Assembly (NCBI GenBank): GCA_037042185.1
Contig: JAXQJY010000032.1
Span: 186,001-250,000, forward strand
DNA: 64,000 nucleotides
Origin: Sordariomycetes sp. S80-01Y
Lineage: Eukaryota; Ascomycota; Sordariomycetes
Direction: 5' to 3'
The notes under the pieces were generated by a model. The model was not told the DNA's origin, made no database searches, and was given only the letters and a program-made list of their open reading frames with translations. The position numbers and the translations under genes are program-made. Shown piece by piece: positions 1 to 64,000 of the stretch; positions within the stretch are counted from its first letter, which is position 1; the number at the start of each line of letters is the position of its first letter.

Positions 1-1
1 C

Positions 2-385
2 GTTGTTAGCTTCGCCTATAACTTCCTACGGAACCCGCACCGTCTTGCCAAGCGGTCGCTTAAGTGGGTTATTCCGGGAATGGCCTTTTACCACCTGCCA
101 CTGCCGGCGGTGCATGTCTGGAGCATGCTCACCCCCACGGCCGACGGCTGGGGCACGAGCATGCGCGCCGAGGGCGAGCGCGCCAAGAGGGACAGTGTGC
201 GCCAGGCCTGGTTCGAGACGGGCTTCTTTGTCGTCTGGATGGGCGTCATGGCGGGCTGCGTGGCTAGGTGGATGGCTGGACACATCCTGGGTTTGGAAGG
301 GGGGCTAATGGCGTTGCTCTTCACTGGGAGCGTCGTGGCGGCGTCTTTTGCAGCTTGGAGGGGCACGGTGTATAAGACGACTTGA
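2..385 (+). CDS. C-terminal part of a family-2 glycosyltransferase (Cps1-like polysaccharide synthase), cut by the window edge
   Basis: The frame is open from the first complete codon, so the 5' end lies outside the window; about 127 residues are visible. It contains the stretch NPHRLAKRSLKWVIPG, then TADGWGTSMRAEGER, then two hydrophobic segments (roughly residues 72-90 and 97-115). This resembles the C-terminal membrane region of fungal Cps1-like processive glycosyltransferases, where a GWGTS motif follows the catalytic domain. The protein would sit in a membrane and polymerise a sugar chain. The catalytic D,D,D and QxxRW motifs are not visible, so the family call rests on the tail only. 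An internal ATG at 80 exists but the frame is clearly open upstream. It transcribes towards the NRPS and looks like a flanking gene, not a cluster member. Confidence 0.6.
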   Translation, partial: VVSFAYNFLRNPHRLAKRSLKWVIPGMAFYHLPLPAVHVWSMLTPTADGWGTSMRAEGERAKRDSVRQAWFETGFFVVWMGVMAGCVARWMAGHILGLEGGLMALLFTGSVVAASFAAWRGTVYKTT

Positions 386-848
386 CGGGTGAATATATAT
401 AGTACTTGGATTCACTTAGACAAAACATAGAATAATCTCACGAATGCTGACAATGATCACATCCAGGCCTGTCGGTCTGTCAAACAAGGCTTCTTGAGTG
501 GGCCCTTTTCACACATCCTCTTATAAGATGAGATTGGGAGCTATTCCCAAAGCCATGGATCTACAACCAGCTCTACTTGTGGTCCTCCTCCCACACTCTA
601 TTGAATCGATCAACCAGTTCAAGCCATCTATAACCACCTCAAAGTGTTACATAAAGCTTTCCGCAATACATTCCCGTTTGTTCCGACCGTTCTCCACATG
701 GCCCTCGGCTTCGCAGCGTTCAGCCCGCGCAACAATCTTGTTGACCTTTTCCAACGATGAGTACATCATTCGCAAAGGGCAGACAACTCGGCTCGGACGC
801 CTCTTCGAAACCCACCTTGACCTTACCGGAGTCTATTCAGGGTTAGGG
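386..848. other. Intergenic, convergent 3' ends of the glycosyltransferase and NRPS
   Basis: No convincing gene. A 118-codon open frame at 498-854 has no recognisable features and overlaps the dispersed repeat at 591-652. It probably holds the two 3' UTRs. Confidence 0.6.
591..652 (+). repeat. Dispersed short repeat, copy A
   Basis: About 62 bp running from CCACACTCTATTGAAT to GTGTTACATA. Two further copies lie at 51931-51992 and 52251-52335, over 51 kb away. All share the blocks CAACCA-TTCAA, CCATCT/TGT, ACCACC and AAAGTGTTAC with a few substitutions. No coding sequence explains the similarity. Confidence 0.75.
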
Positions 849-3800
849 CTATGAATGGGGTGTCGAGATGGAGCTATCGGCGAAATGGACATTCACTTGT
901 GCCTGCGCGGCCAGTGAGCAGAGGCGGGCATCTTCGAAAATGGAAGCAACCGCCAGTTCGATGCCGTATTGGCGGGCTTGTAGAACCAATTGGATGGCGC
1001 TGAAGGAGTCCCCGCCGATCTGTAGAAAGCTGTCATCTCGCCCGATGGAGTCGACCGGGAGGCTCAACACGTTTGCCCACAGCCTCTGTAGCTGCTTTTC
1101 CACGGCGGTCTCCGGTGGCCGTTTAGAAGCCTCCACGAGGGCGTATGCGGCCATCTCGCCCGGAGTGAGCGATGCTGTCCGTTCGCGAATTTGCTTTCTA
1201 TCCAGCTTCGCCGACGTCACGTAGGGCAAATAGCGGCATGGGATGAAGATGGTCGGTATCATGTACAGCGGAAGCCTGATCTTCAGCTCGCCAACGGCAA
1301 GGGCTATCTTGCTCTCCAAGTCGCCCGAGAGGGGGAGGAACATGTTCTCAGACTTCTCGTGCCCCCCTTCTGTGCGCTGTACCATGCTGGCGGTGGCAGG
1401 AGACCTTAGGTAGGCCACTAGTTGGATGTTATCATGGCCGGTCTGGAGCGTATCAACAACCACCTGCTCCACGTCCGGCAGGGCGAGTTGAATGTTGTGC
1501 TCGATCTCGCCGAGTTCCACCCGGAGGCCGCGAATCTTGACCTGGGTATCTCTCCTACCCAGAAACTCGATTGTTCCGTCCGCGTTGTGGAAGGCAAGGT
1601 CGCCGGACCTATACATGCGACCCCATGGCTCCTCGTCCCTCCGAGGCGCCCATTCAGGCAGACTTGTGAGGACCGACTCCTCCGTTCTTTGGGGGTTAGA
1701 TAGATACTCGCGAAGCAACGACGGGCCCTGGATAACGAGCTCGCCAACGCAACCGATCGGCGCCAGCTGGTGCGGGTCTTCGGGGTTGACAATCCAGCCG
1801 TGGCCACCAATCGGTCGACCAATGGTTAACGGCGACTCGTCGACGAATTTCCACTCGTGGTAGGCACTATTAACACACGTTTCCGTAGGACCCCAGCCGT
1901 TGATCAGGCGCACCCGCCCAAACCAGGTATCCAGCACGTCTCGGCTAGACGCCTCTCCGATTAGAAGAAGCACCTCGAGGCTCGGAACCTCCTGGGGTTG
2001 CAGAGTTCGCGCCACTGATGGGGTGAGGGCGGCCCAGTTAATGGCATGGTCGTTGATGAACTTAGCTAGCTCATTTACGCGGCTGTGCTCGGATGGGACA
2101 TAAACACAGCCGCCCGACGCCAGTGTGGCGACGATTTCGAGTATACAAATATCAAAAACACTTGAAGAGAAATGCAGCATGCGCGTGTTCGAGTCCATGC
2201 CTAATCTCTTGGCCGTGGCAACCTGGCTTGTACACACGGCCCGGTTCTCTAGTAATACCCCCTTGGGGGTGCCCGTGCTACCTGAGGTGAAGAAGCAGTA
2301 CGCGGCATGGCGGCCGTCTGCTTGGCTCGGCAGGGCCTGAAGTCCTTCCTCCATCGGATCGGGCTGGGGCATCCCAGGGAGAGCGGAGTCGACTTCCAGA
2401 ACGTCGAGGCCGAGGTTCCGACACTTCCCCGACTGACCCGGCGAGGCGAGGGCGAGGGTTGACCGGGTCTGCCGGATAATCTCTTGAAGTCGCTGGGCGG
2501 GATGCGATGGGTCGAGAGGGACCCAGGCGGCGCCCGCCTTGTTGATCGCTAGGATCGCCACGAAGAACCAGACGGACTTTTCGAAGCAGACGGGCACGAG
2601 ACTCTCCACTCTAACCCCGAGCACGACAAGACGCCGGGCGAGAGCAGTGGCAGCCCCGTCTAACTCGGCATAGGTGAGCGCACCGTCCCAGGCGCGGATG
2701 GCCGGGGCCTCAGGCTGGCGCCGGACCTGCCTTGCTACCACCTCGTGGATACATTCATCCACCAGGTCAGGGACTTCTTCGTTCCAATCAGTTGCCTGCT
2801 GCACGTCCCACGGGCCCACAGGTGATATACTGCCTACGGTAGCGTTGTGCCCAGCCACGAGCTGCGTCAGTATTGCTTCGAAGTGTTTCGACAGGGCCTC
2901 GGCCTGCATGTCTGCCATAGTGCGGGAGTCAAAGGCCATTTCGACCTCGACTTGCTCGTCGTGAAGCAGGAGCTGCACAACGAGTGGGTAGTTGAGGTAG
3001 CCTTCGAGAACAGACTCGTCGGACTCCGCCCGACTTGCTTCCACGGGGGTCATGATCGCATGAGACGCCGCATCGGACGCCGCATCGGAGTCCAGTAGCC
3101 GGGCTGGTTGAATAATGAGGTGGTTCGAAAAGTCGCACGCTTCATTGGCCTCGGGGCTGAGCTTGGCGATGTTTTGCAGGCCGAACTGCTCAAACGGCAC
3201 CATCTCCGACGCCTGCCTCTGCATATCCTGCAGGAGGTCGCGTATATATTGCTCGGGATGTAGGCGAACGCGGAGGGGGACGGTAGCGAGCACCGGTCCC
3301 GACGTGCGGTCAAGTCCCGGGACGGGGGCCTGACGGCCAGACACGGACGTTCCCACGCATATGTCATCAGTGTTACAGTGCCAAGATAAGGTGAGTACCC
3401 ACGCCGCGCGGAGTATGGTCGCCTTCGTGATAGACGAGTCAGCGGGGAGCCGCAATGGGATGGATCTCCTCCTCGAGCGGTCGAGGCGGACGCCAGCGTT
3501 TGATCCATGCCGGACGCTCCAATGCAGAAACTTAGTCCGTTTGGCGCCGTTCATCTGTGCCTTCCAGAACTCTGCGCCGGCCTGCTCGTCAAGATTCCGT
3601 ACGTATTGGACGAATCCATTGAAGGGTTGAATAATTGGGTTGGCGGTAGTGGCGCCATAGTAAAAGGCAGATAGCGTTTCTCGAATCAAATTCATACTCC
3701 ACCCATCGTAGATGGAATGGTGCATCGTGAGGGAAAAGTAGCTGCTCCCGTCGGAACCCCTGGCAAGTCCATAATGGCAAAGTTCTGTGCCGTAGCTGAA

Positions 3801-6800
3801 CGGGGAGCCCTTGGTCTCCTGAAGGACGGTATCCAAAGGACGGTTGTCGTCGTCGTTCCATTGGTTTCGTCGATTCAACACAACCTGAATCGCGCGCTCA
3901 TCGACCAAAACGATACGCGTTCGTAGCGCCGCGTGGGCCGAAACGGTATACATCCATGACTGCTTAAAACGATCCACATCTACATGTGCCGATAGCTTGT
4001 AGATAAGCCTGATAATATAGAAGCCGGGCTGGGTAATGGTGAGCGCCATAAGGCCCTCCTGTAAGGGCGTACAGGGATAGGCGTCTTCGATTACGTCCTC
4101 TTCGGCTAGGTGGCATTGCTTGTAGACTTTATCTAATAGATGGTCAAGCCCGTCTTGTGGTAGCAAGCTAAAGGCCGGAATGCATAGAGGCTCTAACTTA
4201 TCCACCGGATAAGTGATATCTGGCATCTTAGACGCCATCTGGTGGAGGCGCGCATCGTCAAATATAGAGCTGACGGTTAGGTCGATGCCGCGTCGGCGGG
4301 CCTGTGAGACTAAATGAATAGCGCCGATGGAGTCGCCGCCGAGCTGGAAGAAGCTGTCGTCCCGACCAATAGAGTCTGCCGGAATACCCAGTACAGACGC
4401 CCACAGTGTCTGCAATTCCCTCTCCGTTGCCGTTGCCGGTGGCCTTTTCGTAGCATCGACAAGGGCGTACGCGGCCAGTTCGCCCGCGCTCAGTGATGCC
4501 GTCTGTTCGCGCAACTTCTTTCTGTCCAGCTTTCCCGACGTCACATAGGGCCAATAGCCGCAGGGGATGAAGATGGTTGGTACCATATAGCGCGGCAGCC
4601 TGGCTTTCAACTCCCGGACGACGTGGGCGGTCAGATGCTTCAGATTGACTGATAGGGGAAGAAACAAACTTTCCGGCTCCGGCCGTTCAGATGGCTCGCT
4701 CTGTAGGTAGGCCACCAGGTGTAAGCCGGTATCCGTCTCAAACGTGTCGACGACGACCTGCCCTCCATCCGGCAGGGCCAAGCGGATGTTTTGCTCGATC
4801 TCGCCGAGCTCCACCCGAAGGCCGCGGATCTTAACCTGTGTGTCCTTCCTCCCAAGAAACTCGATTGTTCCGTCGGCGTTGTAGAAAGCAAGGTCACCGG
4901 TCCTGTACATGCGGGCCCAAGCTTCCTCATGCCTCCAAGGCGCCCAGCCGGGCAGCTTGGCGAGTACTGTTGTATCCGTCCTCGGACGATCCGCGAGGTA
5001 TTCTCTAAGCAGTGTCGGGCCCTGGATAAGGAGCTCCCCCGTACAGCCGATAGGGGCCAGGCGTAGATCATGTGGGTTGACGATCCAGCAGTGTCCGCCC
5101 ACCGGCCGGCCGATGGTTAACGGCGAATCGTCAACGGATCTCCATTCGTGGAGCGCGCTATACACGCACGTCTCCGTGGGACCCCATCCATTGATCAGTC
5201 GTACGCGACCGTACCAGATATTGAGGATATCTCGGCTCGACGGCTCTCCGATAAGAACTAGCACCGCGAGGCTCGGGGTCTGTTGTGGCGCAAGGGTCCT
5301 TGTAACCGAAGGGGTAAGGGCGGCCCAGCTAACGGAGCTTTCACCGATGAAGCTCGCTAGGTCATTCATGCGGCTATGCTCGGATGGTACACAGATACAC
5401 CCTCCAGAAGCTAACGTAGCGACGATTTCGAAGATACATGCGTCAAAAATATAGGATGAAAATTGTAGCATGCGTGTGTTCGAGTCCATGCCCAGCCTCT
5501 CGGCCGTGGCCACTTGGCTTGTACACACGGCCCGATTCTCCATCACGACGCCCTTGGGCTGCCCCGTGCTCCCGGAGGTGAAGAAGCAGTAGGCCGTGTT
5601 GCGACCCGAGGCCAGGTCGCTCCATGCCAGTGGGGCTTGGTCGGATCGATGAGCCTCATGGAAGGCTGAGTCGACCTGCACAACCCGCAGACCAAGGCGG
5701 CGGCAGGCCTCGGCTTGGTCCGCCGAGGTCAGAGCGAGCGTTGACCTGGTTTGCAGAAGCACGTCTTTGTGCCGCTGGCTAGGGTGCGACGGATCGAGGG
5801 GAACCCAGGCGCCACCGGCCTTGTTGATCGCCAGGAGGGCGACGAAGAACCAGATGGACTTTTCGAAGCAGACGGTCACCAAGTGCTCCACCTTAACCCT
5901 GAGGTCGAGGACGAGATGACGAGCGAGAGCATTGGCCGCTCCATCGAGCTCGGCGTATGTAAACTCTCCGTCCCAGGCGCTGATGGCGGGAGCACCGGGC
6001 TGACACTGTACCTGCCTCTGCACCAGCTGATGGATGCATTCGTCGACGACTTCCGGTACGTGCTCGTTCCAGCGGCCAGCTTGCTGCACATCCCATTCGG
6101 TTACCGGCGAGAGGTCGCCCAGTGTGGTGTCGCTGCTCCCCAATAGCTGCTGTAAGAGACCCTCAAAATGGTGCGACAGCGCCTCGGCCTGGGTATCGGA
6201 CATGGCATGAGAGTCGAAAATGGTGTGGAAGTCGACGTGGTCGTCGTGGACGATTATTTGCACGAGCAGTGGGTAGTTGAGGTATCCTTCGGGGTGACCC
6301 TCGTCCGAGACCGCTGTCGCCTCCACCGGCCTCATGATGGTATCTTGAGTGGCGAAGGAGTGCAGAAGCTGGGCCGGCTGGATGACGAGATGGCATGCAA
6401 AGTCGCACGCTTCACGGGCGTCCGCGCTGAGCCTGGCGATGTTCTGCAGGCCAAAGTGCTCGAAAGGGACCATCTCCGACGCTTGCCTCTGGATGTCCCG
6501 CATAAAGCCGCCGACGGTCTGTTCGGATCGTATCCTCACGCGGAGCGGAACGGTGGCGACCACGGGGCCAGGTGTGCGGTCGAGCCCTGGAATAGGGGCC
6601 TGGCGCCCAGACACGGACGTTCCCACGCACACATCGTCGCTATTGCAGTGCCAGGACACTGTAAGGAGCCAGGCGGCGCGAAGCACTGTCGCCTTGGTGT
6701 AAATTGAGTCTGCGGGGAGCCGGAACCGGATGGGCCTCGTCCTCGAGCGGTCTAGACGAGCTCGCATGGTAGGTGAGCCTTGCCGGGCACGCCCGTCCAG

Positions 6801-9434
6801 GAAGTGGCTTGGTTTGGCACCGTCCATCTGCTCGCTCCAGAATGCCTCGCCGGCTTGATAATCCAAACGGCCGAGGTGTTGGATGAAGCGGCTGAAGGAC
6901 TGCACGGCGTGGGCTTCGGTCTTGTGATAGAGGGAGGTCAGGGTCTCGACAGCGAGGTTCATGCTCCAGCCATCATATATCGCATGATGCAGTGTGAGGG
7001 CAAAGTACGGTTGGCCGTCAGGCCCATCGGCGAGGGCGTAGTGGCAGAGCTGGGTTCCATAGCTAAAGGTGCGACGCTTGGCCTGCTCCAGGACCGAGTG
7101 CAATGGGCCGTCGTCTGTGGAAGACCATGCGACCCTCTGCTTGACAACCACCTGCGTCGCGCGCTCGTCGACCAGGACGATCCGCGTCCGCAGCGTCGCG
7201 TGGGCCGAGACGGTCCGGCTCCATGACTGCTTGAAGCGATTCACGTCTACGTGCGCCGATAGCTTATAGAGCAGCCTGATAATGTAATAGCCGGGCTGGC
7301 TGATGGTGAGCGCCATGAGACCCTCCTGCAGGGGCGTGCAGGGATAGGCATCTTCAATCACGTCACCGTCGGCCAGGTGGCATTGCTTGCGGCTCTGGTC
7401 TAATAGATGGTCGAGCTTGTCCTCTGGCAATAAGCTGAAGGCTGGGACTGGTGGAAGCTCGGTCTCCTTCTCGTCCACGGCACTGTTGATGGCCGATGCC
7501 TTGGAAGCCATCCCGCGAAGGTGGGCATCGTCTAAAACGGAGGCGACGGTCAGCTCAATGCCGCAACGGCGGGCTTGCGAGACCAGGCGAATAGCACTGA
7601 TTGAATCGCCGCCGAGCTGGAGGAAGTTATCATCCCGCCCTATGGAATCGACTGGAAGTCCCGGCACCGACGACCATAGCTTTTGCAGTTCCTCTTCCAT
7701 CGGCGTCTCTGGCGGTCGCTTTGCAGCGTCGACGAGGGCGTACGCGGCCAGTTGGTCCGGGCTTAGCGAAGCCGTCTGTTCACGTAGCCTTTTCCTATCG
7801 AGTTTTCCCGACGCAAGGTACGGCAAGTGCCGACATTGTATGAAGATGGTCGGCACCATGTACATCGGAAGCTGAGCCCTCAACTCAACGACCACGCGGT
7901 CCATCTGACGCTTCAGGGCCGCCGACAGAGGGATAAACATGCCCTCGGGCTGCTCGCCGTCCCGGTTCTCGGCGGCGGGCGAAGAGCGCAGGTAGGCCAC
8001 GAGATGGACGCCGCTGCCGTCTATCTGCACGGCATCTGTGACGACATGCGCCGTTGCCATGTGCGGCAGCAGCATGCGGAGGTGGTGCTCAACCTCGCCG
8101 AGCTCCACGCGGAGGCCGCGGATCTTGACCTGGTTGTCCTTCCTGCCGACGAACTCAATGGTGCCGTCGGCGTTGCGGAACGCCAGATCGCCGGACCTAA
8201 ACATGCGACTCCATGGCTCCACGTCCGCCCTGGGGGCCCAGTCGGGCAGCCGGGTGATGACCGCGTCGTCCGTCTTTTGCCGGTCGTGCAGATACTCGCG
8301 CAGCAGGGTCGGACCCTGGATCAGAACCTCCCCCGTGCAGCCGGCAGGGACGAGCCGGCACGGGTCTTCGGGGTCGACGATCCAGCAGTGACCCCCCACG
8401 GGCCGGCCGATGGTCAGCGGCGATTCGCGAGCAGACCGCCACTCGTGTATCGTGCTGTTGACGCACGTCTCCGTGGGACCCCATACGTTGATCAGACGGA
8501 CATGCTCCACCCACGCCTCGAGTATGTCCCGGCCGGCGGCTTCTCCTCCTACCACCAGCACCTCGAGAGCGGGAACCTGCTGGGGTGCCAGCGTTCGGGC
8601 GACCGAGGGGGTCAGTGCGGCCCAGTTGATGGCGTAGTCGTTGATGAACTGGGCCAGCTCGTTCATGCGGCTGTGCTCAGACGGGACGCAGAGGCAGCCT
8701 CCGGCCGCGAGCGTGGCGACGGTCTCGAAGATGCATGCGTCAAATACGCACGACGAAAATTGCAGCATGCGCGTGTTCTGGCTCATTCTCATCCTCTTGG
8801 CTGTGGCTAACTGGCTCGTGCACACGGCTCGATTATCTATCACGACGCCCTTGGGGATCCCAGTGCTCCCGGAAGTGAACAGGCAATAGGCCGCATGGCG
8901 GCCGGACGGCCGGACCCACGCCGCGCTCGGCCCGGACCCGGACACGGCACCGGCACCGGCCCCACCGGATCCGTGTGCTGCTGCCCCGTGAAAGGCAGCA
9001 TCGACCTCGAGGACGTGGAGGCCGAGACCGCGACACGTCTCTGCTTGAGCCGGAGAGGCCAGCGCGAGCGTCGATCGGGTCTGCCGGACTACCTCCTCGT
9101 GCCGCTGCACAGGGTGGGATGGCTCGAGGGGAACCCAGGCACCACCGGCCTTGTTGATTGCCAGGATGGCGACGAAGAACCAGGCTGACTTCTCAAAGCA
9201 GACGTGCACCAGTGTCTCAATCTCGACACCAAGCTTGGTGACGAGATGCCGAGCGAGGATCTCGGCTGCTGCATCCAGCTCAGCATAGGTGAAGACGCCG
9301 TCCCAGGCGCAGATGGCTGGAGCAGCAGGTTGGCGCTGCACCTGTCTCGCTACTAAGTTGTGGATGCATTCATCCAGCACGTCAGGGACTTCGCCGCTCC
9401 ACTCGGCGGCCTGTCGCATCTCCCACTCTTCCAT
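849..9434 (-). CDS. Three-module nonribosomal peptide synthetase, A-T-C-A-T-C-A-T
   Basis: Uninterrupted 2861-residue frame starting at a true ATG. Approximate domains: A1 20-560, T1 575-640, C1 675-1090, A2 1115-1650, T2 1665-1735, C2 1765-2185, A3 2205-2760, T3 2775-2845. Each A domain has the TSGSTGxPKGV loop, WGPTETCV, (S/T)GDLAF, KIRGLRVELGE and LDRK motifs. Each T domain keeps the phosphopantetheine serine (GGDS). Both C domains keep the active site (HHAIYDG, HHSIYDG), so all look functional. Aligning to the GrsA pocket by eye gives ten-residue codes D-A-F-A-V-G-V-V-N-K (A1), D-A-F-A-V-I-G-V-Y-K (A2) and D-I-L-A-L-I-G-V-N-K (A3); I cannot assign substrates. There is no N-terminal C domain and no TE, R or terminal C domain. 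The N-terminus starts inside what is a post-C linker in modules 2 and 3 (WDVQQA..W). A separate thioesterase at 12.5 kb could release the peptide. The three A domains are very alike, suggesting module duplication. Confidence 0.95.
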   Translation of the reverse strand: MEEWEMRQAAEWSGEVPDVLDECIHNLVARQVQRQPAAPAICAWDGVFTYAELDAAAEILARHLVTKLGVEIETLVHVCFEKSAWFFVAILAINKAGGAWVPLEPSHPVQRHEEVVRQTRSTLALASPAQAETCRGLGLHVLEVDAAFHGAAAHGSGGAGAGAVSGSGPSAAWVRPSGRHAAYCLFTSGSTGIPKGVVIDNRAVCTSQLATAKRMRMSQNTRMLQFSSCVFDACIFETVATLAAGGCLCVPSEHSRMNELAQFINDYAINWAALTPSVARTLAPQQVPALEVLVVGGEAAGRDILEAWVEHVRLINVWGPTETCVNSTIHEWRSARESPLTIGRPVGGHCWIVDPEDPCRLVPAGCTGEVLIQGPTLLREYLHDRQKTDDAVITRLPDWAPRADVEPWSRMFRSGDLAFRNADGTIEFVGRKDNQVKIRGLRVELGEVEHHLRMLLPHMATAHVVTDAVQIDGSGVHLVAYLRSSPAAENRDGEQPEGMFIPLSAALKRQMDRVVVELRAQLPMYMVPTIFIQCRHLPYLASGKLDRKRLREQTASLSPDQLAAYALVDAAKRPPETPMEEELQKLWSSVPGLPVDSIGRDDNFLQLGGDSISAIRLVSQARRCGIELTVASVLDDAHLRGMASKASAINSAVDEKETELPPVPAFSLLPEDKLDHLLDQSRKQCHLADGDVIEDAYPCTPLQEGLMALTISQPGYYIIRLLYKLSAHVDVNRFKQSWSRTVSAHATLRTRIVLVDERATQVVVKQRVAWSSTDDGPLHSVLEQAKRRTFSYGTQLCHYALADGPDGQPYFALTLHHAIYDGWSMNLAVETLTSLYHKTEAHAVQSFSRFIQHLGRLDYQAGEAFWSEQMDGAKPSHFLDGRARQGSPTMRARLDRSRTRPIRFRLPADSIYTKATVLRAAWLLTVSWHCNSDDVCVGTSVSGRQAPIPGLDRTPGPVVATVPLRVRIRSEQTVGGFMRDIQRQASEMVPFEHFGLQNIARLSADAREACDFACHLVIQPAQLLHSFATQDTIMRPVEATAVSDEGHPEGYLNYPLLVQIIVHDDHVDFHTIFDSHAMSDTQAEALSHHFEGLLQQLLGSSDTTLGDLSPVTEWDVQQAGRWNEHVPEVVDECIHQLVQRQVQCQPGAPAISAWDGEFTYAELDGAANALARHLVLDLRVKVEHLVTVCFEKSIWFFVALLAINKAGGAWVPLDPSHPSQRHKDVLLQTRSTLALTSADQAEACRRLGLRVVQVDSAFHEAHRSDQAPLAWSDLASGRNTAYCFFTSGSTGQPKGVVMENRAVCTSQVATAERLGMDSNTRMLQFSSYIFDACIFEIVATLASGGCICVPSEHSRMNDLASFIGESSVSWAALTPSVTRTLAPQQTPSLAVLVLIGEPSSRDILNIWYGRVRLINGWGPTETCVYSALHEWRSVDDSPLTIGRPVGGHCWIVNPHDLRLAPIGCTGELLIQGPTLLREYLADRPRTDTTVLAKLPGWAPWRHEEAWARMYRTGDLAFYNADGTIEFLGRKDTQVKIRGLRVELGEIEQNIRLALPDGGQVVVDTFETDTGLHLVAYLQSEPSERPEPESLFLPLSVNLKHLTAHVVRELKARLPRYMVPTIFIPCGYWPYVTSGKLDRKKLREQTASLSAGELAAYALVDATKRPPATATERELQTLWASVLGIPADSIGRDDSFFQLGGDSIGAIHLVSQARRRGIDLTVSSIFDDARLHQMASKMPDITYPVDKLEPLCIPAFSLLPQDGLDHLLDKVYKQCHLAEEDVIEDAYPCTPLQEGLMALTITQPGFYIIRLIYKLSAHVDVDRFKQSWMYTVSAHAALRTRIVLVDERAIQVVLNRRNQWNDDDNRPLDTVLQETKGSPFSYGTELCHYGLARGSDGSSYFSLTMHHSIYDGWSMNLIRETLSAFYYGATTANPIIQPFNGFVQYVRNLDEQAGAEFWKAQMNGAKRTKFLHWSVRHGSNAGVRLDRSRRRSIPLRLPADSSITKATILRAAWVLTLSWHCNTDDICVGTSVSGRQAPVPGLDRTSGPVLATVPLRVRLHPEQYIRDLLQDMQRQASEMVPFEQFGLQNIAKLSPEANEACDFSNHLIIQPARLLDSDAASDAASHAIMTPVEASRAESDESVLEGYLNYPLVVQLLLHDEQVEVEMAFDSRTMADMQAEALSKHFEAILTQLVAGHNATVGSISPVGPWDVQQATDWNEEVPDLVDECIHEVVARQVRRQPEAPAIRAWDGALTYAELDGAATALARRLVVLGVRVESLVPVCFEKSVWFFVAILAINKAGAAWVPLDPSHPAQRLQEIIRQTRSTLALASPGQSGKCRNLGLDVLEVDSALPGMPQPDPMEEGLQALPSQADGRHAAYCFFTSGSTGTPKGVLLENRAVCTSQVATAKRLGMDSNTRMLHFSSSVFDICILEIVATLASGGCVYVPSEHSRVNELAKFINDHAINWAALTPSVARTLQPQEVPSLEVLLLIGEASSRDVLDTWFGRVRLINGWGPTETCVNSAYHEWKFVDESPLTIGRPIGGHGWIVNPEDPHQLAPIGCVGELVIQGPSLLREYLSNPQRTEESVLTSLPEWAPRRDEEPWGRMYRSGDLAFHNADGTIEFLGRRDTQVKIRGLRVELGEIEHNIQLALPDVEQVVVDTLQTGHDNIQLVAYLRSPATASMVQRTEGGHEKSENMFLPLSGDLESKIALAVGELKIRLPLYMIPTIFIPCRYLPYVTSAKLDRKQIRERTASLTPGEMAAYALVEASKRPPETAVEKQLQRLWANVLSLPVDSIGRDDSFLQIGGDSFSAIQLVLQARQYGIELAVASIFEDARLCSLAAQAQVNVHFADSSISTPHS

Positions 9435-10200
9435 GAGGGACGGAGGCGTCTACGGCGGGTAGGGCTTCTCTTGAGCCAACTGGGTCGGTGACGCGTCGCG
9501 GAATATGGCCAATCCACGGATCTTGGTTCAATGGGTGCGGTGTATCGACGGCCACTAACTGTCCTATGCTCTGCCCCTTCCTAGGCGAAAATCTTAACAA
9601 AGCGAGCCTATATCACGCCAGCTCCAAGGTAATGATCCATGCAACGTAATGATCTCCATTGTGTCCCTCGATGCCCATTGCCTGACTGATCACGTCATCC
9701 CGGGCCGTCTTGGTCACGTAAGGAAGTTAGTAATGAGCTCATGCATGCTCATACATCTGCTCTTCTAATGCAGGGACTGAGTCACCCCTGTGATAGATAG
9801 CCTCTGCCATTGGCTCCGTCGTCAAGTTGGGAGACTTTCCATTTGGAAGCACACCAAGCGCCAGGCCTCTACCCAAACTCACTAACCCACACACCATCTG
9901 GCGACGTCGAGTCGTTCACGACATACGTAAGTACAATTTACAAGGCTTAATGGTGATCCCTAACCCATTGTGGAATATTGTCTGCTTCCTGGCCCTCAAA
10001 CTACCTGTGGGGTCGTCCCTATATCATCGTCCACTGACTGGCTCTAGGGTAGCTAATCAATAGCCAACCTCAGGCGTGCTTTCTACTCCGTTCCTGTCTT
10101 TTAAGACGAGCCTGTCCCTTGTCACCCAAAGTATCTACATACAAAAAGAAATCTGGGGAGCAAGAAGAACGGTAGTAAGAACCCCATTACCAAGGTCGTG
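9435..10200. promoter_or_regulatory. Shared divergent promoter of the NRPS and the ELFV dehydrogenase, with candidate bZIP sites
   Basis: A 766 bp gap separates the two divergent start codons. It holds a perfect AP-1/GCN4-type heptamer TGAGTCA at 9778-9784, a CRE-like TCACGTCA at 9690-9697 and an inverted CCAAT box (CCATTGGC) near 9808. These match the binding preferences of bZIP factors, and a bZIP gene lies at 16.1 kb in the same cluster. Such short sites also occur by chance, so direct control is inference. No coding sequence is convincing here. Confidence 0.4.
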
Positions 10201-12060
10201 ATGAGCAGATCCAGAATGGCAACAGAGATGTCCTTGCCGGCCTACCAGGTCATCAACGATTGTTGTGTCTGGCACTGGAAGGACGAGCTTAGCGATGCCG
10301 AGGGATGGATTGTCATCCACTCACCCAAACCAGTCGCCTCGGGTGGGGGCCTGTTCCTGCACGAGGCTGCCACGTTGCAGGAGGTCATGGACGTGGCCTA
10401 CTCCATGAGCTTGAAATTGGCCATCTCCTGTCAGCCTCACGTAGCGGGTGCGAAGGGCGGGATCCGCTTCTCTTCCTCCGACCCACGGGCTTCCGAGGTC
10501 CTCGAGCGATTCATCCGGGACAATGCCGCGATCATATCTCAGTATTGGGGGACGGGAGGCGATCTCAACACCAGCCACACCAAGATCAACGAACATGCCA
10601 AGGCTTACTTCGATCCCGGGACCTTGGGTGCGCTTGACGCGCTGTTGCATCAGCTCCACTGTCCCGCCTCCATGATGGATGACGTTCCTATCCTGCTCGA
10701 GGAGCCTGTCGAGGAAGGCGACTGGTCCTTGGAGGAGTACTCGGTCGGGTACGTGATGGCCTGCACGTTGCGGGAGCTGTTGCTGCGCATGGCCCCAGAC
10801 ATGATGGGGCGGGCGCGGATGGCCATGCAGGGCTTTGGCTGCGTCGGTGCGACCTTTGCGCGGGCGGTGCAGGAGCTGGGGATCGGTCGGGTCGTGGGAA
10901 TCTCCAGTGAGCATGGGTTTCTGCTCGACGAGACTGGTATTGCCTGTGATGCTGTGGAGAAGGCGCGTCGCCGGCACGCTCGCACGGATGGTCCGCCACA
11001 CGCGCAACCGAGGACCCTGGAGGCTGGCTTGAGTCAGGCGGAGCTGCATTCGGACAGGTACGTGGTCCGACAAGAGAGTTTGACAGATGAGGAGCATCTC
11101 CAATCCTTCCTCGCGGCATCCGAGCCCGACATATTCGTCCCCTGTGCCCAGCGATACGTTCTCACGGACAGGGTCATCTCTACGCTCGCGCGCGAGACAT
11201 GCGCCAGGGAGGCGCCTGGGGGGCCCCGGTTCGTGGTGTCGGGCGCGAACAACATTTTTGATCCCATCCAGGACCGGGCCGACGTGCTCTCGAGGCTCGA
11301 CTCTGCCTCCATCACGATGCTGCCGGAATGGGTCAGCAACTCGGGGACTGGCAATCTCTTCATGCGGGCCTGCAGCGGCCTCGCCACCAGGGGCAACGTG
11401 GCGTCGAACCTGAGCGCCTGCGTCTACGACACCACGTCCTTCCTCGACGCCGTCTTTGGGCGTGTCGGGAAGAACGTCAGCAGCCAGGCGCTCTGGCAAG
11501 CTTGTGAGGAGGTGGCCCTCGAGCGCAAGAAAGCCGGGGCGATCAACGACCTCGGCATCCGAAGCATCTCTCATCTGTCGCTCAGCCGCCACGGGGACGA
11601 CGATATCGATGCTCCGGCAGCCCGTGTCGCGCCGACCCTCGACGCCATCAAAGCCCTGCTGGAGACCGCCCATGCAGGCACGTCGCTCTCTGTCCACTTC
11701 TCCGTGTTCAACCTAGAGAAGACCCGGCAGGCCCTGGCTGCAAAGGAGATGCCATACAGACAGCGGATGCGTGAGGATGGGATGAGGGAGTTGGTGATCT
11801 TGGGGCGAGAGGCAGGCTATTCGCTGAGCTTCTGCCAGCCACTGGCAGCGGAGTCGGGTGCCACCGGCGGCTACGGGCACATTCACGCCTCGGCACGCAT
11901 CTTATGCGCAGTGCGCGAGTTCAATTTGTATGTTGCTAGCATACCAGATGACGAGGTGGCCAGGCTCTTCCACGAGAACATCATGGGGTTCACCCCGCAG
12001 CAGATGCTCGTCTTGGAGCGAAAGGCCTACGTGCGCACACACCTCGAGTCCGAGGCCTAA
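10201..12060 (+). CDS. ELFV (Glu/Leu/Phe/Val) amino-acid dehydrogenase with extra C-terminal region
   Basis: Single-exon 619-residue protein; the first ATG is at 10201, with a second in-frame ATG at 10216. The N-terminal half has the ELFV dimerisation/substrate domain: GGGLFLHEAATLQEV, then the lysine-bearing AGAKGGIRF. A Rossmann NAD(P) domain follows with the glycine-rich QGFGCVGATFARAV (about residue 220). The enzyme would interconvert an amino acid and its 2-oxo acid with NAD(P)H and ammonia. Usual ELFV enzymes are about 410-460 residues; here roughly the last 120-150 residues (from about SLSVHFSVFN) are extra and I do not recognise them. It is transcribed divergently from the NRPS, which points to supply or recycling of an unusual amino acid. 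Substrate specificity cannot be read by eye. Confidence 0.85.
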   Translation: MSRSRMATEMSLPAYQVINDCCVWHWKDELSDAEGWIVIHSPKPVASGGGLFLHEAATLQEVMDVAYSMSLKLAISCQPHVAGAKGGIRFSSSDPRASEVLERFIRDNAAIISQYWGTGGDLNTSHTKINEHAKAYFDPGTLGALDALLHQLHCPASMMDDVPILLEEPVEEGDWSLEEYSVGYVMACTLRELLLRMAPDMMGRARMAMQGFGCVGATFARAVQELGIGRVVGISSEHGFLLDETGIACDAVEKARRRHARTDGPPHAQPRTLEAGLSQAELHSDRYVVRQESLTDEEHLQSFLAASEPDIFVPCAQRYVLTDRVISTLARETCAREAPGGPRFVVSGANNIFDPIQDRADVLSRLDSASITMLPEWVSNSGTGNLFMRACSGLATRGNVASNLSACVYDTTSFLDAVFGRVGKNVSSQALWQACEEVALERKKAGAINDLGIRSISHLSLSRHGDDDIDAPAARVAPTLDAIKALLETAHAGTSLSVHFSVFNLEKTRQALAAKEMPYRQRMREDGMRELVILGREAGYSLSFCQPLAAESGATGGYGHIHASARILCAVREFNLYVASIPDDEVARLFHENIMGFTPQQMLVLERKAYVRTHLESEA

Positions 12061-12543
12061 TAGCCATATCTCCCGTCAGCCAGGAAGTTACTTGTGGGCC
12101 GCCCACGTCAGTCACTGGTATGCTACTCTGGATAGGGTCCATTGGTTGAGGTATCTGTGGCGAAGGCTGGATGTATCTCGGCGTCACCATCGGTCGGCGC
12201 GAGGTTCGCCGGCCCGCCGGAGGCGAGAGGGCTCATTTCAGTAGTCTGGTTATACCGGTTACGGTGGTTGCAGAATATTATTGCGTATATCTATCCGTGC
12301 ATTAACCTTTCTTCCTCTGCGGCACCTATGCATGCTACAAGGTAGCAAAATCTCGTAGCACAGGAGATATCCACCTCTTCTTCCACCGTGCTGAGATCAT
12401 ACCTCACTATATATAAACCTTCTTGCCACTGATTCCTATCCAGATCATGACCGTTTCTCCGGCGTAGGGATGGATTGAAAGCCGTCAAGCAGGGTCAGTC
12501 CTTCGTCCAGCTGTGACGTGATTCGGTCCATCTGCAGTCTGCG
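12061..12543. other. Intergenic, convergent 3' ends of dehydrogenase and thioesterase
   Basis: No gene seen. A purine/pyrimidine-mixed stretch with no repeat; presumably both 3' UTRs. Confidence 0.6.
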
Positions 12544-13522
12544 TCAGTCGGCCGCGGGCGAGGATAAAGGGGGGAGGATCATCCAACACACCTTATCGGA
12601 ATCCATTTTGTCAAAGATGGTGAAATGATCCGTGTCAAGATCAATCACGGCCTTGATGAAATGGTGGTAACGACCAGACCACCCCAGAAGTAACTCCCCG
12701 CGAAACACATCGTCAGACGAACCCGGCGTCGGCCGCACGGCGCGCATCAACAGACCCGGTGGGGGTGCGATGCACGTCGAGTGAGCGTCCACCGTCTGGT
12801 GCGTCTGGATCTTCTCTGTGAGCCAGGAGCCACCCAGTGGTTTATGAAGAATATGACCATTGACCAGAACCGAACCGTTGCCAGCCCCGTCGATATAGGG
12901 CGTTGCCCCCTTGGAAGTCGCGTCGTTCCAAGAAGGAAGCTCGTAGTCCCGCAGCATCGAGTAAGAGCGCTCAAACGAGCATTTTACTGACTCTGGAAAC
13001 TCCGTAGGCAACCCTTCTCGGAGCATGCCCGGAGGCAGGCCCCGATTGTTGGCGTTTGGTTGATGAAACACTGTGTCAATGAGCACAATACCGGCCACCG
13101 AGAGTGTGCTCTCCGTTTCCTCGGCAAGGATCCGCGCCATGACCAAGGAAACGTAGCCTCCGAACGACCAACCTTTAGCCGCACTAGCGTATCAGTATTT
13201 TCCCCTCAGCGCTGATAGCGCAAACCTGGAACTGTGTAGTAGACGTACCTCCCAGGAGAACAGGACCCGCTATACCGGAAGATTGTAGCAATTCAATATA
13301 TCGACGCGCCATCTCGTCCAGTCCATCGCCCTTTGGTATGGCGTCTGGTGGAAAAGGGTTGTGGATCGCCCAGACGTCCCTGTGAAGCTTCCCTAGAAGG
13401 AAATAACTGAAGGTGCTGCCACTGCCGTCATGTAACAACACAAGCGGATGCCGTCCGTTGCCTGCGAAGCTCGGCGAACAGGACTGGACTCGAGTGGGAT
13501 TCGGTGCCTGGGGGAACATCAT
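12544..13522 (-). CDS. Stand-alone thioesterase (alpha/beta hydrolase) for peptide release
   Basis: Two exons, 13522-13249 and 13172-12544, give 300 residues; start MMFPQ. The 76 bp intron (13173-13248) has donor GTACGT, branch CTGATAC and acceptor AAAG. Splicing rebuilds the nucleophile elbow GGWSFGG, which neither exon holds alone, so the junction is well supported. The N-terminal part has LVLLHDGSGSTFSYF and DVWAIHNP, typical of fungal NRPS/PKS thioesterases. The catalytic Ser is in GWSFGG, a likely Asp in VLIDT and a likely His in DTDHFTIFD near the C-terminus. The neighbouring NRPS lacks any terminal release domain, so hydrolytic or cyclising release in trans, or editing of misloaded carriers, is the likely role. 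Confidence 0.88.
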
Positions 13523-14042
13523 CGCGAGGGCTGTTAGTGGAGGCTCCGTGGTACGAGTACGTAGGAGGGCTCAGGCGTTGTAATCGTCGTCCTTCTCCGG
13601 CGCCGGAGCATGGTGCGAGGCCGAGTCAGCGAAGCGTACACGGCGCAGCGGCTCCACCGCCCTCGAACCATCATCTACGGGTATGATGGACCAGGACTGT
13701 TGGATGTTGGGCCTTTCGCGTTTCCTCTCTCCGTCCTTCTTCCCCTCCTTCCCCAATTGGAATGTGATCTTCACCACCCTATTGTCCCGTAAGCTCACCG
13801 GGTGCCGTAAGCCACTCGTGGGGTAAGCCTCGGTGTAAGGGCCCTTGGTGTAAGCCAGTGCCGTAAGCTGCAGAAGGACCTCCATCCACTCACACGATCG
13901 ACAGATATATAATATGGGTGGGCCACGGACCTACAGGGGTAGTCCGCCCAAAGCCGGCAGCACCCACCCCCTACACCCCCCCCTTCTGATCTTGCCAATA
14001 CTGTGGAATCAACAGCGCACTCCTCGTCTGCGTCTGACCAAG
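13523..14042. other. Divergent promoter region of thioesterase and CmcJ-like gene, containing a short repeat array
   Basis: About 520 bp between divergent starts. A 104-codon minus frame at 13571-13885 shows no family features and runs through the GTAAGC array, so I do not call it a gene. A run of C residues and a TATATAATA element (near 13905-13915) precede the CmcJ-like gene. Confidence 0.5.
13787..13870 (+). repeat. Degenerate GTAAGC array
   Basis: Within 84 bp there are five GTAAGC hexamers and one GTAAGG, mostly spaced 14-18 bp and often in the context GCCGTAAGCY. An array of the reverse-complement unit (GCTTACYG) lies at 22432-22556. The two face each other across the 13.9-22.4 kb block. 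Confidence 0.7.
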
Positions 14043-15191
14043 ATGTCTGAAACCTTCCACCAAGGCCGGTTCCGCTACCTAAATCGGGAGAGCGCGACGA
14101 TCCCCAGTGGCGTGATTGCCCGTCTTCCTAAGCTCTCGTCATTCACAGATCCCTTGGCTCTCTCGGTCAAGGACATCCGACCCACCCTTGCGTTAGGGGA
14201 CCAATCCCCATACACGCTCGGCCACCACGGCTTCACGGCTCGGCACGAACCGTCACGTCTGCATTCCGCGCCGTACGATTATTCCAGCTGGGCGGATCCG
14301 GAGCTGCTAAAGAAGTTCTATCTACCGGAGGTGGAGGCCTTGATCAAACGAGTGACCAACTGCTCCAGGGCGGTCGTGGAGTCGGTCTACATCAGGAACA
14401 AGCTCAATAGTGAGATTCACCCGTCCGCCCCGGTGTCGAAGCCGCCGGAGATTCAAGCGGATGAAGCTGGCCTGGAGGTCCAGTTTGTAGGGTTCTCCGA
14501 TGTTGGCGGCGGGGCCCCGGCCCCCAAGGTCCATCTGGACTACACCCCTACCGGGGCGCGGCTGCGCATTCGAAAGCATTGCCTGAGAGTGGCCACCGCC
14601 GCTGAGAAGGTTATCGAGGCCGAGAACAAGCTTTTGTCGTCCGGGGTTGGGTGGGACGAACTGAAGGACCACTGCGGCGACGAAGGCCGTCCCGTCCCGC
14701 GCTTCGCCATCTTTTCGGTCTGGCGGCCATTGAAACACGTCCGCCGGGATCCCATTGCAGTTTCAACGATGGCGACATTTCCCGCGACTGATACCATCTA
14801 TTTCGACTCTACGCAGCATTCGGACCCTCGAATTCCCCGACATCTGTCTCGCAAGATTGACCCCAGCCAACCGCAAGACGATGAATCCGAGGGCCAAAGT
14901 GGTACCGAGACTGAGGTCACACATACGAGTGGCAACGTGTTGGCGTATCCGCCGTCGGATGCCGGAAATGGTCACGACTGGCACTTTATTTCACAGCAGA
15001 CTCCAGAAGATGTCCTGATCATCCAGCTATTCGACAACCATGTAGAGGCTGAGCTGTCATCTGCGGCTGCACCAAGCGACGGGATGCCTCCCATCGCGGG
15101 AGCTATGCATAGTTCCTTCGATCTCGAAGGGCAAGACACGACAGCTGACACTCGTGAAAGCATGGAGTTGCGGGTAATGGCTTTCTGGTAA
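14043..15191 (+). CDS. CmcJ/asaB-like oxidoreductase (hydroxylase/desaturase family)
   Basis: Single exon; I use the ATG at 14043 (MSETFHQGRF), giving 382 residues, because the 43 codons upstream are low complexity and lie in the promoter. Features of the fungal asaB/CmcJ-related family: an N-terminal RFRYLNRES, then LGHHGFTARHEPS, KKFYLPEVEALIKRVTN, the VHLDYTP stretch with a possible metal-binding His/Asp, RFAIFSVWRP, HDWHFISQQTPEDVLIIQLFDN and a tail ending ESMELRVMAFW. Members of this family are thought to be iron-dependent oxygenases acting on secondary metabolites. A later histidine (AMHSSFD) could complete a facial triad. It sits between the thioesterase and the bZIP gene, so it is a likely tailoring enzyme of the peptide. 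The region from about 280 to 320 is acidic and looks like an insertion. Confidence 0.8.
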   Translation: MSETFHQGRFRYLNRESATIPSGVIARLPKLSSFTDPLALSVKDIRPTLALGDQSPYTLGHHGFTARHEPSRLHSAPYDYSSWADPELLKKFYLPEVEALIKRVTNCSRAVVESVYIRNKLNSEIHPSAPVSKPPEIQADEAGLEVQFVGFSDVGGGAPAPKVHLDYTPTGARLRIRKHCLRVATAAEKVIEAENKLLSSGVGWDELKDHCGDEGRPVPRFAIFSVWRPLKHVRRDPIAVSTMATFPATDTIYFDSTQHSDPRIPRHLSRKIDPSQPQDDESEGQSGTETEVTHTSGNVLAYPPSDAGNGHDWHFISQQTPEDVLIIQLFDNHVEAELSSAAAPSDGMPPIAGAMHSSFDLEGQDTTADTRESMELRVMAFW

Positions 15192-16066
15192 TTTTCAAAA
15201 CGCGCAGGGCAATTAGAGGGCCTTTTGCCAATGGGGTAGGGATGCGATTCCACTAGTAAATCATGCCCATAGCGGGCGGCGACCCTGTGGTGATACGCGA
15301 CCCCTAGCGCTTAGGTCGAACCTGAGCAGGCATCGAGGCTTCTTAGATCCACGTCCGTGATCTATGCAGGATCCTGGACAGGAGCTGGTGGTGTCGGGGA
15401 TTGGGACCTCGGTGCAGCTCATGCGCAGGTGTGACTGCCTTCGAGTCGTCACAAGAGGGTTTGGGGCGCGATTGCTTCTATGTACTATCGTATGCAAAGG
15501 AAGAAGTATGGAAGAAAGAGTTTTCTCCGCACCCGGTGAAGGCAGGGAGAAAGAAAAGGGTTAGTCGTATCCCACTCCGTGGTACTTTGCCGAGTGTCGG
15601 TCGGTCTCGTTTAGGTAGTGCTATTACCAGAATTATCAGGTCGGGGCAGAACAGAGACGCAGGAAGCTTGCTAGTGATAGTTTTCATCGATTACAGAGTC
15701 GCCACTTCTACTCTACAACGTGCGCTTCATGGCTTCCTATTCTTATAGACTATAGAGAAGTAGTGCTCCTTGCTGTAGGGATAGAGTACTAGTCTGACTT
15801 ACAATCGTGTTGCTAAGCCCTTTATTTCTTAACTCTAGCAGCAAAGGAGAACTCTTTCATAGCCGATACTGTGCCTGCGGCCTGCATGTACGACATGCTT
15901 ATACAGTCTAGCCCCGATGGTATCACCTCTGATAATCGTTCCGAAAGGCTGACAATTATTAATACCACTACTCTGGGTCTTCCAAAGAATGAAGCCTACC
16001 TATAACGCTTCTTGTATCCTCTATCCTATTATCATCGTATGCTGTTCTCATGATAATACATACAGT
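15192..16066. other. Intergenic upstream of the bZIP gene
   Basis: About 875 bp, AT-rich towards the bZIP start. No frame shows family features. Confidence 0.6.
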
Positions 16067-17572
16067 ATGTCTCATATCTCTAACCATGAACCGTCCGCAG
16101 AGGAGCCGTACAACGTACAACCTCCTTCTTACACGAATGCGGGAGAGATGAGGCCCAACGACGACTGGTCTGAGATCACGGACCGGAAGCTCAAGAAGCG
16201 AATGCAAAACCGTGTCGCACAGCGCACTTACCGTGATTTGCCGTGACTTCCTATCGAATAGGTCAACCTCGCATGTGGCTGACTGGTACTAGGACAACGT
16301 ATGAAAGCCCGTCTTGAAGAGCTCCAGGCAAAGCTAGACGACTCGAATCGAACCAACCAGATTACGGATACGAAGACTGCGAAAACTGCGAGTATAGGCT
16401 CGCGCCCTGACGAAAATAGAACAGATGGGTTAGACCGCACTGCTACGCTTGAGTCACCATTCGAGGTGGCGCCGGCAAGGTTATCCACTACGCAGCCATC
16501 GGACGCCAGCTCTAACCACCTCGCGGCTCAGTCTGACCGAGATAGTCAGGTGAGAGGCAAGGGTACGTACGACATCACGGGTCATCATGAACAGAGCCAC
16601 CGCGACTATGCCAACAACATGGCCAGGCAAGAAGAGACAAGGAGCAATGGGCTGATGGGTAGAGAGTTAAAGTTCGCCCCGAGCGTCGACCAGAGTACGC
16701 TAATGATTGCATAGGTACAGTTGCGATGGCGGAGCTGTCGCAACAGGGGTGCCCTTCTATCATGCCCGAGAACGACGAGAGCGTGGACTTCTTCCTCGGA
16801 AGCCTTGACACCTGGAAGCCCGAAGAGTTTGCCCAGCTCATACACCAGACACCCAGCCCGCTGGACCTGACAGGTTCAGATGCGCCTTCCACCGCCGCGG
16901 CGTCTGCAAGCCTGCCTCCTTCTTCCTCCCTGGAAAACCTGGCATCGCTCGAGGCGAAATTTGAGCTGGTGATGGAGTGTGTTGGAGCGGCAGGATTTGG
17001 AAGCTTTGATGCGCTGGTGAAGTCATACTACGGCGATGCGTTTGGGGAAGGATCGCGACTGTCCAACGAGCAACGCCTGAGTCGGAGTCGGAGGCTACCG
17101 AGCGTTCTTTCGGACATCGTTCGCTCGGCAGGGAGCTGGGGAGCCTGGGAGCGACGCGGGCTGTACGAAGAGGTGCTGAAGGCAGCCGAAGAGGCGCTGA
17201 TAGGCGAGCATGGCCGCGCCGGCAGCGCCATGGACGACTGCATTGCTCCGGTCGTCGAGTCGGAAGGCAACCCGAGCGCAGGCTGCGTGCGCAGGGCCAT
17301 TGCCGCGCTGACATCTGCCGCCCCTACCAGTGTGAGTGGCGCCTCGTCCCTGATCGGTGGAAGAGAGGGTGTGGCACATCTTCAGCGGGTTTTAACCAAC
17401 GCAGCTTCCGAGCCAATGGGCGTTATTGATGGCCCTCGCCGCCTCGGACAAGCCAGCTTGGCAGCGGGATTGCCCAGGTACGGCCCTCGCAATCGTCGTC
17501 TTGCTGCAGTTTGCGGGCCGCATAAGCACGGACCAGGTGATGGATTTGATTCGTGCTTGTATAGAACCCTGA
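16067..17572 (+). CDS. bZIP transcription factor, probable cluster regulator
   Basis: Four exons, 16067-16232, 16293-16562, 16715-17331 and 17405-17572, give 406 residues. Intron 1 (60 bp) splits the basic region; joining it gives KKRMQNRVAQRTYRQRMKAR, the DNA-contacting helix, followed by LEELQAKLDD as a short zipper. Intron 2 (152 bp) uses donor GTACGT and acceptor GCATAG. Intron 3 (73 bp, GTGAGT...CGCAG) replaces an implausible reading with a natural hydrophobic helix ending ISTDQVMDLIRACIEP. A downstream stop at 17622 in the unspliced frame is therefore not used. The C-terminal third has a helical region usual in metabolite-cluster bZIPs. The protein would act in the nucleus; AP-1 and CRE-like sites in the NRPS promoter are plausible targets. 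Intron 2 is the least certain junction. Confidence 0.85.
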
Positions 17573-18158
17573 GGAGGTGGGATGTCGGGGGACGATGGCA
17601 GGGTACAAGGCTGACGGGGTAAGCATACCCCGCCAAGGCGATATTACACAACCAATAAGAAACAGTTACTTGCCGTTTGGATATATGGCGCCATATCTGA
17701 CTTTGGGGATCGCCTCCAAGCATGCGGAGCGCCTCCCCGAAGTCGACTCGCACCCTCTTCATCAACAACGGAATCGTTCTAGAAAAATGCATCGACAGTA
17801 GTTGCATTTCGATGCTGTTCCAGTACGGACTCCAGCTTCGTTAAATCTCTTCTGATGCCGCTCTGAGAATCGATCCGGCACTTCTCACGCACGTGGGTCC
17901 GCGAGCAGAGCATAATGGCTCGATCCCGATGAAGCAAGCACAATGGAACGAGTAATTTGATGCAAAAGCATGCCATCCAAAAGCTGCGGGGCATACGCAC
18001 ACACACACATGCCTGTACGTGCGATGGTAGCCGTGCCCCTGCCAGCATCATGACACCATGCCGTTACGCCGCGTACGCAGCTTCTAGAACCAGGCGAAGC
18101 ACATCCAGAGTACGCAGAGCACAGCGTCGACGCTGGTCTCGACTGCTCCGCTGTTAGA
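17573..18158. other. Intergenic, convergent 3' ends of the two regulators
   Basis: No gene seen. A short (AC)n run lies near 17998-18010. Confidence 0.6.
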
Positions 18159-20550
18159 TCAGGGATGGACTGACGCTTCTCGGCCCCGCTCCGGCCGCAG
18201 CCACTCGAACGTGTCGAGCAGCTCAAAGTCAAAGTCAAGCTGCACGTCATCAATTAGTTCGGGTAGCCTGGCACCGGTGCCGTTGAGCGTGTGATCCAGA
18301 ACATGCTGAATGACGCGGCTGCAGTTCGCGCTCAGAATGCTGTTCGGTGCCAGGGGTCCGACCCAGTCCAAAAACCCAACAAGGAGACTCAGCTGTTGAA
18401 CAATGGCGGAGCGGGTGACGTTCGCATCACAAGGGTGGGAGTCGATGAAGGATTGGTGAAGCAGCTCCATGCACAGGATACCGCCGGCGGGCGCGGCGTA
18501 CGCCATGACCTGAGGTAGGGCTTGAGTCAGCGGAGGAATCGTTTGGGCAACACGAGAGATCATACAAGGCAGGGAAAGTCCAGGCGGGCGAAGGCAAAGC
18601 GATCCTTGTTTTTCCACAGGAGGAGGGTCAAGGCTACCATGTCGAAACTGGTCACTAGAAGGTCGCTATGATTGTTGTGGCCCCGCCGGGAGAGAAGGCG
18701 GTCCACGACGAAGATGTTCTCCAGGTGCTCCAGTCGAACTAGGAGCCTCTCGTAAACCTCGGCATCGGTCGAGCTCCCGCTATCGAACTCGCTGCGCTGA
18801 AAGATTAATGACGGAGGGACGTCGGCAAACGTTCGCAGCTGTCGTTCCCTGATCTCACTGTCCCGCCGATGGGGGGTCAGCTGTGCTCGCGCTCGGAGGG
18901 CGAGAGGAAAGCCGAATCTCTTCAAGAACAAGACTCACAGCAACATCTCTAATGAGCCAGCTGTCCAGTTCCCTGAGGTAATCTCGATCAGCTCCTCGCG
19001 GATGGACGCAATCATCAGGCGCGTTCGCAAGCTTGTCGCCGCATACAAGTGACCTTCCGTATTCCACCCGTTTGCATCTATGAACTGCATAGCCCTCGCA
19101 ACCTCCTGATGACCAGCCATGAGGTCTTCGTCTCGTAGGTCGAGGGGCGGCGTAGTCGAGGCGTAGCGGCGGCTGAGCAGGGGAGGTCGGCCGGTGAACA
19201 GGGCCACATCCTTGTCCAGGATAAACAGATGAGCGGCGGCTCTGCGCCTTATCTCCGAACACAGAGTTGGTTGACACGGAGCAGAGCGGTCATCGGACTC
19301 GGCATGCAGTCCCAGAAAGGTCAGCAACGACACCGATTCGGCCAGATATCTCCAGCAGGCAGCCCCTGAACGCCCCCGTCCATCGTGTTAGCATGAACCG
19401 ATTTCCCCTCTCTGACTTCCTGAAACCACCTGGGATGGAGCTAAGGCGCGAACTTACCAGCGTCGCCGGAGACCACCGACTCGGCAATGGCGCGTCGGAT
19501 ACACAAGTGAAGCAGAAGACAGTTGGGGCTGCCGAATCGTCGGGCGAGATCGATGCAGAGACCCAAGCAGAAGCGAGACAGGACGGCCCATGGCTCTCCC
19601 ATGACACCAAAGTCTTGACGAATGTGACCCTTGCTCGAAGACACCGATTCTTCGCAGAACTCCCGGAGGCTGAATAGGAGCCCCAAGGATTCCCATCGGA
19701 GGTTAGCGCCGGAGAATTGATCGATCCATCGATCGGGGTCAGCCTCCTCATCCGAAAACTCCCGTGCCGTATTCCGTGCCAGCAGTATGGCGACTTCCTG
19801 CAGCCGTGCATCACTGCGGTTCTTCCCAAGATGGTCGCTAAACTGTTCGTACAGCGAGGTCAGAACGCGTCGACCCGCCATGTGGACCCAGCCTTCGTAG
19901 GGGGGAGGGGAGGTGATGAGAGCGTGGCGGCGACCTGGCGTCAGCGGCGGCAGTCGGCGCAGGACGACAAGGCACGTGTCCAAGGCCAAGGAGAGCGAAA
20001 TGCGAGACGTGTCCCGGGCTGGATGACTCTGCCGACCGTGCTCGGGGCCGGGACTCTGGCCGGGAGAGCCGCCCAGAAGCGACAGTGTGCTCAGCGTCTC
20101 TTCATACACGGCGGAGTGATTTATGATGCCGAAGAAGCCAGGTGTCGACCGCCTCGGTGCCGTCGATGGACATGCCAAGATGTCTGACAGTCTCGCAACC
20201 ACATCGTCGGTGGAGGGCCGGCCTCTGGTCGAAGTCGACGTTGGTGCCACGGCATCCGCCGAGGGGATGGCCCTGGACCTCGCGCTACGCCGTGGCGGTA
20301 GCTCTTCTTCTGCTGCTCGCCGACGGACCGAGCCCCTCGCTGTGCTTTTTTCCATTCCGGGAACCCTACTTGCCGCTGTCACGGTGTAAGCGCATACACC
20401 CTCTCGCGCTGTGGCAATGCATCTGTTGCAGATGGGATGTGTGTGGTCGCATGCAACCTTGCGGCCGCGGCATGGGTCGCAGGCCTGAGGCCGACCATTT
20501 CGTCTCAGCAATACAGTTGAGGCACTGGCACTGGCGGTATCCATCGGCAT
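18159..20550 (-). CDS. Zn2Cys6 transcription factor with fungal-specific TF middle domain
   Basis: Four exons, 20550-19458, 19365-18939, 18857-18566 and 18509-18159, give 720 residues. The N-terminal binuclear cluster reads CDPCRGRKVAC, then C at +6 and CNRC, fitting C-X2-C-X6-C-X5-C-X2-C-X8-C (residues about 24-52). Intron 1 (92 bp) joins GDAG to GAACWRYLAESVS, the conserved start of the fungal TF middle-homology region. Intron 2 (81 bp) removes an in-frame TGA, and intron 3 (56 bp) joins DFPCL to VMAYAAPAGG; all junctions keep frame. The middle domain includes FTGRPPLLSRR and NGWNTEGHLYAAT. It is a likely pathway-specific regulator of the cluster, next to the bZIP gene. The alternative, a regulator of unrelated genes, cannot be excluded. 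Confidence 0.85.
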
Positions 20551-21122
20551 CGGATAAGTAAGGGTGTCGCCACGGAGGGGGTGGTTGGGGAACGGTGAGC
20601 GAGCTGGAGGACGGTGGTGATTGAAGGTAGCCGAGCTAACTTGAAGTAGGTACCTGAATGTGAAGGTTGAACACTGAACCTGCTGACTAACTCACAGCGG
20701 GCAGGGCAGGGCAGGACTGGTAGCTGCAGGTGCCACGGTGATGGCTTAGGTGTAGGTACAGTAGCTCGGCTCGGAGAGATCCGACGAACCACAGATCCAA
20801 CCAAGTACAGCACAGTACTAGAGTAGATAGACTAACTAATTAAGTACTAGACTAGACTAGACTAGACTAGACTAGACTAGACTAAGTGGTCCCATCAGCC
20901 CCAGTTCCACAAGCGCCGGCACTGCATGTCATCCGCGTCTTGCCCCACCTCTTGACAGCCGCCAACCTCCCCGGCTGTCGGTCTCCCTTGTTCGTAATCA
21001 ATACACCCTGCGAAACCTGCGACGACCCCGGCGCTGGCAGCAATCACCTGAGATCGTCTGCATTTATCCTGCTTCCATCCGTCTCCGGGCTGCCTGATCG
21101 GGAGCATGCGAGAGCGATGGGA
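20551..21122. other. Intergenic between Zn2Cys6 factor and methyltransferase, with microsatellite
   Basis: Holds the Zn2Cys6 promoter and the methyltransferase 3' end. A pentanucleotide microsatellite is the only clear structure. Confidence 0.6.
20846..20884. repeat. (ACTAG)n microsatellite
   Basis: Seven perfect ACTAG units plus a partial one, about 300 bp upstream of the Zn2Cys6 start. Related ACTAA units precede it. Confidence 0.95.
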
Positions 21123-22178
21123 CTAGTCCGCAGTAGCTGCGACCAGCGGCTGCAATTCAAAGATGACCGAGAGGGATGGTGGCATGAGGTGGTGCTGTCT
21201 TGTGCACTTCCAGCCGCCGTCCTCAAACACCCCCTCCCAGTCCTCCAACGTCGGCAGGGTCGCGCCCATCAAGGCGTGCCCGAATTCAAAACCAAGGGTG
21301 AAGATGGGAATGTCGTCCTCTTCCACCTGGTGTCTGGTATCCGGCTTGCCTGTCAGGATGCGCATGGTGTCGCAAAGAAAGAAGCGCTGCACCTTTGGGA
21401 ATGCCTTTCGCAAGTTCTGAAGAGAAGCGATGCAGTTTTCCCGAGGCCAAAAGTCATGCCCCATCAGGAACGAAGTGAGCAGGTCGACGTTCGAGAATCG
21501 TTCACAGGGCTTCAGCTGCAGCACGTCGCCCTCCATGAACGAAATTCGATCGCCGTAACCCTGTCTCGTGCATCTTTCCTCGGCGACAGCAATCGCGGGC
21601 CCAGCTATGTCGACACCTAGACCAACACTTCCATCGTACTGATCGAGGATCTGCATCAGCCTCTCGCCACTTCCGCTACCCAAGTCCACGACCGAGTGGA
21701 ACGAATGAGGGACGGAAGCCAGCGCCTTTAGGAAAGCGTCGTCAAAGAACTGCGTGTTCGCGTCGCGGCAAGCCAAGGCTATGGCCGCAGAATCGCGCGA
21801 ATAGTACGCCCCTGTCCGGTTCTCGTTCCGAAGGGCGTGCTGCATGCGCGCAAAGAGGCTGCCCGACCCCAGCGCAAGCCAGTGGAACAGCCCCTTGGTG
21901 GTGTAGACCTCGCTGAATAGGGCATCTGGCACGATGCAGTCGCCCGATCGCCTCACTACGCCAACGCTGCAGAGTGCGGATACGAGACCTTGGAGAGAGA
22001 GGCGATCGAGGTCTTTCTGACTTGCAAACGTGTCAACAGACACTTCGCGGTGATGAAGCATCTCGTCCAGAAGGCCGACCTCCCAAGCAGCTCCGATGGC
22101 TCCAGCGGCAATGTGCGAATTGAAAATGCCCGCAACTTTCTGCTTTGCAGAGGGCTCTGTATCCATGGTGACACTCAT
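21123..22178 (-). CDS. Class I SAM-dependent methyltransferase
   Basis: 351 residues from the ATG at 22178 (MSVTMDTEPS); another ATG lies four codons on. The frame is open further upstream but without an ATG. The first 130 residues look like a helical winged-helix dimerisation region (AAGAIGAAWEVGLLDEM, LSLQGLVSALCSVGVV). The SAM motif I is VVDLGSGSGERLMQIL at about residue 175, followed by GLGVDIAGPAIAVAEERC and a motif-II-like FMEGDVLQL. A Tyr/Ser-rich segment GAYYSRDSA precedes it. It would transfer a methyl group to O, N or C of a small molecule in the cytosol. It lies between the Zn2Cys6 factor and the aminotransferase, which argues for a role in the cluster product. The acceptor atom is unknown. 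Confidence 0.82.
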   Translation of the reverse strand: MSVTMDTEPSAKQKVAGIFNSHIAAGAIGAAWEVGLLDEMLHHREVSVDTFASQKDLDRLSLQGLVSALCSVGVVRRSGDCIVPDALFSEVYTTKGLFHWLALGSGSLFARMQHALRNENRTGAYYSRDSAAIALACRDANTQFFDDAFLKALASVPHSFHSVVDLGSGSGERLMQILDQYDGSVGLGVDIAGPAIAVAEERCTRQGYGDRISFMEGDVLQLKPCERFSNVDLLTSFLMGHDFWPRENCIASLQNLRKAFPKVQRFFLCDTMRILTGKPDTRHQVEEDDIPIFTLGFEFGHALMGATLPTLEDWEGVFEDGGWKCTRQHHLMPPSLSVIFELQPLVAATAD

Positions 22179-22431
22179 CGGGGGGGTCGCGCTTCTGTCT
22201 GGAGTAGACGATGTGCCCGGCGGTCGTGTTGCTGCCGTGTGTATCAACCACAGCTACCAGTGAACCAATCGACCTTATGATACGCAATCAGGCTGCACTG
22301 AACCCAATGTATGTGTGTATAGTGGAGATAGACGGTTTGGCAGTGAACCTATTTGTCCTCTCCACCGACTTCCGTCATGCTCGGAGGGATCTATAGCGCC
22401 CTGGAGAGAAGATGGCCGCGTTGGGGACCCC

Positions 22432-22556
22432 TAGCTTACCGTGACAGCTTACCATGCTAACTTACTGCGCCGAAATACTGCAACAGCTTACTGCAACCGC
22501 TTACCGCACCAGCTCATCACATCCGTGCCGCATTACTGCGACAGCCTACCGCACCA
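22432..22556 (-). repeat. Degenerate GCTTAC array (reverse complement of the 13.8 kb array)
   Basis: About seven GCTTAC/GCCTAC/ACTTAC units in 125 bp, often AGCTTACYGYR, spaced about 12-18 bp. On the minus strand this reads as GTAAGCT units like those at 13787-13870. It lies in the divergent promoter between the methyltransferase and the aminotransferase. Confidence 0.7.
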
Positions 22557-22697
22557 TCTCACGGCACCGCCGTTCGGGGCTAGTCGGGTGTCACGCTGCA
22601 AGATTGCACATTAAGCAAGGACTCCGGCACCAGCGTGTCCGGCCTCACGTTCGTTGCCATCATGATCGCCCAGCCGACCACTTCGTCCCACACTACG

Positions 22698-23887
22698 ATG
22701 GCCGCCTTCCCTCCGCCTCCGGCCGAGGCCATTCAGTGGTCCCAGCTAGGGTTTGACATAATGGAAGGTTGGTGGAGATTCTTCCCTTCGAGCCCTACCG
22801 ACTAATTATGAAATGCGCAGTGAATGGTCACATCGAGTCAACCTACGCAACCGCCACAGGCCAATGGGGTCCGTTGCTATTTGTAACCGACCCCTACCAA
22901 CGAATTCACGGCATGGCACCTGCTCTAAATTATGGCCAGCAGTGCGGGGAAGGCCTGAAGGCCCATCGCATGCCGGACAACTCAACCATTGCCATCTTCC
23001 GGCCGGATAAGAACGCAAGACGAATGCAGCACTCAGCCGCCGTGGCTTCCTTGCCTCTCGTCCCTATAGACATGTTTGTCCAAGGATGTCGGTCGGCTGT
23101 GGCTATGAACGCTGCCTTCGTACCACCGCACGAGACAGGAGCGGCGCTGTACCTCCGCCCTCAGCTGTTTGCATCCAGCGCGCAGTTAAGCCTTACGGCA
23201 ACGGAAGAGTACAAGTTCTGCGTGTACGCAGTGCCTGTAAGCACCATACATGGGATGAAACCCGTCAGGGCGCTCATACTAGATGAATTCGACCGCTCGG
23301 CTCCAAGGGGGGTCGGCCACGCAAAGCTTGGAGGCAATTATGCACCTGTCCTTCGCTGGAGCGCTAAGGCGAAGCGAGCGGGCTACGGAATCACTTTGCA
23401 TCTCGATAGCGTCAGGCACGAGCAGATAGAAGAGTTCAGCACCAGCGGATTTGTCGGCATCAGAGAAGACAACGGCAGCGTCACCATAGTGGTACCTGAT
23501 TCGGAATGCATCATAGAGAGCATTACAAGCGATTGCATCCTCCAGATTGGGCGTGATCTAGGCTGGAAGACGGAGAAGAGACGCATCTTGTATGCCGAGT
23601 TACCGGCTTTCACCGAGGTGATGGCCGCTGGCACGGCATCCTCCCTGGTACCGATACAGTCCGTCACCCGCCAGTGTCTGATACCTTCGCTGCCAGCATC
23701 CCCCAGAGTGTCGGTTCATGACTCAAGCCAGACGGTAACGTACATGCCTGATTCTCAAACAGGCGCGGGGCCGATTGGAACCCGGCTCCTGCGGGAGCTG
23801 CGAGCTCTCCAGCTGGGCACGGTTGAGGACAGATTCAACTGGCGCTGCGAGGTTGTCGCAGCGGACATGAACATGGGGCAAACCTGA
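22698..23887 (+). CDS. Branched-chain amino-acid aminotransferase (PLP fold type IV)
   Basis: Two exons, 22698-22767 and 22821-23887, give 378 residues; an in-frame ATG at 22662 would add 12. The 53 bp intron has branch CTAAT and acceptor GCGCAG; it links QWSQLGFDIMEG to VNGHIESTY. Family blocks: WGPLLFVTDPYQRIHGM, APALNYGQQCGEGLKAHR, IAIFRPDKNARRM, and GVGHAKLGGNYAP, where the lysine is the PLP-binding residue. The enzyme moves an amino group between branched 2-oxo acids and glutamate. BCAT homologues occur in known fungal cyclic-peptide clusters (for example TOXF in HC-toxin biosynthesis), so a cluster-dedicated copy is likely. The N-terminus lacks an obvious mitochondrial presequence, unlike primary-metabolism BCATs. 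Together with the ELFV dehydrogenase it suggests supply of an unusual aliphatic amino acid. Confidence 0.88.
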
Positions 23888-24062
23888 ACCCAACTCTCCA
23901 TCGGCCGTCGGTCGGGAGCAGACGTATAGGCAAGCTTTAGTATAATCTCATAGCGCATATCGCGAGGTCCTGTCGCATTTTCATCAAACGGGTCTACCAG
24001 TCCCTGTTAACTTTCATCTCTTGTTGACTCCGTAACAAACGCTGGGATGAACAAGCTGAACT

Positions 24063-24524
24063 TCAGGTATCCTCTGCTTTTGCGCTCCTGCAGGCACCCA
24101 AGAACGCATCTAGCCGACTCGATCCACACTCTAGGGCCGCAGAACCAGAGAACAACCCAAGTACTGGCCTGGCACTGGCTACGTGAAGGGAGAAGTATTG
24201 TGTCTTAAGAAAATCGTTGTCTCGAAAAGCCTCCAAAGGTTCAGACAGCTGGATCAAAGCCCACGACTTGTTCGTAGTCACAGTCGATGCATTCTGACTC
24301 CTAAGCCAGTTGACGGTTGGTGTTTTCGCGATATCTACGATGGCTTCTGACTGCGAAAGGTCGTTAAACCTCGCCAGGTTGTCCCTGACTTCGCAAAGGC
24401 TTTCTGTGAGCCCGGCGACATTAGATGCGCTACAATGTCCCGCGGACTGGACTGCACACGGAGAGGTCAAGCTGAGACGTACCAGTTGCGTGCTGGAGGG
24501 CATTATGGAAGCGAGAATTAACAT
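24063..24524 (-). CDS. Hypothetical small protein, possibly secreted
   Basis: 153-residue open frame from the ATG at 24524; no family recognised. The first 20 residues (MLILASIMPSSTQLVRL) are hydrophobic enough for a weak signal peptide. Five cysteines and one NAS glycosylation sequon are present. It lies between the aminotransferase and the exporter, same strand as the exporter. Codon pattern alone supports it, so it may be a chance frame or one exon of a longer gene. Confidence 0.35.
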   Translation of the reverse strand: MLILASIMPSSTQLVRLSLTSPCAVQSAGHCSASNVAGLTESLCEVRDNLARFNDLSQSEAIVDIAKTPTVNWLRSQNASTVTTNKSWALIQLSEPLEAFRDNDFLKTQYFSLHVASARPVLGLFSGSAALECGSSRLDAFLGACRSAKAEDT

Positions 24525-24695
24525 AAAAAATACAGAGTAGGCCAAGAAACAGCGTTGGACTCAAGCCATATATCAGAATTGTGTGCTGCACTCTATCGAA
24601 CCCCATATGCGCCCTTTCACAGGATGCATCGCATCGTAAGGCACCCTGCGCTCTATATAGTCTTCAAAGCCCGTATTCAAGATTCTCGTAGACGT

Positions 24696-26324
24696 CTATT
24701 CCTCTTCTTGCCAAGTGGTAGCAAGCAGTTCCTGATCCAATGATCTGTCCTGCCCCTCTTGCTGAAGTTTGCGTATGACGGCTTGCGATTCTGCAGCGAA
24801 GGGACACTTCTGGCGAATGGCTGGGCCGTACTTGAAGAGAAGAAAGGGAAAAGGTAAGCACAGCAGAGCTAAGAAGGCCGGTATGGTGGAAGCCCAGTGG
24901 ATGCCGAGTTGACGGTACATGTAGGGTGTGAACAAAGGAAAGGCCGCGCCAAACAACGCCCGTAGGAGCGTGTTCGCCGCAACGACCGAGGCTGCAAAGA
25001 TCGTATAGGCATCAATCAGGTAGTTCAGGATGCTCAGAAAGACCAAGAGCATGCCAAACCCAAAAGGGATGCCGGCAGCAATGCTGGCCAGCCAGTGCAT
25101 GGTCGGATCGTTCGTCCATGCAAACCAGAACAGTGCAATAGGCAGAGCAACTGCGCCCACCATGGCGGATGGAAGTCGTGCCTCGGGGGACAAGGCACCG
25201 CTGTGTTGTCTTGCGGCCCTGACATACCGTCTATTGTCAACGATGTTGTAGACGACTGCGAGCATGGTGCCAACAATGTTTCCCAGAAACGCCAAGCCAC
25301 TGATCCCTTGACTCCAGCCTCTCTTCTGTCCGTATACGATGGGAAAAGCGGCGAAGAAGAGATACAGCGTGCCATATATGATAGCCATGTAGACGGAAGA
25401 TATCAGCACAATTGGCTCCTTGAAGAGTAGAACCCACGGGCGCGAGAGCGCAAGTTGGAGCGATGAGCCTAGTTGAGGCCTGCCGTTCTCGGTATCGATC
25501 TTACTGATGTATTGCTTGCCAGTCAATCTCGATAGCCGAGCGGCACGTGTGCGTAGCAGTATCGGCGAGTACGTTTCGGGAACGAAAAGAACGCCTGCGA
25601 TCCAAAACAGCCCCGAAAGGATGGCAAGAAACTTCATGATCCACCGCCAGCCAGCTGACTGGCCAAGAAACCCACCGATCATGGGACCGAGTAGAGGCCC
25701 TAGGAAGGGCGCGGCAGCAAATATGCTCGTCGCGAGACCGCGCTCGGCAGCAGAGAACATGTCAGCAACGACAGCCCCTGCGTTGGTCAACGGCGACGAA
25801 CCAAAAGCACCAGCACAAAAGCGTAGAATGGCAAGAACCCACACCTCTCGAGTGTACCCACAGCCGACATTGAAGATCGTAAAGGCGGCATATGTGCCCA
25901 AGAAGACGGGTTGACGTCCGAACACCTCGCTCAACGGCGCCCATAGTAGCGGTCCAATCGCAAATCCGGTGACAAAGAGTGACACGCCTAGCACGGACAG
26001 CTCTTCGCCAATGTTGAACTCGACCATAATCTGGTTTAATCCACCAGTGTATGCAGACGAACACAGGGCAACAACAAAGGTCTCGAGGGCCACAACGAAG
26101 GTGACGAACCATTTGGCTCCCGGGCTGAAGTTGTGTGGATTTCTCTCGTCACCTGGAATCCAGATCACCTCGAATGGGTCTTCTTCCGTGCCTGATCCAG
26201 GATACGAGTAGTTCGCAACGGCGTCTGTGATCCCGGCCTTGTCAATCACCTGCCTCCAGAGCCCGGGCAACAAGGACGATGAGCGCCGCGTCGACGGGCT
26301 CCCCTCGAGGTTCGTGTCAGTCAT
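24696..26324 (-). CDS. MFS multidrug-type transporter (DHA1 family)
   Basis: Intronless 542-residue protein starting at a true ATG. After a 70-residue hydrophilic N-terminus with NPHNFSPGAKW come about 12 hydrophobic segments. Signature motifs: GPLLWAPLSEVFGRQPVF between TM2 and TM3 (DHA1 motif A-like), LRFCAGAFGSSPLTNAGAVVADMF in TM4-5, and LGPLLGPMIGGFLGQSAGWRWIMK (motif C). The family exports drugs and metabolites across the plasma membrane by proton antiport. At the end of the NRPS cluster, it likely exports the product or gives self-protection. It is the last recognisable cluster gene before a gene-poor stretch. Confidence 0.9.
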   Translation of the reverse strand: MTDTNLEGSPSTRRSSSLLPGLWRQVIDKAGITDAVANYSYPGSGTEEDPFEVIWIPGDERNPHNFSPGAKWFVTFVVALETFVVALCSSAYTGGLNQIMVEFNIGEELSVLGVSLFVTGFAIGPLLWAPLSEVFGRQPVFLGTYAAFTIFNVGCGYTREVWVLAILRFCAGAFGSSPLTNAGAVVADMFSAAERGLATSIFAAAPFLGPLLGPMIGGFLGQSAGWRWIMKFLAILSGLFWIAGVLFVPETYSPILLRTRAARLSRLTGKQYISKIDTENGRPQLGSSLQLALSRPWVLLFKEPIVLISSVYMAIIYGTLYLFFAAFPIVYGQKRGWSQGISGLAFLGNIVGTMLAVVYNIVDNRRYVRAARQHSGALSPEARLPSAMVGAVALPIALFWFAWTNDPTMHWLASIAAGIPFGFGMLLVFLSILNYLIDAYTIFAASVVAANTLLRALFGAAFPLFTPYMYRQLGIHWASTIPAFLALLCLPFPFLLFKYGPAIRQKCPFAAESQAVIRKLQQEGQDRSLDQELLATTWQEEE

Positions 26325-26415
26325 GGGGGGAACGCCGTCGGTACAGGAGTATTTGATGACCTGTGGTTGAGCCTCGATGGGATCACTGGCACCACTTAGT
26401 ACTACTTGTGACTAT

Positions 26416-26612
26416 AAGTCTGGATTCCATAATGAAAGCAGACTAGACGACAACGACGCCCGGCTAATGCCTAAAAATCGGCTTCGGCTCTGAAGTCGGC
26501 TTAGTACGATCTTTGGCTGCAAGTCCGGAATTCAGAAGGAGACAGACTGAATGACGATGGCGTCTGGCTTATGTGCAGGGATCGGCTTCGGCTCTCAAGA
26601 AGTCGGCTCAGA
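26416..26612 (+). repeat. Diverged tandem direct repeat, two copies
   Basis: Copy 1 (about 26416-26502) and copy 2 (about 26519-26612) share GTC(T/C)GGA-TTC, AGACTRRA-GAC and ATCGGCTTCGGCTCT-AAGTCGGCT in the same order, offset by about 103 bp. A third partial GTCGGCTC run follows. A 139-codon frame beginning in copy 2 (26551-26970) is low complexity and is not called a gene. It could be a decayed transposon end. Confidence 0.6.
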
Positions 26613-28413
26613 TGTCGGCTCAAATGTCGGCTCGAGCTGGTTGCTTGGGTCGGGCTTTGGCTTCGGAGGCCTCGCTTTCCTTTCCTACAGGGTCAAGGAC
26701 GCCCGCTCGACGTGGAGTCGTGCTGTTCCGACTTTCTCGCGAAAGGCTCGAGTCAGCAGAACCCATTCGATGGAGGAGGAGCCGCCCCTGACTTCTCCGG
26801 GACGTTCGTTCCTGACCATCCGTCTAAACCTACCCTATAACATACATCTACTACTACCGATTGCCCTCGTTTCCCTCTCGCGCAGCCACAACTACGCTAG
26901 TAATTTTATATTACTTGGAGTTCTAGTCGTCGCCGGATTGACGATTGCAGCGGATCCCATGTCATTCTGAGCATCTTGTGGATAGGTAGATCTTCATTTT
27001 GGGCTGGGGGCTACTTCAGCACACACCATAAGAGGATGGACAGATCTTTTGGATGGCTCAGGCTACAATAACCTTTGCGTCAGTATCTACCCTTTTCAAC
27101 GCGGTTTGCGAACTTTAATTGATCCTACGAACGGCAGTCACTTTCGCGATAAATAAAAACAGATGTCTCGAGCGCCCACCAAGAGCCGCTTGCGAGATTT
27201 CGAGAACCCGAAAGCTTTGCCCCTTTGTGCCTTCCATCGACTTGAAAGACGGATAGCATCGAAATTTCCAGAGTTATGAACCTCTTGATAAATATGAAAA
27301 GGCTGATGATCTGAACTCCGGAGGACTCACGGGCGTAGGCCCGCTTTTGCCGGCGCCAGAACGGACTGTCGACTATATCACACCCGAACACAACTCCATG
27401 ATTCGCTGCGCATGGTTCTCACCCGACGTTCTCTTACCGTCATAGTTCCGTGTTCAGAATATCTTCTCTATAACGCGATGTGTAGTCTGAGATCTCAAAG
27501 TGCCGATCTAAGCCGCTGTGGTGGATATACTGGTTGGAATGGTGATCTTTGCTCCGTGCGGTGCAACGCTCTGGTCGATTCAAGTAGTCCAATTACTGGG
27601 CCTGAGAGCCTCAAAGTGATGCGTTAACAGAAGTTGTCGCGTCCTGAAAGGTCATCACTCTCCTTCACGATGTGGGCACAGGGGAGAAGTGTATCTGTGG
27701 TCTGTAGTACTCGGTAGTACCGCTCGTAGCGTGCTTTGCATCTGGGGCGCTGCGCATGTCGGGGATGAGGTAATTCCTTTCACAACTTGTCGTTTTGAGG
27801 TTTTGTAGAACCTGTCGTGATGGTGGGCGACCGGGAAAACCATCCATAGCTGCTGTGCTGTGATGGGAAGTCGTCTTTGGGCTTCACAATTACACTGCGC
27901 GGAGTCGAGATGTAGACATGTGCTGCGGCGTTGTCGCTGCGCGCGCTAGCGCTTGTCAGATATGTGACGTCCTCTCAACGTTGTGTGGTCTTTCAATGCA
28001 TCCTGCTGTCTGCAAAGGGGCTCTCTACGAGGCGTATCGGGCTGGGGGAAGCATGATGGGTCGTGGAGGCCGTTGCTATCAGAAGCTGGAGTGCTTGATT
28101 TTGTTTTCGTGCTGTAGGTCTACAAATTTCACCCTCGCTGTTGAGGATGTTCTTGATTATAGATGGAACTCAGCCCCCATCTGACACGATTTCGCCCAGG
28201 TCAGTGGTCACGATACGGTCACGATACGAACTGGCAGCCTCGCGTTGCATGCCGATTCGGCGCTGGCGGCTTGGCGACTTTCAGCTCTTGAAGTTGTCTA
28301 TGCCTAGCATAAGTAGTAGGGCAATGATCTGAAATTGATGAGACCATGCTGGTTCAGTACCCTAGTTCCTGCTACTCGACTTGTAATTCCTAAATCACCG
28401 GACCGATATCATC
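26613..28413. other. Gene-poor region
   Basis: About 1.8 kb without a recognisable gene; only short unrelated frames on both strands. Marks the right-hand boundary of the NRPS cluster. Confidence 0.55.
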
Positions 28414-29223
28414 ATGAGACTACCCAACCTTATGTCGTTGGCATACGTCAGCCATCAGGCATTGGCTTCCTCTCCAGCTTCCGCTCTCCTCCCTGTTCCC
28501 GGCCGACTGCCCCGTGGAAGGTTGCACCAAAGAACGGACGCTCTCGCGCCCCGCCAAGACAGCCTGTTCTCCTTCATCACCATCGCCGAGTCCGCCGAGT
28601 CCGCCGGCAATTGTGCCTTCTTCGGCAAGCCCTGCGACGGAGGGTGCATTCCCAACGATGCCCTCTGCTGTGGTGAAGGGTCCGGCGGCGGCTGGTGTGA
28701 GGCTGACGAGACGTGCCACCCGGATGGCTTCGGCGGCTGCTGCCTCGACGACGGCTCCGGAGACTGCGCCGGCCCCGGCCCCGAGTGCTTCGACGACGAC
28801 CAGGAAGTATGTGGCGCCTATTGCGTGCCCGCCGGGTCCGTTTGCTGCGACAGCGGCTTCTTCTGCGCCGGCAACGAGCGCTGCACCGCGACCGGGTGTG
28901 TTCCCGCCGATGCGGTGGATTGTGGTGAAGGGAAGTTCTGCGAGGCGGAAGAGGAGTGCGGGCAGCAAGGGTGCAAGCTGAGGCGCGAGGACTTCGGGTT
29001 TATCGACGGGGCGGCTGGATGCGAGGACGGCAGTCCTTGTTCCCACTCGGTGACGGCTCTGCTGGCTGCAACCTCGGCTGAGCAGACCACGTCCTCGGCT
29101 GAGGGGACCACGACTGGTGCGGCACCAACAGAGACGGAGGATGAGCGTGATGGCACAAGTCATGTGAGGGTTCGGCTTGGTGCCATGGCAGTGGTCTTGT
29201 CAATTGTGTTTGTGGCTATGTGA
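28414..29223 (+). CDS. Cysteine-rich secreted protein, probably GPI-anchored
   Basis: 269 residues, no intron seen. The N-terminus (LMSLAYVSHQALASS) is a weak signal peptide. Residues about 65-190 hold over 20 cysteines, many in pairs (CLDD, CCGEG, CCDSG), with repeats of the form C-(I/V)P-(A/N)-(D/G)...CC and GEGKFCEAEEEC. A Ser/Thr-rich stretch (TSSAEGTTTGAAPTE) then leads to a hydrophobic tail (LGAMAVVLSIVFVAM), the layout of a GPI-anchored cell-wall protein. Function is unknown; similar proteins are common at fungal surfaces. The start could be one exon further upstream. Confidence 0.7.
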   Translation: MRLPNLMSLAYVSHQALASSPASALLPVPGRLPRGRLHQRTDALAPRQDSLFSFITIAESAESAGNCAFFGKPCDGGCIPNDALCCGEGSGGGWCEADETCHPDGFGGCCLDDGSGDCAGPGPECFDDDQEVCGAYCVPAGSVCCDSGFFCAGNERCTATGCVPADAVDCGEGKFCEAEEECGQQGCKLRREDFGFIDGAAGCEDGSPCSHSVTALLAATSAEQTTSSAEGTTTGAAPTETEDERDGTSHVRVRLGAMAVVLSIVFVAM

Positions 29224-30246
29224 GCGTCAAGACGCGTCGTAGCCATCTGACATTGACAAGATTTTGTTCCTAGTCAGATGAATTGCCATTAGTGAACGAT
29301 CCATAGCTTCTTTCTGCGCGTACCGCCACCCGCCCTCTGCGGAGGGTCATCTAGGCCGTAGACGGGGTCTCAGCGATAAGCCACCACCGTTGCCCTCTTC
29401 GGGCGTGGCCTTCGCAATGTCCCAGACATAAACTCAAAGTTGGGTCTCCGTCAAATTTAATTCCACTTATAGCTACGACTAATAAGCCTATCCAGGCGCA
29501 AAGCGGCGGGGGCGCCAGGTAGGTTCATGGACGCCGCCAAACCTGGCATAGCATGCCGTGACACTGAGATAACATGACTGTGATTTTCTTTTGTCACTAT
29601 ATTGGGTTGGAGGAGGACGAACACAGAGGAAACATGATCGCATAAGCGAAGAATTTCGTGAGATGTTTCAATGCTCGCAATCAGTTGCGGAAGCTGATGA
29701 CGTCTGCATGTGAGGACTGCTTGCGTATGGAAATACTGTACGGGTTAGGGGTTTAGGATCAAGCACACATCTTGCCGAGTGTCTTGGAACATTTCCGAGG
29801 CAGGTCCGTACGCTGTCATTAAGAACATCATCTCATTGAATCAACACAAATAGAGCAGGTTGGGGGATTTGTCTGCACTTGCGCAATCAAAAGAGGTAGC
29901 TTCCGGCTCAACCGCTAGTCAGATGTCCGCCAGGACGGCGAAAAGCCACAATGTCAACAAAGGATAGAAGATAGGAAGACAGAAACGGCATGTCTTTTGA
30001 AAATGGATTATGAGAGCTTCAAGTTATGGACACGAGTTCAACACCTTGAAAGTAACGTCACGTTTTCCCGCCACAGCCTTCATCGCCACAGTGGACACGA
30101 CCAAAGTCTCGTTCGTCATCAGCACCCACGCAACACGCTACATGTCAAGTATCGCTATAGGCACCACTACCTGTTCTTCCACCATCTGAATCTATGCCCG
30201 GGTGCGATCTTACATTACTACTCGCATTATGGCCACCAGTTAATCA
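29224..30246. other. Intergenic
   Basis: About 1 kb without a supported gene. A 120-codon plus-strand frame at 29997-30359 overlaps the NLR 3' end and looks like chance. Confidence 0.6.
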
Positions 30247-33200
30247 TTACTGCAAGTAAGATGTTTCGAGTAGCTGATGCGCTTCATACGCATCTGCAAG
30301 AGCCTGCTGCGAAGCCAGTCGATCAGGGTGAGTCTCCGCCAGTGTCTCGTTCTCAATAGCCACCACATGCTCCAGTAGCTTAATCGCCTCCTGTACCTGG
30401 CCGTTATCCTGGTAAGCGCCTGCCAGCTGGTGCTGCGAAGCCAGTCGACGAGGGTGAGTCTCCGCCAGTGTCTCTTTCCGTATAGCTATCACATGCTCTA
30501 GTAGCTTAATCGCCTCCTGTACCTGGCCGTTATCCCGGTAAGCGACTGCCAGCTGGTTCTGCGAAGCCAGTCGATCTGGGTGAGTCTCCTCCAGTGTCTC
30601 TTTCCGTATAGCCACCACATGCTCCAGTAGCTTAATCGCGTCCTGTACCTGGCCGTTATCCCGGTAAGCGCCTGCCAGCTGGTGCTGCGAAGCCAGTCGA
30701 CGAGGGTGAGTCTCCGCCAGTGTCTCGTTCTCAATAGCCACCACATGCTCCAGTAGCTTAATCGCGTCCTGTACCTGGCCGATATCCTGGTAAGCGCCTG
30801 CCAGCTCGTGCTGCGAAGTCAGTCGATCAGGGTGAGTCTCCGCCAGTGTCTCTTTCTTAATAGCCACCACATGCTCCAGTAGCTTAATCGCGTCCTGTAC
30901 CTGGCCGTTATCCCGGTAAGCGCCTGCCAGCTGGTGCTGCGAAGCCAGTCGATCTGGGTGAGTCTCCGCCAGTGTCTCTTTCTCAATAGCCACCACATAT
31001 TCCAGCACGTCCACCGTCTCCTTTATGCGTCCATCAACACTGAGACAGAGACCAACGTTATAACCAAGAGCCAGTACCGTCTCGTTTCCTCGCAGCCGTA
31101 AATCTTTAACCAGAGGCAGGACAAGTGGTAAAAGCTGTCGCCATCTCACTCTGTCTTCCCACTCCCCTGATGGAAATTCCCCATGAATATACTCAATTGC
31201 GTCATCTTCTGTCATCATTTCTTCGCCTGCCTCTTTTGACCACGACCGTAGCACAAGGTGTACCAAGCTGTGCATGTCTAGCGTCTCACCGTCCTCACGC
31301 CATTGAAGGAAGCCGTACTCGCAAAGAAGTCTTACTGAATCATCGAGATCAATTCCACAGCCAATTGAGGATAGCATGCTGATCGGAATAGCCTTCGAGT
31401 CGATCCACTGGACAAAAGATAGAATACGCACGGCGTCAGCATCCTTTTTGCGGATAGCTTCGAACGAAACGATCCATGTTGTCACTACAGCCCCTTGCGT
31501 ATCGCTGTGGAGCGTTTCGTCGCGTAGTTTCTCGCTCAGCAGCTTGATCATATGCTGGTCAGCAGATCGACACCGCTGCAGGTACCGAACAATGGGTGTT
31601 CCCGTCTTGTTCATGTACACCGCCGCCTGCGCCAACGTCAGAGGCAAGTATGTCAGCTTATTCAATAACTCCTTCGTGCTTTCCATGTCCTTCAACTGGC
31701 CCTTATCGAGCAGTGAAGTCTCCATGAACGAGTATGCCTCGTCAAACGACATAGACGGCACTTTCACCACGTCGCTCCCCGCCGCGTCCACGGCGACTGA
31801 ATAGAGTCGCGTCGTGATGAGAAGCCTCCCTCGTTGACTTCGCGGCAGGAAGCCGTTTAGTCCAGCCTCCTGTCCCGGCACGCCATATAGCATAGCTGAA
31901 TCGTCCAAGTTATCAACAACAATAAGCCAATGACCGGCAGCTTCCGATGCTAGGTACGTTCGGAGGGCTTCCTTGGGGTCGTCACCGTCACCGCAATCGA
32001 TGCCAAGCGTCTGCACGACGTCCGTTGCCGCTTTGTGGTAGGCACCGACGCTTTGTGCTGGCATCCAAAACACCGAGTGTCTTTCGGTCATGCCCTCAAC
32101 ATTCATACTGTAAACCCGGTACGCGAGCTCGAGCGCAATCTGCGTCTTGCCCATCCCGCCCAATCCTGCCAGGGCCGCTCGCTCCCTCTGTTCGGTGAAG
32201 AGCATCCGTTCCAGCTGGCCAAGCTGCTCCCGGCGCCCGGTGAAGTTTATATTGCGTGCGAATGGGATATGGCAGACTAGAAGTTTTCAGCAACTTTGCG
32301 TATTTTGTCAACTGACAATTGTAGACCTACCGCTTCCCGACCCACGTGGCCCGATCTGCGCCAGCACGGCCTTCGCATAAGCTGCGGCCATCGCCGCCGC
32401 ATACGGCTGCCACTCTTTGTTCTTGTGCTCGTCGCCGTAGTCGCAAACCCCGCGAATCACGCCGACGGGGATCCGATTCATCGTCCCCGCGGCCTCCATT
32501 TCGAGGCCGATCAGGCCGTAACGATCCCTGAGACTGTCACGCTTCGTCGCGTTCTTCAGGAGCTTATCCCCAGACCCGATCGGCCCATACCAGATGCGCG
32601 TGCGTCGTTCGTCCGGTCGACGCTGCCTCTCTTGAATCGAAGCTACCCCCAAGTCGCCCTTCGCGTACAGGCGATCAGCATCTTGCCCGGGATCGGCAAA
32701 GGTGCCACCGTTGTGAGTGCTGTCTTTGATCTCGCCGTAGTACGGGAGCATCAAATTCACATCATCTGGCGCTTCAAGCTTAATCTTGCCAATCGCTGCC
32801 CTCACGACTGTCTCTGTCATCGCCAGAACATGACCGCCCCTGAGCGGCTGGAAGCCATCTGAGGCCGTCTCCTTACCCAAGTCGTAGGCGATCAGCCCGG
32901 CGCTCTCCCCCTCAGGTAGCGCCACCAGCACGTCGCCCAGTCGAATGTCGCGCACGGATGGCCCCGTCAACCTCGGCAGCCCCGCTGCGACCCCGACCAG
33001 CAGCCCGAACCAGAAATTCGGGAAGAACCTCTTGACTTGTGCTGCCAGCGCCGCTGCTGAGCCCGTCCCGTACTCCTGGCCCGGCGGCAGCGTGGCGATG
33101 ACGACGTTGTGCCCGCACATCTCGCCGGCGTGGAAGACGTAATCATCCCCACGCTGCATGGGGAAGCTCCCGCGGTGCTTGCGATCGAGCAAGCAGAAGG

Positions 33201-33264
33201 CCGCGCGGGCCTCGATCTCGAGCGGCGCGATCCATACAATCGTGTAGCGAAGAGGGTCCAGCAT
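30247..33264 (-). CDS. NLR-type protein: nucleoside phosphorylase-like domain, NB-ARC, TPR repeats
   Basis: Two exons, 33264-32331 and 32276-30247, give 987 residues from the ATG at 33264. The 54 bp intron (donor GTAGGT, acceptor TTCTAG) joins the phosphorylase domain to CHIPFARNINFTGRREQL. Residues 1-310 resemble the PNP_UDP family (IVWIAPLEIEARAAF, GVAAGLPRL, LIGLEMEAAGTMNRIP, VIRGVCDYGD). The P-loop is GLGGMGKTQ at about 347, with a Walker-B-like WLIVVDNLDD. The C-terminal part from about 730 holds six 42-residue TPR/kinesin-light-chain units. Fungal NLRs of this layout sense non-self and trigger heterokaryon incompatibility or cell death; here that role is inference. Units 2-6 are almost identical, as in fungal NLRs under rapid repeat turnover. 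Confidence 0.88.
30315..31015 (-). repeat. Tandem 126 bp TPR-coding repeats inside the NLR gene
   Basis: Five near-identical 126 bp units plus one diverged unit at the 5' side. Each encodes GQVQ(D/E)AIKLLEHVVAI followed by ETHP(D/R)RLASQ. Variation clusters at a few positions (KKE/ENE/RKE, PDR/PRR, QHQ/QHE/QNQ, YRD/YQD). Confidence 0.92.
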
Positions 33265-33819
33265 AGCGGGAATGATTGTCACCAAGTGGGTATGGGGTTT
33301 GGGCGGGCACGGCGGGTAAGGGACGCGCCGTGCCCGTATTCAACGTCAGGTGGCCGCCAGATAGGCCACTAGTCACGTGAACTACCATTGGAAGCAGGTC
33401 TAGCTGGACGGCCGGTCTCTAACATTGTCTGGAAATGTTCACTTTACAATCATCAGGATCCAGTCGCTGTTAGGTCCACTACTTGCAACGGGGACTGCTT
33501 GCTCATCAAGGCGATATGAAGGAGATGGCCGCGGAAAATGCTGGCAGCCAGCCGCTGGACTAGGTCCATTTTCAACCACATCCTTCTCAGATCCGTCATT
33601 CGAGAAAGTTCCGTTCGGTCAGCCAGGGTTCCTTCGCGTGGCTGAGTCTAACATTGAATTTTACAGGTCTGGAATCAATACTAGGTTCAAGCATATTGTA
33701 GACGTGATCAGAGTTGCTTCAGTGCATGGTTGACCGCATCTCAAGTGAACATGCCGCAAATCAGAGCGAAGATTAAATGAAAAAGGCCCAATAGACATTA
33801 GATTGAAATGGTCGGGGTT
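33265..33819. other. Intergenic between NLR and P450
   Basis: About 555 bp, no gene seen; contains the NLR promoter and the P450 3' UTR. Confidence 0.6.
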
Positions 33820-35699
33820 CTAGGCAGCGTTTTCACGTCGTGTGATCCGTACAGGAAAGTCTTCAATAAGCCAAATTCCCTATCGCCGGCGTCAGTCTCT
33901 GATAGCAAGATGTAGGAGGTTGGAGGGTGAAAGATGGACTCACAGCGTTCTGGATATGCACAGGGTTTTCAGGGCGAGCACCGGCAAATTCAAATCGTCT
34001 CAAGAGCTGGTAGCGCGGACGTGTGAGCAACATTCATAGCGGTGGTTTCGGCCGAGAAGAGGGCCATGCTTACCTCGACGAAGATCTTGTTCAATTCCAT
34101 GAGCGCCACCGGCTTGCCGAGACATCCCCACTTGCCCACCGAGAAAACGAGGTCCAAGACGCTGGACATGTTTGCGGCCTGAGCCGGGTCCGCATCAATC
34201 CACCGCTCTGGCAAGAAGAGGGCAGCGTCGTCCCCAAACGTCTTCTTGGAATGGTAGACGCCGAATGGCGAAGTGCCGATCTGGGTCCCTCCTGGGATGA
34301 ACTTGCCATCGATCACATCGCCTTCCGGGGGCACGGTCTTGAAGAGTGGCCCTGCGGCTGGTGCCTTCATTCGGAGTCCCTCCTTGATGGTGGCTTGGAG
34401 ATACGGTAGCTGCCGTGCCTCGGAGTCGGTGATGGGAGTGGAAATCCTGCCGTCCTGGATTCCTTGATCGATCTCGGCCTGCAGCTTTCTGTAGGCTGTA
34501 GGGTTGCTGAGGAGGTGTAGCATTGTGAGGCGGATGGTGGTAGCTGTTGTATCGCTTCCGGCAACGACATTTAGCAGAGATTCGCTGGAAGCCTCTTCTT
34601 GAGTAAGGCCATGACGGATGAAGGACCCCAGCATGTCGGGCCGGGATGAGGCGTGTGGCTCGAATCGCTCCGCAACCTTCCTTTTGGCCACCCTTTCACT
34701 CGCCGTCAGCACGAGATTTTCAGCCAATGCTACCTTTCAACTTACCCAATGAAGGCACCAAAACCGAGTTTGTCGCTTTCCTTTGGCAGCATGCCTCTCA
34801 TGAGAGGCGAATGCACGAGGGCCACCAGAGCAGGTATATTTGCCATGAGCACGGCGACGGGGAAGAAAGATCGCGTAATCTTGATAAAGTCGAAAACATC
34901 TTCGTCCTGGTCCATGTAGCCGAACGCTTCTCCAAAGGCCAGGTCGCTGATGACATCTAAAGTGAAGTACTGGATCTTGCGGGCAAAGTCGACGGGGCGG
35001 TAGTCTTGCGTCGTCGAGGTGTACTTGGTTTCTATGAGACGGACCAAGCGTGCGATGTGCTCATCCACTGTGTTTTCCATCGACTCATTCTCCTTGCCCG
35101 AGTACTGTATGTAATAAATCAGCGACCGTTCACTGTGACATTTGAAATCTCAGTCGGGTGTGGGGATCTTACGCCCGCGGCCATTTTGTTGCGCAGCTTC
35201 ATGTGAGCGTCATCATCACGCTGCGAAAAGAGGTTGTCCTTGCCAGCTTCGAATCGGAGCGCATTGTACCCTGCGACATAGTAATTAGATGGGCGGATGG
35301 GAGACTACTTGATGTTGGACGGCCACTCACACGGTCCTCTTGTATAAGTTGAGCGAACGGCCATCATGCGCCGCAGCACCTCGGGATCGTCGGTTGCCAG
35401 CTCATTGGGACCAACGCGCACCAGCGAGCCTGATTGCGAATGTGCTCAGTAACCATTTTCGCATGCAACTGTGAATATTGAGAAGCTGGCTCACCATATT
35501 TTTCATTTGCCTCCTGGATGGCGTAGGGCTGTCGTCCCTCGAGTGAGTGGCGCACGAGCCAGTGCTTGGAGAAGGCAGCCCAAAACGGCCCGGGAACGTG
35601 GGACAGTCGGTACCAGCTACGCAGCCTGTCGGCGAGGAACACAGCTATGGCAAAGGTGAAGAGTGCCACGACGGGCGTAGCGCCCTCGAGTAGAGTCAT
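33820..35699 (-). CDS. Cytochrome P450 monooxygenase
   Basis: Seven exons: 35699-35495, 35429-35331, 35270-35173, 35104-34746, 34692-34074, 34006-33944 and 33879-33820, giving 500 residues. All introns are 53-68 bp with GT-AG ends and keep frame. An N-terminal membrane anchor (VVALFTFAIAVFLADRL) precedes HVPGPF. Key motifs: I-helix VVAGSDTTATT, K-helix KEGLR (ExxR), and the haem loop FSVGKWGCLG with the ligand cysteine. Junctions rebuild YTRGPWYNALRFE, MAAGYSGKENES and the tail NAGIWLIEDFPVRITRRE. It would be an ER-bound monooxygenase. It lies divergent from a LaeA-like methyltransferase, so the two may work together. Substrate unknown; separated from the NRPS cluster by the NLR. Confidence 0.9.
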
Positions 35700-36300
35700 G
35701 TCTCTGGATGCGCGACGCGACGAAGCCAGTGCGCGGCGGTGAGACGTGCCCTGTCCGTTTCCAGTTAGACACAAGCAAAGGACCAAACCGTGGGGGAAGT
35801 TGGGAAGAGGAGAACCAACGGCAGCAGCAGCAGCAACAGCGACAGCAGCACGAGGTTCAAGCGGATTCCGCAAAATCAATCCAGCTTCTCCCCAATATCC
35901 CTGCGTCTCCACGCGACTGTGCGCTGCCAATGGGACGCAGACGGGGACTCGGAGCGCGTGGCTTTTGGCCCCGCCAGACCACAAGCGTCGCGGGACGGCT
36001 GGAGGACGGGCCGCCCCTTGATAATTACGTAAGGAGTCCTTGGACGCTCTTTGGCTCTTTGGCTCTTGGGCTCCTTGGCTCATTGTGTGGACGTGCGTGC
36101 GTGCGGACTTCGCACCTCAAATTGCGCACGGGCACCTCTCGTCGGCCTGTGGGCGTAATTTCCTTAATGCCACCGGCGCCCCGCTTCTCCTTCATGATCT
36201 GACGTGACCAGTCAGTATCGCAACTCTCTCGAGGCCCATCGCAACGGCGACTTGGATCGACTCAACCAACTGCCTCCCCGTGACTGACTCGTCACGCGAA
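35700..36300. promoter_or_regulatory. Divergent promoter of P450 and LaeA-like gene, with CAG-type repeat
   Basis: 600 bp between divergent starts. A degenerate CAG/CAA microsatellite lies at about 35821-35852. An open minus frame extends upstream of the P450 ATG but reads low complexity, so the ATG at 35699, just before the membrane anchor, is preferred. Confidence 0.5.
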
Positions 36301-37947
36301 ATGCCACCCCAGAACTTAACTCACGAGCAGGGGGCGGCAGGGCAAGCGCACGATGCTGCTGATGCGGCCCCTGCCTCAGCCTCTGCCGTTGGCCACACCG
36401 TCCAAGCACAGGCCGCCATTGTTCGTCCACGACATCTGCATGACGCGCTGCATCAGGATCAGCATAGCTGACCTTTATATCACAGGCCGCTGACAGCGAT
36501 ACTGACTCAGCTCTAGGCCAGGTAGATCCCCTCTCAGCCTGGTACCAGTACGGCATGCGCCGAGGTTACCGTGACCATGCATTGAGTTTGACAGGGTTGC
36601 TGATTGGCATGGGCCTGACAGGAACTCGAATCCTCTGTCGCTTCAATATCATCCAGCATTCTGGAGTACCAGCTAGAAAATGGGCGCAGTTACCACGGCC
36701 TCAGTCGCGGAAGTGAGTTCAACGTTCCCGGCCCCTCCGCAAAGAATGCGAAGCTGATCAACGTAGAATATGTCCTGCCCAACGACGAAGTGAGCTTGAC
36801 GCGGACATGGTCGATTGGATCTTTGCTGACCAAGAGTGTGTCTCGTTCAGACAGAAAACGAGAGACTAGGTAGGTACTCGATGAGAGTTAGGCCCTGCGA
36901 AGTCTTTGTCTAATACTGCGTCCTAGATCTTCAACATGAGCTGTACATCCGCACCTCGGGCGGAGCTTTGGCTCTCTGTCCAAAGAGCAAAGGCGCCAAA
37001 CATGTCCTGGACATGGGAACCGGGACCGGCTTATGGGCCATAGACTACGGTGAGTTTCTCTTGTCTCTCGTCACGCTTAGCATCGCAGGCTAATCGCGAA
37101 TTAATAGCGGACGCCAACCCACAAGCACAGGTTTGCGAGCTCAATTCGGTCGACCCCGTTCTTGTACTGACTTTTTTAGGTGATTGGTGTGGATTTAAGT
37201 CCAATACAACCGGACTTGTACGTTGCATCTACCTTTTCCGTTTCTGCTTGCCCACTATGATGAAATGTGACTGACGTTCACAGTGTACCTCCCAATCTGA
37301 AATTTGAGGTGGACGACCTCGAGAAGGAATGGACCTGGTCGCATAAATTTGATTTCATCTTTGCCCGCATGATGCTGGGTTGCTTTGAGGATCTTCCCGG
37401 CATGATCAAGGTGGCCTTCGACAACCTCGAGCCCGGCGGCTATCTCGAGCTGCAAGACATGGCCCTCCCGGCCCGTTCCGACGACGGCACGCTGCGAGAT
37501 GACAGCTACCTCGCTCGATGGTGCAAGGCTTGCCTGGATGCGGGCGAAAACCTCGGTCGCCCGGTGTTCCCGGTCACGGAATACGTCAAATACCTCGCAG
37601 ATGCCGGGTTTGAAGACGTCGTCGAGGTGCAGAAGAAGTGGCCCACCAATACCTGGCCATTGAAGCGCGAGTTCAAGGAGCTGGGTGCCTGGGCATATGC
37701 CAACATCGCCGGGGGTCTCGAGGGCTTGTCGCTTGCCCACTTTACCCGCGGCCTCGGCTGGACACCCGAGGAGACTCACGTATTCTGTGCACACACTAGG
37801 AGGGACTTGAGGGATCCCAAGATCCACGCTTACTGGCCTATGTGAGTACTTGCGCTCTGTTCAAAACGATACTGCTGGCTCGGATCGTTACTAATGGTCC
37901 TCGAAAACAGTTACATGGTCTATGGACGAAAACCGTTGAAGGCTTAG
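36301..37947 (+). CDS. LaeA-like SAM-dependent methyltransferase, ten exons
   Basis: Exons: 36301-36420, 36486-36521, 36622-36712, 36767-36789, 36851-36869, 36927-37049, 37108-37130, 37180-37217, 37284-37841 and 37911-37947, giving 355 residues. The joins rebuild the family pattern: DSDTDSALGQ, SSILEYQLENGRSYHG, GKYVLPNDE, TENERLDLQHEL, the SAM motif VLDMGTGTGLWAIDYAD, GVDLSPIQPDFVPPNLKFE, LEPGGYLELQD, and a tail HAYWPIYMVYGRKP. Exon 5 is only 19 nt; exon 4 and exon 7 are 23 nt. Relatives include LaeA-type regulators and small-molecule methyltransferases; sequence alone does not separate these. It faces a P450 across a shared promoter. First intron donor (GTTCGT) is the weakest call. Confidence 0.85.
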
Positions 37948-40900
37948 GAGTAGCGATTGTATTTCGATAGGGAGTCTCGGGTTAGGCGCCTAGATCGCAT
38001 TTTGGCCAGGCGTTGGACTAGGTGCTGGGATGATGACCCTTTATTTACTCTCGTTGCCGGCGCTCTGCTCGCTAAGATACGACAAGGAACAAATGCATCA
38101 TATATATATTACCTTGATTTCAGCGTTCAATAAATATGACCTAGATTGATATTTCAACACGTCATTCGAATCAATGGAGGAATCACGGCAGGCGCCATTC
38201 ATCGGTGGTAAGGCACTGGATCAGGACCCTGTCATGGAGCTATTTGTGTTATGCACCGTTCTTGGACGCTGTTTTCTGCATGCTTTCTGCTGTCTCGGCT
38301 GGCATGGTCACGGAGGTCGGATCCGCGAGGAAAACTAAGGTTCATGTTGTCGGTGACTAGTATGTGGGTTAAGGTCTGGTACGGCGTCGATGAGCCCGTT
38401 TGCAGCCAGTATCAAGGCGCAGTATATCTGCAATCTTTCGCGACTGGAGTCCGCGATATCCTTGTTTGCATTTGTCTTTGCTTGGTGACGCATACGAGCG
38501 TTTGGTCACCCAATGTTTTGAACCGCAGGCGACGTCGTCTAGCGCCCATTGCTCTCCTCCCATGGTTCTAAATCAGCGCCATATCGCTCTTCAGGGGAGA
38601 CAATTTGATGACGTCGTAGTCATTTAAAGGAATGTCGCAATTTTTTCTGTGCCAGAGATTAACTAAACACGCCCCATGAGGTATTGAGCCTTACACTATG
38701 TTTCTGAAAGACATTTTGAGGACAACGTCATGAATGTTGTTCACAACGAATCTTTGCGGCTTTGCGGTGGATCTAAACTTGGCAACATTAACCGGAAGCC
38801 AGAGTGAGGCGGTCATTGTTTAACCTCCTATTCAAGTTTCGGTCCCTTGGTTTGGGATTGTCTAAGTAGACTTTAAGCTGGCATCGGGGTACGATCACTT
38901 TGCCATCCGTGCGGATGACCGATGAGCTGATTTGACGGTGAAAGAGCTACTGGCGAAGCGAACACGCGTAATATCGTCCTCTCGTCTTTTCCCACGATCT
39001 CGGCGACGTTGGGATGTGGGTAGTACTGATTTTAGATCAGCTGGGAGTATTTGAAATGGTGATCATATAGCTCGCATCCTGGCAAGACCGTCTCTAGCTA
39101 TCAAAAGCACTCCTGGAGGTCGGTCAGAGCGTGCAGTCCATAGCCAAGGCCAGACGGCATAGAAGATGACTTGCTGTCTCCTACTGTGACCGATATTGAC
39201 AGGGTGTAACATACCACTCTGACAATCGACTCTAGATAGCTTGATGCTCGTACCCATGTTGACCGCTTTGCTTCCAACAGCTAACCCGGTATTGCTGCTA
39301 CAATTCCCATGGTAGGGCCAGCCTTCGTGATAGTGGGACTCGGACCGAAGACCAATCTGTCTTGCGCACGCGGAGCACCTGAAGACGGGTCGCGTGCGAA
39401 ACCGACAAGGAATCAAGCCATCCTCCGTCAGCATGATTAGCGATTGCCCAACCGGGCTCGGTGAACCTCGGTACAAAGTCAAATCATGGTTTCCAAATCC
39501 CATGAGCAGTCTGCACTTGTTTATTCGCAAGCGCTTCCACCGAGCATACCGCGCCAGTGGTCCATCGTTGATTAAAGCTATGTGGGGAGTGTGTCGCCTC
39601 GCTGTCATGCGGGAGACCCCTGCCCCATAGGTCCGAGCCCCCCTCCCACTCCTGCCAGGGTCCAAGTCCGAATCAAGCTCCGCATCATGCAGGGGACTAG
39701 ATCTTGACTACTTATCTGCTACGGTGGTAGTTCAGGCTAATATGAGCTATAATATGGCTACTTTGTCCAAGGCTTCAGACGATCTCACCACGAAATGGCT
39801 GACAGAGACGAACAAAGAGTCGACTGCCCTTCAGTTGCTCAGTCATAGTTGCGTACAGTAATGCTTCCTCGCGGTACCGGGCAAAATCGAAATATCCATC
39901 CCACGTGCACCTCGCCAAGTCGAGGTTCCCTGTACCCTGCTCACTTGGCCATTTGCGCTACAAGGTAGTGATCATTTGTCTCGGCATGCATGTTGATTTA
40001 CCAGCATATCACAGCCCTGCAACCCTCAAGTCCCAGCTGGACCAACGTTGCCAGCAGCTTCTCAGACCTCGAATGGCGCGTTGAGCCGGTGTTGGTGCGG
40101 AAGGGTCCGGCGGAGAGGGATGTAAGTCCAATTGCTGCAGCGGCACGAGGACTCTATCTTGCGGATATGGGCCCTTGGCAATCTGAAAGACCGGTTTTGA
40201 GTCGTTAATAAAGCACTGACAAAGCGCGAACAGATAGCATTCCGTCTTATCACAGGATCTCAAGCCGTGGTTCGTGCAAAGACCCCTCAGGAAACTCGGA
40301 CTTCTTGTGGAAACGCCGAGGCCCGTCATCATAGCTACCCTGGAAGGCGTTGTTGTCCAGTCACCACAGCATCAACCCGAATTAGACTGCATGTTCATAG
40401 AAGGAGAAACCTCGGTTAGCGTTGAACCTGCGAGCTTCCGCACAAAGATAAGCCATACAGTATCTTTGGGTGAAGATCCCGGCGTAAAGATAAATGACTG
40501 CATACGCTCGGGTTTTGTACATTATAAAGAACCGGAAAGATCTTACTACTCGAGGCGAAGGTCTATGAGTTTTAGTTGCAATCATCTAGAGCTGCGCCAA
40601 GCGTACTGGCGGGTGAAGCTTGCCGTCGCCCTTGGCAGCGGTCGTTGCACTTAAACACGTGCATGGAAGGATCGCCTTGGCCAGCTGCTCTAGTCCGCCA
40701 AGCTGACGCATGGCGATGAATATTGGTTTACTTCGGGCAGTTACCTATATAGGCGACGTGAATAAGGTACGACAGACATGCTGAGGACCCGAGCTATGTA
40801 CAGTCTGAAGAAGCCATTTACTGGTATTTTGACAAGAAAACGAACGTAAAAGGAGCTTCAATAAGATCTAGTAGAGCGAGTCATTCTGTGCATAGTTCTC

Positions 40901-41211
40901 GGTCCGCTAAGGAAAAAACAAGCTGTCTTGAGAGGCAGTTGAGAAGGCAATTGAGATATCGACATGAGTTCGGAATGAGATAGCAGAGATATCAAAATCA
41001 CCCTGCAGCACGGGGGTCGATCCTCAGGCTATTCGATCCTCAGGCTATTCTGGACTCCCAAATGACTTCTTGGCAACTTTGTGGTATTTCCCTGTTTTCT
41101 AAAGGTATAAGACCACGTTCATATCCAAAAACCTTTCCATCCCACGTCTCTACTTCGCTATCACAATCAGCCCTAAACCAAAGAGCCCTATACAACAGGG
41201 CTACTCAGACA
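37948..41211. other. Large gene-poor stretch
   Basis: About 3.3 kb without a supported gene. A 200-codon minus frame at 39063-39665 has no recognisable domain. A 15-16 bp direct duplication (ATTCGATCCTCAGGCT type) lies near 41020-41050 ahead of the next gene. No tRNA was recognised. Confidence 0.5.
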
Positions 41212-44200
41212 ATGAAGCTTCCGGTCAGCTTACTCGCCGGAATCGGCTTGGTAGCCTTCTCGGTTGCCGGGCCCGTTGCCACCAACTCGCTTTCTGCAGA
41301 AACGTCAATTGTACCAGCCTTAGACTATGCTCTTGACCGGCGGGCCGACCCTGGAGATTTCTATTTGAGAATAATGCCGCTTGGTGCCTCCATTACAGCT
41401 GGAGACTACTCTCCGCCCGAAAAGAACGGTTATCGAAAGTTTACTCGTGACAAGCTTCGATCAGACGGCTGGAAAGTCAATATGGTTGGGAACTTCAACC
41501 AGGGTTCTATGAGCGATAATGTACGCGTTCCAGGGAGGCCTATACCGGCAACTCCTCCCATCAGTACCCTTGTTGGATACTAGTATATCCTGTTACGAAG
41601 GGACTAACTTTGTGTGTTTCATCGCATTAGGACCACGAAGGCGTTAGCGGAGACCGCGTGGATCAAGTCCAAGATCGTGCCAGAGGCTCTTGTCGAGTTT
41701 GGCTGCCGAATGTTGTGCTCATCAACGCGGGTACAAACGATGCCAATCAAGACTTCAATGTTGGCCAAACAGGCCTACGCATGCAAGAACTCATCAACAC
41801 CATTGTCGCCGAAGTTCCTGACGCTGTAGTTGTGCTCTCCACGCTGCTGCCCACGACAAACGACGATGCGCAGCGGCGCGTCGAGCGCATCAACGAGCAG
41901 TATCGCCAGGTACACCGCGAATACGTAGCCCTGGGCGAGGACGGCCAAGACGAGCCCAATCCGAGTGTTAAGGTCGTCCTCGCGGACATGGCAAGCTTTC
42001 TCACCGAGGCGGACATCGCCGACGGAATACATCCAAATGATGAAGGCAATAAGAAGATGGCCGCGGTCTGGGTCTGGGCAATCAACTACGCTCATGAAAA
42101 AGGTTGGATCAAGGAGCCGACGGACTCGGGGAAATTTGACGACGACCAGCCCAGCCGGACCTGCAGAAAAGAGTTGGGGAGCGGCGCGTTCGACTTCCGC
42201 AGCGGACGTCAGGTGCTTTACGCCCGCTCTGGTGAAATCAGAAGCGATGGTAGGTACAAGCACGAGGGCGTACCTCGTGACGATCGGGCGGGTGATATTC
42301 CTGATGTGGAAGACGACGGATCAGTTTGGTTTGCCCAGCTAGTCAATCGTGGCGGCAATCACAAGCTAGGCGAGATAGACGAGATGATCATCGCAAGATC
42401 TGATAGCTCATTGTCGGATAACTCGCCCAGGAAGTTCACCATGTTTGTCAACTACGGAGGGGCATCTTTCCCCGAGCAGCACGAGATCACCATACCTGAC
42501 TCTTGTTCCAATGAAGGTAAGGTTCATCTGCTGTCACTTCGTCTCAAGTATCCTCGCTAATTTTGATCTCGAAGCGATCCGATGGGGTGATTTGGTGAGT
42601 ACAACAAGCACAGGATCTGGAGTCACAAGCCTGGCTCAACTGGCTTCCCTGCAGTGCACTTCCGCTTTGGCAGCTAATAAATTGAACACAGAACGGCGAT
42701 GGATTGGATGACTTCATCTGCATCTTCTCCAATGGTGAAATGTAAGTGGCATTTGTTTTGATCATTTTTTTCAAGGGCCGTTGCTAATTCGGGTGCTTGG
42801 CTTGCAGACATGCGTCTTTGAATGAGGGCGGAAACCCTCCGACTTTTAGACAGCTTGGTCTGGTATGTTGCTTCGTCCTTGCGCTACATGAGTAATTTTC
42901 GCTCCGTCCTGACGATTCCCATTGCAGTATAAAAGCCCAGAGCTTGGCAAGGGCCGTGATCGCGTTCGCTTGGGGGATATTGACGGCGATGGGAGGCTCG
43001 ACTACTGTGTCATGCCCGACAGTGGTGATGTTCAGTAAGTTACGAGAGCCACGATGCGATGCAATACTAAGACCAACGGAAACTAACGCTGGGAATATAG
43101 TTGCTGGCGGAACGGGGGTCTTGGAGCAAAGGCAGCCTACTGGCAAGACCTGGGGTCTGGTGGCCCGGTGTTTACTGCCAAGGGCATGGGCGACATGCGA
43201 GGAGTCCAGTTTGGTGAGTCTAGCCCGGTTAACGGACCGATTGTCGCGACAGCGTAGATCGTATGCTCTGCGAGGATCTGCTAACAAGAGTGCTGCTCTA
43301 CAGTTGATATCAACAATGAGTAAGTCTGCTCCGCGGTGATAAGCCCACATTTCTGGACAAGTTGAACTCACAAGAACACAGTGGCCGCTATGACTGGCTG
43401 TGGATGAGTACGTCGGGCCGCGTTACAACGTGGATCAACCAGCGAGGCTCAGGGAAGGGCATGGTACCCAGCTGGCTCAAAGCCACCAATGACGGAATTA
43501 CTCATGGAGGGATGGGAACTGACATTGGCGACAATCGAGAACATGTTCGCTTTGGGCGTTTGTGGGACGGGCGGCCGAGCTACATTCACTGGGAAATCGA
43601 CGACGGTCACCTCACATTTAAAGTGTGGGAGAACCGTGGAAGTGGCGGAAAGCACCAAAAGGGTAAGTTTCGGCCATCCAAAAGACGACGCAACCTTCTA
43701 AGCATGCGCTGACATACGGACCCAATAGGCGACGGTATCTATTGGGGTGATGTGACGGGAACTGGTTTCGACGACTATATCTGGATCCGCTCTACTGGGC
43801 AAGTCACTGTTTTCCCAAACACGTACTCAGAGACTACCGAACCTGAAAAGTACTACCGCGAAGACACCAACGCTTGGGACACCCCTAGCGCCACGCTCGA
43901 CACCGGGTTTGATCGCCGTGCGCTGCATATCGGGGACTGGGATGGCGATGGCAAGGCAGACATCATTGGCGTTAATCGAGAAACCGGTGGCGTTCATGTC
44001 TGGTATAACAACTGGGACGGCTCCGACTTCAATTGGGATAGACAGGACCACACCCAGACCACCAACGGTTGGTGCACTGAAGGCTGGGGACTCCTTCCCG
44101 GGGACCATGGCGCACATTTCGCAGATGTTACTGGCTCCAAAAAGGTTGACTACTTATGTATGAAGCCTGACGGGACAACGACAGCCTGGCTGAGAGACTT

Positions 44201-46034
44201 CTCGGACAATCCATGGAGGAACGTGGGCCAAGTCAAGTACACAGAGGACCTCGACCGCGCAAACTTCCGCTTTGCAGATATTAACGGCGACGGAAAGGCC
44301 GACCTCGTCCATACCGACAAGTTCACCGGCAATGCGCGCGTGTGGTATTCAATAAGGGAGCGAGACGACCCTCAGAACAACGCTGGCAGCGCCATGGAGT
44401 GGGAGCGTCCGCAGTTGCTCTTCTCGGGCGCCGCCAGAGGAGAGAATACCTTCTTCCCAGAGCTATCGGGTCAGGGTCGTGGCGACATGGTCTGGATCGA
44501 CCCAACTACCGCGCATGCGTGGATATCATTCAACGCATGCCCAGGCGGAGGCGATGACGGCGACGATCCCCCTGCCGATCCGGGATTGCCTGAGTACAGC
44601 CCGCCGGATAGTCCGGAGCCCGGGCCCGACCCAGAGGACAGCTGGTTCTGCGAAGACAATGGCGGCACGTGGGATGAGGATCTCTGGCTCGCGCACGGCG
44701 TGGGCACTTGGTTCCTGCAGCGGAGCGAGTCCTATTACGCCGTAGATCGCGACTGGCCCCGGGATGAGGACAGTGAGTCGATTGAAGGTGTTCCGCGGAT
44801 CATTGCAAAGTTCGATGGGTTTAATCAGGACGATATATGGAACTGGCCCGACACGTGCAGAGACATCGAGAAAACTTGCGACCTAAGCCAGGATCACCTG
44901 TCTGGAGACGACGATTGTTCAAGACATGAAGAGCGTGCTTTCGTCCTGTGGGCGTTACGCAACGTTGCCAGGAATCTCCAACTCTTTTACGATATTTTCT
45001 TCGACGGACTATTCTTGGCCGATTTCGACGTTCCAGGGAGCGCTGACGATTTTATAGACGGAGATACTGGAAGCCTGCAGCTTGAAGCTGCTTCTGTCCT
45101 GACAGTCGCAGCCGGCATGTTCACTAGCATGGGCGCAGTTGCTTCTCCTGGTTCTGCTGCGCTGAACTCCGTTGCAGGTCTGCTGACGATAGCTGCTGGG
45201 ATGGCTGGTAGCACCAGCGGCTCTCCCGAGGACGTCCGCTTCAGCAACTTTGCTGATATCAGCGAAAGCCTTGGAGATCTCGGTGAATGGTTCGGCGAAC
45301 GTATTGGAGCCTACTTTGACGAGCTTCTATCGACAACGCCCCCCGACGATGACTTTGACGCAGGGATGAGGCTGGCGCGCCTTCTCGAGAATGGCGCTTT
45401 TGCCAACCAGGACAATGCTATCGAGCTCGACATCACGGACGTCAGAAATATCATCTTTGCGTCTGTCATAAGCGAAGTTTGGAACGCGCAGCAAGTAGCC
45501 ATCATAAAGTGGTCGGATGACGGATGGGTCGCCAACGACTGGGGCTTCTCGCCTTGCTACGGCGACAAGGATGATCTGGACATGGGCAGCCACATCGCCT
45601 GCGTCAACGAGAGGAATTTCGCCATTGGCCGCTTCGACAAGCCCGATGAAACCCAGTACACGCTGAGGACTTGGCCCGATGTGGGTCAGGACGAGGACAC
45701 CCTCGAAGACTATGGTCTCAATCATGTCCAACTGATCAACGCTGCCGAGCGCATGCAGCGGCGCGCGCAAACTTACAAGCCACGACGAGACTTTGACGCG
45801 CTAGAAGAAGTTTTCGATGATATCAAGCAGGACCCTCTGGCGGCGGACCGGCTGACGAAGCTCAAGCAAATCAACGTACCGGTTTGCGATTTGGATTTGG
45901 TGAATGATCCGGACTTGGGAGGTAATGGCATCGAATTCTGCCAGGAGAACACCCGAACCAGCGGATGCTTTTGGGAGCTGATTGATCGGAATTGCAGGAA
46001 GCTGAGCTTGGGAGGCATGCAGTGGCCTTACTGA
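41212..46034 (+). CDS. Secreted SGNH/GDSL esterase fused to FG-GAP repeats and a long C-terminal domain
   Basis: Ten exons: 41212-41520, 41631-42516, 42576-42595, 42692-42741, 42808-42862, 42928-43034, 43101-43213, 43304-43319, 43382-43662 and 43729-46034, giving 1380 residues. A signal peptide ([20 protein letters not shown]) is followed by SGNH blocks: LGASITAG (Ser), INAGTNDAN (Asn) and DGIHPNDEG (Asp/His). The middle half is FG-GAP/VCBS-type: repeated DINGDGxx[31 protein letters not shown], which bind calcium in beta-propellers. Many small exons fall in this part, one of 16 nt. An Asp/Pro linker (near 44540-44660) leads to about 550 residues with a hydrophobic Gly/Ala-rich stretch of unknown role. 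It would be secreted and act on esters of polysaccharides or lipids; the substrate is unknown. Confidence 0.88.
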
Positions 46035-46840
46035 ACAGCAAGGAGAAGAATCACTTTGTCAAGGGTAGTCAGAGTCGAGTACCATAATTGGAATATCTGA
46101 ATGGATGGATATATGGCTAACCTTCCCTTCGACCATTTTCGCACCATATCATGGAGGAGGGAGGGGAGGAGAGGTAAAGCAGTGAGTGCAGTTCAGACCT
46201 TTTCAAAGCGACCCTGAAAACTTGGAGGGTAACCGGAGGAGCCGGGCACCAACCCTGTGTTGACGTGTGTGCTTCCAACGGTCACCTCGTCGAATGCCAC
46301 TGTCAATTGAAGCTGTGGCTGCATTAACCTATCGGAACGGTGCGTACCTACTTGTGGGGAGAAATTTTAGGTACGGACTCCAACCGATCGTAACGTTAGG
46401 AAGTAATTGAGCCAGTAGACGTTGGCTTCGCCCGATCCGTGTAAGCAAACACCCCAGTCGCAATTGGTCCCTGAACACACGCAATCGACTAGACTCGCTG
46501 CACACATGGGAAAAGGAAGGTGGATATGCAGGCATGCGAAAGTCTAGATCAAACTTTAAGGAGTTGGGCTCCTTGACACGGGGCACTTTTAAAAGTTCGC
46601 GGCGATCGTTGCCCATTTGGGACTTTTGGTTATCGACCTGCCTAAAGCCGGACCTGCAATGCGACCTTCCGGGGGACTCAATGTCCAGCTCCTCAAGGTG
46701 AAGGGCAAAGTCATGATATAAAGTAGATTAGCTGCTGTATATTCTCGCTCATCGTCGTTGACCATCCTGTCGAATTCCTGTCGAACTGTCTCTAAGCTTC
46801 GCTCCTCGTCGACCGTCCTAGGGACGATCTTTACACCACC
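46035..46840. other. Intergenic
   Basis: About 800 bp; no gene seen. Contains purine-rich GGAGGGAGGGGAGGAGAGG near 46151-46175. Confidence 0.6.
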
Positions 46841-48773
46841 ATGAAGTGTCTTCTCACCTTTGCAGCCCTCGCGGCATTTGCCGCCGGCAAGGAGATGCCC
46901 AAAGACGAGGCTCGCGCTGCGGAGCTCTACGATAGCGGTGTCATGCACGAGCGCATCATGTCGGAGAAGTTCCAGCAGTGGGACAAGCACGCCTCGCTGC
47001 GCGCCTCGAGCGCCGCGGAGGGTGAATATCCAGAACTGCATTTTGCGCAGTGCCGTGATGGCAAATCTGTTCCCTTCAGGGACCAGAAAGACTTCTTCTT
47101 CCGTTGCAAGAACGTGAACCTCCATCACTTCCTCCCTCATTCGGCCCTGGGCAGCACGACAGGGCAGGGCTCGTCCTCGTGGGGCTGGACATCCGAAGAC
47201 GGAAGGGAGTTCGCTATAATTGCGCAAGCTGACGGTGCTGCATTTGCCGAGGTGCGTACTTCTTGTACGAGGAGCGGTTTGCGAGGCGTAGTTCACAACG
47301 CAGCTAGGGGCTGACGATTTGCTAACACCCTTTTCTGCATATTTAGGTTATCAAAGGCGGTAAGCTCCGATATCTCGGCCGCTTGCCTCAGACTGAGGGT
47401 GCTGCGGCTGCCATATGGAGAGAGATCCGAGTCTTTAAGCACTTCATCATCGTTGGTAGCGAATCTTTCGACCACCACATTCAAATCTTCGACCTGGAGA
47501 AGCTCCTCGATATCAACTACAAAGAACCGGTTACCTTCGACCCAACCAAAGACGTCACGGGCTTCTATGGCGTATGTTTTGCCCAAAGAGATGATTTCCT
47601 AAAGTCGTAGACCCTTCTGACCACGAGCCTCGCAGAATCTCCCCGATGGGCGTGCCCACAATGTCCTCACCAACGATGAGACCAACTTCGCCTACGTGGT
47701 CGGCGCCCGCCCTCGCACTTCAGAGTGCCGCAGCGGCTTGATTTTCCTCGATCTGACCGGTATGGGTGACGCGTATATTTTCTGCTCGAACGAGCCTCGT
47801 TGCTGACAACTTGGTACTAGACCCATCCAACCCAACGTCGCCTGGGTGCGCTTCAAGCGACGGCTATGTGCACGATGCCCAGTGCCTCGTTTACAGAGGA
47901 CCTCATGAGAAGTACCTGGTATGTTGCTTCAGAGGCCAATCATGCAAGCCGATTCCCAGCTAATGCTTATTGTGCGACTTAGGGACGCGAAATCTGCTAC
48001 GGCTACAACGAGGACAGTTTGGTGAGTGCAGAACACCATGTCTCATCTAGAGCGTTGTATTGACCGTACTACAAATAGACCATATACGATGTCACCGATA
48101 AGGAGAACCCGGAGCTTGTCTCTGTGACGAGTTACGAGGGCGCCACATACACGCATCAAGGTTGGGTTCTCGACACCCAAAACCAAGAGTGGTTGATTAT
48201 GGACGACGAGTACGACGAGTACGACGGCCGCGGTCCGGGAGCCAACGGCCACGCGACGACTTTTATTTGGGATATCCGTGACCTTGAGAATCCCAAGCAA
48301 ACGGGCTACTACCAAGCCCCGCGCAAGTCCATTGATCACAACCAGTAAGCAACCTAACCTTCCACTTTGTCTGGTCATCTTGCTCATTCGTGTTTTCCCT
48401 CTGCTATAGATACGTCTTTGGCAACTACAGCTACCAGTCCAACTACGGCGCCGGTCTCAGCATCCTTGATCTTTCTACCATTCCTCAAAAGCCAAACGGC
48501 AGTGGCGTTCACGAAGTTGGCTGGTTCGACGTTTACCGTGAGGATGATCAGTCAGAGGGTGGCGGTAGCTTGGAATTCGTAGGCAGCTGGTCAAGCTACG
48601 CGGGTTTCAAGTCTGGCTACATCTTGATCAACACCATTGAGCAGGGCGCGTTCCTTGTAAGTTTGACTAACTTTTGTTCCACTTTTCCTCCACAGTGATG
48701 AGGAGCTAATGTGTAACTTTGACAGGTTAAGGTGCAAGACCCCCAAAAGGGAGGTGACTGGACAAAGGAATAA
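46841..48773 (+). CDS. Secreted choice-of-anchor-B / LVIVD-repeat protein
   Basis: Eight exons: 46841-47251, 47347-47571, 47636-47759, 47821-47918, 47983-48021, 48079-48344, 48410-48656 and 48726-48773, giving 485 residues. All introns are 57-95 bp and keep frame. A signal peptide (MKCLLTFAALAAFAAG) precedes family blocks: SSSWGWTSEDGREFAIIAQADG, LGRLPQT, LPDGRAHNV, GREICYGYNEDSLTIYDVTD, YTHQGWVLD and WLIMDDEYDE. These repeats form a beta-propeller-like fold; the family has no known biochemical function. It would be exported. Confident as a gene, function open. Confidence 0.87.
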
Positions 48774-49396
48774 GGCGTAGGCTAGTTAATGATATCATCT
48801 CCAGTTCGGAGCATACCCTATTTTTGAGATGAAATAGAACTTCGGCGGAATGCTATTTTATTTCTAGACGCTCGTTTAGTAACGTATGTCAAAGTCGCAT
48901 TTGTTCAATGCCAACTCTCAGCGAACCTCGTTGACCAGAATCTCTATGACCGTCACAAAAACCGCAATGTGAAGTTTTTGTATCAAAGGTGATGTAACGG
49001 TGTCCTCTTCAAGCGCTGGTAGCCGTCAGGATAAGTGAATGTAAGTGAATGCAAAAGAGGCAAACAAGCTCAGTGAGGGCATCGATTCGGATGCAATCGA
49101 TGGCAGGCTCATGATCGAGTCAGTCGCATCCTTAGCTATGCGAACCAAGATACACCTACAGGGAACAGGTCGCAGGTGTGAGTATGCAGACCCTTCCTTG
49201 ACTACAGGAACCCATCTCTAAATACCCCATCTAGTGATTGCGCGGCAAACGAGAAGCTTCGCTACTGCATGATTGCGTATGACGAGTCAACGGGGACGCA
49301 GCCCGGACCGCTCTGAAACTGGCACCCAGCTCCCCATCTGAGTATGGGCTCGAATCCAGAGACGCAGAAGCTTGCATTTTAGCTGACAGATTATAG
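48774..49396. other. Intergenic
   Basis: About 620 bp without a clear gene; may include the decayed 5' part of the LysM-like relic that follows. Confidence 0.5.
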
Positions 49397-49576
49397 GAAG
49401 GATGTGATCAAGGCTGCGAGAACTACCTCCCGGTACACAAAACTATGATGTGCCAGAGTGTGCTGACGATGGCCAACATCACCGTTGCGGAGTTTTACGG
49501 AATGTGCATCGATAATGCTTTCTTCATTGCAGAGCCGCGGCCCGCTAAAACTCTGTGTGTAGGGATCCCGACATGA
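49397..49576 (+). pseudogene. LysM-domain relic (single exon left)
   Basis: After a possible acceptor (GATTATAG) the frame reads EGCDQGCENYLPVHKTMMC, then ANITVAEFYG and KTLCVGIPT before a stop. This fits the C-V-x-C...I(T)V-FY...CVG spacing of fungal LysM domains, but the usual WN pair is replaced and no signal peptide or start exon can be found upstream. It is probably a decayed carbohydrate-binding effector-type gene. The match is short, so a chance frame is possible. Confidence 0.4.
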
Positions 49577-49875
49577 ATTCCGGTCGCACTGGAATTGGGC
49601 CCGGTAAGGTTACCCTTTGTCAGACCTGATTATCCCAGGAGAGATTATTGGCTGACCGAGATGACTTTGATCCGGTACTAGATTGTCGGTACCGCGTGAG
49701 TGTTGACTAAATTAGAACTACAAGCGTTTATGCTCAGGCTATGGGAGAAAGCGGGAGCGGAAAGAAACTGTGTTCAAACTGATGTGCTGCATGGTAATCC
49801 TTACAGAAGCCTTTGTGATCCACATAAGCAAGCATGCTGCTGATGTAGCCGAACAGCCCTAGGAATGTTGAGTGA
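49577..49875. other. Intergenic
   Basis: About 300 bp, nothing recognised; includes the 3' side of the phosphatidylserine decarboxylase gene. Confidence 0.5.
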
Positions 49876-51160
49876 TCATTGCATCGCGCGGCCGAGGCTC
49901 ATTCCGACCTCCACAGATACCTGGATTCGCTGTTGGCTCAAGCCAATCAAATCCTGATCGAATGCGATTCTGCCAGCTTGGAACGCCACGACGATGGACG
50001 AGCCTCCAAACTGGAAGTAACCGAGCTCATCTCCCTTCTTAATTCTTGCCCCATTCTTCTGCCACTGAGTATGGATCCTTAACGAACGTTAGCTGAAACA
50101 AGAAGTTTGGTAGTGGACCCCAACGAAAGGAGACTCACTGGACGGTCCCAACGTCAGTAGCGCCAATAGCAACGAAGAGCACCTCTCCAAACCCCTCCGC
50201 GTCAATCAGCACATATTCCCTCCTATTGCGCGTTAGGATATCCACATCGCTGTGGATCGCAATCGGGTCCACTTGATAGTAATCCCCCGGCACGCTCCGG
50301 AACAGCTTGATCCTGCCCGTCACAGGGGAGTGATAGCGATGATAGTCCTGCGGGGAGAGGCGGAAGCTAGCTACCGCGGCGCCTTCAAAATTTTCCCCGA
50401 TTTTGGTGTCCATAGCTAGATTGGAGATGCTGAAGTCTTGGCCTTTGATCCAGAGGGTTTTGGCCGCGAATAAGGTCTCATATACCACGACGCGGGAGTC
50501 CGCTACCACGACGGCCTTGGAAGGGTTGTCAGCCTCGTGGATGGGACGTGAACCAGGCGCGTGGGCTCGAGTGAAGAAATCCTCAAAGGTTTTGTAGTTG
50601 TCGATATTCGAAGGCTCGAAATCTTCCATGTTGATGTCATAGGCGTCTACGAACCCTTTGATCTGTTTCTTCGAGGCCAATGTGCCCTCAGCCCTTCCTT
50701 TGCGTCAAGTCAGACTTCGAGTTCGTCTGGCAATACCCAGGTGAGACAGGCTTACCGCTGGCGACGGACTTGTTATGGATGTAAAGGCGCATACTATGCG
50801 TGGTATCGATCCACTCTGTAAACTTGTTGAAGAGGAGTACGAGCTTAATCTTCTTCCACAGTGGCTGCCGCTCCCGTTCGAGCTTTCCGGTCTATTCGAT
50901 GTTATGAATTAGAGTCAGGCCGCACCTCGTCGCCTCTGAAGGCCACAGAATCACTGACCTTTCGATTCAAGGAAGGATATCCAAACTCTCGGTTTTGGAC
51001 CTGTTAGAAGACTGTAGTCAGTCTTGTTCCTAAACTGTATCGGGATTTCTGGGTTTTGCTGGAATCGTACCAAACGTGCCCACGACAGGAGATAATCAGC
51101 GATCGCGTGCATCGCATTGAGAAGCCACATTTTGGTTGAGAATGTTGTATCAGAAACCAT
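49876..51160 (-). CDS. Phosphatidylserine decarboxylase-like protein
   Basis: Five exons: 51160-51071, 51000-50959, 50891-50756, 50697-50139 and 50077-49876, giving 342 residues. Introns are 58-70 bp; joins rebuild WARLVQNREFGYPSLNRKTG, GRAEGTLASKKQI and GTVQIHTQWQKNGARIKKGDE. Family blocks: INMEDFEPS, YKTFEDFFTRAHAPGSRPI, VVVADSRVVVY, FRLSPQDYHRYHSPVTG, GDYYQVDP, FVAIGATDVGTV, and FQFGGSSIVVAF. The GSS triplet is the self-cleavage site that makes the pyruvoyl cofactor. The enzyme turns phosphatidylserine into phosphatidylethanolamine. It is shorter than housekeeping Psd1/Psd2 and lacks C2 or mitochondrial segments, so it may be an accessory paralogue. It is divergent from the HVA1-TUDOR gene. 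Confidence 0.88.
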
Positions 51161-51605
51161 CTAGACTCTGAAAATCTGCACAAAATCTGAGTAGCAACTT
51201 GGTTACAGAGGCACGAACCTGGCATGCACGGTAAACACGTACAGGTTATATTTCGAAAGCTCGTGACTTCCAGTCAGAGGTGTCGTGCATGATGACATGG
51301 TGATGCAGACGATCATTTGGAGGCCAGGCCAAAGACACGTGCTGGCTTGTCAATCCCCCCTCAACTTTCACCGAGACGAGTAATGAAGCCAATCAGCGGT
51401 TTTAAGGGATATGATGACGTAGAGCGATGATATAAAATTTGTGAAATCATTACGACCCCGGAGTACATGCGCCGAACGTTATAATAAGCCCTGTGGTTGA
51501 CACTGCTATCTCACCTACACTACTCTTGGTAGCATCTAATAACGCACCAGGATCTAGAAACGATACACCTCTGACCCCTACCGACTACCTCATCACGAAG
51601 AAACA
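51161..51605. promoter_or_regulatory. Divergent promoter of decarboxylase and HVA1-TUDOR gene
   Basis: 445 bp between divergent starts; no coding sequence. A TATAAAA element lies near 51431 upstream of the plus-strand gene. Confidence 0.45.
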
Positions 51606-51916
51606 ATGCCTCAACCAGTCCAAGACAAGAACGGCGAGCCCATCAAAGAGGGGGACCACGTCTGGACTCCCATGCGAGGCGGCAGACACGAAGGCGACGT
51701 CGAAGAAATCGTCACAACCGAAGAGCGTGCTGAGGAAGCAGGCGTAAAGAACCCTCCAAAGGTCCCTTGTCTTCCCTTTCGATATCTCGCTTGCGGTGCG
51801 CAGTCGTGCTGAAACGCGCTTTGCAGGTTTTGTTCGTTGATCAGCACGGTCACAAGGTCTCGCACAATCCTGGGACATTGCAGCACGGAAGAAAGAAAGA
51901 TTCAGAAACTAAATAA
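51606..51916 (+). CDS. HVA1-TUDOR domain small protein
   Basis: Two exons, 51606-51761 and 51827-51916, give 81 residues. Visible blocks: GEPIKEGDHVWTPMRGG, HEGDVEEIV, AGVKNPPK, and after the 65 bp intron VLFVDQHGHKVSHNPGTLQH. This is the full pattern of the hypervirulence-associated (HVA1) TUDOR domain found in many fungi and bacteria. Role in the cell is unknown; in Cryptococcus a relative (HVA1) affects virulence and metabolism. The donor GTCCCT is weak, but splicing restores the conserved second half exactly. Confidence 0.85.
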
Positions 51917-51930
51917 ACAAGTACCCGACA

Positions 51931-51992
51931 CAATCTCTTGAATTGAACAACCAGTTCAACCCATTTGTGACCACCCCAAAGTGTTACACATA
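51931..51992 (+). repeat. Dispersed short repeat, copy B
   Basis: Begins CAATCTCTTGAATTGAACAA and ends GTGTTACACATA. Lies 15 bp after the HVA1-TUDOR stop codon and about 260 bp before copy C in the same orientation. Confidence 0.75.
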
Positions 51993-52250
51993 TGTCCACC
52001 ATATATGATTAATCAAAAAAGCCATATCGTATCTGAATATTAGCAAGTCTAAGGTATTGATATAAGACTAAGTTAATCTGAGATATGTCGCGCATATGTT
52101 GAACACATCGTAGCAATTGTTACGGTTATGCCTTGTGGCATGACCTGGGTGCAGGGTAGATCGTTTGCCTTGCTCGATCCAGCCGGCTGGCACCTTAGTC
52201 ATCCATAGTCACGTGTGGTGACCGCGTGGCTACCAACGCCTCGCGGCCCT

Positions 52251-52335
52251 CCACACTCTCTTGAATTGGACAACCAATTCAACCCATCTGTAACCAATTC
52301 AACCCATCTGTGACCACCTCAAAGTGTTACACATA
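52251..52335 (+). repeat. Dispersed short repeat, copy C, with internal duplication
   Basis: Begins CCACACTCTCTTGAATTG as copy A does. Contains a tandem copy of the ACCAATTCAACCCATCTGT segment (about 19 bp), then ends in GTGTTACACATA. It sits 20 bp upstream of the start codon proposed for the nine-exon gene. Confidence 0.75.
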
Positions 52336-52354
52336 CTCAGGACATATTTTAGAT

Positions 52355-53596
52355 ATGTGCTCGCCACTTGTTGACGACTTTGTTAATTCCGCCATTAGCA
52401 CCGCCGCTAATCCCTCGGAATTCGGCTTCCATCATGGCCCAATTTCAGCACCTAATGAAACCCAGCAGCTTTCGCGGATAAATTCGCTTGTGTAAGTTAA
52501 TATAAAATCTTTAGTTAAAACCTTTAGCTTAAAGGATAGGTGCGATATAGCTGTCGATACGTCGTTGCGGATGTGCGGGTGGACCTTTCGCGATAACCCA
52601 GCAGTATGTTCACCATGATTCCAACATATATTCAATATATGCTAACGTCATTCTAGTTCTATCGACATATCCGGCGTTGTCACCCTAACTACGTGAGCCT
52701 TCCGAGCCGATCAAATACCTCGATCTCCGAGCGCGTGGCTGGGGAAAAGTAATAATACCTTCACCATATTCCGAGTATATGCTGACCAGATATAGCGCCC
52801 TTCGTCGCTGGGTATTATACCAAGGGTGGCGTAAAGCTCGCTACGTAAAGGAGCCTAAGCTTGGGGACTCACTATCACTCCTTCCTCGCTTCGCCGATGA
52901 GCTTGAGCAGCTAGCGTAGGTCTTTAAGACTTAGCATGCGCTTGATATGTGCTTAATATATGCTTACCAGCTATAGTCAAGATAATCCAGCGTTTCGAGC
53001 AGAGTTCGGTGTAGTATTTCATCGAGATTCAGTTAGAAGCTTTCGCCGGGCTCCCCTTCCGCCGCAGCTAGATCCTACTTCCCAAAGCGGGTCTCGTACC
53101 TCGAAAACTAGTATTCAAGAGAATCAGCCCGAGGGTAACAACGGTAAAGAAAATGTAGAATAGCCGTTCCATATAAGAGTTCTCTATCTATATGCCTAGC
53201 ATATGCTGACTTTACTTTTTAAGGCCGGGCCTGAGCAGGACCAAACGTCGACACAAGATGTTTTAGCAAGAGTAAGAAATATCGCTCGCATATGTCACGC
53301 ATATGCTTACTATCTTAAGAGCCTCGAGTCCCCCCCTGTGTCCCCGGTAGCGTTAGATTCTGGGACATATATGACTATTTCAACGGATCCAGAGGTATGA
53401 AATATGGACGATATATTCTCAATGTATGCTAATAGCTATAACTTTTCTAGGTACCTCGACGCCGTCTAAGAAAGGTAAGAACTAAGCTTAAGGCATATTT
53501 AATATATGCTAACTGTATGGAAAGCGGAAGTTCACACAAAGCGATCCCGAGCCTTCTCGACGAAGTACCCGAGTACGAAAGCCAAAGATACGATAG
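52355..53596 (+). CDS. Unrecognised nine-exon gene, possible C2H2-type finger protein
   Basis: Exons: 52355-52489, 52535-52603, 52657-52748, 52796-52915, 52977-53154, 53224-53271, 53320-53394, 53451-53474 and 53525-53596, giving 270 residues. Every one of the eight 45-69 bp introns keeps frame, which strongly supports the model. Visible features: MCGWTFRDNPAFYRHIRRCH, a C-X12-H-X4-H half of a C2H2-like finger formed across an intron; an aromatic/basic stretch RRWVLYQGWRKARYV; a hydrophobic-acidic helix LLPRFADELEQLAQDNPAFRAEF; and a basic tail RRSTRVRKPKIR. No family is recognised. Seven of eight introns contain ATATGCTNAC or a close variant. It may be a mobile-element-borne gene, because short repeats sit just upstream. 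Confidence 0.6.
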
Positions 53597-53599
53597 GCT

Positions 53600-54126
53600 C
53601 TCTTTAAGCTTCTTAAGCTCCTTAATCTTCCGTTCTAGCCGAGCCTCCTTGATTCCCTCCTCTAATTAACGTTTTTCGCTTCCTAAGGCCTGTACCCGAT
53701 CTTTATGTGATTCTTCTATATATTAGCTATATGCTTAACCTATGCTTATATTAGGATAGTGAAGCTTACCTATATGTGGTCTCTTAGTTGATCTCAAAAG
53801 GATTGACCCTATCGAGGGTATTCTTGTTAACGAAGAGGAACTCTTATGCTCCCGTTTAGCTACCCTCATCGGCTAGAGAGGTAAGTAAACTGAATATATC
53901 TTAAGCATATGTTAACCATATATCAAGGGGTACTTACACTTCTTCCACTATCTTCCTCCCTTCCTGGTTCTGACCCAGGATATATAACGCTCTCCCCTGT
54001 ATCTGAGTCTTCCCTGCTAATGGCGTCCATATGCTCGGCATGTGAATTGAGACTTGGACTTAACCGTTGCTGCAGAATTGCAATAGATGTCGTGACAGTG
54101 TCGCTAGGAGGTTGTATGTCTGCCAT
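53600..54126 (-). CDS. Unrecognised gene or relic convergent to the nine-exon gene
   Basis: Starts at an ATG (54126; MADIQPPSDTVTTS). Proposed exons 54126-53938, 53872-53770 and from 53700, with 65 and 69 bp introns containing ATATGCTTAA and CATATAGCTAAT, like the introns of its neighbour. The third exon reads DRVQALGSEKR then a TAA near 53669. The same frame continues as LEEGIKEARLERKIKELKKLKE, a coiled coil that would pair naturally with the preceding heptads. The stop could therefore be a C-to-T change of CAA (RIP-like) in a once longer protein. Alternatively a short protein of about 110 residues ends there. No domain recognised. Confidence 0.4.
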
Positions 54127-54133
54127 ATGTTGA

Positions 54134-54719
54134 GCATCTGGCTCGTCGGCGTCCTCAATAGGTAAGGGAGGTGGAGTTGAAGGGGGAGGGGTGCTTCACG
54201 AAGTTGAAGCGTCGTAGTGAGTCTTGATTACTGGCCTGTTGCAAATGGCGTGAACTCCCTCCCCAGCTTTTTTCTTTCTTTTCTTATCGAGACAACGGAG
54301 AACTCGGTATGATCGGTAATTACTTCAATAAAACGGCTCTACCCCTCGCTCTAGTCCTCCCTTGACGGTTACGCACTTGTCTCTTTATTCTTCTACAGTT
54401 TCTACGTCTGCCTCTTGGAGCCGCTTTAAAATGGCAGCATTGTTCAACTCTGTGCTCTTTACGGGCTTTAGCATCTCATCAGGCATGGGACGATGCCTCG
54501 CCCGAGCCTCCCCTCCACCTATTCACAACACCACCAAGACATTGACCGGATAGCCATGCGCAACAGGATGTAATCGAACGGGCTCTCGTGCAGACCAACC
54601 CCGGTATTTCAAAGTCTACGGCATTGTGTTTACGTCATTTCTCCCTTGAACAACTTCTAGCTAGTAACCTCAGAAACGCTTGTATATCGTAGGGAATCCA
54701 TGCTCCTAGTGTTCTGGTC
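54134..54719. other. Intergenic
   Basis: About 590 bp. A short minus-strand frame near 54400-54500 reads MPDEMLKPVKSTELNNAAIL and may be part of the relic region; not strong enough to call. Otherwise no gene. Confidence 0.4.
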
Positions 54720-55769
54720 TCATGTTAGTTTGGAGGCTCGTTCGTTTGAGGTAAGACCACGCACCACATGGCGACAGATCTGGGGGCGTCGCGGCGGAGG
54801 AGGCGGGCAAATGGTTGGAGTGAACGTCTCGATATGCCTCAGAGGCTCTGCAGGTGCAGGGGCATGCACTGGAGGCTCCGACTTTTGCTGCAGTTGGATT
54901 GCGTTGTAGGAGGGTCTTCTACACAGAGTCCAAGGGTTGAACGAGTGACTTTCTGATGTGCAGTTGGGATCGTTCTGGTTGCCGCTGCTGTCAAGAACGA
55001 ACCAGTGGTCGTAGTCGCGGCGCCGGACGAGACGAAGGAGCCTGTTGAGAATAATGAACTCCATTTTGAGCTTGATGCTGTACACAACAGGCTTGTACGT
55101 TGTCTGAATCGCGAAGTTGCCAGTGTACTGAGTGATAAGGAGGCTGATATCGAGGATAATGGCGAAAACGTTGACGATGACGAGGTCTCGGATAATTCTC
55201 CGCTCCCTCGGTGCCTTTACAGCGAGAATTGGCCTGAGGGTACGAATAGTCTCAACGATGTAGAACATCGATATGAGGCACTCTTGGATGCAGAACCCTG
55301 CGAGCTGAACGCGCTCGTAGACTTCAAAGACTTTGATGAAGCTTGCAGGGTGGCGACCGTTGCTGCAGAGGAAGACGATGGTGACGGGGATGTGAAAGAC
55401 GCAGAAGCTGGTGATTATCATTATTAGGACCCAGCGGGTCTTGCTCTTGTCCAAAACGATGAGGTGAAGGCGCGAGTAGAGGACGACGGAGAACCCAGTC
55501 ACCATGCCGTACCAGCCGACGCAAGTAAGGACAGCGAGAAAGAGGTTTGGCCCGAGGGCGTAGTAGCGAAGTAAAACGACGACGGAATGGAGGAGAATTC
55601 CCAGAGTGGTGACTAGCATGCTCCAAAAATACAGACCATCGCGCCTCTTGAACCTGTTGATCAAGTTGATAAAAATCTCAATGCAGTTATAGCAAGCAAT
55701 AGCGAAAAAGCCCGCTATGGTCATGTTAATCGGGAGCGACGCTGATATCGGCCCCGTTTCCCCAGCCAT
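54720..55769 (-). CDS. Seven-helix integral membrane protein (DUF7703-like)
   Basis: 349 residues, single exon, start MAGETGPISAS. Seven hydrophobic segments lie between about residues 15 and 245: NMTIAGFFAIACYNCIEIF, WSMLVTTLGILLHSVVVLL, LFLAVLTCVGWYGMVTGF, WVLIMIITSFCVFHIPVTIV and others. The layout, with FKRRDGLYFWS after TM1, fits the fungal DUF7703 family of unknown function. The C-terminal 100 residues are hydrophilic and proline-rich (ICPPPPPRRPQ), probably cytosolic. Some relatives are GPCR-like in topology but no ligand is known. A decayed homologue lies at 57.4-57.7 kb. Confidence 0.78.
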   Translation of the reverse strand: MAGETGPISASLPINMTIAGFFAIACYNCIEIFINLINRFKRRDGLYFWSMLVTTLGILLHSVVVLLRYYALGPNLFLAVLTCVGWYGMVTGFSVVLYSRLHLIVLDKSKTRWVLIMIITSFCVFHIPVTIVFLCSNGRHPASFIKVFEVYERVQLAGFCIQECLISMFYIVETIRTLRPILAVKAPRERRIIRDLVIVNVFAIILDISLLITQYTGNFAIQTTYKPVVYSIKLKMEFIILNRLLRLVRRRDYDHWFVLDSSGNQNDPNCTSESHSFNPWTLCRRPSYNAIQLQQKSEPPVHAPAPAEPLRHIETFTPTICPPPPPRRPQICRHVVRGLTSNERASKLT

Positions 55770-56618
55770 CTCTGCGATGTCGTCAGGCTGCGCAGCCGGG
55801 GTACGGAGGACGTGTCGGGGGATGTAAATGAAGGCATTCGAGGTTACTTGATCGCAAGAAAAAGAGAGAATCTTCCTGTTCAGTCCAACTTAATCACTTT
55901 GAGTTCGACTCATAGTAATAAGCGCTTGGTTAGAAATGGATGGGGGCGCGTGCACATCGCCGGGGTCTCCGCAAGCCACAATGTTGGCTTAATGTTGCTC
56001 GGGGAGGCCGCCTGCCCCCGCGTTGTGGTAATGTCTCTTGGGGTTCGCTGATCAGCAATCACCAGGAGTCCAGGGCCCACCCTAAATTTGCGGCGTTTTT
56101 AGAGTTTCGCAGTTCATCAAACTCTCCCTAGAGCAAAGATGGCACGGCTGGCTGTTAGAATCGTGAGACTGCTGAGGTGTCCAATTTGTGCCACGAGCAG
56201 ATGCTCATGCGCATTGTAGATGCAGAGGAATCGGTTGATTTTCCTGCTTCATCGACAACATGGTCTTTACATATGGGCATGCCTGCTTAAACATATCGAA
56301 AGTGCTGTCGAATTCAGCATCTACAAACAAGCTTTGCCAGAACAGTTATAAACAGAATTCCTGGCTCGCGTACCAGGCTCACGTGGATCGTTGAGAAACA
56401 GCATCTGGTGACGTCGCACACCAAAAGGGGTTCCTTAAGCCGGGTTGCTTACTCCCTATCGGAACTGCCGCCAGATTACCAGCCGCAATGGCGTGGTCGC
56501 TTTGCGAGATTGCCTCACAGTGCAAATATCAAAGACGGCGGCTCCATACTCTAACAGTCCCAAGAATGTTGACGATACCTCCCCTCACTTCTCATCACCG
56601 AAACGCCTCAACTACTGA
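55770..56618. other. Intergenic
   Basis: About 850 bp; no gene seen. The 122-codon frame at 56488-56856 partly covers the GNAT relic in a different frame and is not used. Confidence 0.5.
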
Positions 56619-57130
56619 GGCACATTCCGCATCGCCACCACCAGCGACGAAGAAGCCGAATCAACCTCAAAACTCGTCAACTTCGCTTACCGCGGTGATT
56701 CGCCCCACGAGGGTTGGACTACCGAAGCCGACCTCATCGCAGAAAACGCTCATCATCGCCGCTGGAGTAAGAGAAAGTGTCAAAGCACCCGACGGCGTCA
56801 ATCTACTTGCCCACAATGAGAAAGCTCTCGTGCCGTGCTGCGAGTTGCCGAAGTAGGAGATCACGTATACTTTGGCCTGTTAGCTGTCCGCCCGCAAGAT
56901 AGTCTGACGGGATTAAGAAGGAGGACATGGATGCGGCGGAACGGTATGCGAGGGAGAATATGGGGGTTAGGATGATTTGGAAGGCTGGGATCTGGACATG
57001 AGACGAGTTGATAGCGTGGTATGGGATGAGGGGGTGTGTGAAGGCGGATGAGAAACTTTTTCCTTACGGTCACTTGGAGAATGGCACTACCTTGCGGGAC
57101 GACTCATACTTCAGAGTGCTAAGGAAGCGT
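56619..57130 (+). pseudogene. Broken GNAT-family N-acetyltransferase
   Basis: Pieces of one GNAT protein appear in order but in different frames: TFRIATTSDEEAES and FAYRGDSPHEGWTTEADLI (56622 on), VKAPDGVNLLAHNE (about 56785), VAEVGDHVYFGLLAVRPQDS (about 56845-56905), EDMDAAERYARENMGVRM (about 56925-56975), then a TGA at 56999, then DELIAWYGMRGCVKADEKLF and TTLRDDSYFRVLRK. GLLAVRPQ is the acetyl-CoA-binding beta4 region. At least two frameshifts and the stop make it nonfunctional. The TGA stands where CGA (Arg) would be expected, a C-to-T change as made by RIP. Confidence 0.65.
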
Positions 57131-57424
57131 CGGTGGGCAGTTAGACGGCACATAAAGAGATTTGAAACTGCACCAGTCAACATAGCAGCTTTCGCCAACT
57201 CCTACCGGCTATTCGGACAGCTAAGCCAGATCATGTTCAACAAGCTCAATCAACTTGGTTCTTATAACAATTATCCGGCTCCGACTGGTACCACGCGATC
57301 TGCGCTGTCATGGCTATCAGTGCGTTTGCTGTCATGTTTGATGCCTTCCGACGGCCACACATGACCTGTAGACAAGGGCAATGACTGGGATGTGCAGCCC
57401 ATGGTTTTGAACGCGGTCATAATG

Positions 57425-57745
57425 AGCACACCCCGCAAGGCCTTGTCGTTGACGGAAATGGCATGCAGACAAAAGAACAGAAAGACAGCTTATTCCGTAG
57501 TTACCATGGTGCGCCAGCCGACCAGGATAAAGGTGGTAGTATGAATGGGGAGGACGCCAGTTCATGGTGTCTCATGAGGAAGCCCACACTGTTGAATGCG
57601 ATACCACGTGCCGCAATAAGGACGCTCTCCAGGAGTAAAGGCTTCGGGAGGATTTGAAAGTCGTAAAGATTTAGAAGGTGAGGTCAATAACCACATAAAG
57701 GGCGATATAAAGCAAGGGAATGATGACCAGAGAAGCCGTCTCATT
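57425..57745 (-). pseudogene. Decayed DUF7703-like membrane protein
   Basis: On the minus strand LLYIALYVVIDLTF, then a TAA, then IFTTFKSSRSLYSW, continuing in a second frame as VLIAARGIAFNSVGFLMRHHE, then a third frame with AVFLFFCLHAISVNDKALRGV. This is the TM1 - FK..LYSW - TM2 pattern of the intact gene at 54.7-55.8 kb. Stops and frameshifts make it a relic. Confidence 0.5.
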
Positions 57746-58489
57746 CTCAGAAAGTCATCTTCTACGTGAAGAGCAGGGGCGACGCAGAGGAGTCGCCCGC
57801 AGAATGTTACTCTTCTCGGCTCCAGAATTGTGATGGTGAATGAAGGGAACCGTTACGTAACGAAAGCAATCAAACCTTGTAGTCGGTAGCCATACGGTTT
57901 AGGTTCCATAAGCTTCAAACTTCAGCTCTTGAAGGCTGCGTTCCAATTCAAATTTCATGAGCCGCCTGCATGCTCCACGAATCAGTGACATCCTAGTGGT
58001 CACTGTCGGAATATGGCCCAAGAAAGGAATGGAACACGGCCGACCCAAATGACATCCAGCGGCCTGAGAACATTTTCAGGAACGGGGCGGCACACCGCGC
58101 TAAGCTTGACGGCGCAATTGACTGACTAGCCCACAATGCATCCAATGCACGAATAGGAGGCTGTCCCCACACCGGCAAGCTCCGCTGATCAATCCACATG
58201 CCGAAACCCAGTCGCTCCCGGATCGCCAGTAGTTCCACCGCGATCAAGCGGAGTCATCTGCGGCCTGGTCAGGCCTGGTCAGGGGAAATACCGCTCAGTC
58301 TATTGAAACGGCTGAAAAGGTTTCCAGAGTTTGTCTGTGTTGGCTCCGATCAACGTTTAGTCGGCCACATGTCTGTCCCATCCAGCCTCGGCCACCTTCC
58401 TCGTCCTGGTCCTCCTCTCTGGAGTGCGGCAAGTTGTGAAACAGATTGATCACATAACACACAAGCCCAGTGTATAAAACCTACCCCTA
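57746..58489. other. Intergenic
   Basis: About 740 bp; no gene recognised. A tandem GGCCTGGTCA duplication lies near 58261-58280. Confidence 0.5.
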
Positions 58490-58990
58490 CTAAGACACAA
58501 GAAGGTAGAGTATAACCCACACCGGACGCCCCAATGCGAGCGCGGAAACGAACCTCGCGCCATCGTACAAAACACCCGAACGCCCACGCATCATGTTCGA
58601 ATTACTGCCTACCAGGCAGTCCCCAAAATCCTCATTAAATTCCCCATCGACCCCAACATCGCCCTCATCTGCACCACCTTCTTCGTCAGGGTTGACGGCC
58701 AACACAACAAATTCATCGTTCTCAAGGCCAAATCCTCCGACGAGATCGATTATGTGATCGGATGACCAATCCGCGTCCTCTGTTTCTAGGGACGCACGTA
58801 GAAGTATCTTCGTATCCGAGATGTCTACCTGGATATGCTGTGCAGTTCGGCTGAAATTCACACCTCCCCAAAAGAATTTGCATGGTACACTCAGCGGACA
58901 TGTTCTCAATTACAGTAAAGAGCGATGTGCCGTCACAATACCGATGTGATCATCCAGCCTGACTTCACTCATGGCCCCTTCACTATCCAC
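58490..58990 (-). pseudogene. CVNH (cyanovirin-N homology) lectin fragment
   Basis: The 58909-58490 frame reads FFWGGVNFSRTAQHIQVDI, then ILLRASLETEDADWS and GGFGLENDEFVVLAV, the second half of a fungal CVNH domain. A possible preceding segment, IYVDSEGAMSEVRLDDHIG, lies at about 58990-58930 and runs into the end of white-collar-1. The intron or gap between them has no clean GT-AG solution, and no start exon exists because the upstream DNA is white-collar-1 coding sequence. The C-terminal 70 residues after NPDEEGG may be non-native. Most likely a 5'-truncated copy; a functional gene with unusual structure is less likely. Confidence 0.5.
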
Positions 58991-58995
58991 GTAAA

Positions 58996-61951
58996 TTATG
59001 GTGCAGAGAAGGTAGGTCCCGTCAAAGTGCTATGGGCGTTGGGGGTACCGGAGCCACTGTGAAGTTGCGCTGGGTTGATCGCGCCTTCACCGTTCGCGGC
59101 AGGTTGATTCGGTATCTCTACAGAAACACCCTTGTGTAGCGGCGACGAGTGGGTTGTTGGCGAAGCTGACTTCTTGCTCTGCGAATCTCCAGTGTTGGCC
59201 CTCGAGGAGTTACGTGGTGAGACACGTCCAGTCTTTTGGTTCTTAGCATGTAATATAGGGTTGGGGGTAGGGGTTTCGCTTACCTGCCTAGCCCACCGTA
59301 ACCCACAGCAATTACAGAGATCTCTCTGTCGGCCGGGACCACGCCGCCACATGGGAGTGTTTCGTATATGGCAGTTCACGCAGTCCCTTACGATATTCTC
59401 AACAACCCTTCATTCTCTTCCTCTTTTTCTTGTTGGACAAGAGACCGCCCAGCTCCTCTGCCAATATACGGTTGATCTTCTCCATCTGTCTAAGTTCGAA
59501 TTGCCAGCTTGAGCACTTAGTGGTGCGTAGCTCATCGAAGATGTTGTCGTCCGAAGCGAGCACCGCGTCATGAGTTCCATGTGCAAGATTTCCGCCTGCA
59601 GCTTGGGATAGGTGAGTGTCATGTCCTGGGTCTGAATTGCCCGCCACGGACCCCGATTTGGTACTACCGGCTGGCGTAGTACTTCGTGAAGAGGCTTTGA
59701 TCAGCTTCGTCTGTGCTAGCAGAAAAGAGGGCTTTTGGAATTCTGGAGCATTCTCGGGATATAGGATAGTCTGCGCATGCAGGACTTGTCCTCGCCGGTT
59801 TTGGATTCCGTGCTTGCATGTTACAACTTTGCCTCTGCGAGCCTTCTCGACTGCACGGCCGAATTCCGGACGGGACTCCTTACGCATTAATTCCTGGATG
59901 TTCGTACCAATTAAATCGTCGGGTTGCAAATCGAGCAGTGAGCTGATATTAGAAGAGACGAACAAAAACATCCCAGATGTCGAGAGCTTCGTCCAGAGCT
60001 CGGTATCGCCGATTCCGCCGAAATGGTCCAGGCTGCGTCGGCTGAGGGCAATCACAGGCCGCTTACGCCCAAGAAATATTATACACTTGCGGCCTTTGCC
60101 GTGCTCCAAGGATAACGATCCGTGACTCTCGAACCAGGTGTAGCCACTGTTCTTCCGACGGATTCGATAGACAATGTTCACTGGGCTGTTTTGCGAAGCG
60201 TCTTTCAATTCGCGTGTGACAGGGATAATATCCGATGGATGGCAGATGGAGGACAGGGAGTTGCCCACCAATTCTGCTGTGTCATATTCGAGAATGCGTT
60301 TGCAGGACGGCGAGAGGTATAGGAAAAGACCCTTCAGTGAGAGAACGTGGACGACATCGTCGGTGTTCTCTAGTAGCATCTTGTCCCAGAATTGTCTGTG
60401 CCAGTCTGAGACCATGCCCTTGGGACTGAACTGTCGCAATAACGTTGAGATATCGTCGGCTCCAAGAGTTTTCCCATTTTGTGACTCAATCTGGCCCGCA
60501 TTAGGCGGTTGCCAGATGTACTGAACAATATCGCTGTGCTTGTAATTCACTTTGATGCCCCCAAACTCCTGTCCGGAAGCCACGGCATCTGGATACTCAA
60601 CCAAGTCGATCTGGAACCCAATGAAGTATCGGATCTCGTCGGTATCCCAGGGGATCGGGATCATGGTAAGCAAGTTGAGAAAGGGCTTTCCACCCTTGCG
60701 GTAGTTGATCAAGCTCTGCTGTACCTCCCGGCCTTCGTGAACCATCTTCTTCAGATTGTACACAGCGCCATCGTCAACGAAGTGTCTCTTTGACCCTGAC
60801 TCGACCTTTCCGTCCGGCGCCTGCAAGAATCGACAGTTCTGACCCACGATATCATGTCGACTGTATCCGGTCAGATTTTGGAAGTTGTCGGAAACATAGA
60901 CGATGGGGCAGTCATTCATGGTAACGTCGCATACCACGAATGCACATGACATATCGACTGCACCAATGTGAATCTTAGGATTCTTGCGTGTGGCGACCAG
61001 CCATAATGCCTTGACCATATCAAAGCCACTCTTGGAATATATCGTTTTCTTCTCTTTCGCAGGCCGCGGTCCGACAACAGGTCCGGCAGGAGGGCCTGTT
61101 ACTGGCATTGTCGGGTCAGAAGACGAGCTCGGGTGCGTCATGCTGGCCGAAGATGGGTCTTTGCGAGGGGAGAACGAGACTGCCGACCAGGGCTGATGTT
61201 GGAGAGTGGGTACCGCAGGGCCATAGCCACCCATGTTAGGATCGACGATTATGCCTGGGGTGTGAGCCGAGTGTGTCGAGTCCATGGTGTTATGCCGGGG
61301 CCGCATCAGCTCCTCTTTTACCTGGTCGTCGCACCCCATGCCTGTCGTCGGTGCATTGCTCGGTGTTGCGCTTATGAGTGCACTATTGGCCATATCCATA
61401 GAGAAGTAGTCAGAAGCCATGGGGGGATACTGCCCAGCGGGAGAGAACATGTGAGCGTTGATATCGTTCCTAACTTCTAAGATCATGTCGCCAAACTGAT
61501 TAGAGATCGTACCGCCCATCAGATCAGACGAGACTTGAGGATGATCCATAAAACTTTCCAGCTGATCCTGCATGTTGATATTGGTGTGAACGGAGGGATA
61601 TGCCGCCGATGGGGACTGGGTGAACTCATAGTCCCCCGTACCATTGTTGACATCCCCGAAAGTCGTCATGTCTCCCTCAACACTTTTAGACATGTGGCGT
61701 TCTCCGTTTTGGATATTGCTTGCAAAGCCTTCAGGCATACTCCGTCGTCGAAGAAGGGCGCTCTGATTGTCGTTGACGACCTTGTCCAGCGAGTCGGGAC
61801 CCATGCGCTGGTTGGGCATTCCGGGCACCCTCGTGTTCAATTTTTGCGGATTGTGCTGTTGCTGCTTCTGTTCATCTTGCTGTTGCCGTTGCTGCGCGTA
61901 CGGGTGCGACATCTCGTGCTGCAACTGACCATGTGGATAGTAGCCATCCAT
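58996..61951 (-). CDS. wc-1: White-collar-1-like blue-light receptor, with a frameshift before the GATA zinc finger
   Basis: I start at the ATG at 61951 (MDGYYPHGQLQHEMS); the frame is open to 62149 but upstream residues look non-conserved. The N-terminus is glutamine-rich. A LOV domain spans about 305-435 with GQNCRFLQ (flavin-binding Cys, about 372), IVYVSDNFQNLTGYS and RYFIGFQIDLVEYPD. Two more PAS domains follow (VLSLKGLFLYLSPSC, about 530; LSTSGMFLFVSSNISSLL, about 650). The frame ends at TGA 59399-59401 just after the basic KKKRKRMKG. The rest of the protein continues in the next frame: ENIVRDCVNCHIRNTPMW, DLCNCCGLRWARQ, a 51 bp intron (59233-59283) and TGRVSPRNSS to a stop at 58996. 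One extra T at 59401-59405 explains the break. Known role: light-activated transcription factor partner of WC-2. It may be an assembly error, a truncated allele, or true loss of the finger. Confidence 0.85.
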
Positions 61952-64000
61952 GACGGCAGATTTGGTCGACACGCCGACTAAACCTACAACCTCTTGTGGG
62001 CGCAAATCTTGCCTGGAGCTAAACCTCGCAAAAGTAGCTGGTTGGTACCGGTAATCAAAGGGGAAATGTTGGCGGATCTTGAAGTTCAGGTTCTGCGGAT
62101 GCGGCGTGGGAAGACTGGGTGACTTAGTAGTCCCACAGCATTCCGACAACGAACAAGGGTATCGCTCGATGAAGCGGGAAACTCTATGCAGTCGATATGC
62201 GAAGAACTGACCGTTGGTAGAGAGGAAACGTAAGTGCTGGTATCGCAGCAGCGGTTGATGGCGGCTGTCTTTGAGGGGCTAGAGCCGAGCGGGCGTCATA
62301 CTCGAGGTCGCCGAGCGAAGGCGGCGTTGCAAATGCGCGGGTGAACTTTTGTGGCGTCGTCGAAGAAAGGTCTCCGAGGCAGAAGGGAGATGATGGGCAA
62401 CGAGGCAACAGTCGCGGAGCTGGGTGAGTAATAGATAGGTTAAGGTTGGGATGAGAGAAGATAGCTTGAGGATGAGGACGGGTTGGGCTTGAGGGCCTGT
62501 GGCGCAACCTGGTCGAGACAACTTACTTGCGAAACCATCCTGGCGCATGCGCGGGTGAGAATATGTTCATTGAGTCAACTAAGCAAAGGGTCGGTCGCTG
62601 AGCTTAAACTGGTGGCGTACGCCTCACCTCTATTGCAACCAATAACCGTTTGATTCAACAACCCTTGCCCTTCCCCCATTTCCCTTTTCTCTGGCCTCTT
62701 TTCTCTCTTCCATCTCCACCTCCTCGTACGAGCATTCGCTCTGCAGAGCAGACCTTCGCATTATCTTCAGACAGCATTCCTTCAAGAGATGTGCAATTGC
62801 AGTGTAGGCTTCGACGAAATTCAGCTGCGTAGGTCGGATTAGTAGTTATCGGGGTCACTTGCAGCTCTCCCTGTCCGACCAAAACTCCACGGACGGCGCC
62901 CCGAGAGGCTCTGACAGCTCACTCCCTGACAGCGGTCGCTAGGTCTTGGACTTCGCCCATCCTCCTTGCAACTGAATGGGGAGCTTGCCGATCCAATAAG
63001 GCTGCTCGGACCCAGGTCGTCGTAATTCCTTTCAGCAGGTTGCTTCTCGCAAGCACTCATTGGACCTTGGGATACCCAGCACTGAGCCAGAAATTAAGTA
63101 CTTCAACTTCCCTGGTACCAGTGAAGACTTCTCGCGCTCGAGCATTGGACTCATACTCCTGACTTAGGACTTAGAATTGGGTCACATCTCTTCCACATCT
63201 GCTCGGCAATGCTGCACTGCGTGGTGAGGGAGACGGCTAGGTTGGGTATCATAACGTTATTCTGCCTCCAGGGTCGCAAAATAACTCCACACCCGTACTT
63301 ACTACCTTGAACGTGAGTACGAAGTTTTTCCGTCTCTTGTATCCTCCCTTGTATTGTCCGTTCAGGGTATACTTCGTCATAAATCGATGCGACTTTTACT
63401 GTAAATACTTGCCCGTGAGGGTGTTCGCAGGCCCTGCGAGCCGCCGACAAGCAATAAACCCAGTCAGCCCTGAGCCAACTAAGCCGCTACATACCAGGGA
63501 CGTGAACTCTTCCAGCCACATCGCCAGAAAAGGTGTAACGAGAAGCCGGCAGAACCGCCAAGGATGGGGTTCCGCCTCGTACCTCGAAACTCGCCGTTGG
63601 ATTCCAATTATGAAGAGGGTAGACTGTACCTTCACATGGTCGCGGACTAATGCTCTGCTTCCGAAATTAAGTATGATATGGCCACAGGTCCATGGACACG
63701 GGCGAGAATCCCAGCAAATTGGGAACAACTATCATCTTGATGATGTTCTTGTAGGCCCTAATGGAAAAGGCTCTCGAGAAATATATTGCCTAGACGTCCA
63801 TCAAAGGGTTGCATGCCCCTCTCTTGCCTGTCGCGTCGGAGACGTTGCTCCTCTTGTGGAGTCCCGCATCTTGCAGTCCTCGTTGTCTCGATATCTTCCC
63901 TCGTGGCTTACCGGCCACTTGGTCACATCAGATTCCTCGACACCACACCTGGAGAGTTCCTCCCCTAGGTGCAAGGAGCATTATGGTGCAGCCAGCCCAT
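61952..64000. other. Upstream region of white-collar-1, no gene recognised
   Basis: About 2 kb with only short frames on both strands (largest about 110 codons at 63396-63728, no features). Polypyrimidine stretches near 62680-62720 could belong to a promoter. It presumably holds the white-collar-1 promoter and a long 5' leader. Confidence 0.5.

Follow-up and report, generated by a model that had tools for sequence, protein, structure and literature searches.

A fungal cluster combining a release-less trimodular NRPS with an MppJ-like methyltransferase and a predicted β-methylated aromatic building block

What would a fungal gene cluster make if a three-module NRPS without a release domain stands beside two odd amino-acid enzymes, an ELFV dehydrogenase and a branched-chain aminotransferase (BCAT)? 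The window, by which we mean the whole 64,000-nucleotide stretch of DNA analysed, carries such a cluster at 849-26324. The initial annotation described a contiguous set of nine genes there, and profile matches and gene models confirm it. Introns are our own models, built from splice consensus and homology.

849..9434, (-) strand: trimodular NRPS, 2861 aa, A-T-C-A-T-C-A-T (Pfam: three AMP-binding, two Condensation, three PP-binding; motif positions)
2823..4088 (C15:188823-190088), (-) strand: NRPS condensation domain 2, motif HHSIYDG (PF00668 match)
6096..7355 (C15:192096-193355), (-) strand: NRPS condensation domain 1, motif HHAIYDG (PF00668 match)
10216..12060, (+) strand: ELFV (amino acid) dehydrogenase, 614 aa; its C-terminal VOC remnant is truncated and has no metal site (PF02812/PF00208)
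11704..12039, (+) strand: stretch inside the ELFV gene matching the VOC halves of fusion relatives (tblastn)
12544..13522, (-) strand: stand-alone type I-like thioesterase, 300 aa, two exons, intron 13173-13248 (PF00975, 1.7e-10 once spliced)
14043..15191, (+) strand: CmcJ/NvfI-family (Fe/2-oxoglutarate-type) oxidoreductase (NCBIfam NF041278, 100.6 bits, cut-off 80)
16067..17622, (+) strand: bZIP regulator with two introns (16233-16292, 16659-16714) and a tentative 3' end; splicing yields the basic region NRVAQRTYRQRMKARLEEL
18159..20550, (-) strand: Zn2Cys6 transcription factor; the 5' part is clear and the exons that follow it are tentative (PF00172, 24.8 bits, cut-off 21)
21123..22178, (-) strand: MppJ-like α-keto acid C3-methyltransferase by kinship, 351 aa, intronless (PDB search: MppJ)
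22662..23887, (+) strand: branched-chain aminotransferase, 390 aa, intron 22768-22820 (PF01063, Aminotran_4, 2.8e-23)
24696..26324, (-) strand: MFS exporter (PF07690, 2.6e-40)

Intergenic gaps across the nine genes are 483-875 bp (572 bp between the Zn2Cys6 and methyltransferase genes, with a revised start codon). Three gene pairs are divergent: NRPS/ELFV, thioesterase/CmcJ and methyltransferase/BCAT, the last with a shared promoter of 483 bp.

The methyltransferase had been annotated as generic, a description that does not survive comparison with solved structures. A PDB search aligned residues 7-343 of its 351 to MppJ (E 2.3e-106, 358.8 bits), whereas all other solved chains listed scored at most 44.1 bits. 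The two proteins share 166 of 329 aligned residues (50%). All residues aligned with what we take to be the iron ligands of MppJ (H, D, H at 243/244/295) and with the presumed substrate-side residues (R, W, M) are kept in the window protein. An alanine is aligned with the residue that we take to be V300 of MppJ. From the wider keto-acid methyltransferase family came a weak ketoarginine-methyltransferase match (52.3 bits, cut-off 425), and a genome search found no second copy of the gene. MppJ is a bacterial phenylpyruvate C3-methyltransferase. By kinship, the window protein belongs to this enzyme type, and its activity is predicted to be the same. In a tree of the best 120 of 315 relatives, none of the 120 dropped, four sequences (MppJ, two from named bacteria and one unlabelled) group together as a small clade surrounded by mostly fungal sequences; given that coverage, we make no claim about the direction of transfer between bacteria and fungi.

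We therefore suggest, with a probability of about 0.6, that the cluster builds a short peptide with a β-methylated aromatic residue, the methyltransferase acting on phenylpyruvate or a closely related aromatic keto acid. The MppJ-type kinship points to this residue being made before assembly and not by methylation of the finished peptide. Methylation of a phenylpyruvate-type substrate would also explain why the ELFV dehydrogenase and BCAT lie alongside an NRPS. A small methylated, oxidised peptide made by a short NRPS and a trans thioesterase, as proposed earlier, is still the best outline, but the non-standard aliphatic residue included in that proposal is unsupported because the methyltransferase is kin to a phenylpyruvate enzyme.

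We infer the substrate, the order of steps, the aminating enzyme, the module used and the product as follows. The methyltransferase would place a methyl group on C3 of phenylpyruvate or of a similar aromatic keto acid. Amino groups would be added or removed by the ELFV dehydrogenase, the BCAT or both, linking Phe, phenylpyruvate, β-methylphenylpyruvate and β-methyl-Phe. The NRPS would load β-methyl-Phe, or a close relative, at at least one of its three closely related modules, giving a peptide that is probably three residues long. The separate thioesterase would free the chain by hydrolysis or cyclisation, the CmcJ/NvfI-type enzyme would oxidise the peptide and the MFS protein would export it.

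The NRPS is a single open frame (849-9449, (-) strand). A Pfam scan detected no TE, reductase, third C or further domain, and the protein ends 51 residues past the last T-domain serine. Its A domains are 66.8-70.0% identical to each other and its two C domains 65.1%, whereas A-domain identity to 119 other NRPSs is at most 55.5% among the six best-scoring matches per A domain. The three A domains look hydrophobic; a literature search on their codes found no published mention. The previously noted combination of a release-less trimodular NRPS with a stand-alone trans thioesterase is thus borne out by Pfam content. For the thioesterase, candidate catalytic residues were picked by eye (the GWSFGG serine, the IDT Asp and the DTDHF His), and the closest solved structure is NocB (2.5e-10). 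The CmcJ/NvfI-family protein has a weak PDB match to 7eus, a 2-OG-dependent dioxygenase (1.4e-5). The spliced bZIP model scores 26.0 bits for PF00170, just below the cut-off of 27.6.

Both Pfam domains of the ELFV dehydrogenase exceed their cut-offs, and the catalytic residues K67, K80 and D116 are kept in the alignment. Its relatives are ELFV-VOC fusions in Fusarium, Colletotrichum, Claviceps, Plenodomus and some basidiomycetes, with about 50% identity across the dehydrogenase part (the alignments took in 26 of 55 matches; the tree left out P0027, P0028, P0037, P0041, P0043 and proteins below 370 aa). These fusions have a complete two-unit VOC half with an H/H/E metal site, whereas in the truncated window copy that site is absent: the first His is a Leu and the remainder is missing, the residues aligned at H683 and E725 coming from its unrelated tail. 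With the C-termini of eight fusions as tblastn queries, matches at E 3.3e-6 or better occurred solely at 11704-12039. Judged by its sequence, the window gene is a descendant of the ELFV-VOC fusion family that lost the VOC metal site.

A missing VOC exon or a frameshift was considered and rejected. The fusion C-termini matched nothing downstream, and another assembly encodes a protein of the same length, P0001, that is identical at 611 of 614 residues. That assembly shares 340 of 347 aligned methyltransferase residues and 2774 of 2852 aligned NRPS residues with the window, so it represents a close relative and not the same strain. In the predicted model of P0001, the dehydrogenase body is confident and pLDDT is below 50 in remnant parts 458-488, 545-577 and 593-614.

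In three of the four fungal genomes with comparable locus tags, the ELFV relatives adjoin MppJ-like genes, as judged from consecutive tags. A stretch of one relative, P0002, gave methylmalonyl-CoA epimerase as its first sequence match (3.6e-5) and HPPD at 0.01. When the whole P0002 model was used for fold searches, the 50 matches listed were all ELFV-type dehydrogenases, so that these searches in effect probed the dehydrogenase and not the VOC half. A speculative extension, with the odds well against it, is that an MppJ-like methyltransferase and a fused dehydrogenase-VOC protein form a module of two genes by which fungi make β-methyl aromatic amino acids of defined stereochemistry. The VOC half would epimerise the methylated keto acid at C3, or process that carbon in another way, ahead of reductive amination. 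The window cluster, its VOC decayed and a BCAT joined, would then make the β-stereoisomer opposite to that of the fused systems.

The BCAT is of the ilvE_II type, scoring under the NCBI cut-offs. It shares 60% identity with another BCAT of this genome (C15:642973-644019), and therefore looks like a duplicated primary-type enzyme. HC-toxin-type clusters contain a BCAT gene, TOXF, and the initial annotation drew this parallel. The presence of a BCAT in a fungal NRPS cluster is indeed common to both, but the comparison adds little, given that the window BCAT resembles the genome's other copy and that the NRPS differs, having three modules and no terminal domain.

The mannopeptimycin system of Streptomyces has a methyltransferase from the subfamily of the window enzyme (50% identity, with the presumed iron site in common), and its methylated keto acid is aminated, as in the route proposed here; its NRPS, however, is that of a bacterial glycopeptide. 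To our knowledge, its cluster has no ELFV dehydrogenase. An engineered E. coli route uses MppJ with the transaminase TyrB for amination (passages of PMC11496134), whereas the window offers an ELFV dehydrogenase and a BCAT as candidates. In the unguisin clusters of Aspergillus, the MppJ relative UgsB methylates phenylpyruvate and, as proposed for the window, supplies a fungal NRPS (passages of PMC12113358). Unguisin-type synthesis differs in using a seven-module cyclising NRPS, with a terminal C domain, and an alanine racemase; passages of the same paper describe no trans thioesterase, and the words aminotransferase and transaminase are absent from its main text. Judged by its abstract, it presents the only fungal β-methyl-Phe pathway among the literature matches listed.

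Could the methyltransferase instead act on another α-keto acid, such as indolepyruvate or, in keeping with the BCAT, a branched-chain one? The resulting β-methyl aliphatic or β-methyl-Trp residue would be the nearest form of the earlier aliphatic idea, and the promoter shared with the BCAT gene, the ketoarginine-methyltransferase match and the hydrophobic-looking A domains are consistent with it. We regard this as unlikely in view of the 359 bits for MppJ against at most 44.1 for every other solved chain listed, and of the retained pocket residues that we attribute to MppJ. Somewhat less doubtful is a different role for the BCAT, as an extra copy of the primary enzyme that withstands the product and so gives self-protection, or solely as a means of topping up branched-chain residues. 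Duplicates of primary enzymes inside clusters are known signs of resistance, a pattern that the BCAT matches through its similarity to the genome's other close copy. Its divergent pairing with the methyltransferase gene argues for a part in the aromatic pathway instead, as does the transaminase TyrB, which aminates alongside MppJ in the engineered route (passages of PMC11496134).

Least probable of the alternatives, we think, is that chance has placed the ELFV/MppJ pair beside the NRPS and that the two serve separate products. Linkage in the three paired genomes was established for the pair alone, and we found no common promoter motif among the cluster genes. Yet the thioesterase, the oxidase and the regulators separate the two members of the pair in the window, and the pair sits between the NRPS and the exporter with gaps below 900 bp. 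In unguisin biosynthesis, moreover, an NRPS is supplied by a fungal relative of MppJ (passages of PMC12113358).

The earlier statement that no described cluster unites an ELFV dehydrogenase, a BCAT and a thioesterase stands within the literature searched, which lay mostly outside subscription journals. Judged from the matches listed, literature searches found no described cluster for an ELFV dehydrogenase with an NRPS, for glyoxalase, leucine dehydrogenase or HPPD with an NRPS, or for MppJ plus related terms, and none evidently matching a Tolypocladium/BCAT/thioesterase cluster. No published mention was found for the Fusarium tags searched (FVEG_06594, its number-adjacent neighbours and one guessed F. 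fujikuroi tag). The literature searched contained no mention of the ELFV(-VOC)/MppJ pair, and the predicted product, a small β-methyl-aromatic peptide, would be unreported.

Passages of the unguisin main text name no enzyme for aminating β-methylphenylpyruvate (PMC12113358). The window cluster holds candidates, one of which, the ELFV dehydrogenase, has relatives linked to MppJ-like genes in some other fungi. With these candidates in the same cluster, the synthesis of β-methyl aromatic building blocks in fungi becomes directly testable, and a β-methylated aromatic residue leads to a definite expectation for the mass and NMR signals of the NRPS product. An ELFV-VOC gene adjoining an MppJ-like gene also serves as a marker for finding clusters of Fusarium, Colletotrichum and Claviceps that are as yet uncharacterised.

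Very large NRPS frames occur in this genome (30.9 Mb, 16 contigs). Among the ORFs examined in the nearer 10 kb of the left flank (L011), there were a Fringe-like match and a sub-threshold PAN match. Those examined in the right flank gave NB-ARC/TPR, and a P450 piece lies 7.7 kb past the MFS gene.

All nine genes of the NRPS cluster proposed in the initial annotation were found, with intergenic gaps of 483–875 bp; the cluster itself is real. It lies in a 30.9-Mb genome of 16 contigs (window at C15:186001-250000), which has the following features:

849–26324, nine cluster genes in this order: NRPS (−), ELFV dehydrogenase (+), thioesterase (−), CmcJ/NvfI-family oxidoreductase (+), bZIP (+), Zn2Cys6 (−), methyltransferase (−), BCAT (+), MFS (−)
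33993–34736, minus strand: P450 piece
59402–62278, minus strand: 959-residue PAS-domain protein

The cluster contains three divergent pairs (NRPS/ELFV, thioesterase/CmcJ and methyltransferase/BCAT). Among the flanking frames tested on both sides, none encodes a biosynthetic backbone; on the left, frames of the nearer 10 kb gave a Fringe-like match and a sub-threshold PAN match, and on the right an NB-ARC/TPR gene was found. The P450 piece (PF00067, 4.3e-36) is located 7.7 kb past the MFS gene, beyond the NB-ARC/TPR gene, and is probably outside the cluster. The three divergent promoters have no 8-mer in common (control mean 0.70 in 500 random triples), and this want of a common word counts against the cluster reading. 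The PAS-domain protein is possibly a white-collar-type photoreceptor, although this name is a guess.

Pfam and NCBIfam alone class the methyltransferase as generic, as did the initial annotation. Against solved structures, however, it matches MppJ over nearly its full length at 2.3e-106 (next protein 1.2e-10), with 166 of 329 aligned residues identical and the presumed ligands retained. MppJ is the phenylpyruvate C3-methyltransferase of mannopeptimycin biosynthesis. Because the methyltransferase had been misjudged, so had the type of residue, which was expected to be aliphatic. We aligned 122 sequences (120 listed of 315 relatives, the window protein and MppJ), assuming residue roles and numbers from MppJ. 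The presumed ligands His and Asp are present in 122/122 and the third His in 121/122, while the substrate-side Arg, Trp and Met are retained in every sequence. At the site aligned with V300 (presumed MppJ numbering), Val occurs in 97 of the 122 and Ala in 12, including the window protein. The gene is the only MppJ-like copy found in the genome. According to one study, the fungal relative UgsB methylates phenylpyruvate, not Phe or cyclised peptides, and its deletion abolishes unguisins 3 and 4 while 1 and 2 are still made (PMC12113358). The words “aminotransferase” and “transaminase” are absent from the main text of that paper.

A search with the ELFV protein found 55 proteins, and the fungal full-length relatives mostly have about 800 residues, a dehydrogenase followed by a VOC half. 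The fusion gene adjoins an MppJ-like gene in three of the four genomes with comparable locus tags: the two are numbered consecutively, on contigs of agreeing length, in Fusarium sp. NRRL 66182, F. musae and Claviceps maximensis, and occupy separate contigs in C. digitariae. We found nothing on this gene pair in the literature searched. The tree of these 122 sequences places the window methyltransferase, together with all three paired genes, in a clade of 19 members (support 0.998). Of these members 11 are named, all from Fusarium, Colletotrichum or Claviceps, and each of the three genera has ELFV-VOC matches as well. Outside the clade, we hand-counted 25 genera among the named fungal methyltransferases listed, and only Fusarium has an ELFV match; a second methyltransferase of Fusarium NRRL 66182 (3271) is also outside. 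The window sequence and its database match P0176 are sister to the remaining 17 clade members, and in the ELFV tree the window protein forms the sister lineage of the remaining ascomycete sequences (support 0.82); joint descent of the two genes would give both placements. Strict pairing is argued against by the one unpaired genome of four and by five genera with an ELFV match (Plenodomus, Pestalotiopsis, Jaminaea, Parajaminaea and Trametopsis) that do not appear among the named methyltransferases in the 120 listed of 315. From these sequence comparisons, we infer that the ELFV dehydrogenase belongs with the MppJ-like methyltransferase. Among the database matches, the Fusarium, Colletotrichum and Claviceps proteins that this comparison draws on fall within P0002–P0029 and P0178–P0194.

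In an ELFV alignment of 26 rows from the 55 matches, including the window species, all 25 chosen relatives have both residue sets complete: Lys, Lys and Asp in the dehydrogenase, and His, His and Glu in the VOC half. The window protein keeps the dehydrogenase residues and is without the VOC set; two seeming VOC-site matches were rejected, as both came from its unrelated tail. Since no VOC continuation was found downstream of the gene, a protein of the same length (P0001, 611/614 residues identical) occurs in another assembly, and basidiomycete outgroups carry the fusion, the VOC half was most simply lost secondarily. By sequence, the VOC half of the fusion relative P0002 is nearest to methylmalonyl-CoA epimerase (3.6e-5), then HPPD (0.01). 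The epimerase has a Gln among its metal ligands, and the His/His/Glu set of the VOC half, which lacks it, leans toward the oxygenase side. AlphaFold models are good across the dehydrogenase part, and the dehydrogenase half took up the matches in a P0002 fold search.

The NRPS is a single frame of 2861 residues (A-T-C-A-T-C-A-T) that ends 51 residues past the last T serine. Both C domains have HHxxxDG and every T domain its Ser. The three A domains are 66.8–70.0% identical among themselves and the two C domains 65.1%, compared with at most 55.5% among the best six matches per A domain to 119 other NRPSs. The three modules therefore resemble duplicates of a single one and may take similar residues. 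P0056, 97% identical to the window NRPS, is on a contig equal in length (71,071) to those of the near-identical ELFV match P0001 and the methyltransferase match P0176, and we take it as a close relative; the nearest NRPS from elsewhere is 48% identical across its length.

Gene content, methyltransferase kinship and the ELFV/methyltransferase linkage suggest a most likely pathway. Phe and phenylpyruvate would be interconverted, the MppJ-like enzyme would add a β-methyl group, and the ELFV enzyme and/or BCAT would aminate the product. The NRPS would load this and join up to three residues, with release by the trans thioesterase (candidate Ser, Asp and His are present), oxidation by the CmcJ/NvfI-type enzyme and export by the MFS protein. 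The BCAT could instead be a tolerance copy, as it is 60% identical to another BCAT in the genome. The A-domain specificity positions, picked by eye (DAFAVGVVN, DAFAVIGVY and DILALIGVN), do not indicate Phe, which counts against a β-methyl-Phe residue; we did not find these codes in print in the literature searched. Such fungal codes are poor predictors, according to the authors of an unguisin study (PMC10896222). MppJ-type enzymes are already known to supply NRPS clusters, but no cluster that combines a trimodular NRPS and a trans thioesterase with a supply unit of the MppJ/ELFV kind was found in the literature searched.

Elsewhere in the genome, another NRPS frame (C11:636335-661245, 9072 aa) has high-scoring condensation domains; at a distance of about 20 kb is a BCAT-like gene (C11:681449-682432) with 30% identity to the window BCAT. 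Four peptaibol-size NRPS frames (14,448–21,803 residues) occur at C6:536-596 kb, C15:354-405 kb, C14:316-356 kb and C11:2188-2225 kb; the C15 frame shares its contig with the window and lies about 105 kb to the right of it. A condensation-domain match at C2:22635-23987 is interrupted by TAG and TAA, and so either contains an intron or belongs to a decayed NRPS. In Alternaria gaisen, the MppJ-like protein P0285 is named “Phenylpyruvate”. AK-toxin of this species has a β-methyl-Phe part, which makes the P0285 gene a candidate for the step concerned.
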